Under the pieces are notes generated by a model. That model was not told the origin of the DNA. It saw only the letters and a list, made by a program, of their open reading frames with translations, and did no database searches. Shown here one piece after another: positions 1 through 48,851 of a stretch of 48,851 nt of DNA (position 1 is its first letter; every line of letters begins with the position of its first letter). A program made the translations under genes and the position numbers. This DNA comes from Halobacteriales archaeon QS_9_68_17. GTDB taxonomy: Archaea > Halobacteriota > Halobacteria > Halobacteriales > Natronoarchaeaceae. The stretch spans positions 1 through 48,851 of the forward strand of contig PXSA01000028.1 in NCBI GenBank assembly GCA_003023565.1. Direction: 5' to 3'.

Positions 1-931
1 CGGGGCGGAGGATCGCGCGGTCGAGCATGTCGAAGCGGTTGGTGGCGGCGATGATGCGGATGTTGCCGCGGTCCTCGAAGCCGTCCATCTCCGAGAGCAA
101 CTGCATCATGGTGCGCTGGACCTCGGCGTCGCCGGAGGTCTTGCTCTCGGTGCGTTTGGCCGCGATCGCGTCTATCTCGTCGATGAAGATGATAGACGGC
201 TGGCGCTCGGAGGCGAGTTCGAACAGGTCGCGGACGAGCCGCGACCCCTCGCCGATGAACTTCCGGACGAGCTCGGAGCCGGCCATCTTGATGAAGGTGG
301 CGTCGGTCTCGTTCGCGACGGCCTTCGCCAGCATCGTCTTCCCGGTGCCCGGCGGGCCGTGCAGGAGGACGCCGCTCGGCGGCTCGATGCCGGCCTCCGC
401 GAACTGCTCGGGACGGACGAGCGGTTCCTCGACGGCTTCGCGGACCTCCATCACCTGCTCGTCGATGCCCCCGATGTCCTCGTAGCGGACGTCGGGGCTC
501 TCGTCGATCTCCATCGCCTGTGCGCGGGCGTCGGTCTCGTTGTCGAGGATCGTCTGGACGCTGAAGGAGTCGTTGACGGCGACGCGGTCGCCGGCCTCTA
601 GCGTGTCCTGCATCCGCGGGGAGACCTCGGTGAGGACCTCCTGGTTGTTGCCGTGCTGTTTGACGACGATCTCGTCGTCCGAGACCTCTTCGACGGTGGC
701 GACGTACAGCGACGACGTCTTGAGCTTCTCGTTCTCGCGCTCCAGCTTGTCGACGTCGGCACGCAGTTCCTGCCGGCGGGCGTCGGCGGCGTCTAGCTGT
801 TCGGTCAACTCGTCGTGGACGTCGACGATCTCCGCGAAATGCTCGCGGAGCGCTTCGATGCGCTCCTCGTCGCTCATCTCGGGGTCGAGGTCGAGGCGGG
901 GTCTGTCGGGGAGCGAGGGGCTGCGTGACAT
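1..931 (-). CDS. pan: Proteasome-activating nucleotidase (PAN), 3' end beyond window
   Basis: AAA+ ATPase that unfolds substrates and feeds them into the archaeal 20S proteasome in the cytoplasm. About 310 residues are visible from an ATG at 929-931. In order they show a charged N-terminal coiled coil (about residues 20-70), an OB-type segment (about 70-140), Walker A GPPGTGKT near residue 192 and Walker B IIFIDEID near residue 250. The AAA+ core continues to the left window edge, where the reading frame is still open, so roughly the last quarter is missing. The coiled coil plus OB domain before a single AAA+ module separates PAN from CDC48-type ATPases. Haloarchaea often have two PAN paralogues; which one this is cannot be told here. 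Confidence 0.95.
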
Positions 932-1016
932 CAGTTACAAACGATTAGGAAACGCTCCATAAATGTGCCTTTGGGTCGCGGTCGATACTGGAGCCGGATC
1001 GGTGCCGACACTGGCG

Positions 1017-2807
1017 TCAGATCAGCGACGCCATCTCGTCTAAGTGCTCGTCGTACTCATCGAGCGCTCGCTGGACCGGCTCCGGCGAGGACATGTCGAC
1101 GCCGGCGTGGCGGAGCAGGTCAAGCGGGTACTCGCGGGAGCCGCGCTGGAGGAACTCGATGTAGCGCTGCGTGGCCGGCTCGCCCTCCTCCAGGATGCCC
1201 TGGGCGAGCGCGACGGCGGCGCTGATGCCCGTCGAGTACTGGAACACGTAGTACGCCCGGTAGAAATGCGGGATGCGCATCCACTCGCGGGCGATGCGGT
1301 CGTCGACGACCGCGGGGTCGTAGAACTCCGTCTTGAGGTCGCGGAACAGTTCGTCGAGTCGGTCGGGAGTGAGCGCCTCGCCCGCCTCTTCGAGCTCGTG
1401 GACGCGGTGCTCGAAGTCGGCGAACATGGTCTGGCGGTACAGCGTCGACCGGAAGCGTTCGAGGTACTCGTTGAGGACGTGCCGGCGGAACTCGGGGTCC
1501 TCGACGGTGTCGAGGAGGTGATGGGTCAGCAGCGCCTCGTTGACCGTGCTCGCGACCTCGGCCACGAAGATCTCGTAGTCACTGTACACGTAGGGCTGCT
1601 CCTCGCTCGTGTACTGGGAGTGCAGCGAGTGGCCCAGTTCGTGGGCAAGCGTGTACATCGAGGAGATGTCGTCCTGGTAGTTCATCAGGATGAACGGCTG
1701 GGTGTCGTACGTGCCGCCGGAGTACGCACCGGCCTGTTTCCCCTCGTTCTCGTACACGTCGACCCAGCGCGACTCCAGCCCGTCGGCGACACGGGACCGG
1801 TAGTCCTCGCCGAGCGCGCCGAGCGCCTCGACGATGTGCTCTTTGGCCTCTTCGTACTCGACGTCCGGGCTCTCGGACTCGGTCATGGGCATGTAGAGGT
1901 CCCACATCCGGAGTTCGTCGACGCCGAGCGCCTCGCGCTTGAGTTCGGCGTGGCGGTGGAGCGTGTCGAGGTTCCCCCGCGCGGTGTCGACGAGGTTGTC
2001 GTACACGTCGACGGGGATGTTGGGACCGTCGAGCGCCGCCTCGCGGGCGGTGTCGTAGTTGCGGGCGCGAGCTTCCTTCACGTCGGCCTTCACGCTGTTC
2101 TTGTACGCCGCGCCGACGGCGTTTCGCACCTCGCCCCACTCGTCGAAGAACCGCTCGTACACCCCGCGGCGGAACTCGCGGTCGGGGTTCTTCTGAAGCT
2201 TCGTGAAGTTGCTGAGGGTGATCTCGACGGTCTCGCCGTCGGGGTCCTCCACGGCGGGGAACCCCATGTCGGCGTTCGTCAGCATGTCGTACACCTCGCC
2301 CGTGCCGTGGGTGACCTCGCCGAGCTCGGCGAGGAGCTCCTCGACCTCCGCGGAGCGGGTGTGTTCTTTCATCCGGAGGACGTCATCGAGGTAGTGGTCG
2401 TAGCGGTCGAGGCCGTCGGTCGACGCGACCATCTCGTCGAGCCCCTCGCGCGAGAGGGTCTGGACCTCCGGCTCGATGAAACTCGCCGCGCTAGCGGAAT
2501 CGGCGTGTAGCGACTGCGCCCGGGCGGTGAGCGCCTGATACTCCCGATCGCGGGTGTCCTCGTCCCGGCGCATGCGGGCGTAGGCGTACACCTTCGACAC
2601 GTCGCGCATGATCTCGTCGCGCAGTTCGAGGACTTCGAGCAGCGTCCCGCCGTCGTCGGCGACGCGGCCCTCGTAGGCCGACAGCCCCTCGACGCGCTCG
2701 GCGACGTCCTCGTAGGTCGACTCCCACTCGTCGTCGGTCGCGTACACGCTCTCTAGGTCCCACTTGTACTCGGTGTCTATCTCCGAGCGCTCCGATACCG
2801 AACTCAT
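1017..2807 (-). CDS. pepF: Oligoendopeptidase F (M3 family metallopeptidase)
   Basis: Cytoplasmic zinc endopeptidase that cuts short peptides, plausibly proteasome products given PAN next door. It has 596 residues, the usual family length. The zinc site HELGHSLH (HExxH) lies near residue 387, followed by the downstream glutamate region EIFVAEVASTVNEALL. The conserved C-terminal block FYRAYYVFQYSTGISAA is present. The start codon is the ATG at 2805-2807. It is transcribed in the same direction as PAN but separated from it by about 85 bp, so an operon is possible but not shown. No frame defects are seen. Confidence 0.95.
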   Translation of the reverse strand: MSSVSERSEIDTEYKWDLESVYATDDEWESTYEDVAERVEGLSAYEGRVADDGGTLLEVLELRDEIMRDVSKVYAYARMRRDEDTRDREYQALTARAQSLHADSASAASFIEPEVQTLSREGLDEMVASTDGLDRYDHYLDDVLRMKEHTRSAEVEELLAELGEVTHGTGEVYDMLTNADMGFPAVEDPDGETVEITLSNFTKLQKNPDREFRRGVYERFFDEWGEVRNAVGAAYKNSVKADVKEARARNYDTAREAALDGPNIPVDVYDNLVDTARGNLDTLHRHAELKREALGVDELRMWDLYMPMTESESPDVEYEEAKEHIVEALGALGEDYRSRVADGLESRWVDVYENEGKQAGAYSGGTYDTQPFILMNYQDDISSMYTLAHELGHSLHSQYTSEEQPYVYSDYEIFVAEVASTVNEALLTHHLLDTVEDPEFRRHVLNEYLERFRSTLYRQTMFADFEHRVHELEEAGEALTPDRLDELFRDLKTEFYDPAVVDDRIAREWMRIPHFYRAYYVFQYSTGISAAVALAQGILEEGEPATQRYIEFLQRGSREYPLDLLRHAGVDMSSPEPVQRALDEYDEHLDEMASLI

Positions 2808-2884
2808 GACCGACCCTAGGGGCAGTCCCGAGGTAAGACTTATCGTTCATGATTCTTTTCCGGCCGGCGCTCGGATCGGGAGCC

Positions 2885-4207
2885 ATGACGGAGACGGACC
2901 TCGACCGCGCGCTCGGCCGCGCCTGGCGCGACGACGCCCCGTGGGCGGTGCTCTCCCGCCTCGCCGAACTGCCGAACCGCCTCGGCGGCCACGAGGGCGA
3001 GCGCCGCGCCGCGGACGTCGTCGCGGACGCGTTCGCCGACGCCGGCGTCCGCGGCGTGACCGAACAGACCTTCCCGATGACGCGATGGACCCGCGCCACG
3101 GCGTCGCTCTCGGTCACCGACCCCGTCGAGCGTACTTTCGAGACGACCGCGTTGCCGTACTCGCCCGCCGGCGCGGTGACGGCCGACCTCGTCGACGTGG
3201 GGTACGGCACGCCGGAGGAGATAGACGCGACGGACGTCGACGGGAACGTCGTCGTCGCGAGCACGGACACGCCGCCGGACCGGCGCTTCCTCCACCGAAT
3301 GGAGAAGTACGGCCGCGCGGTCGACGCCGGCGCGGCGGCGTTCGTCTTCGCCAACCACGTCGAGGGGCAGCTGCCACCGACCGGCGCGCTCCGGTTCGAC
3401 GCCGCGGGCGAGATACCGGGCGTCGGCGTCTCGAACGAGGCCGGCGAGTGGCTCCGGGAGTACGCCGAGCGCGGCGCGACTGTCAGCGTCGCCGTGGACG
3501 CGGCGACGGAACCGGGCGAGAGCCGGAACGTCACCGGCGTCCTCGGCCCCGACACGGGGGAGGAGATCGTCGTCCTCGCGCACTACGACGCCCACGACGT
3601 CGGCGAGGGCGCGCTCGACAACGCCTGCGGCGTCGCGGTGCTGGTCGGCGCGGCGCGGGTCCTCGCCGAACTCGACCTCGGTCGCCGCGTGCGCGTCGCC
3701 GGCGTCGGCTGCGAGGAACTCGGACTGATAGGGAGCGAGGCGCTCGCGGACGCGCTCGACCTCGATAGCGTCCGCGCCGTCGTCAACGTCGACGGGGCGG
3801 GCCGGTTCCGCGACCTCCGAGCGTTCACGCACGCCTCCGACGCGGTGAGCGACCTCGTCGCCCGCGTCGCCGACGAGGCCGGCCACCCCTTCGTCGAGAA
3901 GTCGGACCCGCACCCGTTCAGCGACCACTGGCCCTTCCTGCGCGAGGGCGTGCCGGCGCTCCAGTTACACAGCGAGAGCGGCGAACGTGGCCGCGGCTGG
4001 ACCCACACCCGCGCCGACACCCGCGACAAGGTAGACCGCCGGAACCTCCGGACGCACGCGATGCTCGCCGCCCTGCTGGTATGCGAACTCGCGGGCGCGG
4101 ATGACCTCCCCCGCGTCGAGGCGGCGTCGCTCCGTGAAGCGTTCCGCGAACAGGCCTACGAATCGGGGATGCGCGCCGCCGGCGTCTGGCCCGACGAGTG
4201 GGGTTAG
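2885..4207 (+). CDS. M28 family zinc aminopeptidase
   Basis: Predicted co-catalytic zinc aminopeptidase of the M28 family, 440 residues. Visible metal-ligand blocks are the HYDAH segment in VVLAHYDAHDVGEGALDN, the CEELGLIGSEAL block with its catalytic and ligand glutamates, the VVNVDGAG aspartate, and a C-terminal histidine in the RGWTHTRADT segment. A protease-associated-like domain precedes the peptidase core. An upstream ATG at 2849 is in frame, but the acidic N-terminus starting MTETDLDRAL at 2885 looks like the true start. The TAG stop overlaps the TAA stop of the convergent truA gene. Substrate is unknown. Confidence 0.85.
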   Translation: MTETDLDRALGRAWRDDAPWAVLSRLAELPNRLGGHEGERRAADVVADAFADAGVRGVTEQTFPMTRWTRATASLSVTDPVERTFETTALPYSPAGAVTADLVDVGYGTPEEIDATDVDGNVVVASTDTPPDRRFLHRMEKYGRAVDAGAAAFVFANHVEGQLPPTGALRFDAAGEIPGVGVSNEAGEWLREYAERGATVSVAVDAATEPGESRNVTGVLGPDTGEEIVVLAHYDAHDVGEGALDNACGVAVLVGAARVLAELDLGRRVRVAGVGCEELGLIGSEALADALDLDSVRAVVNVDGAGRFRDLRAFTHASDAVSDLVARVADEAGHPFVEKSDPHPFSDHWPFLREGVPALQLHSESGERGRGWTHTRADTRDKVDRRNLRTHAMLAALLVCELAGADDLPRVEAASLREAFREQAYESGMRAAGVWPDEWG

Positions 4208-4998
4208 AGTCGGTCCGTTACCTCCCCGGCAACCCGCGCCCGCGTCCGCCACTCCGCCCGCTTCCCGCCGAACACCGCCCGCGCGCTCGCCGCGGCCTCC
4301 TCGTCGACCGCGAACGCCAGGTCCGGATACTCGGCGTCGACGAGCACCAGCGGGTGCGCGGGCGCGGGCGGGACGCCCTCGTGGCCGGGGAGCGGGTCGG
4401 ACGCGAGAACGCGCTCGGTCTTCTCCGTCGCCGCCTCGCCGGTCGCGACCGCGCGGACCAGCGAGACGAGTCGGCGGACCAGTTGCCGCGCGAACCCGCC
4501 GGCACGGAACGTGAGCACGAGGTAGTCGCCGTCGACCGCCATCGACGCCGACAGGTCACGGACCGTCCCCTCGTCGTCGGGCGTCAGGTTGTGGAAGTCG
4601 CGCTCCCCGCGGAGGGCGTCGAGCGCGGTCCGCGCCCGCTCCGCGTCGATGTCCGGCGCGTACAGGTAGTAGACGTACTCTCGGGCGGTCGCGTGGTGGG
4701 TCGCGTGGAACCTCGCCGGCGCGTCGGCCCGCGCCCACGCCCGGACGCTCGCGGGGAGTTCCCCGTTGAACGCCGCGGGCGAGAGCCAGTCCGGCGCGTC
4801 GAACGCGACCGTCTGGGCGACGGCTGAGACGCCCGCGTCGGTCCGCCCGGCGGCGGCGTAGCCCGGCGGCGCGTCGCTCGACAGGATATCGAGGTCGCGC
4901 AGGGCGTCGAACAGCGCGCCCTCGACCGTTGGAACGTCGGGCTGGCGCTGGAACCCGTGGTACGGTCGGCCGTCGTAGGCGATCCTGTAGGCGTCCAT
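4204..4998 (-). CDS. truA: tRNA pseudouridine(38-40) synthase TruA
   Basis: Isomerises uridines at positions 38-40 of the tRNA anticodon arm. It has 264 residues. The catalytic motif AAGRTDAGVSA contains the nucleophilic aspartate, the N-terminus IAYDGRPYHGFQRQ is typical, and the C-terminal RAGGFARQLVRRLVSLV block is conserved. The ATG overlaps the TGA of the upstream SHOCT gene (ATGA), so the two are co-transcribed. It converges with the M28 gene, sharing stop-codon bases. Confidence 0.95.
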   Translation of the reverse strand: MDAYRIAYDGRPYHGFQRQPDVPTVEGALFDALRDLDILSSDAPPGYAAAGRTDAGVSAVAQTVAFDAPDWLSPAAFNGELPASVRAWARADAPARFHATHHATAREYVYYLYAPDIDAERARTALDALRGERDFHNLTPDDEGTVRDLSASMAVDGDYLVLTFRAGGFARQLVRRLVSLVRAVATGEAATEKTERVLASDPLPGHEGVPPAPAHPLVLVDAEYPDLAFAVDEEAAASARAVFGGKRAEWRTRARVAGEVTDRL

Positions 4999-5444
4999 CA
5001 GCGCCGCTCCCGCTCCAGATCGCGCTCTCCGGCGGGCGGTTCTCGCCGGTCGTCGGTCCCTCGCCGCTCGACGTACTCGCGCGCCTCGCCGACGCTCTCG
5101 GTCGCCAGCAGGTCCTCCAGCCGTCGCTCGTACTCCATCTCGTCTATCTCGCCGCGGGCGTACCGCTCGCGGAGCGTTTCGAGGGCGGCCGACTCGTCGC
5201 CGTCGTCGCTCGCTCCCGCCGCGTCCGTCTCTCGGCCGGTTTCGGCGTCCGCGTCTTCCTCCTCGCCGGTCTCCAGTTTCTTCGACAGAACGTCTGACAG
5301 CGGCAGCAGCACTGCGAACCCCAGCGCGAAGACCAGCCCGGCGAACCCGAGGTCGAAGAAGGCGGCCGTGAGTCCCGCGCCGAGGACGAGAAACACCACG
5401 ACTTCGGGGTCGAGGACGAAGTCGATCGCGTTCCGGACGTTCAT
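4998..5444 (-). CDS. SHOCT domain membrane protein
   Basis: A 148-residue protein of unknown function. Two hydrophobic segments near the N-terminus (FVLDPEVVVFLVLGAGLTAAF and the following LGFAGLVFALGFAVLL stretch) are followed by an acidic linker. A C-terminal SHOCT helix pair contains the signature LRERYARGEIDEMEYERRLEDL. The ATG at 5442-5444 (MNVRNAIDFV) is preferred over an upstream in-frame start at 5534, because the extra 30 residues are not acidic and overlap the promoter region. It overlaps truA by ATGA and probably leads that two-gene operon. Confidence 0.8.
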   Translation of the reverse strand: MNVRNAIDFVLDPEVVVFLVLGAGLTAAFFDLGFAGLVFALGFAVLLPLSDVLSKKLETGEEEDADAETGRETDAAGASDDGDESAALETLRERYARGEIDEMEYERRLEDLLATESVGEAREYVERRGTDDRREPPAGERDLERERR

Positions 5445-5536
5445 GTTCGACGGTACCAATGCACGGAACAAATAACCACCCCTAAGTGAGCGTCGATTCG
5501 CGAGGTCAGCGATCGGACCCAAAGTAACGACCATAG

Positions 5537-5787
5537 ATACGCAGTACGAACCACACGGATACTGAGAACATCAGCGTGCGCGAAGACGTCTACGAACGCT
5601 GAAACGCGAGAAACGTGCCGACGAGAGCTTCTCGGACATCATCGAGCGGCTGGCCCGGGGCGGCGAAGAGGACCATCCCCTGTTCGACCTCGTCGGGACG
5701 CTGGACGACGAGGAGGCTGCGCGAGTGCGAGATGCGACGACGGCGTTTCGAGACCGGGTCGACGGCGAGACGTCTCCCGGGACGTGA
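5537..5787 (+). pseudogene. VapB-type antitoxin remnant (frameshifted)
   Basis: The reading frame encodes ISVREDVYERL, then hits TGA at 5600. Shifting by one base restores KREKRADESFSDIIERLARG and the acidic tail LFDLVGTLDDEEAARVRDAT. This is the organisation of the small haloarchaeal VapB antitoxins that precede PIN toxins. The frame has no ATG between its upstream stop and the break. The end of the restored frame overlaps the GTG of the toxin frame by four bases, as in intact TA pairs. One lost base (CGCCTG to CGCTG) plus start loss explains the defect. Confidence 0.75.
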
Positions 5788-6159
5788 CCCTGGATTCGAC
5801 GGTTCTGGTCGACCTGACGGCGAACGACGCGGCGGCCGTCGCGAAACTGGAGGAACTCGTCGCCGACGGGGAACCGCTCGCGGTCTCGGCGCTCACCGTC
5901 ACCGACGTCGGGACCGGTCTCCGCGAGGGGTCCGCACGGAACGCGTTCGGCGACGTGCTAGCGGGTGTCACTGTCGTCGCGTTCGACCGCGACGCGGCGA
6001 GCCGCCCGGATCCAGCGCCGCCTCGAAGCCGACGGACAGCGGACCGGCGCTGTCGGCGCGATGACCGCGGCGACCGCGCTGGAGCGAGACGACGGCGTCG
6101 TCACGGGAAACGTCTCCGAGTTCCGGCGTGTCGACGGCGTTCGTGTCGCGCCGTACTAG
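5784..6159 (+). pseudogene. VapC-type PIN toxin remnant (frameshifted)
   Basis: A GTG at 5784 opens LDSTVLVDLTANDAAAVAKLEE, the first PIN motif with its catalytic aspartate. The frame continues through SALTVTDVGTGL and VTVVAFDRDA. Near 5995 it breaks and resumes one base over as ARIQRRLEADGQRTGAVGAM and VVTGNVSEFRRV, ending at the TAG at 6157-6159. In the resumed part, the position where PIN toxins usually have an aspartate (F-D-A-M) reads V-G-A-M. So the gene has both a frameshift and a lost acidic residue. The end overlaps the convergent hisS stop. Confidence 0.75.
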
Positions 6160-7514
6160 GCGATGTCCTCGTACGTCGGCGCGTCGTCGTCGCCGGGGAA
6201 CTCGTCGACAGGCACCTGCGTCTGGTCGCCGCTCGCCATGTCCTTGATGGTCAGCTCGTCGTTCTCCAGGTCCTGTTCGCCGACGATGACGACCGTCTCG
6301 GCGTTGACCGAGTCGGCGTAGTCGAGTTGCGCGCCGAAGCTCCGCCCGGCGACGTCGCTCTCGACGACGTGGCCGCGCTCGCGCAGGTCGCCGGCGACGC
6401 GGGCGGCGACGGGACGGGTGTCGCCGACCTGCAGGACGTAGTAGTCGGTCGCGAGCTCCTCGTCGGGCCGGACGCCGGCGCGCCGGCAGAGCAAGGAGAG
6501 CGTCGCGTGGCCGGGGGCGACGCCGACCGCGGGGGTGGGCTGGCCGCCGAAGCTCTCGATGAGGTCGTCGTAGCGGCCGCCGCCGAAGATAGAGCGCGAC
6601 ACCTCGCCGGTGGAGTCGAAGCACTCGAAGACGACGCCGGTGTAGTAGTCGAGGCCCCGGGCTGTCTCCAGCGACAGCGTGCAGTACTCGCGGACGCCGA
6701 AGTCCTCGGCGGCGTCCAGCACGTTCTGGAGGTTCGTCACGGCGGCTTCGACGCGGTCCGTGCCGGCGAACTCGACGAGTTCGTCGAGGTCTTCGGCGTC
6801 GACCCGGAGCAGGTCGTCGAAGCGCTCGGCCTGGTCGTAGGAGAGGCCGGCGTCGGTGAGCAGGCCGTGGTACTCCGCCTTTTCGAGCGTGTCGCTCTTG
6901 TCGACGGCACGGATGGCCGCCTCGGTGTCGACGTCGGCGTCGCCGGAACGCGCTGCGTTCCGGCCGGCTTGCGAATCCGGGGATCCGCAACCGTCGAACG
7001 ACTCCAGCAGCCCGCCGAGGATGTCGCGGTGGGAGACGCGGAAGTCGAAGTGCTCGCCGGTGAGGCCCAGATCCGTCATCGCGTCGGCGGCCCACGCGAG
7101 GATCTCGGCGTCGGCGGCGGGGTCGCTGGAGCCGAAGACGTCGACGTTCGTCTGGTAGAACTCCCGGAACCGGCCCTGCTGTGGCTCTTCGTAGCGCCAG
7201 AACGGCCGCGTCGAGAACCACTTGATGGGCTTCGACAGCTCCTGTTGCTTGGCGACGACCATCCGAGCGACCGTCGGCGTCAGCTCCGGGGTCATCGCCA
7301 CGTCGCGGCCGCCCTGGTCCTCGAAGGAGTACAGTTCCTCGACGATGCCCTCGCCGCTCTTGTCGACGTACATCCGCGTCGATTCGAGCGCCGGCGTCCC
7401 GACCTCGCGGAAGCCGTAGCGGCGGGCGGTGTCTTCCAGCGTGTCGATGGCGTCCCGCCGGGCGCTCATCTCGCCAGGGTAGAAGTCCCTGAACCCTTTG
7501 AGTCGCTCGTACAT
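6156..7514 (-). CDS. hisS: Histidyl-tRNA synthetase
   Basis: Class II aminoacyl-tRNA synthetase charging tRNA-His; 452 residues. Recognisable blocks are GFRDFYPGEM at the N-terminus, motif 2 around FRYEEP/GRFREFYQ (here FWRYEEPQQGRFREFYQTN), the histidine-binding block ARGLDYYTGVVFE, motif 3 near GGGRYDDLIE, and a C-terminal anticodon-binding domain. Between LLESFDG and VDTEAAIRAVDK lies an extra stretch of about 20 residues (CGSPDSQAGRNAARSGDAD) whose DNA holds two palindromes. I infer it is a lineage-specific insertion because the flanks would otherwise join directly. The frame is intact. Confidence 0.95.
   Translation of the reverse strand: MYERLKGFRDFYPGEMSARRDAIDTLEDTARRYGFREVGTPALESTRMYVDKSGEGIVEELYSFEDQGGRDVAMTPELTPTVARMVVAKQQELSKPIKWFSTRPFWRYEEPQQGRFREFYQTNVDVFGSSDPAADAEILAWAADAMTDLGLTGEHFDFRVSHRDILGGLLESFDGCGSPDSQAGRNAARSGDADVDTEAAIRAVDKSDTLEKAEYHGLLTDAGLSYDQAERFDDLLRVDAEDLDELVEFAGTDRVEAAVTNLQNVLDAAEDFGVREYCTLSLETARGLDYYTGVVFECFDSTGEVSRSIFGGGRYDDLIESFGGQPTPAVGVAPGHATLSLLCRRAGVRPDEELATDYYVLQVGDTRPVAARVAGDLRERGHVVESDVAGRSFGAQLDYADSVNAETVVIVGEQDLENDELTIKDMASGDQTQVPVDEFPGDDDAPTYEDIA
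6943..6990. repeat. Palindromes inside the hisS insertion
   Basis: Left hairpin 6943-6963: arm CCGGAACGC, loop GCT, perfect 9-bp stem. Right hairpin 6969-6990: arms TTGCGAATCC and GGATCCGCAA, one mismatch, two bases between the arms. Both fall inside the extra linker of HisS and keep the frame. Confidence 0.7.
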
Positions 7515-7581
7515 GTCTCCCGGTAGCGCGGGGGCGCGCTTGAAACCTGTTATCCGCGGGCGGCCGCGCCGCCGCGGAGGG

Positions 7582-8175
7582 TCACTTCCGGACGCCAGTG
7601 ACCCGCGTCTGGTCGTGGTCGGGGAACACCTCGGCGACGGCCTCCTCGCCGTGGCGCTCGGCGAGTAGCGCCCGGAGTTCGCCCTCGTAGTCCGCGCGCC
7701 GGATCTCCTCGCTGGGGCCGACGTCGAGTTCGAGGGTGGCGTCGACGACCCTGTCGACCGCGCCGCGACCGAAGCCCGACAGCGGCGCGATGTAGTCGAC
7801 GCCGTGGCGGTCTTCGAGGCTCTGGGCCTCGGCCCGGGAGACGGTCGGCACGCGGTCGTCCCGTCGCGTGCCGTCGGCGACGGCGTCGAACTCCCGCTCA
7901 GCGAGGCGTTCGAGGGCGTGTTCGTGGACGCGCTGGATACCGTTTCGGGGGTAGCCGTCCTCGTACATCCGGTCGACGGCCTCGACGGCGGCCTCGCGGT
8001 CGAGGTCGAGGCGCTCGAAGGGGAAGCCGACCGTCGCCGCGGTCTCCTCGGCGTGCGTCCACTCGTCGGTGACGCCGAAGCAGCCGGTGACGAGGGTCAC
8101 GTCGTAGAACTCCTCCAGCAGGAGCGCGGCGAGCGTCGAGTCCTTGCCCCCGCTGTAGAGCAGCCCGAGCCGCAT
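7582..8175 (-). CDS. PP-loop ATP pyrophosphatase family protein
   Basis: A 197-residue cytoplasmic protein with the PP-loop SGGKDSTLAALLL at the N-terminus, which binds ATP and adenylates a substrate in this superfamily. A second conserved region, ADGTRRDDRVPT, is typical of the nucleotide-binding site. It resembles the alpha-hydrolase-like branch related to asparagine synthetase, 7-cyano-7-deazaguanine synthase and thiolation enzymes, but lacks cysteine pairs that would point to sulfur transfer. The ATG begins one base after the stop of the PDCD5-like gene, so the two form an operon. Substrate unknown. Confidence 0.8.
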   Translation of the reverse strand: MRLGLLYSGGKDSTLAALLLEEFYDVTLVTGCFGVTDEWTHAEETAATVGFPFERLDLDREAAVEAVDRMYEDGYPRNGIQRVHEHALERLAEREFDAVADGTRRDDRVPTVSRAEAQSLEDRHGVDYIAPLSGFGRGAVDRVVDATLELDVGPSEEIRRADYEGELRALLAERHGEEAVAEVFPDHDQTRVTGVRK

Positions 8176-8176
8176 C

Positions 8177-8530
8177 TCAACGGCGCTTGATGTTGAAACT
8201 GTTCGAGTCGGGCTTGAGTTCCTTGAGGAGTTCCTTCATCTTCTCCTCGTCTATCTTCCCCTGAATGCGACCGCTCTGGGCGAGCGCGACGACCTGGCGC
8301 TCGACCTTCTCACCGAAGTCCGGCTTGCTCATCTTCACGGAGTTCAGTCGCTTGCGCGCGCCGTCGGTGAGATGCTGCCGGAGGACCGCCTGCTTCTGGG
8401 CGTCGGCCTGCTCCTGCTGGCGCTTGCGGGCCTCCTCGTTGCCGCCCTGCTGCTGCTGTTGCTCCTTGAGCTGTTCCATCTTCTTGCGTCGAAGCTCGTC
8501 GAGTTCGTCGTCGTCGGGGCTACCGCTCAT
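8177..8530 (-). CDS. PDCD5/TFAR19-family DNA-binding protein
   Basis: A 117-residue basic-acidic helical protein matching the archaeal DNA-binding family related to human PDCD5. A charged N-terminal helix is followed by a glutamine-rich run (KEQQQQQGG) and the conserved core [19 protein letters not shown]. The C-terminus [15 protein letters not shown] is near-invariant in the family. The ATG at 8528-8530 ([10 protein letters not shown]) is chosen over an in-frame start at 8563 that adds a non-conserved leader. It leads the operon with the PP-loop gene. Confidence 0.9.
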
Positions 8531-8669
8531 AGGAGCCCATTGCGTTGCTGGCGGCAAAATCATTACGGACGAGAGGGATCAGCCGACGACGGCCGACGAA
8601 CCGCGCGCAGCGAGTGGTCGGACGGAGAGAACAGAGAGCGCGAAGGAGAGCGTCGACGGTCGGTCGCGT

Positions 8670-8927
8670 CTATCGACGGGAGGTCGCGTACAGGACCGGA
8701 CCGACGATGAGCAACACGATACCGAAGTAGCGAAACTGGATGGGCGCTTGGCTGCTCGGGGTTATCAGGAAGATGAGGCCGAAGACGAGCACGTTCAGCG
8801 ACAGCACTCTCTGTGATTTCAGCGGCAGCGACCCGAGGATCGACAGCACGAACAGCAGAAAGATGGCGTGCCCGATGTTGTAGTCGAGCAGGAAATTGTC
8901 GAGCGCCTGCAGCGGTATCTCGGTCAT
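8670..8927 (-). CDS. Small membrane protein, function unknown
   Basis: 85 residues with three predicted membrane segments: IGHAIFLLFVLSILGSL, VLSLNVLVFGLIFLI and FGIVLLIVGPVLYATS. The helices are separated by short polar turns, and the stop follows two arginines. Hydrophobic pattern and ATG start (8925-8927) support a real gene. No family was recognised. It may be co-transcribed with the next small membrane gene upstream (gap about 40 bp). Confidence 0.65.
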   Translation of the reverse strand: MTEIPLQALDNFLLDYNIGHAIFLLFVLSILGSLPLKSQRVLSLNVLVFGLIFLITPSSQAPIQFRYFGIVLLIVGPVLYATSRR

Positions 8928-8966
8928 CCCTATCGGACACTGCCGCCGATTCGGTCTTTAAACTTG

Positions 8967-9176
8967 TTATTCCGACTGGACCGGCCCCGTGATCTCCATG
9001 TGTCGGAGCCAGACGTACCAGACCACGAACGCCATCGTCCCGAACCCCAGCGCCCATGCGAGCGATCCGAGCGTCCCGTACCCCGCGCTGGTCAGGAAGT
9101 AGTTCGCCAGTCCCGGGAGGACGACGCCGGTCGCCAACACGACTCCGAACGCGACTTTCTCGGAGACCACGGTCAC
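8967..9176 (-). CDS. Small two-helix membrane protein, function unknown
   Basis: About 70 residues with two membrane segments (VAFGVVLATGVVLPGLANYFL and LGSLAWALGFGTMAFVVWYVWL) and a short polar tail, EITGPVQSE. No ATG is available. GTG codons at 9174-9176 or 9192-9194 could start it; the inner one leaves a leader that runs straight into SEKVAFG. It lies just upstream of the other small membrane gene on the same strand. Function is unknown. Confidence 0.55.
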   Translation of the reverse strand: MTVVSEKVAFGVVLATGVVLPGLANYFLTSAGYGTLGSLAWALGFGTMAFVVWYVWLRHMEITGPVQSE

Positions 9177-9414
9177 ACACCCCCTCGCCGACACGTCGGT
9201 ATCATAGCGGTGGATTGGTGGTCCAGCGAGGTGAATCCCTCGGTTTCGAAGGCGAAGGGACGCACGGTGGAGCGTGCGACACGGTGCGTCCGTCGTGGAT
9301 CCCTATCATCATAAATACAAACCGTCGTTTCTCGGGCTAATACATCGTTTTACACGGGTTAAACGTCGTATATACTCCACCGGCGGAGAGGTCGGTCACT
9401 CGCGACCGGTCAGC

Positions 9415-9750
9415 GGAAGCTTACCCCGCGACCGCGTTCGACCGCTTTCCCGATTCGTGCGCCCCGCTGCCCGCGATCCGACCGAGATATGGCGACGTCG
9501 CGGCGACCGTGGCCGCGAGCGGTGACGAGTATCCCGAGGCTCTGCTGTCGGTGGTCCGCGAGCACCGCCCGGCCATCGTCCCGGTCGGATACGACTCGAT
9601 GACGGCGATAGATTCGGTCCGCCTGCCGCGGGACGCGAACTGCTGTCTCCCCTCGTCATCGTCGCTGGCGACGGCAGTCGACAAGCGTCGAACGCTGGCC
9701 CTCGCCTCGCATCCGGGCACCGACACGCCGGCCGACGCCACCGTCTACGG
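9415..9750 (+). pseudogene. ATP-grasp carboxylate-amine ligase fragment
   Basis: The frame encodes LLSVVREHRPAIVPVGYDSM followed by CCLPSSSSLATAVDKRRTLALA and a short DTPADATVYG segment. This matches the pre-ATP-grasp region of the haloarchaeal carboxylate-amine ligases found in surface-polysaccharide clusters (a D-K-x-x-T-L-x-L-A signature). The ATP-binding and catalytic parts are absent: the frame passes directly into the C-terminal half of a different family near 9750. It is read as the truncated 5' part of a decayed gene. Confidence 0.55.
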
Positions 9751-10297
9751 CCGCTTCGGCGACCCGGCGTACCGCGACCGCGCGACGAAGATCCTCGATT
9801 CCGTCGCCGGCCCCCGGACCGACCGCGGCGGCTGGTACTACCGCGACCCGCCGGACGCCTCTCATCTCTCGATGGATGACTTCCACGACGGGTTCGTCGC
9901 GGAATGCTTTCCGATACGCGGACGCGGTCGACGACCGGTACGCGGGCGTGATCAACGACGCGCTGGCGTTCTACCGGACCGTGTTCGACGCGTCCGGCGC
10001 GCCGGACTGGGACGAGGAGTCGGCGTCCTCCCGGGACGTCCACGCCCGCGCGCAGGGCGTTCTGACGTTCTCGTACGCGGGCGACGACGGGTTCGCCCGC
10101 AGGATCCTGAACCGGACGCTCGGCGAGCCCTACGGGGGGTTAGCGGGTTCCGCTGCCGCAAACACCGCTACTACACGAAGCGCGTCACCCTGATGCGCTG
10201 GCGTCAGGCCTGGACGTGTTACGCGATGGCGAAGCATCTGCGGGTGACGAACGGCCTGGGAAGTGACGTTCCCGGGTTGCTTGCGCCGGCGCGGTGA
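9751..10297 (+). pseudogene. Alpha-toroid family protein, C-terminal relic with two frameshifts
   Basis: The segments GGWYYRDPPDASHLSMDDFH, then (one frame over, after about 9910) YADAVDDRYAGVINDALAFY and APDWDEESASSRDVHARAQG, then (back after about 10140) YYTKRVTLMRWRQAWTCYAM line up as one C-terminal half. The family is the haloarchaeal alpha/alpha-toroid type often labelled 'antibiotic ABC transporter permease', seen in glycan clusters. The N-terminal half is gone and replaced by the ATP-grasp fragment. The name reflects database habit, not known function. Confidence 0.6.
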
Positions 10298-10368
10298 GCG
10301 GGTCGCGTCGGAACATCTTCCCGCCGGTAAACGGCGGCTACGGAGTTCATCGGGGACGTAGTTACATA

Positions 10369-10378
10369 TTAATTTTAT
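10369..10378 (+). promoter_or_regulatory. TATA-like box of the sugar dehydrogenase gene
   Basis: TTAATTTTAT stands out in GC-rich DNA and ends 27 bases before the ATG at 10405, as expected for a haloarchaeal promoter with a leaderless or near-leaderless transcript. Confidence 0.5.
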
Positions 10379-10404
10379 GCACAGAGCGTAATATCAGATA
10401 TGGT

Positions 10405-11772
10405 ATGAAGAGACGGAGGTTTCTGCGCAGCGGTCTGGCCACGGTTGCGGGAACCGCTGTCGGGATGCGGTTACAGAGCCCCCGCTGGGAGACGAACAGC
10501 GGCGAGACGAGCCCCATCGCCGACGGCCCCCCCATCGGGCTGGAACCCGTGGCGACCGGGCTGGAACAGCCGGTCGCGATGGCGTTTCCCCGCGGCGATC
10601 CGTCCGTCCGGCTGATCGCGGGGAAGTCCGGGGTGGTCTACCGCCACGACGGCGACGGGTATCAGGAGGAGCCTTTCCTCGACGTTTCGGACGCGATGGC
10701 AGAACCGGAGAACTGGGAGATGGGGTTTCTCGGCTTCGAACTGCATCCGAACTTCGCGGACAACGGGAGATGTTACGCCCGCTACAGCGCGCCGGTGCCC
10801 GACGACCTCGACCGGTTCTCGCACGTCTTCGTCCTCTCGGAGTTCACCGCCACGGACGACCGCCGCCGGGTGGACCCGACCTCCGAGCGCGTCCTCCTCT
10901 CCCTGCCCGAGCCCGGACCGAACCACAACGCGGGCGCGATCGAATTCGGCCCGGACGGCTACCTCTACGTCGCCGTCGGCGACGGAAGCTCCGGCGACCT
11001 CGACGCCGGCCCCGGCCACGTCGATGACTGGTATCTCCTGAACAGGGGCGGGAACGGACAGGACGTCGAGGAGAACCTGTTCGGGAGCATCCTGCGCATC
11101 GATGTCGACGCCGACGAGGACCCCTACGGCGTCCCGAACGACAACCCCCTCGTCGGCGAGGCGGGGCTCGGCGAGCAGTGGGCCTGGGGGTTCCGGAACC
11201 CCTACCGGATGTCGTTCGGCCCGGACGGTCGCCTGTTCGTGGGGGACGTGGGGTCGAATCGCTTCGAGGAAATAAACGTCGTCCGCCGCGGCGCTAACTA
11301 CGGCTGGAACGTTCGTGAAGGCACGCGCTGCATCTCGAACCGGTACGCCGCTTACGCCCTCGCGAAACTCCCCTTCGCGCGGAACAACGTGCCCGCTTGC
11401 CCGTCGGTGACGCCGGACGGCGACCCGCTCGTCGACCCCGCCGCCGTCTACCCCCATCGCCGCGACGGCGAACCGTTCGGTCAGGCCGTCATCGGGGGCC
11501 ACGTTTACGAAGGGGACGCCGTCCCGGACCTCCGCGGCGAGTACGTGTTCGCCGACTTCGTGGGCGACGGCCGTGCCGCGCGGTTGTTCGCAGCGTCCCC
11601 GGACGACGAGCGACCGTGGACCCTGAAGCAACTCCGCCCGACCGTCGACGGCGAACCGTTCCAGAAGTACGTCCTCTCGTTCGCAACCGGTCCCGACGAG
11701 GGGCTCTACCTCCTCACGTCGCGATTAGCGCCGGAGACCGGAACCGTCTATCGGGTCACGCCGCCGTCGTGA
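10405..11772 (+). CDS. PQQ-type sugar dehydrogenase-like beta-propeller, Tat-exported
   Basis: A 455-residue secreted protein related to soluble quinoprotein glucose/aldose sugar dehydrogenases. The N-terminus MKRRRFLRSGLATVAGTAVG has the twin-arginine (RRxFL) motif and a hydrophobic stretch. The propeller body shows FLGFELHPNFADNGRCYARY, GPNHNAGAIEFGPDGYLYVA and VGDG, then WAWGFRNPYRMSF and NYGWNVREG, all typical of the family. An in-frame upstream start at 10294 would bury the Tat motif, so ATG 10405 is used. It is the only intact gene among polysaccharide-gene relics. PQQ use is inferred from the family. Confidence 0.85.
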   Translation: MKRRRFLRSGLATVAGTAVGMRLQSPRWETNSGETSPIADGPPIGLEPVATGLEQPVAMAFPRGDPSVRLIAGKSGVVYRHDGDGYQEEPFLDVSDAMAEPENWEMGFLGFELHPNFADNGRCYARYSAPVPDDLDRFSHVFVLSEFTATDDRRRVDPTSERVLLSLPEPGPNHNAGAIEFGPDGYLYVAVGDGSSGDLDAGPGHVDDWYLLNRGGNGQDVEENLFGSILRIDVDADEDPYGVPNDNPLVGEAGLGEQWAWGFRNPYRMSFGPDGRLFVGDVGSNRFEEINVVRRGANYGWNVREGTRCISNRYAAYALAKLPFARNNVPACPSVTPDGDPLVDPAAVYPHRRDGEPFGQAVIGGHVYEGDAVPDLRGEYVFADFVGDGRAARLFAASPDDERPWTLKQLRPTVDGEPFQKYVLSFATGPDEGLYLLTSRLAPETGTVYRVTPPS

Positions 11773-11881
11773 CGGCCGCTCGCCGCCCCGGTCCGGGTGC
11801 CCCACGGCGCATCCCACGTTTCTATCGCAGCGCTTAGTTATCACTGGAAAACACTGGCTCCCAGCGGTTCAGTTCGACAGT

Positions 11882-12563
11882 CATAAGGAGCGTCTCGAAC
11901 GGGCGCTCGACGGCGAGGCGTTCGCCATCGCGGTCGTCACGGCGACGAAGCCCGGCTTCTACAAGCAGGCCCCGTCGTTGCCGTCGCGCGGGACCGCGGA
12001 CTGCCGTGTTTCATCATCCACACCGGCCAGCACTACGACGACGTACTCGGCCACGGTCTGGCCGAGTACGACATCGAACCGCACATCGGCGTGGATATGC
12101 GGATCCGCGGCGACCTCTCGACGAAGACCGCGGACCCGATCACCCGGACGAAGACCCTTCGGATCACTCCGAAGAGGAGTGCCCCGACATCACCGTTCTC
12201 CCCATCGTTCACGGCGACACGCACGCCGGCGTCTTTCCGCAGGCGTGGGCCTTCGCTACCGACCGGTTCGTGGCCCACAACGAAGCGGAACTCCGGGGCA
12301 TGATGCCCTCCTTCGAGAGCACCGCGGACCCCGCGGCGTTCGCCGTCGACCGGTTCGAGGGCGACTGGACGCTCACCCGCGCCGAACCCTTTCCCGAACA
12401 GTACGACACGTTCGTGGGAAGCGCGGCCTCGATACACCACGGCGAGAACGTGGGAGAGCGCATCGTCGAGTTCCTCGACGCCCGCCGCAACGACAAGGTG
12501 TTCGAGTGTGCGTCCGCCCGGGCCGGGTTCGACACCGCCGACAGGGGGTTCGACTACCTGTAG
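11882..12563 (+). pseudogene. UDP-GlcNAc 2-epimerase-like relic (multiple frameshifts)
   Basis: Segments in three frames assemble into one protein: FAIAVVTATKPGFYKQAP; then, after about 11975, VVAVARDRGLPCFIIHTGQH and HIGVDMRIRGDLSTKTAD; then, after about 12170, CPDITVLPIVHGDTHAGVFP and AWAFATDRFVAHNEAELRGM. This resembles a haloarchaeal branch of UDP-N-acetylglucosamine 2-epimerases. After GSAASIHH the frame runs directly into a short tail (GENVGERIVEFLDARRNDKV), suggesting the middle of the enzyme was deleted as well. No start codon is evident. A dead surface-polysaccharide gene. Confidence 0.65.
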
Positions 12564-12840
12564 CGCTCTACTGAACCGACCGCGGGAAACAGCCGTCCGT
12601 ACCGCTGCGGCCCCGCCGACTGACCGCTCGCCTGCACTGTTCGCTCGTCGAACGGTCCCTCGCGATGCAGAGGATCGACTCTCCCGCCTCCGTAGTCACG
12701 GAACTGGGAACCTTTCCTCGGCACCAGAACTCACACTTGCGAGTGGCGAGATCCGCAGTTCGAGAGAGCCGGGGGACACCAGCAGACAGAGCGACTCTAC
12801 GAGATCGAGGGAGTCCGGTCAGGAAGCGACCGGTCCGAGG

Positions 12841-12863
12841 ATGGGCCAACGCGGATTTGAACC
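12841..12863 (-). repeat. Partial copy of the tRNA-Ile 3' end (att-like repeat)
   Basis: These 23 bases match 13000-13022 exactly, covering the discriminator, the 3' acceptor strand and part of the T arm of tRNA-Ile. Identity stops abruptly at both ends. Such duplications are the usual footprint of integration at a tRNA 3' end; no integrase is present. Confidence 0.65.
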
Positions 12864-12922
12864 ACGCCCAGACGGTCCACTCCCTTCGGTCGTGGCTGCG
12901 TCTGGTCTACTTCAAAATCCGC
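12851..12922. repeat. Imperfect inverted repeat overlapping the tRNA copy
   Basis: Left arm 12851-12874 (starts GCGGATTTGAA, ends CCAGACG) and right arm 12899-12922 pair over about 24 positions with a few mismatches and one bulge, separated by 24 bases. Confidence 0.55.
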
Positions 12923-13000
12923 TCGGGTAGACGATTTGCGGCTCACGGCGTTGCGAGCACACGCTACGCGGTGCTTGCGAGTAGTTCGCCGAAAAAGTCA

Positions 13001-13074
13001 TGGGCCAACGCGGATTTGAACCGCGAACCTCCCGGTTATCAGCCGAGCGCTCAACCTGATTGAGCTACTGGCCC
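13001..13074 (-). tRNA. tRNA-Ile (GAT anticodon)
   Basis: Folds as a complete cloverleaf of 74 bases. The acceptor stem pairs GGGCCAG with TTGGCCC plus discriminator A at 13001. The D arm starts TAGCTCAATCAGGTTGAGC, the anticodon stem CCGAGC-type helix frames the loop CTGATAA (anticodon GAT at 13038-13040), and the T loop is TTCAAAT. CCA is not encoded and there is no intron. Its 3' end is duplicated at 12841. Confidence 0.95.
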
Positions 13075-13158
13075 GAGCGAGCGCACTCGGTGATTGTCGG
13101 TAGGTACGTTTAAGCGTTTCCTTCTCGCAATGCCCGACACCTCGCCGCCCTCGGTGTG

Positions 13159-13668
13159 TTATCGGGGTGCATCGTCGTCGTCGAACTCCACGTCGTAGGC
13201 GTCGTCGCCGAGGTCGTAGGTGTCGTCGGCCGCGTCGCCTTCGTCGGGGTTCGGGAAGCCGAACGTGTACACGTTGCCGGTGGCGAAGCCGCCGGTCCTC
13301 TCCTCGACGTAGGGGCGGACGACCCAGCGTCGCAGCGCGCCGCGAACGAGCGCGCGCGTCGGCGGGAGCGCGAGCAGGAAGCCGATGGCGTCGGTGACGA
13401 GTCCCGGCGTGAGCAGGAACGCGCCGGCGGCGATGAGCAGGCCGCCGTCTAACAGTTCGTTCGTCGGGACTTCGCCGTTCGCGAGGGTGCGGCGGAGCTT
13501 CCGCATCGTCCGTCGCCCCTCCGCGCGGACGAGTAGCATCCCGACCAGCGCGGTGAGCACGACCAGCAGGACGGTTTCGAGGCCGCCCAGCAGCGCGACG
13601 GCGACGTACACGAGGAATATCGCGTCGGCCAGCGGGATGAGCAGCAGGGCCAGCAACCACCAGATCAT
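13159..13668 (-). CDS. fxsA: FxsA family membrane protein
   Basis: A 169-residue inner-membrane protein of the FxsA family, named for phage-exclusion modulation in bacteria; the archaeal role is unknown. The N-terminal helix MIWWLLALLLIPLADAIFLV and a second helix (ETVLLVVLTALVGMLLVRAEG) precede the conserved loop NGEVPTNELLDGGLLIAAGA. The block FLLTPGLVTDAIGFLLALPP follows, and the tail is very acidic. All family landmarks are present and the frame is intact. It is divergent from the thioredoxin-like gene at 13799. Confidence 0.88.
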   Translation of the reverse strand: MIWWLLALLLIPLADAIFLVYVAVALLGGLETVLLVVLTALVGMLLVRAEGRRTMRKLRRTLANGEVPTNELLDGGLLIAAGAFLLTPGLVTDAIGFLLALPPTRALVRGALRRWVVRPYVEERTGGFATGNVYTFGFPNPDEGDAADDTYDLGDDAYDVEFDDDDAPR

Positions 13669-13798
13669 ACTCTCCCTTCCATTGCCGGCCTCAAAACCCT
13701 TTATCCGGACGACGGGCGGGCCGCGCCCTCGCGGTCGGCCCGGGCGGCGGTCTCCGCGAGTGCGAAGCCCTTACGCCCCGGCGAACCTACCCCGGGGT

Positions 13799-15445
13799 AT
13801 GGACGACAGCGCTGCGGACACGCGGGTCGAGTGGCGCGAGTGGGGACCCGACGCCTTCGCGGTCGCCGGCCGAACGGGCAAACCGGTCCTGCTCTCGCTT
13901 TCGGCGACCTGGTGTACGCACTGTCACGAGATGGACGAGACGACGTACTCCGAGCCCCGGATCGCGGCCAACGTCAACGACGGGTTCGTTCCGGTCCGCG
14001 TCGACGTCGACCGCCACCCCCGGGTCGGCGAGCGGTACAACATGGGCGGGTTCCCGTCGACGGTGTTTCTGACGCCGGGGGGCGAGGTCCTGACGGGCGC
14101 GGGCTATCTCGGTCCCGATGGGATGCGACAGGTCATCGACAGCGTCCGGCAGATGTGGGACGCGAAGGGGGCGGCCGCGGGAAGCGTCCCGCGCTCGGTG
14201 CAGGGCAACGACACGCCCGCGGGCGAACTGTCCGACGGCATCGAGGGGCGGATGGTCGGCCAGCTCCGCGCCGCTTACGACGAGACCGCGGGCGGGTGGG
14301 GGACCGACGCGAAGTTCCCCATGCCCCGCACTATCGAGTTCGCGCTGAAGCGGGAGCGCGAGCAGGCGCTGCGCTCGCTCAACGCGGTCAGCGCGAACCT
14401 GCTCGACGACTACGCGGGCGGGTTCTACCGGTACGCCACCGAGAGCGACTGGAGCGGGATCCAGTACGAGAAGGTGCTCGACACGAACGCCGCCATCCTG
14501 CGGGCGTTCGCCAACGGCTACCTCTACACGGGCGGGGACGAGTACCGCGAACCCGCCGAGCGGACGCTGGAGTTCCTGACGACGACGCTGTGGACCGGGG
14601 AGGCGTTCGCCGGCAGCCAGTCCGCCGGCGCGAGCGCCGAGCACTACGCGCTCGACCCGACCGAGCGCGACGAGGCGGGCGAGCCGTCGGTCGACGACAC
14701 CGTCTTCGCCGACTGGAACGCCGTGGCCGTCGACGCCCTGCTCACGTTCCACGCCTACACCGACGACGAGCGCGCCCGGCAGTACGCCGAACGGGCGCTC
14801 GAACACCTGCGCGAGCACCTGATCGACGGCGACCGCGTGGTCCACTACCGCGACGGCGAGGAGACGGGCGAGCGCGGCTTGCTGGCTGACCACGCCCGCG
14901 TCGTCGCGGCACTGGCGAGGGCTCACCAGGTGCTGGGTGCGGACACGCTCTCGCTGGCCGAGCGCCTCGCCGACTACGTCCTCGAGGACCTCCAGTCGGC
15001 GGGGTCGTTCACCGACGGGCCGGCCAGCGGCCCAGCCCTGCTCGACCGGCCGCTCCGCCCGCTCGACGCGAACGTCGAGTTCGCCGACGCGCTCCTAACG
15101 CTGCACGCGCTCACGGGCGAGAACCGCTACTACGACGCCGCTCGCGACGCCGTCGAGGCGTTCGCGGGCGCGAGTGACCGGTTCGGGCCGCGGGTCGCCC
15201 ACTACGCGACCGTCGCCGCGCGCCTCCAGCGCGGGTCGCTCACCATCGCCGTCGCCGACGACGCCGGGTCGGACCTCCACCGCGCCGCGCTCCGCATGGC
15301 CGACCACGAGAAGGTCGTCGTCCCGAACGACGCCGGCGACGAGTTCGAGCGAGGCAACGCCTACGTGCTGACGGACGGCGGCCCCTCCGAGGCCGCCGCC
15401 ACGCCCGACGAACTCGGCGACCTGGTCGCCGACCACGCCCGTTGA
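13799..15445 (+). CDS. Thioredoxin domain protein of the DUF255/YyaL type
   Basis: A 548-residue cytoplasmic protein. The N-terminal thioredoxin-like fold carries a CxxC site in TWCTHCHEM (about residues 40-45), followed by the conserved VRVDVDRHPRVGERY and GGFPSTVFLTP. The rest is the alpha-helical toroid (AGE/six-hairpin-like) typical of the family, with KFPMPRTIEFAL, DDYAGGFYRYATESDW and YEKVLDTNA. The ATG at 13799 follows a purine-poor leader; an in-frame upstream start at 13385 would overlap fxsA antisense. The exact reaction in this family is unknown. Family members usually exceed 600 residues, so this one is slightly short. Confidence 0.85.
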   Translation: MDDSAADTRVEWREWGPDAFAVAGRTGKPVLLSLSATWCTHCHEMDETTYSEPRIAANVNDGFVPVRVDVDRHPRVGERYNMGGFPSTVFLTPGGEVLTGAGYLGPDGMRQVIDSVRQMWDAKGAAAGSVPRSVQGNDTPAGELSDGIEGRMVGQLRAAYDETAGGWGTDAKFPMPRTIEFALKREREQALRSLNAVSANLLDDYAGGFYRYATESDWSGIQYEKVLDTNAAILRAFANGYLYTGGDEYREPAERTLEFLTTTLWTGEAFAGSQSAGASAEHYALDPTERDEAGEPSVDDTVFADWNAVAVDALLTFHAYTDDERARQYAERALEHLREHLIDGDRVVHYRDGEETGERGLLADHARVVAALARAHQVLGADTLSLAERLADYVLEDLQSAGSFTDGPASGPALLDRPLRPLDANVEFADALLTLHALTGENRYYDAARDAVEAFAGASDRFGPRVAHYATVAARLQRGSLTIAVADDAGSDLHRAALRMADHEKVVVPNDAGDEFERGNAYVLTDGGPSEAAATPDELGDLVADHAR

Positions 15446-15456
15446 GTTGTAAACCA

Positions 15457-15470
15457 CGAACAAACGTTCG
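15457..15470. promoter_or_regulatory. Inverted repeat upstream of the TrmB gene
   Basis: CGAAC and GTTCG arms separated by four bases, 37 bases before the TrmB ATG. The position fits a promoter-overlapping operator for autoregulation; inferred only. Confidence 0.35.
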
Positions 15471-15506
15471 GTGCGTTTTTGGTTCTTCGGTCTGAGACGG
15501 GTACGT

Positions 15507-16310
15507 ATGGCGAGTCTGAGGGACCTCGGGCTGTCGGAGTACGAAGCGCGGGCGTACCGCGCGCTGCTCAACACCGGACCGACAACCGCAAAGGAGTTGT
15601 CCCGAGCCAGCGACGTACCGATGGGCCGCATCTACGACGTGTTAAACAGCATCGAGCAGTACAACCTCGTTCGGAGCCAGACGGCTAGCCGGCCGAAGAA
15701 GTACGTCGCCGTCGAGCCATCGACGGCGCTCGACCGACTGCTGGAGGACAAGAAGCGGGAACTGGAGGAGAAGGCCGCCCAGTACGAGAGCATCGTCGAC
15801 GAGCTCAGCGACGAACTCGACGCCGCCGAACCGGTCGAAGAGCAGTTCTGGACCGCCGCCGTGGGCGAGGAGGAGACGGCCGACCTCCTGATCGAACGCC
15901 TCTCCTCCGCGGACCGCCGCATCCGGATGGCCGCTTCCCACGAGTCCCCGCAGTTCGACATCAGCGAGGTCGGCATCCGCATCAACGAACGGATCGGTGC
16001 GGCGCTGGACCGCGGCGTCGAAATCGACCTCCTGATGACCCCGAAACTGGTCGATTCGCTGCCGAAGGAGGTCGGCAAGCGCTACCGCCAGGAGATGTCC
16101 GACCACCCCGACTACGAGGTCAGGACGACCGAGACCATGGGTTCCTCGTTTTACCTCCTCGACGACGTGGAGGTGTGCATTCAGGTGCCGAACCCCCTCG
16201 ACACCGGCGAGGCGTTCGCGATGATCGACCTGAAAGACCCCGAGTTCGCCACCAGCATCCAGGAACAGTTCCAACCACGGTGGGAAGAGGCCAAGCCTCT
16301 GACGATCTGA
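15507..16310 (+). CDS. TrmB family transcriptional regulator
   Basis: A 267-residue regulator. The N-terminal winged helix (about residues 1-75) starts MASLRDLGLSEYEARAYRAL and includes AKELSRASDVPMGRIYDVLN, the classic TrmB helix-turn-helix. A coiled coil (EDKKRELEEKAAQYESIVDE) connects to a C-terminal sensor region of the PLD-like TrmB type. Ligand is unknown; relatives sense sugars or redox state. ATG 15507 is preferred to an in-frame start at 15471, whose leader is basic. A small inverted repeat lies just upstream. Confidence 0.88.
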   Translation: MASLRDLGLSEYEARAYRALLNTGPTTAKELSRASDVPMGRIYDVLNSIEQYNLVRSQTASRPKKYVAVEPSTALDRLLEDKKRELEEKAAQYESIVDELSDELDAAEPVEEQFWTAAVGEEETADLLIERLSSADRRIRMAASHESPQFDISEVGIRINERIGAALDRGVEIDLLMTPKLVDSLPKEVGKRYRQEMSDHPDYEVRTTETMGSSFYLLDDVEVCIQVPNPLDTGEAFAMIDLKDPEFATSIQEQFQPRWEEAKPLTI

Positions 16311-16549
16311 AAGCCCTCTCTCGGCCCTGGCGGCCCTCGTGTCGCTCTTTTCGGCCGTTCGCTCACGACGCGTCGCGTCGTTTCGGGAGCTTCAAGCGCC
16401 GGCGCGGACTCGAATGCACCGGTAGCTTCGTCTCTCGGCGACGGCCGTAGCGCCGATCCGGGACCGAACTGGTGACCGGTCCGGTCGGAACCGAACCGAT
16501 AGCGGTGCGTGCCGGAACCGCCGTTCGCAGAGATAGAAGAGAAACGCCG

Positions 16550-17494
16550 TTACCGGTCGATCTCGCCCGCCGCCTCCAGTTCGCGCCGGATCGTCGCGAC
16601 GTCGAGCTGACGCTCGGCGTGGGCGTTGTGCTGGTGGATCGACTCGTCATTGGACTGTTTCATCGTGACGACGGCCTCGTCCGGCAGGTCGGGGAACTCC
16701 GCGACGACGCCCTCGGCCATGTCGCGGACGCAGTCCTCGACGAACTTCGCGTCCGCGTGGGCCTCATAGGTCATGTGGTCCTCGTCCGGGCGCTTCGCGA
16801 GGTTGTAGATGCGGGCGGACATGGAGTCGCGAGCGACCTCGATGAGGTCGTTGAGGTCGACCGCCGGTGCGCCCTCGCTCTGAACGGTGAGGGTGGCGTG
16901 GCCGCGCTGAGCGTGGCCGGCCTGCGGGACCTCCTGTAGGAACTCCTTGACCTCGCCTTCCTCGACGCCGAGGCCTTCGAGTTTCTGCCGGGCGCGCTCG
17001 CTCATCATGCGCTGGGAACAGGGACAGACGGTCATGCCGGTGACGCGAGCGCCGATCTCCTCGCTAGTGCCGTCCTCGGTCGCCGTCGCGCTGGCGATGA
17101 TGTCGACGGTGCCCTGCGTCGACTTGCCGCTCTCGGGCGTCTCGTCCTTGACGACGTACTCCGCTTCCATCGACACCTCGGCCTTGCTGGTGTAGTCGTG
17201 TTTCTCCAGCAGTCGCTCCGCGGCGTCGCCGCAGACGTCCTCGACGCGGTAGGTCTCCTCGCTCACCGCGTCTTCGAGGGTCTCGTCGATGACCTCCATG
17301 TTGCGGGACATGTCCGCGCCCTTCCGCCAGCTAGGGAGGTCGACGAACACTTCGAACTCGGCCATCAAGACGATCGGTCGCTTACCGTTCCGCGCTATCT
17401 TCACGAGTTTCTCGACGCCGGTGACGCCCACTTGACTCAGGCCGACGGTCACGTCGGGCCGGGACGCCTGTACGTCCGGCAGTTGCTCACTCAT
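16550..17494 (-). CDS. mptA: GTP cyclohydrolase MptA (type IV/FolE2 family)
   Basis: Converts GTP to 7,8-dihydroneopterin 2',3'-cyclic phosphate, the first step of archaeal pterin (methanopterin or folate-type) synthesis. It has 314 residues. The metal-ligand cysteine segment [20 protein letters not shown] is present, as is the histidine-rich [10 protein letters not shown] and the C-terminal [17 protein letters not shown]. Start is ATG 17494; a GTG one codon earlier is possible. It is on the same strand as nadK, 85 bp downstream of it. Confidence 0.93.
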
Positions 17495-17578
17495 CACGCG
17501 GTCTTAGGGAAAGCGAGCGATTAGGCCTTTCGAAACCGGGTGTCTTGCCGCCCCCGCCGGCGGAACCCCGCGCAGCGG

Positions 17579-18403
17579 TCAGGCCAGTTTCTCCAGCGCC
17601 CGGAAGAAGTCGACCGACGGACCGGCGATCCGTACGGGGCAGTCGGCCGTCGTGATCCGGACCGTCTCCGGCAGGGCGAGCCGTTGCTGTCTCCGCCCGT
17701 CGCTGATCGCGTAGCCGGCGGGCGCGTCCGCGACTCGCACCGTCACCTCGCAGTCGTCGCTCGCGACCAGCGGCGGCATCCCCTCGGCGGCGCACATCTC
17801 CGTGACCACCAGCGCGTCCAGGTCCGGGCGGACAAGCGGTCCACCCTCGCTCAGGTTGTACGCCGTACTCCCGGTCCGGGTCGCGACCAGCACGCCGTCG
17901 GCGTGTCCGTCGATGTACGTCGCGCCGTCGACCTCGACGGTTATCTCGGCTCCGTTGCCCGGTCCCCGCTGTTCGCCCTGCACGACCACCTCGTTGATCG
18001 ACGGTTCGAGCGCCCAGCCGTCGCCCTCCGCCTGCAGCCGGGGGACTTCGCGGTATCTGACCTCGCCCGTCTCGCGGAGGTGGTCGACCGCGTCCTCGAC
18101 GGCGTCGACGGCGTCCGCCGGGGAGACGGCGTTCAGGAACCCGACCTCGCCGAGGTTGACGCCCATGATCGGGGTCGACCCGGCACCGCGGGCCGCGTAC
18201 AGGAAGGTCCCGTCGCCCCCGATGCTCACGACGAGGTCGCGCTCGCGCATCCGCTCGACCGACACGCCGTCGACGGGGAGGTGTTCGGCGGTCGCCTCGT
18301 CGACGAACGCGTCGACGCCGTCAGCCCGGAGCGTGCTCCGGATCTCCTCGGCGAGTCCCGCGGCGCGCTCGTTCCCCTTCTGGGCGACGATACCGACGTC
18401 CAT
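17579..18403 (-). CDS. nadK: NAD kinase
   Basis: Phosphorylates NAD to NADP. 274 residues. The nucleotide motif [14 protein letters not shown] (GGDGT) is near residue 60; the NAD-binding block [16 protein letters not shown] and the catalytic-loop region [22 protein letters not shown] are complete. The ATG at 18401-18403 ([14 protein letters not shown]) is chosen because the in-frame extension to 18448 is basic and unlike the family. It is divergent from the broken KaiC-like gene. The NAD operon lies about 15 kb away. Confidence 0.93.
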
Positions 18404-18614
18404 GCAACGGCGTTGCCGGCGCTGGGTGAAAAACTCCCCGTTGGGCAACAGGGTTATTTGTTCTCAGTGGCGTAGACATTCGTATCACACGCGCGACCCG
18501 TCAGGGCTGCGCTACTCGTCTCGACATGGAACCGAGCACACTCCGTGCGAACCCGGTGCGCGCCGCCGCTACCGGCGGGACTGTCCGCCGGTCCGGCGAC
18601 GCGGGGTGGTCGGC

Positions 18615-19633
18615 GTGAGCAACGAGATGGAGGACTGGTTCGAACGCGCGATCCAGAGCGAGGAGGGGGCGGCGGGAGACGACACCGACATCGATGCTGA
18701 CGGCACCGACGCCGACGGCACCGAGGCCGACCCGACGGCCGCCTCGACAGACGAGGGCTTCGAGTCGGGCGATCCGACGGACGAGAGCGATCCCGCGGGC
18801 GACGGCGACGTGCCGGACGATCCGTTCCCCGAAGACGACGGCGCTCGGCGTCGACGGCGACCCCGCGGCCGACGACGGGGTCGGGACGGACGACGGCCTC
18901 GACGGCGGCGACTTCGGTATGGGCGGCGACGACTTCGGTATGGGCGGTGCCGCCGGCCTCGCCGACGAGTTCGACGACGAGGACTTCGAGTCCGAACTCT
19001 CCCGCATCGAACTCGGCATCGAGGGGTTGGACGACATGATTCAGGGCGGCGTCCCCGAGCGCTCCCTGATGGTCACCATCGGTAGCGCCGGGACCGGGAA
19101 GACCACCTTCGGCCTACAGTTTCTCAACCACGTGCTCGAACAGGGCGAGCGAGCAGTGTACATCACGCTGGAGGAGAGCGACCAGCGCGTCATCAACAGC
19201 GCGACCGAGAAGGGGTACGCCTTCGACGAGTACGTCGACGAGGGCCGCCTCGCCGTCGTCGACATCGACCCCGTCGAGATGGCCAACAGCCTCACTTCGA
19301 TCCGGAGCGAACTCCCTCGACTCGTCGACGAGTTCGGCGCGAGCCGGCTCGTAGATATACGACTTCACGAAGAGCCTGAAGAACGCCGGCGTGACGACGA
19401 TGCTGACCAGCGAGGCGAGCGAGGACAACGCCTACGCCTCCCGTCACGGCATCGTCGAGTACCTCACCGACGCCGTGTTCGTCCTCCAGTACGTCCGCCC
19501 CTCGGACTTCCGGGAGACCCGCCTCGCCGTCGAGATCCAGAAGATCCGCGACGCCAACCACTCCCGCGAGACCAAGCCCTACGAGATCACTAACGAGGGC
19601 CTGAGCGTCTACCGGCAGGCGAACATCTTCTGA
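18615..19633 (+). pseudogene. KaiC-like RecA-superfamily ATPase, broken
   Basis: A GTG at 18615 starts SNEMEDWFERAIQSEEG and an acidic low-complexity region. Near 18840 the frame shifts by one. The new frame carries SELSRIELGIEGLDDMIQGG, Walker A GSAGTGKTTFGLQFL and VYITLEESDQRVINSATEKG. At about 19355, after GASRLV, it shifts again into YDFTKSLKNAGVTTMLTSEA and a normal C-terminus. KaiC-family proteins have a Walker B strand and about 20 residues at that junction (V-V-D-S-x-S). They are missing, so the second break is a deletion rather than a read error. Confidence 0.75.
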
Positions 19634-20049
19634 ACGAGCTTTTGCGCTGTCGTTCGGAAATCGCTCTGCGATTTCCGTGATGACGAGACGGCGGAGCCGT
19701 CTCGATCACGGCGTGACGAGCGGTCCGCCGCGGGCGGACACGCTTGCAGTCATCGGCGAAAGTTCGACGAAATCCTCTTTCTCCTCGCTCGCTACGCTCG
19801 CGCCGTTCAGTCGTCGGACCGTCCCGAGAAGTGCGCTGCACTTCTCGTGGGCTGCGAAAACCGCCTCGCGATCTTCGAACGCTCACTCGCCGCACTCGTT
19901 CGCTCGCGGCTGCAGTGCGTGCGGACCGCCTGCCCTTCCCCGGCTCCCGGGACGCTCGGCGCGTGGCCTCGCGTCGCGCTCCCGGCCGCGGAGTTCGGAA
20001 ACCGTTCTCCCACCGTACACGTCAGTCACCCCGTGTACTCGCCTCGTCC
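19634..20049. other. Non-coding stretch between the KaiC-like relic and herA
   Basis: No credible coding sequence. The first half is occupied by a run of short palindromes listed separately; the rest shows only repeats of short CGCTCG-like words common in haloarchaeal spacers. Confidence 0.6.
19655..19847. repeat. Cluster of triplet-loop palindromes
   Basis: Four perfect hairpins, each with a three-base loop: 19655-19677 (arm CGGAAATCGC, loop TCT); 19684-19704 (arm CGAGACGGC, loop GGA, extended by an outer pair of arms CCGTGAT/ATCACGG at 19675 and 19705); 19723-19739 (arm GTCCGCC, loop GCG); 19825-19847 (arm CGAGAAGTGC, loop GCT). The arm sequences are unrelated. There is no T-tract, so simple terminators are unlikely. 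Confidence 0.8.
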
Positions 20050-21999
20050 TTACTCTCGCCCGTGTTTCGTGAGGCACTTCGAGAGGCCGATGAGTTCGAC
20101 GGGTTCCGAGTTGTCCGGCGAGTAGACGACCATCTGGCCCTTCTCCATGTACGGCACCTTCCCCTCCAGGCTCGAGGGGATGTTCACCGAGGAGATGGCG
20201 TCCTCGTCGCCGAGGTTGAGGACGACGGTGGTGTTTATCTGCTTGAACACTGAGTCGGCGATGTCCTGCGGGTCCTGCGTGATGAGGAACAGGCCGAGGC
20301 GCTCCTTGCGGCCCTGCTTCGCCGCGTCGGTGAACTTGCCGATCACCTTGCGGGCCTGCACGCTCTCGGCGTCGGTGAGGAAGTTGTGCGCCTCGTCCAT
20401 CCCGACGACCAGCGGCGTCTCCTTGATGCGGTCGTACGTCGGCGCGTTCGACAGCTTCTGGTCGATGAGCAGGCTGGACACCGCGAGGACGATGACCTCC
20501 GTCGCCCGCGTGTCGTTGACGTGGTAGGTGGGGACGACGGTGAGGCCGCCGGGGCGGACGAGTTCCGACACCAGGTCCGTGATGGGGCGGGCGTCGGCGT
20601 CGAACACGTCGCCGAACCCGCGGACGCGCCGCGTGACGGCGTCGAACGTCGCCTCGTGGACGCGGCCGCTCTCGTCGAGTTCCTCCCGCAGCGCCGGGTC
20701 GTCGAGGAACGAGCGGAACTGGTCGTACGTGCCCTCGTCGCCGTACTGCCGGAAGAAGCGGTCGACCAGCACGTCCAGCGCGTTGAACTGGTTGTCGTTC
20801 AGGCTTCCGCCGGCGATGAGCCAGCGGTTCGACCGCACCATCGAGAACGGTATCGTGAACTCCACCTGCTCGGCGCGGTGGTGGTCGGCCCCGTAACTCG
20901 TCCCGTCGACGACCGGGACCAGCGCCTTCGTGTCGTCGTGCCCGCCGTGGGCGACCCCCTCGCGTTCGTAGCGCCGCCGGTCCTCGGCGGTGATCTCGGG
21001 GTTGTCGTCGTGCATCTGCGCGTACTCGTCCTGTGGGTCGAACTGCACGACGGCGGCGCGGGCCTGCCGGCCGTCCTCCATGTCGTAGGTCCGCTCCTCG
21101 TCCAGGAACTGCCGCAGGACGTTCTTCGAGGCGTGGGTCTTTCCGGACCCCGTCCCGCCGGCGACCAGCGTGTGCCGGAAGGCGAGCGGGTCGCCGTCCT
21201 CGTAGTCGTCTTTCAGGCGGTAGTCGATGGTCGGCGGCTCCGCCGCCGTCCGGACCTTCTCGCCGCCGACCGAGAGGTGCCCGAGGAAGACGCCGTCGTC
21301 CGGCATCTTCAGCCCCGTCTTGATCTCGGAGGCGTCGGTCGCCTCCCGGACCGGCGTCTCGGGTTTCGGCACGCGGTCGGTCATCCGCCGCTTCAGTTCG
21401 CCGTCGTCTCGCGGCTCACCGCCGCTCGGCGTTTCCGCGGAGTCTCGGGAGACTTCGTCTCCCGATGGTCGGGAACCCTCCGATTTCCCTTGACGTTGCT
21501 CCGCGCTTTCCTCGTAGAGGACCGCGACTGGCTCCAGCGACGCGAGGAACTTGTAGTCGGCCTCGTCGATGCCGTCCTTGCGCATCGCGCGCCGGGCGTG
21601 GATCTCGGTCGCGTCGTCACTCGCGTACTCCTGGACGTACTCGAGCGCGGTGATCCGACAGAACAACTTCTCGCCGGTCGAGGCCCCGCGCCCGCCCTCG
21701 TTCGGGTAGGGGACGAGCAGGTACTTCCCGATGCGGACGTTCGGGCGGTTGTCCGCGGTGACGTACGCCCGCAGGGTGGTCTCGTCTTCCGCCTCGCCGA
21801 TGCAGAGCCCCTCGGAGACGGCGACCGTCCCGATGCCCCGGTCCTCGCCGGCGACGGTCGCGTCGACCTCCTCGAACGCGTCGGCGTCCGCGCTCGCATC
21901 GCCGTCCGCGGACGCCCCGTTCCCCGATACGTCGGCGGAGGACGGCTCCTCCGCGTCGTCGTCGGGGTCGTACTCGGTGTAATCTCCCAGGTCGGCCAT
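20050..21999 (-). CDS. herA: HerA-type DNA translocase/ATPase
   Basis: Hexameric FtsK/HerA-family ATPase that partners NurA in end resection during recombinational repair. 649 residues from ATG 21999 (MADLGDYTEYDPDDD). An acidic N-terminal tail and HAS-like beta domain precede Walker A AGGTGSGKTHASKNVL (about residue 285) and Walker B PLVVGMDEAHNFL. The sensor region ITQDPQDIADSVFKQ and the C-terminal brace follow. Between VAVLYEE and DDGELKRRMTDRV is a linker of about 35 residues rich in S, E and G, whose DNA holds a palindrome (21445-21465). nurA lies 1 kb away on the same strand. Confidence 0.9.
   Translation of the reverse strand: MADLGDYTEYDPDDDAEEPSSADVSGNGASADGDASADADAFEEVDATVAGEDRGIGTVAVSEGLCIGEAEDETTLRAYVTADNRPNVRIGKYLLVPYPNEGGRGASTGEKLFCRITALEYVQEYASDDATEIHARRAMRKDGIDEADYKFLASLEPVAVLYEESAEQRQGKSEGSRPSGDEVSRDSAETPSGGEPRDDGELKRRMTDRVPKPETPVREATDASEIKTGLKMPDDGVFLGHLSVGGEKVRTAAEPPTIDYRLKDDYEDGDPLAFRHTLVAGGTGSGKTHASKNVLRQFLDEERTYDMEDGRQARAAVVQFDPQDEYAQMHDDNPEITAEDRRRYEREGVAHGGHDDTKALVPVVDGTSYGADHHRAEQVEFTIPFSMVRSNRWLIAGGSLNDNQFNALDVLVDRFFRQYGDEGTYDQFRSFLDDPALREELDESGRVHEATFDAVTRRVRGFGDVFDADARPITDLVSELVRPGGLTVVPTYHVNDTRATEVIVLAVSSLLIDQKLSNAPTYDRIKETPLVVGMDEAHNFLTDAESVQARKVIGKFTDAAKQGRKERLGLFLITQDPQDIADSVFKQINTTVVLNLGDEDAISSVNIPSSLEGKVPYMEKGQMVVYSPDNSEPVELIGLSKCLTKHGRE
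21445..21465. repeat. Triplet-loop palindrome inside herA
   Basis: Arm TCGGGAGAC, loop TTC, perfect 9-bp stem, located in the extra linker of HerA without breaking the frame. Confidence 0.7.
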
Positions 22000-22138
22000 A
22001 CGCCTGACATGCGAACCCGCTGTTAAAACCTTTCCCACGTGCGGCGGGCGGACCGGTGGACCGCGACTGGATCCGAGGGGCTCTCCACCGATTCGGCGCA
22101 CCCGTGGCCTTATTCGTTCCCCGTCCTTACTGTGTGTT

Positions 22139-22483
22139 ATGCTACTAGTTCGCGGCCGCGCCGGCGGCACCGAGCTGACCGGCACCGTGTACGAGCGGGG
22201 CGAGCGCGCGCCGTCGTTCAAGGGCGCGCCCGACGAGGACGCCCCGTACGTCTGGGTTTGCGACGAGTTCTACGAGGTGGAGAGCGGCGGCACCACGCAG
22301 GAGGTGAACGGCCGCGAGCTACGGATCGCCTTCGAGTCGCCGATGCCGCGGGGGTTCGACACCCGCGAGCAGGCGCTCGCGGCGGCGAAAGACCACGTCC
22401 GAACGCAGTTCGCCCGCATCGGCGTCGACGGCGGCGACGTCGAGATAGAGGTCCAGAAAGAGGAGCCCGGCGCGGAGGTGTAG
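22139..22483 (+). CDS. Conserved haloarchaeal hypothetical protein (DUF7113-like)
   Basis: 114 acidic residues without signal peptide or membrane segment. MLLVRGRAGGTELTGTVYER is followed by PYVWVCDEFYEVESGG and a C-terminal helix with EQALAAAKDHVRTQFARIGV. It looks like a small cytoplasmic alpha/beta protein of the conserved haloarchaeal type that I associate with DUF7113; that label is from memory. It is divergent from herA, sitting between herA and nurA, so a link to repair is possible but unproven. Confidence 0.75.
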   Translation: MLLVRGRAGGTELTGTVYERGERAPSFKGAPDEDAPYVWVCDEFYEVESGGTTQEVNGRELRIAFESPMPRGFDTREQALAAAKDHVRTQFARIGVDGGDVEIEVQKEEPGAEV

Positions 22484-22513
22484 GACGATAATCGGGGCAG
22501 GGGTCTCACTTCT

Positions 22514-22951
22514 TCACCGCGGCGTCGCCCGGTACGCCGCCTCGGTCCGGGACTCGTAGTCCGCCCGGTCGTCGGGCGTGTAGTCGGCGATCTGTCACTC
22601 GAACACGGACTCCCACGCGCCGCCGTCGTCTCTCATCACCGCGAACGACGTCCGCCCGCATCGACAACCGATTCGCCCGATCGGCCGTATCTTCCCGTCC
22701 GGCCACTGCTCCGCGCCGCAGTGCTCGCACTCCGCGACCACTCTGCGGGGCGCATCGCTCGTCACGTTCGGAACGGCCAGGCGCGGACCCGGCCCGCGGT
22801 CCGACGCCGTCGACCCGACTCCCTCTTCGTCCTCCGGAACGGCGAAGTCGCGTCCACCGCACTCACAGCAGCCACCCTCGGCGAGCGGTTCGGCGGCAGC
22901 GCCGTCGCGTACGCCCGGTTGTCGGTGCCCGCAGTCGTTGCGTTCTCCCAT
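22514..22951 (-). CDS. Zinc-ribbon protein with possible in-frame stop
   Basis: From ATG 22951, 118 residues run to a TGA at 22595-22597. Cysteine pairs are visible at CCECGG, CEHCG and CRCG, indicating one or two zinc ribbons (for example RVVAECEHCGAEQWPDGK and IGCRCGRTSFAVM). After the TGA the same frame stays open for 26 more acidic, protein-like codons (IADYTPDDRADYESRTEAAY) to a second TGA at 22514. Either the protein ends at 22595 or a nonsense mutation shortened it. The coordinates here span the longer frame. It lies just downstream of nurA on the same strand. Confidence 0.6.
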
Positions 22952-23034
22952 TACTTGTTTCGATCGAAACACCCGACACTCGCCGCGGTCGAGCGTTGCA
23001 CCGACCGCCTGTCCCGCGGTCGAACGTCTGCCGG

Positions 23035-24144
23035 TCACTCGTCCCGCCAGCGAACGTCGTCGTAAGTCCGCAGTTCCTCGGAGTCGAGGCGATCCTCGAA
23101 CGTCCGGCGGAGCGACCGCTTCTCCTCCCGACTGATCCGGGCCAGCGCGTCGGCTTTGTGGACGGCCGCTGGCGGGCCGCGGGTCCCGTCGTCGCCGGCG
23201 AACGCGTACGGCGCTTCGACCTTGTACAGCACGTCCTCTCGCGGGTCGTAAACGACGAAGAACGTCACCTCGTACGCTTCGGGGTTCATCTCGCGGTCGA
23301 TGCCGAGCGCGTCGCCGTCCGCGGCGAGCGTTCGGTCGGAGCCGCCGCGCGAGACGAACCAGTCGGTGAAGGTCAACTGGTCCGTCCGCCGTCCGTCGCC
23401 GTTCGACGCCGCCCCGTCCGGCTCGCGCTCCAGCAGGCGCGTGAAGAACGCGGTGTCGTCGACCCACGGCGCGGGCGCGCCCTTCTCGCTCGCGACCCGG
23501 GTGATCAGCTTCGCCGAGGGGTTCTTCACGAAGCCGACGAGCGGCGTCCCCTCGTCGGCGAACCGCTCGACGAGGCGGACGTAGTTCTCGACGATCGCGC
23601 GGGGCTTCGCGTCGTGGGTCAGCTCTCGAAGCTCCGCGTCGCGGTCCTGCCAGTTCAGCAGTTCCTTCGGGTACAGCGGCCCGTCCAGCACGAGGAGGTC
23701 GGACACCGCCTCGGCGTGTTCCAGCGCGTGACTGCTCTCGGCGAGATACAGCGCCAGCGCGTGGACGACCCCTTCGGTGAACCGGCTGACCCGCGGCGCT
23801 TGCAGGACGCGCCGACGGCTGTACCCCTCGTCGTAGCGCACCCAGTCCTCGGGCAACTGGACGGTCACGTCGCTCGCGTGGACGGTCGCGACGAGGCTCC
23901 GCGACCGGTGGAGGTCGAGGTCCGAGGGGCACCCGCTCATCGCTGCCTGGGCCACGTCCAGCACGAGGCCGTTCTTGAACGTCGTCGGGTTGATCGTTCC
24001 CGAGTCGAGGCCGTGGACGGTGGGAAACGGCGGGTCCTGTAGCGCCGCGGCCTCCACGTCGATACAGCGCCGGCGCAGGTCGTCGACCGGTTCGACCACC
24101 CGCCGGCCGTCGTGGACCAGCGGGTCGAGGTAGTTCTCCCACAC
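23035..24144 (-). CDS. nurA: NurA nuclease, N-terminus apparently shortened
   Basis: 5'-3' nuclease partner of HerA in DNA end processing. 369 residues from a GTG at 24142-24144. The core motif VHGLDSGTINPTTFKNGLVL contains the first metal-binding aspartate; VSDLLVLDGPLYPKELLNW holds the second, and LVGFVKNPSAKLI and the C-terminal VTFFVVYDPREDVLYKVEAP follow. The in-frame codons just upstream (RDLAADV) still look like NurA but end at a stop four codons earlier, so the family's first 20-30 residues seem to be missing. The gene abuts the ABC permease. Activity is therefore uncertain. Confidence 0.8.
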   Translation of the reverse strand: MWENYLDPLVHDGRRVVEPVDDLRRRCIDVEAAALQDPPFPTVHGLDSGTINPTTFKNGLVLDVAQAAMSGCPSDLDLHRSRSLVATVHASDVTVQLPEDWVRYDEGYSRRRVLQAPRVSRFTEGVVHALALYLAESSHALEHAEAVSDLLVLDGPLYPKELLNWQDRDAELRELTHDAKPRAIVENYVRLVERFADEGTPLVGFVKNPSAKLITRVASEKGAPAPWVDDTAFFTRLLEREPDGAASNGDGRRTDQLTFTDWFVSRGGSDRTLAADGDALGIDREMNPEAYEVTFFVVYDPREDVLYKVEAPYAFAGDDGTRGPPAAVHKADALARISREEKRSLRRTFEDRLDSEELRTYDDVRWRDE

Positions 24145-24211
24145 GTCGGCCGCGAGGTCCCGGTGGCACCCTCATTCGGGTCGACCGAGAAAAAGCCAGC
24201 GGTCGGCGGCG

Positions 24212-25282
24212 TCAGTCCTCGCCGGACTCGTAGTGGTCGCCGGCGGCCTCGGGGATGCGGGTCTTGCCGACCAGCGCGAGCACGACGATGACCGTCACGA
24301 ACGGGATCGTCCGGATCAGCGAGTCGGGCACCGCGAACACGCCGACGGTCTGGAGGCGGATCTGGATCGCGTCCAGCCCCGCGAACAGGAACGTCGACAG
24401 CATCGCGCCGATGGGGTTGTAGTTGCCGAACAGATACGCCACGATGGCGATGAAGCCCTTCCCGTTGACCATCGTCGGGCCGTTCCCGGTGAACTGCCCG
24501 ATGTTGAACGCGAGCGACGCGCCGCCCATCCCCGAGAGCACGCCCGAGAGCAGGACGGCCGCGTAGCGCACGCGGGAGACGGTCACGCCCGCGGTGTCGA
24601 GCGCCTTCGGGTTCTCGCCCGCGGCGCGCACCCACCGGCCGAACGAGGTCCGGTTGAGGGTGTACCAGCAGACGGCCACCGCGAGGAACATCAGATAGAC
24701 CGCGGGCGTCGCGTCGAACAGCGCGCCGAAGACCGGGATCTCGGCGAGCACGGGGACGGTGATGGTGCTGAACGACTGAACGCTCGCGGTGTTCGGCCCG
24801 TTGTAGATGACCTGCGAGGTGAAAGGGGCGAGACCGAGCGCGATGAGCCAGACGGCCAGTCCCGCGATGATCTGGTCGGCGCGGAACTCGATGCAGACGA
24901 CGGCGAAGACGGCGGCGAGCAGCGTCGAGGAGACGACCCCGACCAGGAACCCCGCCCAGAGCGACCCCGTCACGTCCGTGCCGTAGACGGCGGCGAACGC
25001 CGAGATGATCAGCAGCCCTTCGAGACCGATGTTGATGACCCCGGACTTCTCGGCGAAGATCCCGCCGAGCGCGGCGAAGACGATGGGTGCCGCGAGACGC
25101 AGGGTGCTCGACAGCGCGGACTTCGAGGCGATGATCCCGAACAGGGCCGCCGCGTCCGACCCCGGCGCGACGACGGAGACGACCCCAAGCCCCGCCAGAG
25201 CGAACACGGCGACGATGGCGATGACGGTGCGTCCCGAGAGGCCGCCGAACCGGTCGGCCAGTCCGCCCATCTCCTCAGTCAT
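24212..25282 (-). CDS. BMP/nucleoside-type ABC transporter permease (second subunit)
   Basis: A 356-residue membrane permease of the BPD_transp_2/YufQ-like group, with eight or more hydrophobic segments. The conserved stretch FAEKSGVINIGLEGLLIISA and the EAA-like region TAGVTVSRVRYAAVLLSGVL are present. The ATG at 25280-25282 overlaps the end of the preceding permease gene by eight bases, showing translational coupling. With the adjacent permease, ATPase relic and lipoprotein it forms an importer for nucleosides or similar purine compounds, by family analogy. Confidence 0.9.
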   Translation of the reverse strand: MTEEMGGLADRFGGLSGRTVIAIVAVFALAGLGVVSVVAPGSDAAALFGIIASKSALSSTLRLAAPIVFAALGGIFAEKSGVINIGLEGLLIISAFAAVYGTDVTGSLWAGFLVGVVSSTLLAAVFAVVCIEFRADQIIAGLAVWLIALGLAPFTSQVIYNGPNTASVQSFSTITVPVLAEIPVFGALFDATPAVYLMFLAVAVCWYTLNRTSFGRWVRAAGENPKALDTAGVTVSRVRYAAVLLSGVLSGMGGASLAFNIGQFTGNGPTMVNGKGFIAIVAYLFGNYNPIGAMLSTFLFAGLDAIQIRLQTVGVFAVPDSLIRTIPFVTVIVVLALVGKTRIPEAAGDHYESGED

Positions 25283-26522
25283 CGTCGGCACCTCCCGCGG
25301 GAGCGGGCGTCTCGCCGTCTCCGGGGCTGGCCAACCGCCGGCCGGCCATCCGGAAGAACTCGGGCATCGCCACGAACAGGATTATCAGGCCCCGGAGGAC
25401 GCCGACCAGCTGTGGCGGGACGTCGGTTGCGAAGTCGACGACGCTCGACCCCGACTTCAAGACGCCGAACAGGAAGGCCGCGAACACCGCGCCGATGGGG
25501 TGGTTGCCGGCGAGAATGGAGACGGTGATGCCGTCGAACCCGTACGACGGGATCCCCGTCTGGAAGTTCCCGAGCACCATCAGCACGTACACCGCGCCGC
25601 CGATGCCGCCGAGCGCGCCCGACAGCGTCAGCGAGGCGACGACGGTCCGGGCGGAGTCGATGCCGCCGTACTCGGCCGCCTCCGGCTGGAGTCCGGACGT
25701 GCGGATGTCGTAGCCGAACGGCGTGTGTTCCAGCAGGTAGTACACCCCGCCGACGAACACGAACGCGACGAGCAGCGCGAGCAGCGAGAAGTCGAGTCGC
25801 GGGTCGAACAGCACGGTCGGGAACGTCGCGTAGTCCGGCAGCGGCACCGTCTGGTTCGCCGCGCTGTCCGGGTCGCCGAAGTAAGCGTTGATGAGATACA
25901 GCGCGACGAGCGAGGCGACGAAGTTGAGCATGATCGTCGTGATGACCTCGTTCGCGTCGGCGTACGCCTTGAGCGCGCCCGGTATCGCGCCGTACAGTCC
26001 GCCCCCGACCGCGCCGACGAACAGGCCGAACGGGATGAGCACGACCGTTCCGACGACGCCCGAGAGGAGGGGAGCGACCCAAAGCACCGCGAGCGCCGAC
26101 GCGAGCGCGCCGACGACTAACTGTCCCTGCGTGCCGATGTTGAAGATGCCGGCACGGAACGCGAGCGCGACGGAGAGACCGGTGAACACGAGCACCGTCG
26201 TCTCGCGGAGCGTGACCGCGAACTGCGGGTTCAGCGGCGACCACCCGCCGCTCAGTGGGTCGCCGAGCGCGCCGAGGAACAGTCGGTCGAACACGAGCAC
26301 AGGGTCGTAACACAGCGTCTGGCCGCCGAGCGTCAGCACCGGCGTCCGGCAGGTCGCGATGAACCCCGAGACGAGGATGATCCCCGTCCCGACGAGTATC
26401 GACAGCGCGAGCGCCGCGAACGCGATGAGAAACCGCTCGCCGGCCGACGCCTCCGTCAGCGCGACCATCGAGTCGCGAAGCCGGTCGATCCGGCCCCCTC
26501 CGTCCCCGTCGCCGGCGCTCAT
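25275..26522 (-). CDS. BMP/nucleoside-type ABC transporter permease (first subunit)
   Basis: A 415-residue permease of the YufP-like type. The N-terminal helix LIAFAALALSILVGTGIILV precedes a short periplasmic insert with two cysteines (TCRTPVLTLGGQTLCYD), then a multi-helix core with FRAGIFNIGTQGQLVVGALA and ANEVITTIMLNFVASLVALY. The C-terminus is an acidic, proline/alanine-rich tail. Start ATG at 26520-26522 overlaps the end of the ATPase gene by a few bases. The frame is intact. Confidence 0.9.
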   Translation of the reverse strand: MSAGDGDGGGRIDRLRDSMVALTEASAGERFLIAFAALALSILVGTGIILVSGFIATCRTPVLTLGGQTLCYDPVLVFDRLFLGALGDPLSGGWSPLNPQFAVTLRETTVLVFTGLSVALAFRAGIFNIGTQGQLVVGALASALAVLWVAPLLSGVVGTVVLIPFGLFVGAVGGGLYGAIPGALKAYADANEVITTIMLNFVASLVALYLINAYFGDPDSAANQTVPLPDYATFPTVLFDPRLDFSLLALLVAFVFVGGVYYLLEHTPFGYDIRTSGLQPEAAEYGGIDSARTVVASLTLSGALGGIGGAVYVLMVLGNFQTGIPSYGFDGITVSILAGNHPIGAVFAAFLFGVLKSGSSVVDFATDVPPQLVGVLRGLIILFVAMPEFFRMAGRRLASPGDGETPAPAGGADDD

Positions 26523-28034
26523 CCGCTTACCTCCAGCCCACCGACCTCGATGTCGGGACGCTGCCCGGCCATCAACAGGCCCAGTTGCTCCTCGGTCACC
26601 GCGTCGGGGTCGACCACGTCCATCAGTTCGCCCTCGTAGATCACGCCGAGACGGTCCGACAGCGACTGCACCTCGTCCAGTTTCGAGGAGACGAGCAGTA
26701 TCGCCTTCCCCTTCGCCCGGAGGTCGTTGACGCGGTCGTGGATGAACTCGGTCGACCCGATGTCGACGCCGCGGGTCGGATGGGACGCGACGACGAGTCG
26801 CGGGGCGCGGGCGAGTTCGCGGCCGACGGCGAACTTCTGCTGGTTACCGCCCGACAGCGATTCGGCCTCGACGTCGGCGTTCGGCGGCCGGACGTCGTAC
26901 TCGTCGACGATGGTCTCGGCGTGGTCGCGGGCTCGGTCCCAGTCGATGCGCCCGCGGTTCGCGTACGGCCGGGTGTGCTGGCTCCCGAGCAGCCCGTTGC
27001 CCACGAGGTCGAACTCCATCACCAGCCCGCGCTCCTGCCGGTCCTCTGGGATGTAGGCCATCCCGGCGTCGGTGCGTTCCTGCCGCCGGGCATTGGTGAG
27101 GTCCTCGCCGTCGAAGCGGACGCGCCCCTCGTCGGCGGCGTCGAGGCCGGTGATCGCCTCGACGAGTTCGGACTGGCCGTTCCCGTCGACGCCGGCGATG
27201 CCGAACACCTCGCCCTCGCGGACCTGGAGCGAGACGCCGTCGACGGCGCGAACTCCGCGCTCGTCCTCGACGACCACGTTCTCACACGAGAGGACGGTGT
27301 CGCCGGGGTTCGCGGGCGGTCGGTCGACGTCCATCAGCACTTCTCGTCCGACCATCATCTCCGCGAGGTCGTTTCGGGTGACCTCGTCGGCCGGCACGGT
27401 CCCGACGTTCTTCCCGTCGCGGAGGACGGTGATGTCGTCGGCCGAGTTCATCGCCTCGCCGAGCTTGTGAGTGATGAAGACGATCGTCTTGCCCTGCTCG
27501 GTGAGTTCCTCGAACACTCCGAAGAGGTCCTCGACCTCCTGCGGGGTGAGAACGGCGGTCGGTTCGTCGAGGATGAGCACGTCCGCACCCCGGTACAGCG
27601 CCTTGAGGATCTCGACGCGCTGTTGCGCGCCGACCGAGAGGTCCTCGATGCGCGCGTCCGGGTCGACGCCGAAGCCGAACCGCTCGGAGAGCTCCGCGAC
27701 CTCCCGGCGAGCGCGCTCGTCGGTTGCCGAGCGTGATGTTCTCGGCGACGGTCATCGGGTCGACCAGCATGAAGTGCTGGTGGATCATGCCGACGCCGGC
27801 GTCGATCGCGTCGCGGGGTGAGTCGAACTCCTGCTTCTCGCCGTGAACGTTCACGGTGCCCTCCTCCGGCTGGTACAGGCCGTAAAGGACGTTCATCAAC
27901 GTCGTCTTGCCGGCTCCGTTCTCGCCGAGCAGGGCGTGAACGGTGCCGCGTTCGACGCGGAGGTCGACGTCGTCGTTGGCGACGACCCCCGGGAAGCGCT
28001 TGGTGATCCCGTCGAGGTAAACGGCACCTGTCAT
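26519..28034 (-). pseudogene. BMP/nucleoside-type ABC transporter ATPase, internally deleted
   Basis: Two-domain ATPase of the RbsA/YufO type. The first frame starts at ATG 28034 (MTGAVYLDGITKRFPGVVAN), with Walker A LLGENGAGKTTLMNVL and the Q-loop GMIHQHFMLVDPMTVAENIT, up to ITLGN near 27735. The sequence then resumes in another frame as ERARREVAELSERFGFGVDP and, after a signature-like segment, LILDEPTAVLTPQEVEDLFG. The second ATPase half follows to 26519. About a dozen residues that family members carry after ITLGN are missing, so a deletion of roughly 35-40 bases broke the frame. Confidence 0.75.
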
Positions 28035-28107
28035 GCCACCCGGTATATTCGGGGAACGCTTAATAGTACGGTTTCGGGACCGGCCGGACGTGGCGGTGTC
28101 AGCCCTC

Positions 28108-29169
28108 TCAGGGGCTGTCGGGAACGTCGATGTCGCCCGCGATGATCTCGTCACGGACCGAGGCGACGGCGTCTTTGACTTCCTGGGGGATCTCGCCGCC
28201 CAGGTCCTGCCCGTAGACGGCCTCGACGCCGTCTTCCTCCAGTCCGAGCGGCACGGTTCGGCCGCCCTCGAACTCGTCGTTGACGGTCTCCTCGACGGCG
28301 TTGTACACGGCGGTGTCGACCCGCTTCACCATGCTCGCGAGGATGACGTCGGCGTAGGACTCGGCCGTGACCGACTGGTCGCGGTCGACGCCGATGGCGA
28401 ACCGGCCCTGCTCCTTTGCGGCCTCGAAGACGCCGGTGCCGGTGTTGCCCGCCGCGTGGTAGATGATGTCCGCGCCGGAGTCGTACATGGAGATGGCCGC
28501 CTCCTTCCCGCCGGAGGGGTCGTTGAAGTCCCCGACGTAGGAGGTCTGTACCTCGACGTCCTCGCTGGCGTGTTTCACTCCGCTGACGTAGCCGGCCTCG
28601 AACTTCTGGATGAGGTCGGACTCGATGCCGCCGACGAAGCCGACGTTCGTGGAGTCGGACGTCGTCGCGCCCGCGCCCGCTTCGAACTCCATGCCGGTGA
28701 GCTGACCGGCCATCAGCCCGGTGAGGAACGACCCCTCGTGTTCCGCGAAGACGTACGAGGCGACGCTGTCGGCGTCGACGACGGTGTCGACGATCTGGAA
28801 GCTCTGGTCCGGGTACTGTTCGGCGTTCTCGCTGAGCGCGTCGCCCTGCAGGAAGCCGATACAGGAGACGAGGTCGTAGTCCGGACTCGTCGACTGGGCG
28901 AACTGCTGTTGCTGGCTGCTGAACTCCGACACCTCGCCGGGCTGGACCTCGTCGTAGTTGATGTCGAACTCGTCGGCCGCGTTCTGAATACCGGTCTGCG
29001 CCTGGTCGTTGAACGACCCGTCGCCGAGGCCGCCGGTCGCGTACACCATGCCGACGTTCGCGTCCACGTCGTCGCCACCGCCGCCGCCATCGTTGCCAGT
29101 GCATCCCGCGACGCCAGCGAGTCCGACCGCACCGAGACCGCTAACGAACCGCCGTCTGTTGATATCCAT
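28108..29169 (-). CDS. BMP family substrate-binding lipoprotein
   Basis: A 353-residue extracellular ligand-binding protein of the BMP (basic membrane protein/PnrA) family. The N-terminus MDINRRRFVSGLGAVGLAGV has a twin-arginine motif and leads to a lipobox AGC, so it is Tat-exported and lipid-anchored. The mature part shows GMVYATGGLGDGSFNDQAQT and GFVGGIESDLIQKFEAGYVS, both family hallmarks for purine-nucleoside binding. It precedes the ATPase and permease genes. The importer would lack an ATPase unless another supplies it. Confidence 0.92.
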   Translation of the reverse strand: MDINRRRFVSGLGAVGLAGVAGCTGNDGGGGGDDVDANVGMVYATGGLGDGSFNDQAQTGIQNAADEFDINYDEVQPGEVSEFSSQQQQFAQSTSPDYDLVSCIGFLQGDALSENAEQYPDQSFQIVDTVVDADSVASYVFAEHEGSFLTGLMAGQLTGMEFEAGAGATTSDSTNVGFVGGIESDLIQKFEAGYVSGVKHASEDVEVQTSYVGDFNDPSGGKEAAISMYDSGADIIYHAAGNTGTGVFEAAKEQGRFAIGVDRDQSVTAESYADVILASMVKRVDTAVYNAVEETVNDEFEGGRTVPLGLEEDGVEAVYGQDLGGEIPQEVKDAVASVRDEIIAGDIDVPDSP

Positions 29170-29191
29170 AACGGCCCTTGTGACTACTATC

Positions 29192-29200
29192 TATCTTAAA
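29192..29200 (-). promoter_or_regulatory. TATA-like box of the BMP lipoprotein gene
   Basis: TTTAAGATA on the minus strand lies 23-31 bases upstream of the ATG at 29169, in an AT-rich island. It suits a leaderless transcript. Confidence 0.5.
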
Positions 29201-29445
29201 TTTATCGATAATCGCGGGTCAGATGAGGGAAAACGAGATCGCGGGTCGATCCCGGACACACGCGGTAGCAGGGTTGGCACGGTTACAGTCCGCGAGCGGC
29301 CCGTACCACACGTCGCGGATCCGTCGTGGCTACCCGTAGCGCGTCCGCCGACCGTGCGAACCGACGGACGAGACGGTCCGCGAGGCCGGTCGACGCGACG
29401 ACCGCAAGCGAAGAGTAGTTACCGGGCGCACGCGACGTGTCGCGT

Positions 29446-31056
29446 ATGAACGCGGCGATCATCGTCCTCGATGGGTGGGGAATCGGCGATCACGACCGGC
29501 GCGACGCCATCAGAGCGGCTGATACGCCGAACTTCGACCGATACGCGGAGGCGGGCGCGTACGGGACGCTGACCGTCATGGGCCGGCGGGTCGGCCTCCC
29601 GGACGGCCAGATGGGCAACAGCGAGGTCGGCCACCTGAACATCGGGGCCGGCCGCGTGGTCAAACAGGAGTACACGCGCATTGCGGACTCCATCGAGGAG
29701 GGCACGTTCCACACGAACGACGCGCTTCAGTCGGCGTCCACGTACGCCAAGGAACACGGCGGGCGGGTCCACTTCATGGGTCTCGTGAGCGACGGCGGCG
29801 TCCACTCCGACTACGAACACCTGTTCGCGCTCATCGAGATGGCCGCCGAACGGGGTGTCGAGGCGGTCACGCACGCGTTCACCGACGGCCGCGACACGGA
29901 CCCGACCGGCGGGGCGGGCTACCTCCGCGAACTGGAGGAGGTCGTCGAGGAGCACGGCACCGGCGACGTCGCGACCGTCACGGGACGCTACTACGCGATG
30001 GACCGTGACCAGAACTGGAACCGGACGAAGCGCGCGTACGACGCCATCACGCGGAGCGCGATGAGCGATCGGAACTCGGAGAGTTCTGATGACGCCATCG
30101 TGAACCGCGAAGCCGACCACGAGTCCGCCTCGTCCATCGCCGCCGTCGAGGAGTCGTACGACCGCGGCGACACCGACGAGTTCGTGGAACCGACGCTGGT
30201 GCGGGGTCAGCCAGCCCTCGAAGGCGCCGACGAACGGCGTTCGTCGAGCCATCGAGGCAAGCTCGATGACGGCGACGCGGTCGTTTTCTTCAACTACCGT
30301 TCCGACCGCGCCCGCCAGCTGACGCGGATGCTCGCGGACATCGACCCCGTCTGGGAGTTCGAGACGTCGCCGCCGGACGTCGAGGTCGTGACGATGACCC
30401 AGTACGACAAGACGTTCGACCTGCCGGTGGCGTACCCGCCGCACCAGCCCGAGAACACGCTCGGCGAGGTCCTCGCCGAACACGGCCGCACGCAGCTGCG
30501 GATCGCCGAGTCCGAGAAGTACCCCCACGTCACCTACTTCCTGAACGGCGGGCGCGAGGTGGAGTTCGACGGCGAGGTCCGCGAGATCGTCGAGTCGCCG
30601 CCGGTCGCCACCTACGACATGCAACCGGAGATGAGCGCCGAGGGCGTCACGGACAACGCCATCCGCCTGACCGACGCCGACGACCCCGACGCGCTCGTCC
30701 TGAACTACGCCAATCCGGACATGGTGGGCCACACCGGGAACTATCAGGCGGCGATCACCGCCGTCGAGACCGTCGACGAGCAACTGGGCCGTCTCGTCGA
30801 CCACCTCCGGCGGCGCGGGGCACACGTCCTCGTCACCGCGGACCACGGCAACGCCGACGACATGGGCACCGAGGAGGACCCCCACACCGCCCACACCTAC
30901 AACGCCGTCCCGCTGGTCTATCTCGACCCCGAGGGGACCGACGGCGGGCGGCGCGTCCGCGAGGGCGGGACGCTCGCGGACATCGCGCCGACGGTGCTGT
31001 CGCTGCTCGGCGACGAGCAACCGGCCGCGATGACCGGCGAGAACCTGCTGGAGTAG
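29446..31056 (+). CDS. gpmI: 2,3-bisphosphoglycerate-independent phosphoglycerate mutase
   Basis: Interconverts 3- and 2-phosphoglycerate in glycolysis and gluconeogenesis. 536 residues from ATG 29446; a GTG three codons earlier is possible. The N-terminus AAIIVLDGWGIGD and the catalytic serine block GQMGNSEVGHLNIGAGR are typical, and the metal-binding tail VTADHGNADDMG with HTAHTYNAVPLVY is complete. Two stretches (about residues 206-225 and 250-275, including SDRNSESSDDAIVN and ADERRSSSHRGKLDD) are extra linkers carrying palindromes. The stop is followed immediately by the convergent stop of a broken membrane gene. Confidence 0.93.
   Translation: MNAAIIVLDGWGIGDHDRRDAIRAADTPNFDRYAEAGAYGTLTVMGRRVGLPDGQMGNSEVGHLNIGAGRVVKQEYTRIADSIEEGTFHTNDALQSASTYAKEHGGRVHFMGLVSDGGVHSDYEHLFALIEMAAERGVEAVTHAFTDGRDTDPTGGAGYLRELEEVVEEHGTGDVATVTGRYYAMDRDQNWNRTKRAYDAITRSAMSDRNSESSDDAIVNREADHESASSIAAVEESYDRGDTDEFVEPTLVRGQPALEGADERRSSSHRGKLDDGDAVVFFNYRSDRARQLTRMLADIDPVWEFETSPPDVEVVTMTQYDKTFDLPVAYPPHQPENTLGEVLAEHGRTQLRIAESEKYPHVTYFLNGGREVEFDGEVREIVESPPVATYDMQPEMSAEGVTDNAIRLTDADDPDALVLNYANPDMVGHTGNYQAAITAVETVDEQLGRLVDHLRRRGAHVLVTADHGNADDMGTEEDPHTAHTYNAVPLVYLDPEGTDGGRRVREGGTLADIAPTVLSLLGDEQPAAMTGENLLE
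30068..30090. repeat. Triplet-loop palindrome in gpmI (first)
   Basis: Arms ATCGGAACTC and GAGTTCTGAT around the loop GGA; ten pairs with one G-T. Confidence 0.6.
30228..30268. repeat. Palindromes in gpmI (second)
   Basis: 30228-30246 has arm CGACGAAC and loop GGC, perfect 8-bp stem. 30250-30268 has arm CATCGAG and a five-base loop. Confidence 0.6.
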
Positions 31057-31403
31057 TTACGGAGCGGCCCGATCCTCCTCCACCGGCGGGAGGGCGAACG
31101 AGAGCGTGACGGACGCGACGGTCGCGACGAGCAGGCCGGCGGCGACCGCGACCCCGACGTCCGCGAACGCCCCCGTGAGCATCGAGACCGACCCGACCGA
31201 GAGGCCGACCCCGAGGGCACCCTCGTGGGTCCCGCCCGGAGAGCCGTGCCTCTACTGCCTCGTTCCGGGCGAAGATCACGAGGAGCACGCCCGAGGTAGC
31301 TCTCGAACGGGACGTACGCGACGGCGGCGAAGGGTACCCCGCCGAACGCGCCGAACGCCTTCGCGACCAGTTCCGTCCGTCCGTTTCCGTCTTCCGATCC
31401 CAT
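31057..31403 (-). pseudogene. Small membrane protein gene, disrupted
   Basis: From ATG 31403 the frame gives TELVAKAFGAFGGVPFAAVA and YVPFESYLG. It then continues plausibly only after a shift (VLLVIF), and again in a third frame as LGVGLSVGSVSMLTGAF with a long final membrane segment (VAVAAGLLVATVASVTLSFA) ending EEDRAAP. So a two- or three-helix membrane protein appears interrupted around 31215-31300. The 99-bp repeat copy at 31177-31275 overlaps this region. No family recognised. Confidence 0.55.
31177..31275. repeat. 99-bp direct repeat, copy 1
   Basis: Identical to 31723-31821 over all 99 bases, with mismatches right outside both ends. Its left third encodes (minus strand) part of the membrane segment of the disrupted gene, suggesting this is the source copy. 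Confidence 0.9.
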
Positions 31404-31503
31404 GTTCCCCGCTTACGTTCCCTGCGCTCGACCGTTCCCGAACCGCGAGACGTCGCCGGCGTGAGGGGCACCACTATACGGTCTCGGTCCGAACCGTCCG
31501 AAC

Positions 31504-32183
31504 ATGTGGTCGTTCGAACGCCCGGAGTTCGACACCGACGTTCGGAAGCGGGTCTTCGCCCACGTGGAGCGCCACGGGACGGTCGAACCGTCGACGGTCG
31601 CGTCGGCCATCGGGGTCGACCCCGAGAGCTTCAATCACCACGTCACCGTGCTCGAGCGCGACGGCTATCTGGAGAGCGTCGACGGCGACCTTCGGGTCGC
31701 CCGCGACCCGGGCGAGGCCGAGGAGCATCGAGACCGACCCGACCGAGAGGCCGACCCCGAGGGCACCCTCGTGGGTCCCGCCCGGAGAGCCGTGCCTCTA
31801 CTGCCTCGTTCCGGGCGAAGAACGTCGTCGAGACCCGGATGTTCTTCGTCGGCACCGTCGGCGACGAGGTGGTCGGCTGGGCGCACGTCGAAACGCCGGA
31901 GATAGCGAAGCTCGCCCACACCGCCGAACTCACCCTCGGCGTGATGGAGGGCTACCGGCGGCACGGCATGGGGAGTCACCTCCTCCAGCGCGCGCTGGAG
32001 TGGGCCGCGTCGAACGGCCTCGAAAAGGTGTACAGCAGTCTCCCCTCGACCAACGGCGTCGGCGTCGACTTCCTGCACTCGCTCGGGTGGGAGACGGAGG
32101 CGGTCCGCGAAGGCCACTACCGGGTGGACGGCGAGTTCGTCGACGAAGTGATGCTGGCGAAGCGCCTCGACCGGGGACCGTGA
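31504..32183 (+). pseudogene. HTH-GNAT acetyltransferase, middle replaced
   Basis: ATG 31504 starts WSFERPEFDTDVRKRVFAHV, a winged-helix-like domain ending RVARDPGEAEEH. There the second copy of the 99-bp repeat intervenes. The frame then shifts, and the C-terminal half of a GNAT fold continues as MFFVGTVGDEVVGWAHVETP, LAHTAELTLGVMEGYRRHGM (acetyl-CoA-binding loop) and DFLHSLGWETEAVREGHYRV. The first half of the GNAT domain is missing. Read as an insertion with deletion, not a working enzyme. Confidence 0.7.
31723..31821. repeat. 99-bp direct repeat, copy 2
   Basis: Exact copy of 31177-31275, 546 bp away, at the breakpoint of the HTH-GNAT gene. Confidence 0.9.
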
Positions 32184-32189
32184 CCCGCC

Positions 32190-33008
32190 CTAACCGGTCC
32201 TGAACGAGTAATCGAGCGAGGCGGCGGAGTGGGTGAGCGACCCCATCGAGACGACGTCGACGCCCGTCCGCGCGTACGCGGGCACGTCGTCGACCGTGAT
32301 CCCGCCGGAGGCCTCCGCGAGCGTGTCGGTCTCGGCCTCGCGCAGCAGTTCGACCGCATCGGCCGTCTCCTCCGGCGTCATGTTGTCCAGCAGGACGATA
32401 TCCGCGCCCGCGGCGGCGGCCCGCGGCGCGTCGGCCGGGGCCTCCACTTCGGCTTCGACGTTCGTCGCGAACGAGGCCGACTCGCGGAAGTGCCGGACCG
32501 CTTCCTCCAGTCCCATCTCCGCGGCGTGGTTCTCCTTGACCATCACCATGTGCGAGAGGTCGAGGCGATGGGTGTCGCCGCCGCCCGCCGCGACAGCGCG
32601 CTTCTCGACGCCGCGGAGGCCCGGCGTCGTCTTGCGGGTGCCCGCGATAGCGACGGCGTCGGTCGCCTCGCGGGCCGCGTCGACCGCCGCCCGCGTTTTC
32701 GTCGCGACGCCGGAGGCGTGGCCGGCGACGTTGACGGCGACGCGCTCACCACGGAGGACGGACTGGGCGTCGCCCTCGCAGGAAAGCACGGTGTCGCCCG
32801 GGTCAACGCGGTCGCCGGCGTCGACCCGCGGTTCCGCGTCGACGCCGAGGTAGTCGAACACCGCTTCGGCGGCGTCGAGGCCGGCCGCGAGGCCGGTCTC
32901 TTTCGCCACGAGGCGACCGGTCGTCTCGCCGGGCACGTCGTTGGTGACGTCGTGGTGGCCCAGGTCCTCCCGTAGCCAGCGCTCGACCTGCAGGTCGGTG
33001 ACCGGCAC
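32190..33008 (-). CDS. nadC: Nicotinate-nucleotide pyrophosphorylase (quinolinate phosphoribosyltransferase)
   Basis: Converts quinolinate and PRPP to nicotinate mononucleotide, the third step of de novo NAD synthesis. 272 residues from a GTG at 33006-33008 that begins two bases after the nadB stop. The substrate-binding block AIAGTRKTTPGLRGVEKRAV, the HRLDLSHMVMVKENH motif and EASGGITVDDVPAYARTGVD are complete. The longer in-frame start at 33059 would overlap nadB and is basic. Last gene of nadA-nadB-nadC. Confidence 0.93.
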   Translation of the reverse strand: MPVTDLQVERWLREDLGHHDVTNDVPGETTGRLVAKETGLAAGLDAAEAVFDYLGVDAEPRVDAGDRVDPGDTVLSCEGDAQSVLRGERVAVNVAGHASGVATKTRAAVDAAREATDAVAIAGTRKTTPGLRGVEKRAVAAGGGDTHRLDLSHMVMVKENHAAEMGLEEAVRHFRESASFATNVEAEVEAPADAPRAAAAGADIVLLDNMTPEETADAVELLREAETDTLAEASGGITVDDVPAYARTGVDVVSMGSLTHSAASLDYSFRTG

Positions 33009-33010
33009 GG

Positions 33011-34468
33011 TCAGTCCCCCGCGGTCACGGGTTCGTCGGCGGTGTCGAGGTAGTGGCAACCGACCGACTCCTCGTTCTCCGCCGCGGCGCGAGCGACGAG
33101 GAGGGCCGTGACGCTCGCGTTCCGCAGTTCGTACAGGTCCCGCGCGGTGCGGGTGCGGACGTAGGCGTCGACCTCGCCTTTGAGTCGTCGGAGGACGGCA
33201 GTCGCGCGCCGGAGGCCGTCCGGCGTGCGCCGGATCCCGACCTTCTCCTCCATCACCCGACGGAGGCGGGTGAACTTCTCCGCGGCGAACCGCGGCGGCA
33301 GGTCGGGGTCGCTATCGAGTAGCTCCGGCGGCTCGCTCTCGACGACCTCGTTGCCGACAGCCGCTTCCCCGGCGCGCAGGCCCCAGACGAGGCCTTCGAG
33401 GAGGCTGGTGCTGGCGAGGCGGTTCGCGCCGTGGACGCCCGTCCGCGCGCACTCGCCGACGGCGAACAGGCGGTCGAGGCTCGTCCGCCCGCGGTCGTCC
33501 ACGTCGACGCCGCCACAGAGGAAATGCTCGCAGGGGTCGAGGGTCACCTCGCCGGTGGCCTCGCGCTCTGCGGCGACGGCGCGGGCGACCACGTCCCGCG
33601 GCGCGAGTTCGGCGTCCGCGTGGTAGTCGGGCATGAACCGCTCGCCGTCGCCGTTCCGGAGCAGCGCGCCCTCGCCGCGGACGGCCTCGCTGACGAGGAA
33701 GGCGTCTTCGCCGTCGCCGCTCGCGGACGCCGTCGGGTGGAACTGCACGTACTCCATGTCCGCCACGTCGGCACCGGCCAGCGCGGCCATCGCGACCCCG
33801 TCGCCGGTCGCGCCGGGCGGGTTCGTCGAGCGCCGGTAGCAGGCCCCGATGCCGCCGGTCGCCAGCACCGTCGCGCCCGCGAAGACGGGGTCGCCGCCCG
33901 GCGCGGAATCGAGGAGCGCGCCGTGGACGCGCCCCTCATGGGTGATCAGGTCGAGCGCCGCGGTGTCGTCGCGGATCCGGACGTTCTCGTGACCGTCGAG
34001 GTAGTGCAGGAACGGCCGGAGGACGTGCCGACCGGTGCTCGCGTCGACGTGAAGGATGCGATCCGCGGAGTGACCGGCCTCGCGGGCGAAGTCGTAGCCG
34101 GCACCCGACTCGTTGTCCGCCTCCGGCCGACCGCTCGTCGAGGTCTCCTCGACGGTGTCGAAGTCCACGTCGAGCGTCTCCACCAGCACGTCCGCGACGG
34201 CGGCGGGCGCGTTCTCGACGAGCACGTCGACGGCGTCGGGGTCAGCCGTGCCCGCGCTGGCCGCGACGATGTCCTCGCGGAGCGACGCGGGGTCGCCTCG
34301 GGTCGTCGCGATGCCGCCCTGCGCCCAGTCGGTGCTCGCGTCCTCCGGGCGCTCGGCCTTCGTGACGACGAGGACCTCCGCGCCCTCGCGGGCGGCGGCG
34401 AGCGCGGCGCTGCACCCGGCGATGCCGCTGCCGACGACGAGCACGTCGGCGGTGGTGCCGTCCGTCAT
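33011..34468 (-). CDS. nadB: L-aspartate oxidase
   Basis: FAD enzyme oxidising L-aspartate to iminoaspartate for quinolinate synthesis. 485 residues from ATG 34468, overlapping the nadA stop (ATGA). The FAD-binding fold starts VLVVGSGIAGCSAALAAARE. The conserved STDWAQGGIATTRG, SADRILHVDASTGRHVLRPF, GVDVDDRGRTSLDRLFAVGE and the C-terminal ELRNASVTALLVARAA region are present. Central gene of the NAD operon, translationally coupled to nadA. Confidence 0.95.
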   Translation of the reverse strand: MTDGTTADVLVVGSGIAGCSAALAAAREGAEVLVVTKAERPEDASTDWAQGGIATTRGDPASLREDIVAASAGTADPDAVDVLVENAPAAVADVLVETLDVDFDTVEETSTSGRPEADNESGAGYDFAREAGHSADRILHVDASTGRHVLRPFLHYLDGHENVRIRDDTAALDLITHEGRVHGALLDSAPGGDPVFAGATVLATGGIGACYRRSTNPPGATGDGVAMAALAGADVADMEYVQFHPTASASGDGEDAFLVSEAVRGEGALLRNGDGERFMPDYHADAELAPRDVVARAVAAEREATGEVTLDPCEHFLCGGVDVDDRGRTSLDRLFAVGECARTGVHGANRLASTSLLEGLVWGLRAGEAAVGNEVVESEPPELLDSDPDLPPRFAAEKFTRLRRVMEEKVGIRRTPDGLRRATAVLRRLKGEVDAYVRTRTARDLYELRNASVTALLVARAAAENEESVGCHYLDTADEPVTAGD

Positions 34469-35601
34469 GCGATGTCGAGCATCCGGTCCATGGCCAGTTC
34501 GGCCAGTTCCTTCTCGCCCGGCGCGACCTCGATGACGTTGCGCTCGCGGCCGGCGACCAGTTCCTCCAGCACCCACGTCAGGTAGTTCGGGTCGATCTGG
34601 CGCATCGCGTTGCAGTCCATGCACGCTTCCCCGCAGAGCGGGACGACGTTCACCTCCGGATGCCACCGCTGGAGGTGGTTCGTCAGGTGGACTTCGGTGC
34701 CGATAGCCCACGTCTCGCCGGGGTCGGCGTTCGCGACCGTCTCGCAGATGGTCGCCGTGCTCCCGGCCACGTCGGCGGCCTCGACGACCTCGCGGCGGCA
34801 CTCGGGGTGGACGATCACGTTCGCGTCGTCGTGGTCCTCGCGCACCTGCTCGGCGTGGTCGACGCGGAACCGCTCGTGGACCTGGCAGTACCCGTCCCAG
34901 AGGACGATATCGCTCTCTGCGACCTCCGCAGCGTCCTTCCCCTCGGGGTCCCAGGGGTCCCACTCGGCGACGCTGTCCTCCAGGCCGAGTTCGTACGCGG
35001 TGTTCTCGCCGAGGTGCTTGTCCGGCAGGAACAGGACGGTGTCGCCGTTCTCCAGCGCCCAGTCGAACACGTCCGCGGCGTTCGACGACGTACAGACCGC
35101 GCCGCCCTGCTCGGCGCAGAAGGCCTTCAGGTCGGCGTAGGAGTTCATGTAGGTGATCGGGACGATGTCGTCGTCCGGGGCTGCCGCCGTGATCTCGGCC
35201 CACGCGGCGTCGACCTGCAGCGCCTCGGCCATGCCCGCCATCGGACAGGACGCCTCCATCGACGGGAGGATCACCGTCTGGTCGTCGTCGGTGATGATGT
35301 CCGCGCTCTCGGCCATGAACGTCACCCCGCCGAACACCACGTAGTCGGCGTCCGCCTCGGCCGCCTCGACCGATAGCTGGTAGGAGTCGCCAACGAAGTC
35401 GGCGTGTTCGACGATCTCCTGTCGCTGGTAGTTGTGGCCCAGTATCACCACGTCGTCGCCCAGCGTCGACAGCGCCGCCTCGATCCGTTTCGTTCGCTCG
35501 TCGCGTTCCAACTCCCTGTACTCGGGCGGTAGCTGTTCAAGGTTGTCGTACTTGAACAGACTGAGGTCGGTCTCGATGTCCGTAGTTTCCATTTCCGGCA
35601 T
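34465..35601 (-). CDS. nadA: Quinolinate synthase (4Fe-4S)
   Basis: Condenses iminoaspartate with dihydroxyacetone phosphate to quinolinate; 4Fe-4S enzyme. 378 residues from ATG 35601 (MPEMETTDIETDLSLF). The conserved VVILGHNYQRQEIVEHADFV, GVTFMAESADI, the cysteine-bearing GGAVCTSSNAA, VHPECRREVV and the C-terminal cluster region PLCGEACMDCNAMRQIDPNY are all there. An in-frame start at 35661 would add a basic leader. First gene of the NAD operon, with an inverted repeat 39-61 bases upstream. Confidence 0.95.
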   Translation of the reverse strand: MPEMETTDIETDLSLFKYDNLEQLPPEYRELERDERTKRIEAALSTLGDDVVILGHNYQRQEIVEHADFVGDSYQLSVEAAEADADYVVFGGVTFMAESADIITDDDQTVILPSMEASCPMAGMAEALQVDAAWAEITAAAPDDDIVPITYMNSYADLKAFCAEQGGAVCTSSNAADVFDWALENGDTVLFLPDKHLGENTAYELGLEDSVAEWDPWDPEGKDAAEVAESDIVLWDGYCQVHERFRVDHAEQVREDHDDANVIVHPECRREVVEAADVAGSTATICETVANADPGETWAIGTEVHLTNHLQRWHPEVNVVPLCGEACMDCNAMRQIDPNYLTWVLEELVAGRERNVIEVAPGEKELAELAMDRMLDIA

Positions 35602-35639
35602 TGTTCGATTTCTGTGGTTGTTCCTAGTCGGATGCGTAC

Positions 35640-35662
35640 GTTGAAAAGATTTTTTGTTCAAC
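35640..35662. promoter_or_regulatory. Inverted repeat upstream of the nad operon
   Basis: GTTGAA and TTCAAC arms separated by an 11-base AT-rich core, 39-61 bases before the nadA ATG. Overlap with the promoter suggests a repressor site for NAD synthesis; inferred. Confidence 0.35.
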
Positions 35663-35679
35663 TATCCCGTCGGCGACAT

Positions 35680-36150
35680 TCACGAGTCGACGCGGCATCG
35701 ATTGGGGAGGATCGGCTCTATGTGTCTGGTTTCGAAGTCACTTTGGTCTGTCTCCATGATCTCCGATCGAGCGACGCTGACGGCGGTCGACGGCACGGCG
35801 AACGAGTGCACCGACGCGACGACGACCACGAACTGCGAACGCAGTTCGCCGGACCCGCCGGTGACTGCCACGACGAGCCGACCCACGCTCAGGCCATAGA
35901 GGGACGACCGGACCGGCGAGTCGTTCGACGTCGCCCCGCTCTCGCCGTAGTGCAACGGACAGTACGCGGTCCCGGCGATGCCCGGAAAGCGAACCGGGTA
36001 CGGCCACGCAACGGCGGCGTAAAGCGTCAGATCGACCACCACACCGGCGAGGAGGACCGGGACAGCAAGGGAGAGTATCCGGCTCTCTCGAAACGATCGG
36101 TGTGCGCGGCGGTAGGCCGCTCGAACCGGCCGGCGGGCGCGGTCGAACAC
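35680..36150 (-). CDS. Hypothetical membrane-anchored protein
   Basis: 156 residues from a GTG at 36148-36150. A basic N-terminus (MFDRARRPVRAAYRRAHRSF) precedes one strong membrane helix, ILSLAVPVLLAGVVVDLTLY, and a second weak hydrophobic region, GRLVVAVTGGSGELRSQFVV. Third-codon GC is high and consistent with coding. A palindrome (arm CGAACTGCG, two bases between arms, 35829-35848) lies within it. No family recognised; the lack of acidic residues leaves some doubt. Confidence 0.45.
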   Translation of the reverse strand: MFDRARRPVRAAYRRAHRSFRESRILSLAVPVLLAGVVVDLTLYAAVAWPYPVRFPGIAGTAYCPLHYGESGATSNDSPVRSSLYGLSVGRLVVAVTGGSGELRSQFVVVVASVHSFAVPSTAVSVARSEIMETDQSDFETRHIEPILPNRCRVDS

Positions 36151-36189
36151 ACGGTCGCTTCGAGTTTTCCGGTTGGAAGCTTCCCGAAA

Positions 36190-37746
36190 CTATTCCCTGT
36201 CGTCGTAGACGAACTCCCCGTCGACGACCGTCGCGAGCACGCCGATGTCCCGTATCGCGCCCTCGTTCTCCCACGGCGACGCGTCGAGGACCGTGAAGTC
36301 CGCCGCCGTACCGACTTCGACCGTTCCGAGGCGGTCCTCGTCGAACCCGGCGTACGCCGCGCCGCTCGTGTACGCCCGGAGCGCGTCGGTCACGGAGAGG
36401 CGCTGCGGCTCGGTCGGCGCGTTGACGGCGCGGTGGACCCCCTCCAGCGGGCCGAACGGCATCACGTCGCTCCCGAACGCGAGGCGAGCGCCCGCCTCGA
36501 CGACACGGCCGAGGCGGTTCGACCGTTCCCGGCGCTCGCGGCCGAGACGGCGGTCGTAGAGGCCGTCCTCGTCCGCCCAGCGGTGGAAGTTCGGCTGCAT
36601 CGAGGCGACGATCCCGGCCTCGGCGATCCGCTCTATCTGCTCGTCGGTCGCGAGTTCGACGTGCTCGATGCGGTGGCGGGCGGCCTCGGGGTCGTCAGTC
36701 GCCTCCAGCGCGGACAGCGTCTCCTCGATGGCCCCGTCCCCGATGGCGTGAACCGTCGCCTGCAGGTCAGCGTCGTCGACGTCTTTCGCGAGGGCGCGGA
36801 GTTCCTCGGGGTCGACGACCCACTTGCCGGTGCCGTCGCCGTCCTCGTACGGCTCGAACAGCTTCGCCGTGCGGCCGCCGACGCTCCCGTCCGAGAAGGA
36901 CTTGATCCCGCCGACGCGGACCATCTCGCTCCCGTGGTTCGGCCGCAAGCCCGTCTCCCGGACGGCGTCGAGGTGGTCGCTCCAGTAGTTGATCCGGACG
37001 CGGAGGTGCAGGTCGCCATCGAGCGCGAGTTCGCGGTACGCCCGCGGGGCGTGGGAGTCCCGCACCATGTCGTGGACCCCGGTGACGCCGAGTTCGTGTG
37101 CGCGGTCCCGCGCCGCGGCGATCAGTTCGCGGGTCTCCTCGGGACCGGCGGCGAAGTCCTCCCGCGCGGCCTCGACTGCGTCCTCGACGACCACGCCCGT
37201 CGGTCGGCCGTCCGCCGTCTCGACGTCGCCCTCGGGCGGATCGTCTCCGAGTCGCTCCAGCGCCGGGGCGTTCAGCGACGCCGTATGCATGTCGACGCGG
37301 ACAGCGGCGACGGGGCGCTCCTCGCTGACGGCGTCCAGTTCCTCTCGCGTCAGGTAACCGTCGTCGGGCCAGTCGCTCTCGTCGTAGCCGAACCCGAGGA
37401 CCCAGTCGTCGCCGGCCGGGTCGGCGTCGACCGCGCCGTCGCGGGCCGTGGCCACCAGCCGTTCGATGGCCTCGTCCCTGCTCTCGGCCCCGGAGAGGTC
37501 GGCGTGGAGGCGGTACTTCCCGACCTGCTCCATGTGCGTGTGGGCGTCGACGAACCCCGGCAACACGACCGCGCCGTCGAGGTCGACGACCGTCGTCCCG
37601 ACGTCTTCCAGAAACGCGACCTCGTACTCGCTGTCGACTCTGACCACCTCGCCGTCGCGGACCGCGACCGCCTCCGCGGTTCGGTCCGGATCGGTCAGCG
37701 TGTGTACCTCCGCGTTCGTGAGTATCAGGTCCGCGGCCTCCGTCAT
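36190..37746 (-). CDS. YtcJ-like amidohydrolase
   Basis: A 518-residue metal-dependent hydrolase of the amidohydrolase superfamily. The first metal site is VLPGFVDAHTHMEQVGKYRL (HxH). HAIGDGAIEETLSALEA and RIEHVELATDEQIERIAEAG supply further ligands, and the aspartate lies in LAFGSDVMPFGPLEGVHRAV. An insertion domain (GGIKSFSDGSVGGRTAKLFE) is typical of the YtcJ group. Start ATG 37746, giving MTEAADLILTNAEVHTL. Substrate unknown. Divergent from hmgA with about 100 bp between them. Confidence 0.88.
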   Translation of the reverse strand: MTEAADLILTNAEVHTLTDPDRTAEAVAVRDGEVVRVDSEYEVAFLEDVGTTVVDLDGAVVLPGFVDAHTHMEQVGKYRLHADLSGAESRDEAIERLVATARDGAVDADPAGDDWVLGFGYDESDWPDDGYLTREELDAVSEERPVAAVRVDMHTASLNAPALERLGDDPPEGDVETADGRPTGVVVEDAVEAAREDFAAGPEETRELIAAARDRAHELGVTGVHDMVRDSHAPRAYRELALDGDLHLRVRINYWSDHLDAVRETGLRPNHGSEMVRVGGIKSFSDGSVGGRTAKLFEPYEDGDGTGKWVVDPEELRALAKDVDDADLQATVHAIGDGAIEETLSALEATDDPEAARHRIEHVELATDEQIERIAEAGIVASMQPNFHRWADEDGLYDRRLGRERRERSNRLGRVVEAGARLAFGSDVMPFGPLEGVHRAVNAPTEPQRLSVTDALRAYTSGAAYAGFDEDRLGTVEVGTAADFTVLDASPWENEGAIRDIGVLATVVDGEFVYDDRE

Positions 37747-37843
37747 ACGAGGCAGGGCGCGGGGCGGGAGCAAAACGGTTGGGGTAGCGGCGCGGCCGCG
37801 GAGAGTAGCAATCCTTAGGGCGTCGCCGGCCAACGGGGGGAGT

Positions 37844-39055
37844 ATGACCGACGCTGCGGACCTCGCCGACCGCGTCCGCGAGGGCGACCTCCGCCTGCAC
37901 GAACTCGACGACCACGCCGACCCCGAGACGGCCGCCGCCGCGCGCCGCGAGATAGTCGCCGCCGAGACGGGCGTCGACCTCGACGCCGTGGGCGACTACG
38001 CGTTCGACGCGGCCGAGGCCGAGTCCGCCGTCGAGAACATGGTCGGGGCCGCCCAGGTACCGATGGGCGTCGCCGGCCCCGTTCCCGTCGACGGGGGCGC
38101 GGCCGAGGGCGAGTACTACCTGCCGCTGGCGACGACCGAGGGCGCGCTCGTGGCGAGCGTCAACCGCGGACTCTCCGTCATCGCCGACGCCGGCGGCGCG
38201 ACGGCCCGCGTCACGACGTCCGGGATGACACGCGCCCCCGTCTTCCGTGTCGACGGCGTCGCGGAGGCGAGCGAGGTCGTCGAGTGGGTCGGCGGCAGCG
38301 CCGACGCCCTGCGCGAGGCCGCCGAGTCGACGACGAGCCACGGCGAACTGGAGGCCGTCGACCCCTACGTCGTCGGCGACGCCGTCTACCTGCGGTTCGT
38401 CTACGACACGAAGGACGCGATGGGGATGAACATGGCCACCATCGCGACGCGCGAGGCCGCCGGCGTCGTCGAGGAGGAGACGCCCGCCGACCTCGTGGCG
38501 CTGTCGGGCAACCTCTGTTCGGACAAGAAACCGGCCGCGATCAACGCGGTCGAGGGCCGCGGCCGCACCGTCACGGCGGACGTGCTGATCCCCCACGAGA
38601 CGGTGGCCGACCGCCTGCACACCACGCCGGAGGCCATCGAGGAGGCCAATACGCGCAAGAACCTCGTCGGCAGCGCGAAGGCCGGGAGCCTCGGGTTCAA
38701 CGCTCACGCCGCGAACACCGTCGCCGCCGCCTTCCTCGCCACGGGACAGGACGCCGCGCAGGTCGTCGAGGGGTCGAACGCCATCACGACGGTCGACGTG
38801 CGGGAGGACGGGCTGTACGCCTCCGTCAGCGTCGCCTCCCTCGAAGTCGGCACCGTCGGCGGCGGCACGAAACTGCCGACCCAGTCCGAGGCGCTCGACG
38901 TGCTCGGCCTCAGCGGCGGTGGCGACCCGGCGGGGTCCAACGCCGACGCGCTCGCGGAGGTCATCGCGACCGGTGCGCTGGCCGGCGAACTCTCCCTGCT
39001 CGCCGCGCTCGCCTCGCGCCACCTCTCCAGCGCCCACGAGGCCCTCGGGCGATAG
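37844..39055 (+). CDS. hmgA: HMG-CoA reductase (class I)
   Basis: NADPH-dependent reduction of HMG-CoA to mevalonate, the committed step of archaeal lipid synthesis. 403 residues from ATG 37844. Diagnostic blocks are ENMVGAAQVPMGVAGPVPVD, LATTEGALVASVNRGLSVIA (catalytic glutamate), GDAVYLRFVYDTKDAMGMNM, LSGNLCSDKKPAAINAVEGR (catalytic lysine), and VGGGTKLPTQSEALDVLG near the C-terminus. Intact and of normal length. Confidence 0.96.
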   Translation: MTDAADLADRVREGDLRLHELDDHADPETAAAARREIVAAETGVDLDAVGDYAFDAAEAESAVENMVGAAQVPMGVAGPVPVDGGAAEGEYYLPLATTEGALVASVNRGLSVIADAGGATARVTTSGMTRAPVFRVDGVAEASEVVEWVGGSADALREAAESTTSHGELEAVDPYVVGDAVYLRFVYDTKDAMGMNMATIATREAAGVVEEETPADLVALSGNLCSDKKPAAINAVEGRGRTVTADVLIPHETVADRLHTTPEAIEEANTRKNLVGSAKAGSLGFNAHAANTVAAAFLATGQDAAQVVEGSNAITTVDVREDGLYASVSVASLEVGTVGGGTKLPTQSEALDVLGLSGGGDPAGSNADALAEVIATGALAGELSLLAALASRHLSSAHEALGR

Positions 39056-39115
39056 CGGTTAGTTTCGCTCGCGAACCGCCGCGGCCCTACGTCGCTTTGC
39101 GCGCTCGCCCAGTCG

Positions 39116-39330
39116 CGAAGCCCTCTGCCGACGGAACGGTTCGAGACCCGTCCACTTTCACTTTCACCGCGGGGGGCTGGCTGGCGCTTATTCTCGGTCT
39201 GGCCCACGTTTCGAGTGACGCCCGACCGGGGAGCACCGGCGGGCGCGAACGATGGCTCACGGTCGCCAAGCTACTGCTGACCGTGATCGTCACGCTCGTC
39301 GGCCTCATGGAGACGCTCGGACTGCTATGA
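39116..39330 (+). pseudogene. Possible relic of a small membrane protein
   Basis: An open frame ends with two hydrophobic segments (GGWLALILGLAHV and WLTVAKLLLTVIVTLVGLME) and a stop at 39328-39330. No usable ATG or GTG starts it within the plausible region, so it is either a relic that lost its 5' end or uses an unusual start. Nothing else is seen in the 39056-39398 gap. Confidence 0.3.
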
Positions 39331-39398
39331 GCGGCCGCGCTCCAGCGCCGCCGCCGCGAGGCCGACCCGGACGGTGACGGCCGACGCGTCCGCTCCCG

Positions 39399-39884
39399 TC
39401 AGTCGCCGACCGACGGTCGCGACGCGTCGTCCCAGAAGTAAAGACCGGTCCCGACGACCACCGCCGCTATCCCGGCGGTCGGGGCGATGCCGGCGAGCAG
39501 GCCGGCGAAACCGAGACCGATGAGGCCGTAGCCGACGCCACTGAGCACGCGCTCCTCCACGACCGCGATGCGGACCGCTATCGCCTCGAATCCGAGGAGG
39601 ACCAGTACCGTCCCGAACGCCCCCGTCGCGCCGCTGACCGCCGAGAACGTCCCAGCGACGACGACCAGACTTCCGACGAGGACGGCCGCCCCACCGACGG
39701 CCGTGATCGGCCACCGGTCGACCTGTTCGGGTAGCGGCAGGTCGTCCCGCTGGACGGTGAGTCGCCCCCCGATGCCCCCGATGATGAGCACCGCCGCGAC
39801 GAGGATCCCGCTGGTGGTCACACTCGCTGTCACCGACGCGAGCCCGACCGTTGCGGCGTAAACGGAGCCGATCAACTGTTCCAT
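39399..39884 (-). CDS. Multi-helix membrane protein, function unknown
   Basis: 161 residues with four predicted helices (for example SGILVAAVLIIGGIGG, TAVGGAAVLVGSLVVVAGTF and LSGVGYGLIGLGFAGLLAGI). A short soluble loop, LTVQRDDLPLPEQVDRW, lies between the first and second, and the tail WDDASRPSVGD is acidic. The ATG is at 39882-39884. A clear TATA box lies 24 bases upstream, suggesting a leaderless transcript. No family recognised. Confidence 0.7.
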   Translation of the reverse strand: MEQLIGSVYAATVGLASVTASVTTSGILVAAVLIIGGIGGRLTVQRDDLPLPEQVDRWPITAVGGAAVLVGSLVVVAGTFSAVSGATGAFGTVLVLLGFEAIAVRIAVVEERVLSGVGYGLIGLGFAGLLAGIAPTAGIAAVVVGTGLYFWDDASRPSVGD

Positions 39885-39907
39885 ACGATCGTTTCTACCC
39901 GATGACG

Positions 39908-39916
39908 TATTATACT
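39908..39916 (-). promoter_or_regulatory. TATA-like box of the four-helix membrane gene
   Basis: AGTATAATA on the minus strand, ending 24 bases before the ATG. Confidence 0.5.
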
Positions 39917-39971
39917 ATTGCTGTGCTAGTGAGTATCATTCAGAACACATCACGACCGACACCGTCGGCTG

Positions 39972-40502
39972 TCAGAGGAGCCGGTAGCGACCCTTCGACT
40001 CGGAGACTTCCCCCCGATGGACGAGTTTCGGCAGGGCATCGCGGACGTAATCCGCCGGCACGCCGCGTTCCTCCGCGTAGGCGACCACCTCGTCCTCTGA
40101 CGGGCGGTCGAGGCTGCGGAGCGCGGCCAGCACCGTCTCCTTACGGCTCCAGCCGCCGCCTCCGGTCCGACCCGACTCCGCACGCTCCGCGGCGTCGGCC
40201 ACCTCGCTCGTGTCCACGCCGGCCTTATCGAGGTACTCCTCGTCGTCCATCCCGGCCTCCTCGGCCTGCTCGCCGAGTTCGGCGAAGGAGTCCATCCCGG
40301 CGAACGTCTCGCCTTCCCCCTGCCGGTTCGCCAGCATCGACGCGCGAACCTCGCGAGCGTGGTCCTCGTCCTCGGTGCTGACGAACTCCCGGAGCTTCGA
40401 GAACTGCCGGCGCGTCCCGCAGCGCGGACACTGCGAGGTGTCCGGCCGCCCTTCGACGATCCAGAGGGCGCTACAGTCGCTGCACCCGACCACGGCGTAC
40501 AT
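39972..40502 (-). CDS. Zinc-ribbon protein of the DUF5817 type
   Basis: 176 residues from ATG 40502. The N-terminal zinc ribbon MYAVVGCSDCSALWIVEG plus CPRCGTRRQFSKLREF gives four cysteines. An acidic helical middle follows, then a C-terminal winged-helix-like region (SRKETVLAALRSLDRPSEDE, VVAYAEERGVPADYVRDALP and KLVHRGEVSESKGRYRLL). The ribbon plus wing suggests nucleic-acid binding or replication/repair accessory function; the DUF label is from memory. Intact. Confidence 0.8.
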   Translation of the reverse strand: MYAVVGCSDCSALWIVEGRPDTSQCPRCGTRRQFSKLREFVSTEDEDHAREVRASMLANRQGEGETFAGMDSFAELGEQAEEAGMDDEEYLDKAGVDTSEVADAAERAESGRTGGGGWSRKETVLAALRSLDRPSEDEVVAYAEERGVPADYVRDALPKLVHRGEVSESKGRYRLL

Positions 40503-40504
40503 GG

Positions 40505-40800
40505 CCGTTCCTCGGTGTCGGTGCCAGTTGAACGTTCCGTCAGTTGACGACGTCGATGACGGTCCGGAGTACCGCTCCGAAGAGGACCTGAACAGGGAGG
40601 CATCGTTGAAGAACGGCACCATCGGCGGGGTCGGAACGCCGACCGACAGGACCCGGAGCGGCCGGACGAACGCGACGTGGACGCTCCGGACCAGCGCGCC
40701 GAACATCGCGCTGTAGCCCGGGTGGACGACCCGCGCCACGGACCGGAACTCGGTGCCGAGCGGAAGCACGGAGCCGACCGCCGCTTCCCTGACCGGGTCC
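40505..40800 (-). pseudogene. Possible decayed coding segment
   Basis: An open frame with very high third-codon GC encodes VREAAVGSVLPLGTEFRSVA, YSAMFGALVRSVHVAFVRPL and RVLSVGVPTPPMVPFFND, then loses its bias. It has no start codon and runs in frame into the zinc-ribbon gene. It may be a relic of a larger gene or a 5' extension. No family recognised. Confidence 0.3.
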
Positions 40801-40910
40801 GCCGCGGCCGGTGTGTCGCTCTCTCCGTGGCCGCTCGCCGCCGACGCCGAAGTCCCACTCGCTCTGCCCTGACGCCAACGCTTAGGTGACGCTCCCCCGT
40901 ACGCCGGGGT

Positions 40911-41252
40911 ATGGAACGCGTTGCCGTGGCAGACCGCGACTCGACCGAAGCCGTCGACGGCGTCCACCTGTCCCTGCTCGCCGGCGCGGAGGAGATGAAC
41001 GTCCAGCACTTCGAGATCGAACCCGGCGCGACGGTGCCGGCCCACAGCCACCCCCACGAACAGACCGGCTACGTCGTTCGGGGGACGCTCACGTTCGTCC
41101 TCGGCGACGGCGAGGAGATAGCCGTCGGAGCGGACGACTCCTACGCCATCCCCGGCGGCGAGACCCACGCCGCCGAGAACCGCAGCGACGAACCGGTCCG
41201 CGGAATCGACGTGTTCAGTCCGCCGCGCGAGGACCCGGACTGGCAGGACTAA
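40911..41252 (+). CDS. Small cupin domain protein
   Basis: A 113-residue single-domain cupin. Motif 1 is FEIEPGATVPAHSHPHEQTG (three histidines and a glutamine/glutamate set for a metal). VVRGTLTFVLGDGEEIAVGA forms the barrel and motif 2 is DSYAIPGGETHAAENRSDEP. Typical of small haloarchaeal cupins of unknown substrate. ATG at 40911. It precedes the kinase pair but has its own gap of about 80 bp. Confidence 0.88.
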   Translation: MERVAVADRDSTEAVDGVHLSLLAGAEEMNVQHFEIEPGATVPAHSHPHEQTGYVVRGTLTFVLGDGEEIAVGADDSYAIPGGETHAAENRSDEPVRGIDVFSPPREDPDWQD

Positions 41253-41329
41253 CCGTTCGACGGCCCGTCGTCGGACCGGCGACAGATATATCAGTTCGTC
41301 GGGCCAGTCTTCGCTCGATTCCGACTTCG

Positions 41330-42290
41330 ATGACCGCTCTTCCAACCCTCGCGCCGGTAAACCGACGCGTCGTCCGCGTAGCGCCGGCAGACGACACGCC
41401 GACCGACGCGCTCGACGCCGCGGCCCTCCTCGAACGGTTCCGCGACGCGGGGGACGACGAGCCGGTCCTCGTCTACGCGGCGGCGGTCGACGACGAGGCG
41501 GTCGATCGTGTCCTCTCCGCGGGCGGGGACTACTTCCCCGCCGGGACCGACACCCCCGATCGCTCGCTCCTCCGCGAACGCGTCCGGTCGCTCGTCGACG
41601 CCCGGCGGACCCGTACGGCTCTCCGGCGGGAAGCCGACCTCCTCGAACGGGTCCCCAGCGTCGCCGGCCGGGACCTCCGCGGTCCGATCGGGATGGCACG
41701 GGCGTCCGGAGACGGTCCGCGAGCGAACGGCCCGCGACAGCCTCGACCGGATCGAGTACGCGATAGACCGGACCGCCGACCTGTCCGGCGGCGTGCCTGC
41801 GCTCGTGCGGGCCGGTTCCGCGGTGACCGATCCGGAACCGGTCGACCTGACCGCCGTCGCCGAGTGCTCGGGGGCGGCCGTCGCGGACCGGCCGGTCGAC
41901 GTGCGCGTCGCCGAGGTCCTCCCGACGGTGTCGGGCGGCGTGACCCGGGTCGCGAGGCTGTTCGAGATCCTCTACGCGAACGCGGCGGACCACGGGCTCC
42001 CGGACCCGGTGGACGGGTCCCTTACGGTGCGGGTCGAACCCACCGGGACCGGCTTCCGCGTCGCGGACGACGGTACCGGGATCCCCGAGGACGAACGCGA
42101 GGCGGCGTTCGACTGGAGCGTGAGTACGGCCGACGACCGCGTCGGTGTCGGTCTCGCCGTCGCCGACGCGATCGCCGAGGCGCACGGGTGGAGCGCGACG
42201 GTCTCGGAGGGTTCCGAGGGCGGGGCGCGCTTCCGGTTCGCGTTCGACCGCGCCCGGAGGCTCGTGAACGACGAACCGCCCGCGCAGTGA
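41330..42290 (+). pseudogene. Sensor histidine kinase paralogue, degenerate
   Basis: From ATG 41330 a receiver-like N-terminal half (VLVYAAAVDDEAVDRVLSAG, DRSLLRERVRSLVDARRTRT) leads directly to a kinase core that breaks by one frame at about 41700. The second frame gives DSLDRIEYAIDRTADLSGGV, VADDGTGIPEDEREAAFDWS and VGVGLAVADAIAEAHGWSAT. Against the neighbour at 42355 it lacks the PAS/LOV segment. The phospho-accepting histidine motif (S-H-D-L-R-N-P) has become G-R-D-L-R-G-P. Dead in three ways. Confidence 0.8.
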
Positions 42291-42303
42291 ACCGGCCGAC
42301 GGG

Positions 42304-42311
42304 TATATTTA
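42304..42311 (+). promoter_or_regulatory. TATA-like box of the LOV kinase gene
   Basis: TATATTTA, 44 bases before the ATG at 42355, in the gap after the degenerate paralogue. Confidence 0.4.
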
Positions 42312-42354
42312 GCGGTACCGAGTACGACCGATAATCACAACAGGACGGTTACGC

Positions 42355-43776
42355 ATGGACAGCCAAACCGAGTTTCAGGAGACGACCGATACCGAAGTCC
42401 TGCTCGTCAGGCTGAGAGAGGGCGAGGTGACCGAGACGCTCGAAACCGCCGGCTTCGAAGCAACGATCCGCTCCGGTTCTGACGACGTCCCCGAAGCCGT
42501 GGCGGCGGCCGACCCGGACTGCGTAGTCGTCGACCACGACCCCCCGGTCCTCGACGCCCGGACGGTCCTGGAGCGGATACGCGACGCGGGACACGACCAG
42601 CCGTTTCTCCTTTATTCCCCGGAGATCGACGACGCCGTCGTCGAACGGGTGCTCGCCGACGGCGGGGCCTACCTCTGCGAGCACTCGGACACTGCGGACC
42701 GATCGCTTCTCCTCGCGCGCGTCCAGTCGCTCGCGGAGTCGTACCGGAGGGAAAAGTGGATCGGACTCCGGGACCGCGCGGTTGACCAGGCCCCGATCGG
42801 GATCACCATCGCCGACGCCGACGACCCCAACGAGGAACTCGTCTACGTGAACGACCGGTTCGAAACCGTGACGGGCTACGACGCGGACTTCGCCGTCGGT
42901 CGGAACTGCCGGTTCCTCCAGGGGCCGGGCACCGACCCGGCGACCGTCGACAGGATCAGGGAGGCGATCGACGCGCGGGAAACGATCTCGGAAGTCGTGC
43001 TGAACTACGACGCCGACGGCACCCCGTTCTGGAACCAGCTGGACATCGCGCCGGTGCGCGACGAGAGCGGCGATATCACGCACTTCTTCGGCTTCCAGAA
43101 GGACGTCACCGAGCGACAGGAACTGAAGCGGGACCTCCGTCGACAGCAGGAACTGCAGGAGCGCTTCACCGGGATCGTCAGCCACGACCTCCGCAACCCG
43201 ATCGGCCTCGCGCAGGGTCACCTCGCCCTCCTGCAGGAGGAGTACGACGACGAGAGCTTAGACCAGATCGATTACGCGCTCGAACGGATGCTGACGCTGA
43301 TCGACGACGTGCTCGAACTGGCCCGTGGCGGCACCGCCGTGGGGGACCCGTCGCCGGTCGATCTCTCGGCGGCGGCCGCCGCGGCGCGAGCGACCGTCAG
43401 GGACCAGCGAGTCGGCGTCCGGATCGACGACGACCTCCCCCACCCGGAGGGCGACCCGGACCGTCTCACGACGCTGTTCGAGAACCTCTTTCGCAACGCG
43501 ACGGAACACGCCACCGACGACGGAGAGCCGGCGACGGTCCGCGTCGGCCGGTCCGAGCGGGGGTTCTACGTGGAGGACGACGGTTCCGGGATCCCCGAGG
43601 ACGAGCGCGAGTCGGTGTTCGAGTGGGGGGTCACGTTCGCAGAGGACGGGACGGGGTTCGGTCTCGCCATCGTCGGCGTCATCGCGGAGGTCCACGGCTG
43701 GGCCGTGACGGTGGGGGAGGGGTCCGACGGGGGCGCGCGCTTCGAGTTCGAGTTCGACGGGACGCCGACGGTCTGA
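42355..43776 (+). CDS. LOV-domain sensor histidine kinase
   Basis: A 473-residue soluble kinase. Residues 1-130 form a receiver-like domain (VLLVRLREGEVTETLETAGF; AADPDCVVVDHDPPVLDART). Residues about 145-255 are a LOV/PAS domain with the diagnostic GRNCRFLQGPGTDP (182-195; Cys185 is the expected flavin-adduct residue). NYDADGTPFWNQL and HFFGFQKDVTER supply the flavin-contacting Asn217, Asn227 and Gln248. The kinase core has the H box IVSHDLRNPIGLAQGHLALL (His277), N box NLFRNATEH, and G boxes DDGSGIP and GTGFGLAI. No membrane segment. Blue-light sensing is predicted from the motif. Confidence 0.9.
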   Translation: MDSQTEFQETTDTEVLLVRLREGEVTETLETAGFEATIRSGSDDVPEAVAAADPDCVVVDHDPPVLDARTVLERIRDAGHDQPFLLYSPEIDDAVVERVLADGGAYLCEHSDTADRSLLLARVQSLAESYRREKWIGLRDRAVDQAPIGITIADADDPNEELVYVNDRFETVTGYDADFAVGRNCRFLQGPGTDPATVDRIREAIDARETISEVVLNYDADGTPFWNQLDIAPVRDESGDITHFFGFQKDVTERQELKRDLRRQQELQERFTGIVSHDLRNPIGLAQGHLALLQEEYDDESLDQIDYALERMLTLIDDVLELARGGTAVGDPSPVDLSAAAAAARATVRDQRVGVRIDDDLPHPEGDPDRLTTLFENLFRNATEHATDDGEPATVRVGRSERGFYVEDDGSGIPEDERESVFEWGVTFAEDGTGFGLAIVGVIAEVHGWAVTVGEGSDGGARFEFEFDGTPTV

Positions 43777-43807
43777 TAGGGACTGCTGTAACTGTTGACC
43801 GGTGTCC

Positions 43808-43823
43808 GGCGACCCGGGTCGCC
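43808..43823. terminator. Perfect palindrome after the LOV kinase gene
   Basis: A 16-base perfect palindrome beginning GGCGACCC lies between the kinase stop and the convergent GNAT gene. It could act as a bidirectional end signal; no T-tract follows. Confidence 0.3.
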
Positions 43824-43861
43824 GAAGCACCGAAACGACTCACAGCAGTTCCCATGAGCCG

Positions 43862-44341
43862 TCACTCGACGCCGGACTGCCCGCTCCCGTCGGCCAGCGC
43901 CTTCTCCATCGTCACGTGCGGGATCCCCGCCTCCTCGAACTCCTCACCGACGCGCTCGTAGTCGAGGCGGTCGTAAAACGGCGCGGCGTGGGTCTGGGCG
44001 TGGAGTGTGACCCGGTCGTACCCCCGTGTCGCGGCGACGCCCTCCACCTCGCGCATGATCTCCCGGCCGTACCCCTCGCCGCGGTGCTCTCGTAGAACCG
44101 CCACGCGCTCGACCTTGGCGGCGTCGTCGCCTTTCTCCCGCAGTCGCGCGGCCCCGGCCGGGTCGCCGTCTCGATACGCGACGAAATGAACCGATTCGTT
44201 CTCGTACTCGTCGGCTTCGAGGTCCTCCGGGACGTCCTGCTCGTCGACGAACACGGCGTACCGCACGCCGAGCGCGTCGTCGTACTGGTCGTCGGTTCGC
44301 ACCACCTGCACGTCGAGGTCGCGGGCGTCCGCGTGGCTCAT
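43862..44341 (-). CDS. GNAT family N-acetyltransferase
   Basis: 159 residues. ALGVRYAVFVDEQDVPEDLE and HFVAYRDGDPAGAARLREKG are followed by the acetyl-CoA loop VERVAVLREHRGEGYGREIM (Q/RxxGxG/A form) and a C-terminal LHAQTHAAPFYDRLDYERVG. It resembles the ElaA/YitI-like branch of small-molecule acetyltransferases; substrate unknown. ATG at 44339-44341. Same strand as icd, about 230 bp downstream of its end. Confidence 0.88.
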   Translation of the reverse strand: MSHADARDLDVQVVRTDDQYDDALGVRYAVFVDEQDVPEDLEADEYENESVHFVAYRDGDPAGAARLREKGDDAAKVERVAVLREHRGEGYGREIMREVEGVAATRGYDRVTLHAQTHAAPFYDRLDYERVGEEFEEAGIPHVTMEKALADGSGQSGVE

Positions 44342-44461
44342 CGTGCCGGCGTAGTCACTCCGGGATAGAGAGGGTTGCGGACGGGTGTCCGAGGTCTGCT
44401 ACGACGACCGAAAAGGATCGAGTCCGAACGCGAGGTCCCGGAGAGCCGACCCGCGAACGCT

Positions 44462-44590
44462 CTACGAAAGTCTTCCGATGTATCCGGACTCCGTCCGGAT
44501 GCCCGAAAAGCTCTCTACGAGAGCTTTTCGATGTCGTCAGACGCCGGCGGCGTCTGACTGTCAGAGAAACTTTCTAGGAAAGTTTCTCGA
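44462..44590 (-). repeat. Tandem copies of the icd tail with triplet-loop palindromes
   Basis: Downstream of icd, the tail I-E-K-L-S-stop (44574) recurs as DIEKLS-stop (stop at 44515) and, degenerate, as YIGRLS-stop (stop at 44462), 53-59 bp apart. Four hairpins with three-base loops lie across it: 44482-44500 (arm ATCCGGAC, loop TCC), 44504-44530 (arm CGAAAAGCTCTC, loop TAC), 44536-44558 (arm GTCAGACGCC, loop GGC) and 44564-44588 (arm GAGAAACTTTC, loop TAG, covering the real stop). Confidence 0.8.
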
Positions 44591-45851
44591 TATTCCCGAT
44601 GATCTCGTCGGCGTACTCGCGGGTGCCGAGCTTCTCGGCGTCGTCGAGCTGGCGCTCCAGGTCGTAGGTGACCTTGCCGGCGGAGATGGTCTCCTCGACG
44701 GCGTCGCGCAGGAGGTCCGCGGCCTCGTCCCAGTCGAGGTAGTCGAACATCAGGCGGCCGGAGAGGATGAGCGCGGTCGGGTTGGCCATGTTCTGGCCGG
44801 CGCGTTTCGGTGCGGAGCCGTGGACCGGTTCCGCGAGCATGCGGGCCTTGCCGAAGTTCCCGCCCGGCGCGATGCCGAGACCGCCGATCTGCGCGCCGGC
44901 GGCGTCGGAGAGGTAGTCGCCGTTGAGGTTCGGCATGGCGAGCACGTCGAACTCGTCGGTGCGGAGCTGCATCCACTGGAGCATCGCGTCGGCGAGGCGC
45001 TCCTCGATCACGACGGCGTCCTCCGGGATGTCGACCTCGTCTTGCTCCTCCCAGAGGGAGTCGGGCGCGGCGAAGACCTCGTCGTCGGGGTACTCCTCGT
45101 TGGCGACTTCCATCCCCCAGGTGCCGAACTGGCCCTCGGTGAACTTCATGATGTTACCCTTGTGGACGAGCGTGACTTTCTCGCGGTCGTGCTCCAGCGC
45201 GTAATCGATGGCGCGGCGGACGAGGCGCTTGCTGCCCTTCTCGGAGATCGGCTTGAGACCGATGCCGATCGGGCCGTCGTGCATGGTCTCGTCGAAGCCC
45301 ATCTCGTCCTCGACGAACTCGCGGACCTGCTCGACCTCGTCGGTGTCATGCTCCCACTCGATGCCGGCGTAAACGTCCTCGGTGTTCTCCCGGAAAGTCA
45401 CCATGTTCATCTCCCCGGGTGCCTTCATCGGCGACGGGACGCCGTCGAGGTAGTAGGTCGGTCGGACGTTCGCGAACAGGTCGAGCGTCTGTCGGAGCGC
45501 GACGTTGAGCGAGCGAAAGCCCGCGCCGACGGGCGTCGTGAGCGGCCCCTTGATGGCGACGCGGTGCTCCCTGACCGCCTCGACCGTCTCGTCGGGCAGA
45601 TTGACGTCCTCGCCGTAGCGCTCGCGGGCGCTCTCGCCGGCGTAGGCGCGCATCCAGCTGATCTCGCGGCCCGTCGCCTGGGCGGCGGCGTTCAGCACCC
45701 GCTGCGCGGCGGGGCCGACGTCCGTCCCGATACCGTCGCCGTGGATGATCGGGATGATGGGCTCGTCGGGGACGGAGATCTCGTCGTTCTCTTCGTCCTC
45801 GACTTCGATCTTCTGTCCCGAGTCCGGGACCTCGATCTTGTCGTAGCTCAT
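44574..45851 (-). CDS. icd: Isocitrate dehydrogenase (NADP-type)
   Basis: Oxidative decarboxylation of isocitrate to 2-oxoglutarate in the citric acid cycle. 425 residues from ATG 45851. The acidic N-terminal extension ends in IPIIHGDGIGTDVGPAAQRV. The substrate serine region FRSLNVALRQTLDLFANVRP and FRENTEDVYAGIEWEHDTDE follow, then VTLVHKGNIMKFTEGQFGTW, NLNGDYLSDAAGAQIGGLGI and the cofactor segment AEPVHGSAPKRAGQNMANP. The stop lies inside a hairpin, followed by tail copies. Confidence 0.96.
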   Translation of the reverse strand: MSYDKIEVPDSGQKIEVEDEENDEISVPDEPIIPIIHGDGIGTDVGPAAQRVLNAAAQATGREISWMRAYAGESARERYGEDVNLPDETVEAVREHRVAIKGPLTTPVGAGFRSLNVALRQTLDLFANVRPTYYLDGVPSPMKAPGEMNMVTFRENTEDVYAGIEWEHDTDEVEQVREFVEDEMGFDETMHDGPIGIGLKPISEKGSKRLVRRAIDYALEHDREKVTLVHKGNIMKFTEGQFGTWGMEVANEEYPDDEVFAAPDSLWEEQDEVDIPEDAVVIEERLADAMLQWMQLRTDEFDVLAMPNLNGDYLSDAAGAQIGGLGIAPGGNFGKARMLAEPVHGSAPKRAGQNMANPTALILSGRLMFDYLDWDEAADLLRDAVEETISAGKVTYDLERQLDDAEKLGTREYADEIIGNIEKLS

Positions 45852-46194
45852 GGTCGTCTATACGGTACAGCGACGCCGATAAAAGACCTGCCATTTCAAG
45901 TCCCTACGCATAGCTCGCGTCGCCTACGTGTTCGAAACCGCCTAAAACCATACGGGGCCTCTGCGCGGCCACTGCACCGAAACGCGGTCGTTACCTTTCC
46001 TCTGATATCTCGATTCAGTCACTTACCGGCAACGAATGTCGTCGGGGACGCGGTCCATTATTAGCACGTAACTGCGGTCGCGAACGTTCGCGATACCCGA
46101 ACGGCGGCCACGACGGCCCCCTACAGGGCCATTGTGAGTCGATACCCTGGCGACCGAGTCGCCGAACACCGACAGACGGGGACAGCGGTCCCTA
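45852..46194. other. Intergenic stretch between icd and a hypothetical gene
   Basis: About 340 bp with lower GC. No start-supported gene, RNA or strong repeat is seen. It should hold the icd promoter. Confidence 0.5.
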
Positions 46195-46890
46195 TCAGCC
46201 TATCGCGCCGATCATCGCACGCAGTTCGGGGACGCCGTTCGCGACGAGCGCCCGCAGGAACCGCCGGCGAGCGTTCGAAACCGCGTCCCAGAGGGCGTCC
46301 TCCGCACCGTCGAACACACCTTCTCCATGACCGAACAGGATCCTATCGGGGGCGACGTCCTCGAACGCCGCTGCCGGCGGCGCGAGCATGTTGAGGGAGT
46401 TCATCCCCAGACGCTTCCCCGCGACGGTAAACGTCGGGAGCGACGTGAGGAGGTCCGGGACGTACAGCGTCCCGTCCGCCTCGCGGTACGCGATCGCTTC
46501 TCGCCAGAGGCGGAGCGGTCGGAGATCGCGCAGTTCGAACCCTGCGACGTCGCCGTCGATCCGGGTTACCGGCGCGTCGGTCCGGTCCTCGACCCGGTTT
46601 ACCCGCCGCGGGACGTGTACGGAAACGTCGTGTCTGCACGCGAACGCGTTCGCGTTGCGAGCGTGGAACCTCGACAGTACGGCGACGCCCGCGACGTCGC
46701 CGACTTCGGCGATCAGGTCGTCCACCCCCGGCGCGTCGATCGGGTCGAACAGCCAGACGCCGTCGTCCCCGCGGACGGCGTGGCTCGCGCGACGACCCCC
46801 TTCCTCGGGGTGAGCGACCCAGCCCACGCCACCGTTCCATCGGTCTATCACCTGTGGGTCCGCGGGACTCGACCGCGTGTACATCGGCAT
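46195..46890 (-). CDS. Haloarchaeal hypothetical protein, beta-lactamase-fold-like
   Basis: 231 residues. SHAVRGDDGVWLFDPIDAPG and VAGVAVLSRFHARNANAFAC resemble the front of a metallo-beta-lactamase fold, and TLYVPDLLTSLPTFTVAGKR with DRILFGHGEGVFDGAEDAL resembles its end. The HxHxDH metal motif is reduced to FHARNANAF, so catalysis is doubtful. The start is ATG 46890 or 46884. It is divergent from the asparaginase homologue. Conserved-looking but unnamed. Confidence 0.65.
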   Translation of the reverse strand: MPMYTRSSPADPQVIDRWNGGVGWVAHPEEGGRRASHAVRGDDGVWLFDPIDAPGVDDLIAEVGDVAGVAVLSRFHARNANAFACRHDVSVHVPRRVNRVEDRTDAPVTRIDGDVAGFELRDLRPLRLWREAIAYREADGTLYVPDLLTSLPTFTVAGKRLGMNSLNMLAPPAAAFEDVAPDRILFGHGEGVFDGAEDALWDAVSNARRRFLRALVANGVPELRAMIGAIG

Positions 46891-46956
46891 ACGTCGCCGA
46901 GCGACGGGACCGCCGAAGAGAGTTCCGGATCGCGAAGCGCGAAACCGGTCCGATCC

Positions 46957-46964
46957 CTATAAGG
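46957..46964 (+). promoter_or_regulatory. TATA-like box of the asparaginase gene
   Basis: CTATAAGG ends 24 bases before the ATG at 46988, fitting a leaderless transcript. Confidence 0.45.
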
Positions 46965-46987
46965 CTCAGGCACCGGCAGTCCGGTCC

Positions 46988-47893
46988 ATGCAGGTCATCG
47001 TACACGGGGGTGCCGGCGGCGCGCCGGACGACCCCGACGCCCGACAGTCCGTCCTCGACGAGGCCGCCGACGCCGGCACGAACGCGCCGACGCCGCTCGA
47101 CGCAGCCACGGCGGCGCTTCGTGTCCTGGAGTCGAACCCCCGCTTCAACGCCGGCGTCGGCGGCGCAGTGCAGTCGGACGGCGTCGTCCGGACGGATGCC
47201 GGCCTGATGACGAGCGACCGCGAAGCGGGCGCGGCGGCATCGATGCCCGGCGTCGAACACGCCGTCGACGCGGCCCGCGTCGTCCTCGAGGAGACGCCGC
47301 ACGTGTTCGTCGGCGGCGAACATGCCGTCCGACTGGCCGCCGACTACGGCGTGGACACCGACAGTGACCTCTGGACCGAGCGGACGCGCGAGCGCTGGGC
47401 CAAGGCGGACCCGCCGTCGGGCGGCCCCACCGACCACCTGGCGTGGCTGGCGGAGCGGTTCGGCCGCGCCGACGAGCGAAGCTCATCGAGCTCTCGCTCG
47501 CAGGCTCATGAGAACACCGACCCCGACGGCGGGCAGGACGGAACGGACCACGACACGGTCGGTGCCGTCGCGCGGGAGGGCGACCGCCTCGCCGCGGCCA
47601 CTTCGACCGGCGGTCGGTGGCGGGCCCAGATCGGGAGCGGGTTCTACTGCGCGCCCGCCGGCGGCGCGTCTGCCACGGGCGCAGGCGAGGACATCGCCCG
47701 AGTGACCCTTTCGAAGCGGGCGGTCCGGCATCTGGAACGCGGGACCGACGCCGCGACCGCGGCCGACCGCGCCATCGAGTCGTTCGGCGAACTCACCGGG
47801 TCCGACGCGGGGATTATCGTTCTCGGCTGCGACGGGAGCGTCGGCTCCGCGTTCAACAGCGACGCGATGCAGACCGCGACCGCGCGTCAATAA
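46988..47893 (+). CDS. Isoaspartyl peptidase/L-asparaginase homologue (Ntn hydrolase), loop missing
   Basis: 301 residues from ATG 46988. VIVHGGAGG, NPRFNAGVGGAVQSDGVVRT and the self-cleavage site HDTVGAVA (nucleophile Thr after Asp) mark the plant-type asparaginase family. GAGEDIARVTLSKRAV and SAFNSDAMQTA complete it. Two oddities: a low-complexity linker before the cleavage site (DERSSSSSRSQAHENTDPDG) has quasi-palindromic DNA. STGGRW is also followed almost directly by QIGSGFYC, so the usual G-R-V-G-D substrate-binding loop is absent. The enzyme may be processed yet inactive. Confidence 0.8.
   Translation: MQVIVHGGAGGAPDDPDARQSVLDEAADAGTNAPTPLDAATAALRVLESNPRFNAGVGGAVQSDGVVRTDAGLMTSDREAGAAASMPGVEHAVDAARVVLEETPHVFVGGEHAVRLAADYGVDTDSDLWTERTRERWAKADPPSGGPTDHLAWLAERFGRADERSSSSSRSQAHENTDPDGGQDGTDHDTVGAVAREGDRLAAATSTGGRWRAQIGSGFYCAPAGGASATGAGEDIARVTLSKRAVRHLERGTDAATAADRAIESFGELTGSDAGIIVLGCDGSVGSAFNSDAMQTATARQ
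47473..47512. repeat. Quasi-palindrome in the asparaginase linker
   Basis: 47473-47500 pairs CGAGCGA-AGCT with AGCTCTCGCTCG with one bulge and a five-base loop; the palindrome CTCATGAG follows. Located in the extra linker. Confidence 0.5.
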
Positions 47894-47911
47894 AAAAGGC
47901 GGTCGGCTACG

Positions 47912-48851
47912 TTACGCGACGATCGCGGAGTCCGACTCGTTGGCGGACTCGTTACCGTCGTCGGCCGTCTCGTTCGTCTCGTTCATCTCCGTCTCGTTAC
48001 CGCCGTCGGTGGCGTTCTCCTCGTCGACCGTCTCACTCGTCTCGTTCATGTCGGACTCGTTGTCCGCCATGTCGGACTCGTTGTCGGTCGTCTCGTTCAT
48101 GCCGGACTCGTTGCCCATCTCGGACTCGTTGTCTATTTCGGACTCGTCGTCCGTCTCGGCGGGTTGGTTCGGCGTCTGCTGCTGTTCCCCACCGTCGGTC
48201 ACGCCGACCATCGACACGATGGCGTGGTTGCTCGCGTTCACCGACTGCGTGGTCTCGCCGGACGGCGTGGTCTCGCCGGACGGGAACTCCAGACCGTCGA
48301 CCTCGATGGTGACGTTGGTGGTGTTCCCGGCGGCGACGCCGACTCGCTCCGACTCGTAGGTGCTACCGCCGAGCTCGTAACGCACGAACTCGGAGATCCG
48401 TTCGTCCGTCGGGTTCGTCACCGTGATGGTGACGTTGTAGCTGTCCCCGATGGTCAGGGTTTGCGGCGCGTCGACCTCCTCGACGAGGAGCGAACTCCAG
48501 TCACCGAGTTGCACCGTCTGTTCGCCCGCGGTCGCCTGCGCGACCGTGGCGTTACCGACCGTCATGTTCCCGATCGTCACCTGCTCGACGTCGGGCTCCT
48601 GCATCTGCATCCCGTCGTCGGTAGCGTTCGTCTCGTTGTCCTGCATGCCGGTGTCGGACTCGTTGTCCGCCATGTCGGATTCGTTGTCCATCCCGGACTC
48701 GTTGTCCGCCATGTCGGATTCGTTGCCCATCTCGGACTCGTTGCCCATCTCGGATTCGTTGTCCTCCTCTTGGACGTCGGTCTCGTTGTCCTCGGTTTCG
48801 TTGTCCTGCAGGGCCGACTCGTTCGTCTCGTTCATCTCGGACTCGTTGTCC
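47912..48851 (-). CDS. Surface protein with dense N-glycosylation sequon repeats, N-terminus beyond window
   Basis: At least 313 residues, reading frame open at the right edge. Two repeat arrays (D-N-E-S-D-M-A, G-N-E-S-E-M and M-N-E-T units) flank a central domain. That domain is of the CARDB/beta-sandwich type (LTIGDSYNVTITVTNPTDER, TTNVTIEVDGLEFPSGETT). About 30 N-x-S/T sequons are visible, nearly all with x=E in the arrays. It is extremely acidic and ends SDSAIVA. Likely secreted or cell-surface; the signal peptide would be outside the window. It may be a heavily glycosylated spacer protein. Confidence 0.75.
   Translation of the reverse strand, partial: DNESEMNETNESALQDNETEDNETDVQEEDNESEMGNESEMGNESDMADNESGMDNESDMADNESDTGMQDNETNATDDGMQMQEPDVEQVTIGNMTVGNATVAQATAGEQTVQLGDWSSLLVEEVDAPQTLTIGDSYNVTITVTNPTDERISEFVRYELGGSTYESERVGVAAGNTTNVTIEVDGLEFPSGETTPSGETTQSVNASNHAIVSMVGVTDGGEQQQTPNQPAETDDESEIDNESEMGNESGMNETTDNESDMADNESDMNETSETVDEENATDGGNETEMNETNETADDGNESANESDSAIVA
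48640..48851. repeat. Degenerate tandem repeat coding D/G-N-E-S/T units
   Basis: Units of 18-21 bases built around the word TCGGACTCGTTG repeat to the window edge. A second array spans about 47930-48150. Confidence 0.75.

What the first reader, a model, noticed from the sequence alone, without database searches (positions are those of the whole stretch)
6943..44588. A class of perfect hairpins with exactly three-base loops, both intergenic and inside genes
I count twelve hairpins with 7-12 bp stems and a loop of exactly three bases: 6943, 19655, 19684, 19723, 19825, 21445, 30068, 30228, 44482, 44504, 44536 and 44564. Arm sequences are unrelated, so this is not a conventional repeat family. 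With equal base frequencies, a 9-bp stem with a fixed 3-base loop is expected about 0.2 times in 49 kb, and a 12-bp stem about 0.003 times; GC bias raises this but not to twelve. The cases inside hisS, herA and gpmI sit in what look like extra, polar linkers and preserve the frame. This recalls Rickettsia palindromic elements but without sequence homology. A hairpin-templated strand-switch mutation process that makes palindromes de novo would explain fixed loops with variable arms.
Basis: partly seen in the sequence, partly recalled or inferred. Interest (0 to 1): 0.8.

Follow-up and report, generated by a model that had tools for sequence, protein, structure and literature searches.

The report
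In-frame hairpin DNA in haloarchaeal genes
Salt-loving archaea carry short DNA palindromes that have been inserted, in one and the same reading frame, into ordinary protein genes, adding short polar stretches to the proteins while keeping the DNA able to fold into two small hairpins.

Summary
Three-base loops are in excess in the window and in the 27% of the genome scanned, most strongly GNA/TNC loops (46 vs 4.8 expected). The hisS, herA and gpmI palindromes lie in inserts absent from all four congeners (genus Halostella).

One part of the reading is wrong: coding arms are related. I found a dispersed family of 45-51-nt double-hairpin inserts. The genome has 47 covariance-model matches; congeners have 1-5. 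All 45 readable matches are open in one sense frame, encoding roughly [AT][DV]EQSSSS.RT.SDD. At 19 of 20 sites tested, at least one congener lacks the insert. Matches occur in 199 of 292 genomes of the class; in a phylum-wide sample none falls outside it. Codon 2 covaries with codon 7 as complementarity demands (79 of 88).

Best reading: a mobile protein-coding palindrome that works like Rickettsia palindromic elements, arms kept paired partly by fold-back template switching. A Y1 transposase is not needed. The icd 3'-end cluster looks like two rounds of hairpin insertion with target duplication. The mover is unknown; old insertion with gene exchange and loss is the main rival.

The parts
6938..6991 (-). 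54-nt genome-specific insert in hisS (gene 6156-7514, -): two adjacent hairpins, GCCGGAACGC-gct-GCGTTCCGGC (6942-6964) and an imperfect one beside it; encodes about GCGSPDSQAGRNAARSGD. Not matched by model R1.
   Evidence: absent in 10 of 10 aligned orthologues; gene name
19655..19704 (+). Intergenic double triloop hairpin CGGAAATCGC-tct-GCGATTTCCG / tgatga / CGAGACGGC-gga-GCCGTCTCG between convergent genes
   Evidence: aligned hairpin in G001 has nearly the same arms and another loop (L094:16490)
19723..19739 (+). Intergenic 7-bp triloop hairpin (weak; hairpins of this length are expected by chance)
19825..19847 (+). Intergenic 10-bp triloop hairpin CGAGAAGTGC-gct-GCACTTCTCG
21410..21511 (-). 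About 102-nt genome-specific insert in a herA-like gene (20050-22005, -) holding TCGGGAGAC-gaa-GTCTCCCGA and a GGA-loop imperfect hairpin; perhaps an element with a second one nested in its first loop (inference). Natrinema and Halovivax carry R1-type elements in the same linker.
   Evidence: absent in 6 of 6; for L144, L153, L135, L126, L150; (HerA family scores are below the curated cut-offs)
30040..30090 (+). 51-nt coding element 1 in gpmI (R1 match 30042-30093), flanked by the exact 9-bp repeat GACGCCATC; peptide AITRSAMSDRNSESSDD
   Evidence: gene
30223..30267 (+). 45-nt coding element 2 in gpmI (R1 match 30225-30270); peptide ADERRSSSHRGKLDD
   Evidence: same site filled in G104 (L286)
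34112..34157 (-). Coding element in an L-aspartate oxidase-like gene; peptide TVEETSTSGRPEADN
   Evidence: gene
47467..47512 (+). Coding element in a beta-aspartyl-peptidase/asparaginase-like gene (46877-47893, +); peptide ADERSSSSSRSQAHE
44482..44588 (-). Four tandem hairpins at the 3' end of icd (44574-45851, -): read as two successive double-hairpin insertions separated by related copies of the icd end (two match ATCGARAARCTYTCNTAG, the third has diverged); the hairpin at 44564 spans the stop codon
   Evidence: gene

Best explanation
The coding palindromes are copies of a mobile, non-autonomous 'coding double hairpin': two 7-9 bp hairpins with loops of about three bases joined by a 3-base spacer, 45 bp inserted (48 or 51 in longer-armed versions). 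SHOWN: dispersed related copies; clean presence/absence between congeners; one orientation and one frame; conserved pairing with variable arms. INFERRED: the folded single strand, exposed during replication or transcription, is what is copied to new places; insertion favours GAC-type sites; only in-frame, sense copies in tolerant stretches survive, adding a Ser/Asp/Glu-rich linker of 15-17 residues. INFERRED: palindromy is renewed, in part, by fold-back (snap-back) template switching in which one arm templates the other. That would explain arm pairs that change together, three-base loops and, at icd, a hairpin whose arm copies the adjacent gene end with the target repeated beyond it. The intergenic hairpins share the architecture and perhaps the fold-back step, but are not shown to belong to the same sequence family. 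The enzyme that moves the element is unknown.
For: Model R1 (10 coding examples): 47 matches at E<=1e-3 in the own genome; 3, 1, 5, 5 in four congeners; 1, 7, 2, 9 in four genomes of other genera of the family. 45 of 45 readable matches (44 places; 9 in the training set) are open through in one sense frame; by codon-position bias that frame is the best of six in 42 of 45. Twenty sites against G001 and G004: of 38 comparisons with clear orthology, 34 lack the insert, 3 have the element, 1 has another 15-residue stretch; 19 of 20 sites are empty in at least one congener. In 54 matches from other genomes 51 are sense in the same phase. Scan with a matrix trained on 24 sequences outside the genus: 14 hits vs 0 in 5 dinucleotide and 0 in 5 codon shuffles. 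199 of 292 class genomes. In 88 copies helix 1 is Watson-Crick in 666 of 704 cells (11 G.T, 27 other) and codons 2 and 7 fit the palindrome in 79. Left and right 9-mers agree more than permuted (515 vs 472.8, 0 of 3000). icd: target-hairpin-hairpin-target in G001, G003, G004, twice over in own, not in G002.
Against: At orthologous filled sites one-sided changes outnumber paired ones: 22 single, 7 double Watson-Crick, 1 other in 10 comparisons, three of which overlap; counting those once, 17, 5 and 1. So arms also decay normally. The 9-bp agreement is exact in 2 of 41 own copies, one of them a tandem copy, and flanking windows also show mild excess (z 2.7 and 2.1). Target repeats around double hairpins were found only at icd (2 of 52 tests at score >=9, 0.75 expected). 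Some sites are filled in distant genera but empty in congeners (gpmI insert 2, C20:187637), and 3 of 20 sites are shared with one congener, so part of the pattern may be old insertion plus precise loss or gene exchange. The sequences that trained the control matrix were themselves found with R1. No moving enzyme was found.
Confidence: 0.6

Rival explanations
1. Purely local de novo palindrome formation: polymerase strand switching makes each hairpin independently from neighbouring sequence, with no mobile family.
For: Triloop excess with varied arms; the icd hairpin arm equals the gene's own 3' end, and G004's second copy of that end reads as a quasi-palindrome; loops TGC/GCA inverted between own and G004 at one shared site; the mechanism is described in PMC8794818 and PMC8604942 (outlines with abstracts read).
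Against: Coding inserts at unrelated loci share one consensus, and a matrix trained outside the genus finds them at scores not reached in shuffles. Local copying cannot give the same 46-nt sequence in dozens of genes.
Confidence: 0.13
2. Old insertions spread by homologous recombination and gene exchange among haloarchaea, with repeated precise loss; little or no present transposition.
For: gpmI insert 2 and the C20:187637 element share unusual arms with the same site in distant genera (L286, L280) while the congeners examined are empty; 3 of 20 tested sites are shared with one congener.
Against: 47 matches here vs 1-5 in congeners, and 34 of 38 congener comparisons empty, suggest a recent burst in this lineage.
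Confidence: 0.19
3. Convergent selection for hydrophilic Ser/Asp/Glu linkers in high-salt proteins; the palindrome is a by-product.
For: Peptides are polar and mostly acidic.
Against: Residue 2 covaries with residue 7 as DNA complementarity demands (D-S, V-T, A-A, E-S, G-P, I-M in 79 of 88), including Met where Ile is opposite; protein selection gives no reason for that.
Confidence: 0.03
4. REP/IS200-type element moved by a Y1 (HUH) transposase that recognises hairpins.
For: Structure-over-sequence conservation suits a single-strand hairpin recogniser.
Against: No PF01797 match in the own genome (0 candidates; assembly 89% complete) nor in G302, G153 and G184, which have 14, 12 and 9 R1 matches; G060, with most PF01797 matches of the 39 genomes tested (10), has no R1 match at E<=1e-4.
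Confidence: 0.05

Closest known systems
Rickettsia palindromic elements (RPE) and Wolbachia equivalents
   Same: Palindromic repeats inserted in frame into conserved protein genes, tolerated as extra peptide (described in PMC2229807, passages read; the Wolbachia case seen only as a title in its reference list).
   Different: RPEs are 105-146 bp with long stem-loops and also sit between genes (same passages). These inserts are 45-51 bp, two small hairpins, with none of 45 readable matches outside an open frame, and in archaea. Sequence homology not tested.
Coding palindromic repeats of Methanocaldococcus jannaschii (Suyama 2005)
   Same: Archaeal repeat elements with open reading frames fused into protein genes (one sentence in PMC2229807; species and title recalled; the paper itself not seen).
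   Different: Not compared by sequence; from recall they are mostly intergenic, with few coding cases.
PARCELs (PMC2996958, outline with abstract read)
   Same: Protein-coding repeats whose DNA has dyad symmetry and which spread within and between genomes.
   Different: PARCELs are 25-residue amphipathic tandem repeats; these are 15-17-residue hydrophilic inserts, mostly single.
Template-switch mutations (PMC8794818, PMC8604942; outlines with abstracts read)
   Same: Create perfect hairpins, equalise arms, invert loops.
   Different: A mutation process, not a dispersed sequence family.

Membership tests
Rickettsia palindromic elements | palindromic repeat with related copies dispersed in one genome | tested here: met
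   47 R1 matches in the own genome; matrix scan against shuffles
Rickettsia palindromic elements | in-frame insertion in conserved protein genes, absent from relatives | tested here: met
   45 of 45 open in one sense frame (42 of 45 best frame by codon bias); 34 of 38 congener comparisons empty
Rickettsia palindromic elements | 105-146 bp forming a long stem-loop with terminal inverted repeats | tested here: not met
   45-51 bp inserted, two separate 7-9 bp hairpins
Rickettsia palindromic elements | copies in intergenic DNA too | tested here: not met
   0 of 45 readable R1 matches lie outside an open frame
Rickettsia palindromic elements | sequence homology to RPE families | not tested
   no Rickettsia sequence was fetched
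REP/BIME with Y1 (RAYT) transposase | Y1 transposase present in carriers | tested here: not met
   0 PF01797 matches in the own genome and in G302, G153, G184; own assembly is 89% complete
PARCEL | 25-residue amphipathic tandem repeats | tested here: not met
   15-17-residue polar inserts
M. jannaschii coding palindromes | sequence homology | not tested
   paper not found in the held library; sequences not fetched
Template-switch (strand-switch) mutation | paired arm changes and loop inversion at orthologous sites | tested here: inconclusive
   7 double Watson-Crick vs 22 single changes in 10 partly overlapping comparisons; one loop pair TGC/GCA
Template-switch (strand-switch) mutation | new arm is an inverted copy of adjacent sequence | tested here: met
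   icd 3' end in own, G001, G003 and G004; shown at this locus only

The most novel reading that the evidence does not exclude
A class-wide haloarchaeal selfish DNA that moves by fold-back DNA synthesis rather than by a classical transposase. A hairpin nucleus inserts at a GAC-type site, the target itself becomes the outer part of the first arm, and the complementary arm is copied from it, so each insertion writes a new, site-specific palindrome. This would explain variable arms, codon-to-codon covariation, target repeats and why the copies found are all coding and in frame.
Probability: 0.2. Interest if true: 0.92.

Novelty: new variant of a known kind. Interest (0 to 1): 0.78.

Why it matters
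Protein-coding palindromes are best known from Rickettsia and Wolbachia, and how they move is unknown (recalled, and consistent with the review passages read). Here is a much smaller version, present in about two thirds of the sampled genomes of its class and in dozens of copies in one species, with empty sites in close relatives and cultured carriers. That makes it possible to test directly how such elements move and whether template switching maintains them. It also gives a concrete source of new protein loops and a pitfall for alignments and annotation.

Tried and rejected
Arms: the idea that all arms are unrelated was tested and dropped for the coding inserts. A general target duplication around double hairpins was tested and found only at icd. 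Y1 transposase as the mover was tested and not supported. Known RNA families: one tRNA in the window at gathering threshold, nothing at the hairpins. An AlphaFold model of GpmI, made to see where the inserts lie, came out at mean pLDDT 38 and was discarded, so that the inserts lie on the surface is not shown. A GC-matched foreign control was sought in the annotated collections; two accessions were not held. I used shuffled controls and a matrix trained outside the genus instead. Paper searches for a haloarchaeal report of such elements: (listings; passages of PMC3990103 read, about inteins and CRISPR only). None was found in the held open library; most subscription papers are not covered. PMC186582, a Rickettsia paper cited in the review, is not held.

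Selections to know: R1 was built from 10 hand-picked coding examples, 9 of them own. When the longest ORF is taken without regard to codon bias, only 29 of 45 own matches are called sense in the common frame; with codon-position bias 42 of 45. Of the 3 exceptions, one is the L-aspartate oxidase gene (frame supported by homology), one is the reverse reading of a place also matched in the common frame (C37:10501/10502) and one is unresolved (C18:70256). In one search I took 48 matches (one opposite-strand duplicate, L201, left out) and 6 of the 21: the 4 best, plus 2 weaker ones in herA. One search used 88 copies of 46, 49 or 52 nt with enough flank. Searches scored only 21 and 42 candidates per genome with strict filters, so copy counts there are lower bounds; R1 also misses diverged copies (the G004 insert at C15:8719 is not among its matches at E<=1e-3). 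Notebook entries 9 and 8 hold slips (84 of 88; codon 8) that this report corrects to 79 of 88 and codon 7.
Full report
WHAT WAS CLAIMED AND WHAT IS THERE. The window is G000:C28:1-48851 of a 2.88-Mb haloarchaeal genome, 89% complete. It is a Halostella: congener G004 contig C1 has the same length, 3,203,198, as CP040678.1, Halostella pelagica. Of the 12 listed hairpins, 9 are perfect triloops, 2 are perfect with complementary loop ends and 1 (30068) is imperfect. Against dinucleotide shuffles the window has 5 triloop stems of >=10 bp where 0.4 are expected. In 780,753 bases of the genome, loop size 3 stands out at 110 vs 28.7 for stems >=8 bp; loop 1 gives 103 vs 49.3, and the other sizes run from 1.0 to 2.4 fold. 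By a crude gene finder of my own, the triloop excess is strongest between genes (35 vs 6.0) but also present in genes (74 vs 32.6); it is concentrated in GNA/TNC loops, 46 vs 4.8. C(GNA)G loops are unusually stable DNA mini-hairpins; that is recalled, not from a call.

THE CODING CASES ARE INSERTIONS. HisS has 54 extra nt, absent in 10 of 10 aligned orthologues, including all four congeners. GpmI has 51 and 45 extra nt, absent in 8 of 8; HerA about 102, absent in 6 of 6. The reverse also occurs: in HMG-CoA reductase the own gene is empty, while G003 has a 48-nt insert and G004 extra stretches of 17 and 24 nt that include a GGA-loop hairpin. The first GpmI insert is flanked by an exact 9-bp repeat, GACGCCATC.

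THEY FORM A FAMILY. Coding inserts from different genes align as two hairpins with a 3-nt spacer: helix 1 about CGWCGAGC-nnn-GCTCGWCG, helix 2 about TCGGAC-nnn-GTCCGA; the majority sequence of the 46-nt copies is CGCCGnCGAGCAAAGCTCGTCGAGCnnTCGGACGnAGTCCGAnGAC. A covariance model of 10 such inserts, R1, finds 47 matches at E<=1e-3 in the own genome; 3, 1, 5 and 5 in the congeners G001-G004; and 1, 7, 2 and 9 in four genomes of other genera of the family. I could read 45 of the 47 (two lie in stretches not fetched; two of the 45 are the same place on opposite strands). All 45 are open through in one sense frame; lengths are 46 nt (28), 52 (11), 49 (2) and four odd ones. GC-rich DNA has many long false ORFs, so I also chose the frame by length and codon-position bias: the common frame wins in 42 of 45, whereas by length alone it wins in 29 of 45. 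Nine of the 45 had been in the training set.

As a check on chance, I trained a separate position-and-pair matrix on 24 distinct 46-mers from genomes outside the genus and scanned the own 780,753 bases. At score >=22 there are 14 hits, against 0 in five dinucleotide shuffles and 0 in five within-gene codon shuffles; at >=10 it is 24 against 1.8 and 1.8. Of 15 hits at >=20, 12 are sense in the same phase and 3 score as antisense. The training copies had been found with R1, so this tests chance, not the discovery path.

EMPTY SITES. I joined 38+38 residues of flank for 20 of the sites, inserts left out, and searched G001 and G004, then aligned the places at DNA level where loci were returned (13 sites, 20 orthologues, all with a clean gap of 45, 48 or 51 nt) and at protein level for the rest. 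One site (C18:149182, a histidine-kinase-like gene with paralogues) has uncertain orthology. Of the other 38 comparisons, 34 lack the insert, 3 carry the element (C17:31543 in G001; C40:41079 and C15:8719 in G004) and 1 has a different 15-residue stretch (C17:52244 in G004). At C11:9689 both congeners have 4 residues that the own gene lacks. So 19 of 20 sites are empty in at least one of the two congeners.

SPREAD. In 292 genomes of the class, 199 have at least one match at E<=1e-4 (59 of 77 genera), with only 21 candidates scored per genome. In a draw of 148 genomes over the phylum, 14 have a match, all of them from the window's own order. GC content differs outside the class, so that contrast is weaker than it looks. 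Of 54 matches taken from other genomes, 51 are sense in the same phase. Named carriers include HerA of Natrinema altunense, N. pallidum and N. thermotolerans and, with weak scores, of N. gari and Halovivax sp., in the same linker where the own HerA is interrupted, and a histidine-kinase-like gene of Salinibaculum.

WHAT KEEPS THE PALINDROME. In 88 copies, helix 1 is Watson-Crick in 666 of 704 cells, with 11 G.T and 27 other; helix 2 in 551 of 616, with 15 G.T and 50 other. The second and seventh residues of the insert fit complementarity (D-S 37, V-T 21, A-A 10, E-S 6, G-P 3, I-M 2) in 79 of 88. Selection on the peptide does not predict that. These copies were found with a model that rewards pairing, which inflates the percentages. 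Structure on alignment A1 also beats shuffles and slid partners, but its members were chosen for pairing. At ten comparisons of orthologous filled sites I counted 22 one-sided, 7 paired Watson-Crick and 1 other change; three of the ten overlap, and without double counting it is 17, 5 and 1. So arms decay in the ordinary way as well as changing together, and some paired differences are subfamily differences.

TARGET SITE. The 9 nt at the left end of the element (GAC nnn nnn) and the 9 nt after it agree more than when pairs are permuted: 515 vs 472.8, sd 7.9, 0 of 3000. Neighbouring 9-nt windows also show mild excess (z 2.7 and 2.1). I read this as suggestive of a short target duplication, later blurred, not as proof.

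THE ICD CLUSTER (44482-44588). On the icd strand the own genome reads: gene end with stop, its inverted copy, a second hairpin, a second copy of the gene end with stop, its inverted copy, another hairpin, and a third, diverged copy of the gene end. G001, G003 and G004 have one such round, G002 none. This is what fold-back copying with return to the target start would leave, and it explains arms with no outside homology. A test for the same target repeat around other double hairpins found only icd. The intergenic pair at 19655-19704 has the same architecture, and G001 has a hairpin at the aligned place with nearly the same arms and a different loop, but I did not show that intergenic hairpins form one sequence family.

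MECHANISM AND RIVALS. I favour a mobile coding palindrome whose arms are renewed in part by template switching. Mobility is inferred from dispersed related copies and clean presence/absence; the mover is unknown. A Y1 transposase does not seem to be needed: no PF01797 match in the own assembly, nor in three other genomes with many copies, while the genome with most matches of the 39 tested has no R1 match.

COMPARISON. It works like Rickettsia palindromic elements (PMC2229807, passages), but differs in size, fold, absence between genes, and host. I do not file it as one. PARCELs (PMC2996958, outline and abstract) are longer and amphipathic. Template switching as a maker of hairpins and equaliser of arms is known (PMC8794818, PMC8604942; outlines and abstracts). 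I found no report of this family in the held papers. Rfam has nothing at these places at gathering threshold. Hence: new variant of a known kind.

Noticed in passing
window 18694-19593 (+), near 19353: A KaiC-domain gene lacks 59 nt that all four congeners have, and its match to the family stops half-way, so it looks broken in this genome.
   Followed up: partly
window 31106-32203 (+): One ORF contains the stretch SIETDPTERPTPRAPSWVPPGEPCLYCLVPGE twice.
   Followed up: no
window 47912-48835 (-): Low-complexity protein rich in DNES/DMAD/MNET repeats.
   Followed up: no
own genome and G001, G004, next to some intergenic hairpins: The word YCGTGATG, which joins several intergenic hairpins, is two to four times as common as in one shuffle (107 vs 48, 16 vs 4, 21 vs 10).
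   Followed up: partly
G070:C3:154089-154179, G238:C4:24779-24869, G076:C10:586333-586558: Coding elements in tandem at exactly 45- or 90-nt spacing.
   Followed up: no
L188:20716, L279, L290, own C18:149182: Histidine-kinase-like genes carry the element at ...LFRN-AVEHG...; the native AVEHG codons resemble the element's first arm, so this gene family may be the source or a hotspot (idea only).
   Followed up: no
L044:11638 and L044:18041: Two near-identical 13-bp hairpins with the same left flank gcaatgacacac about 6.4 kb apart, perhaps ends of one element.
   Followed up: no
window 13001-13074 (-): tRNA gene, the only Rfam match in the window at gathering threshold.
   Followed up: no
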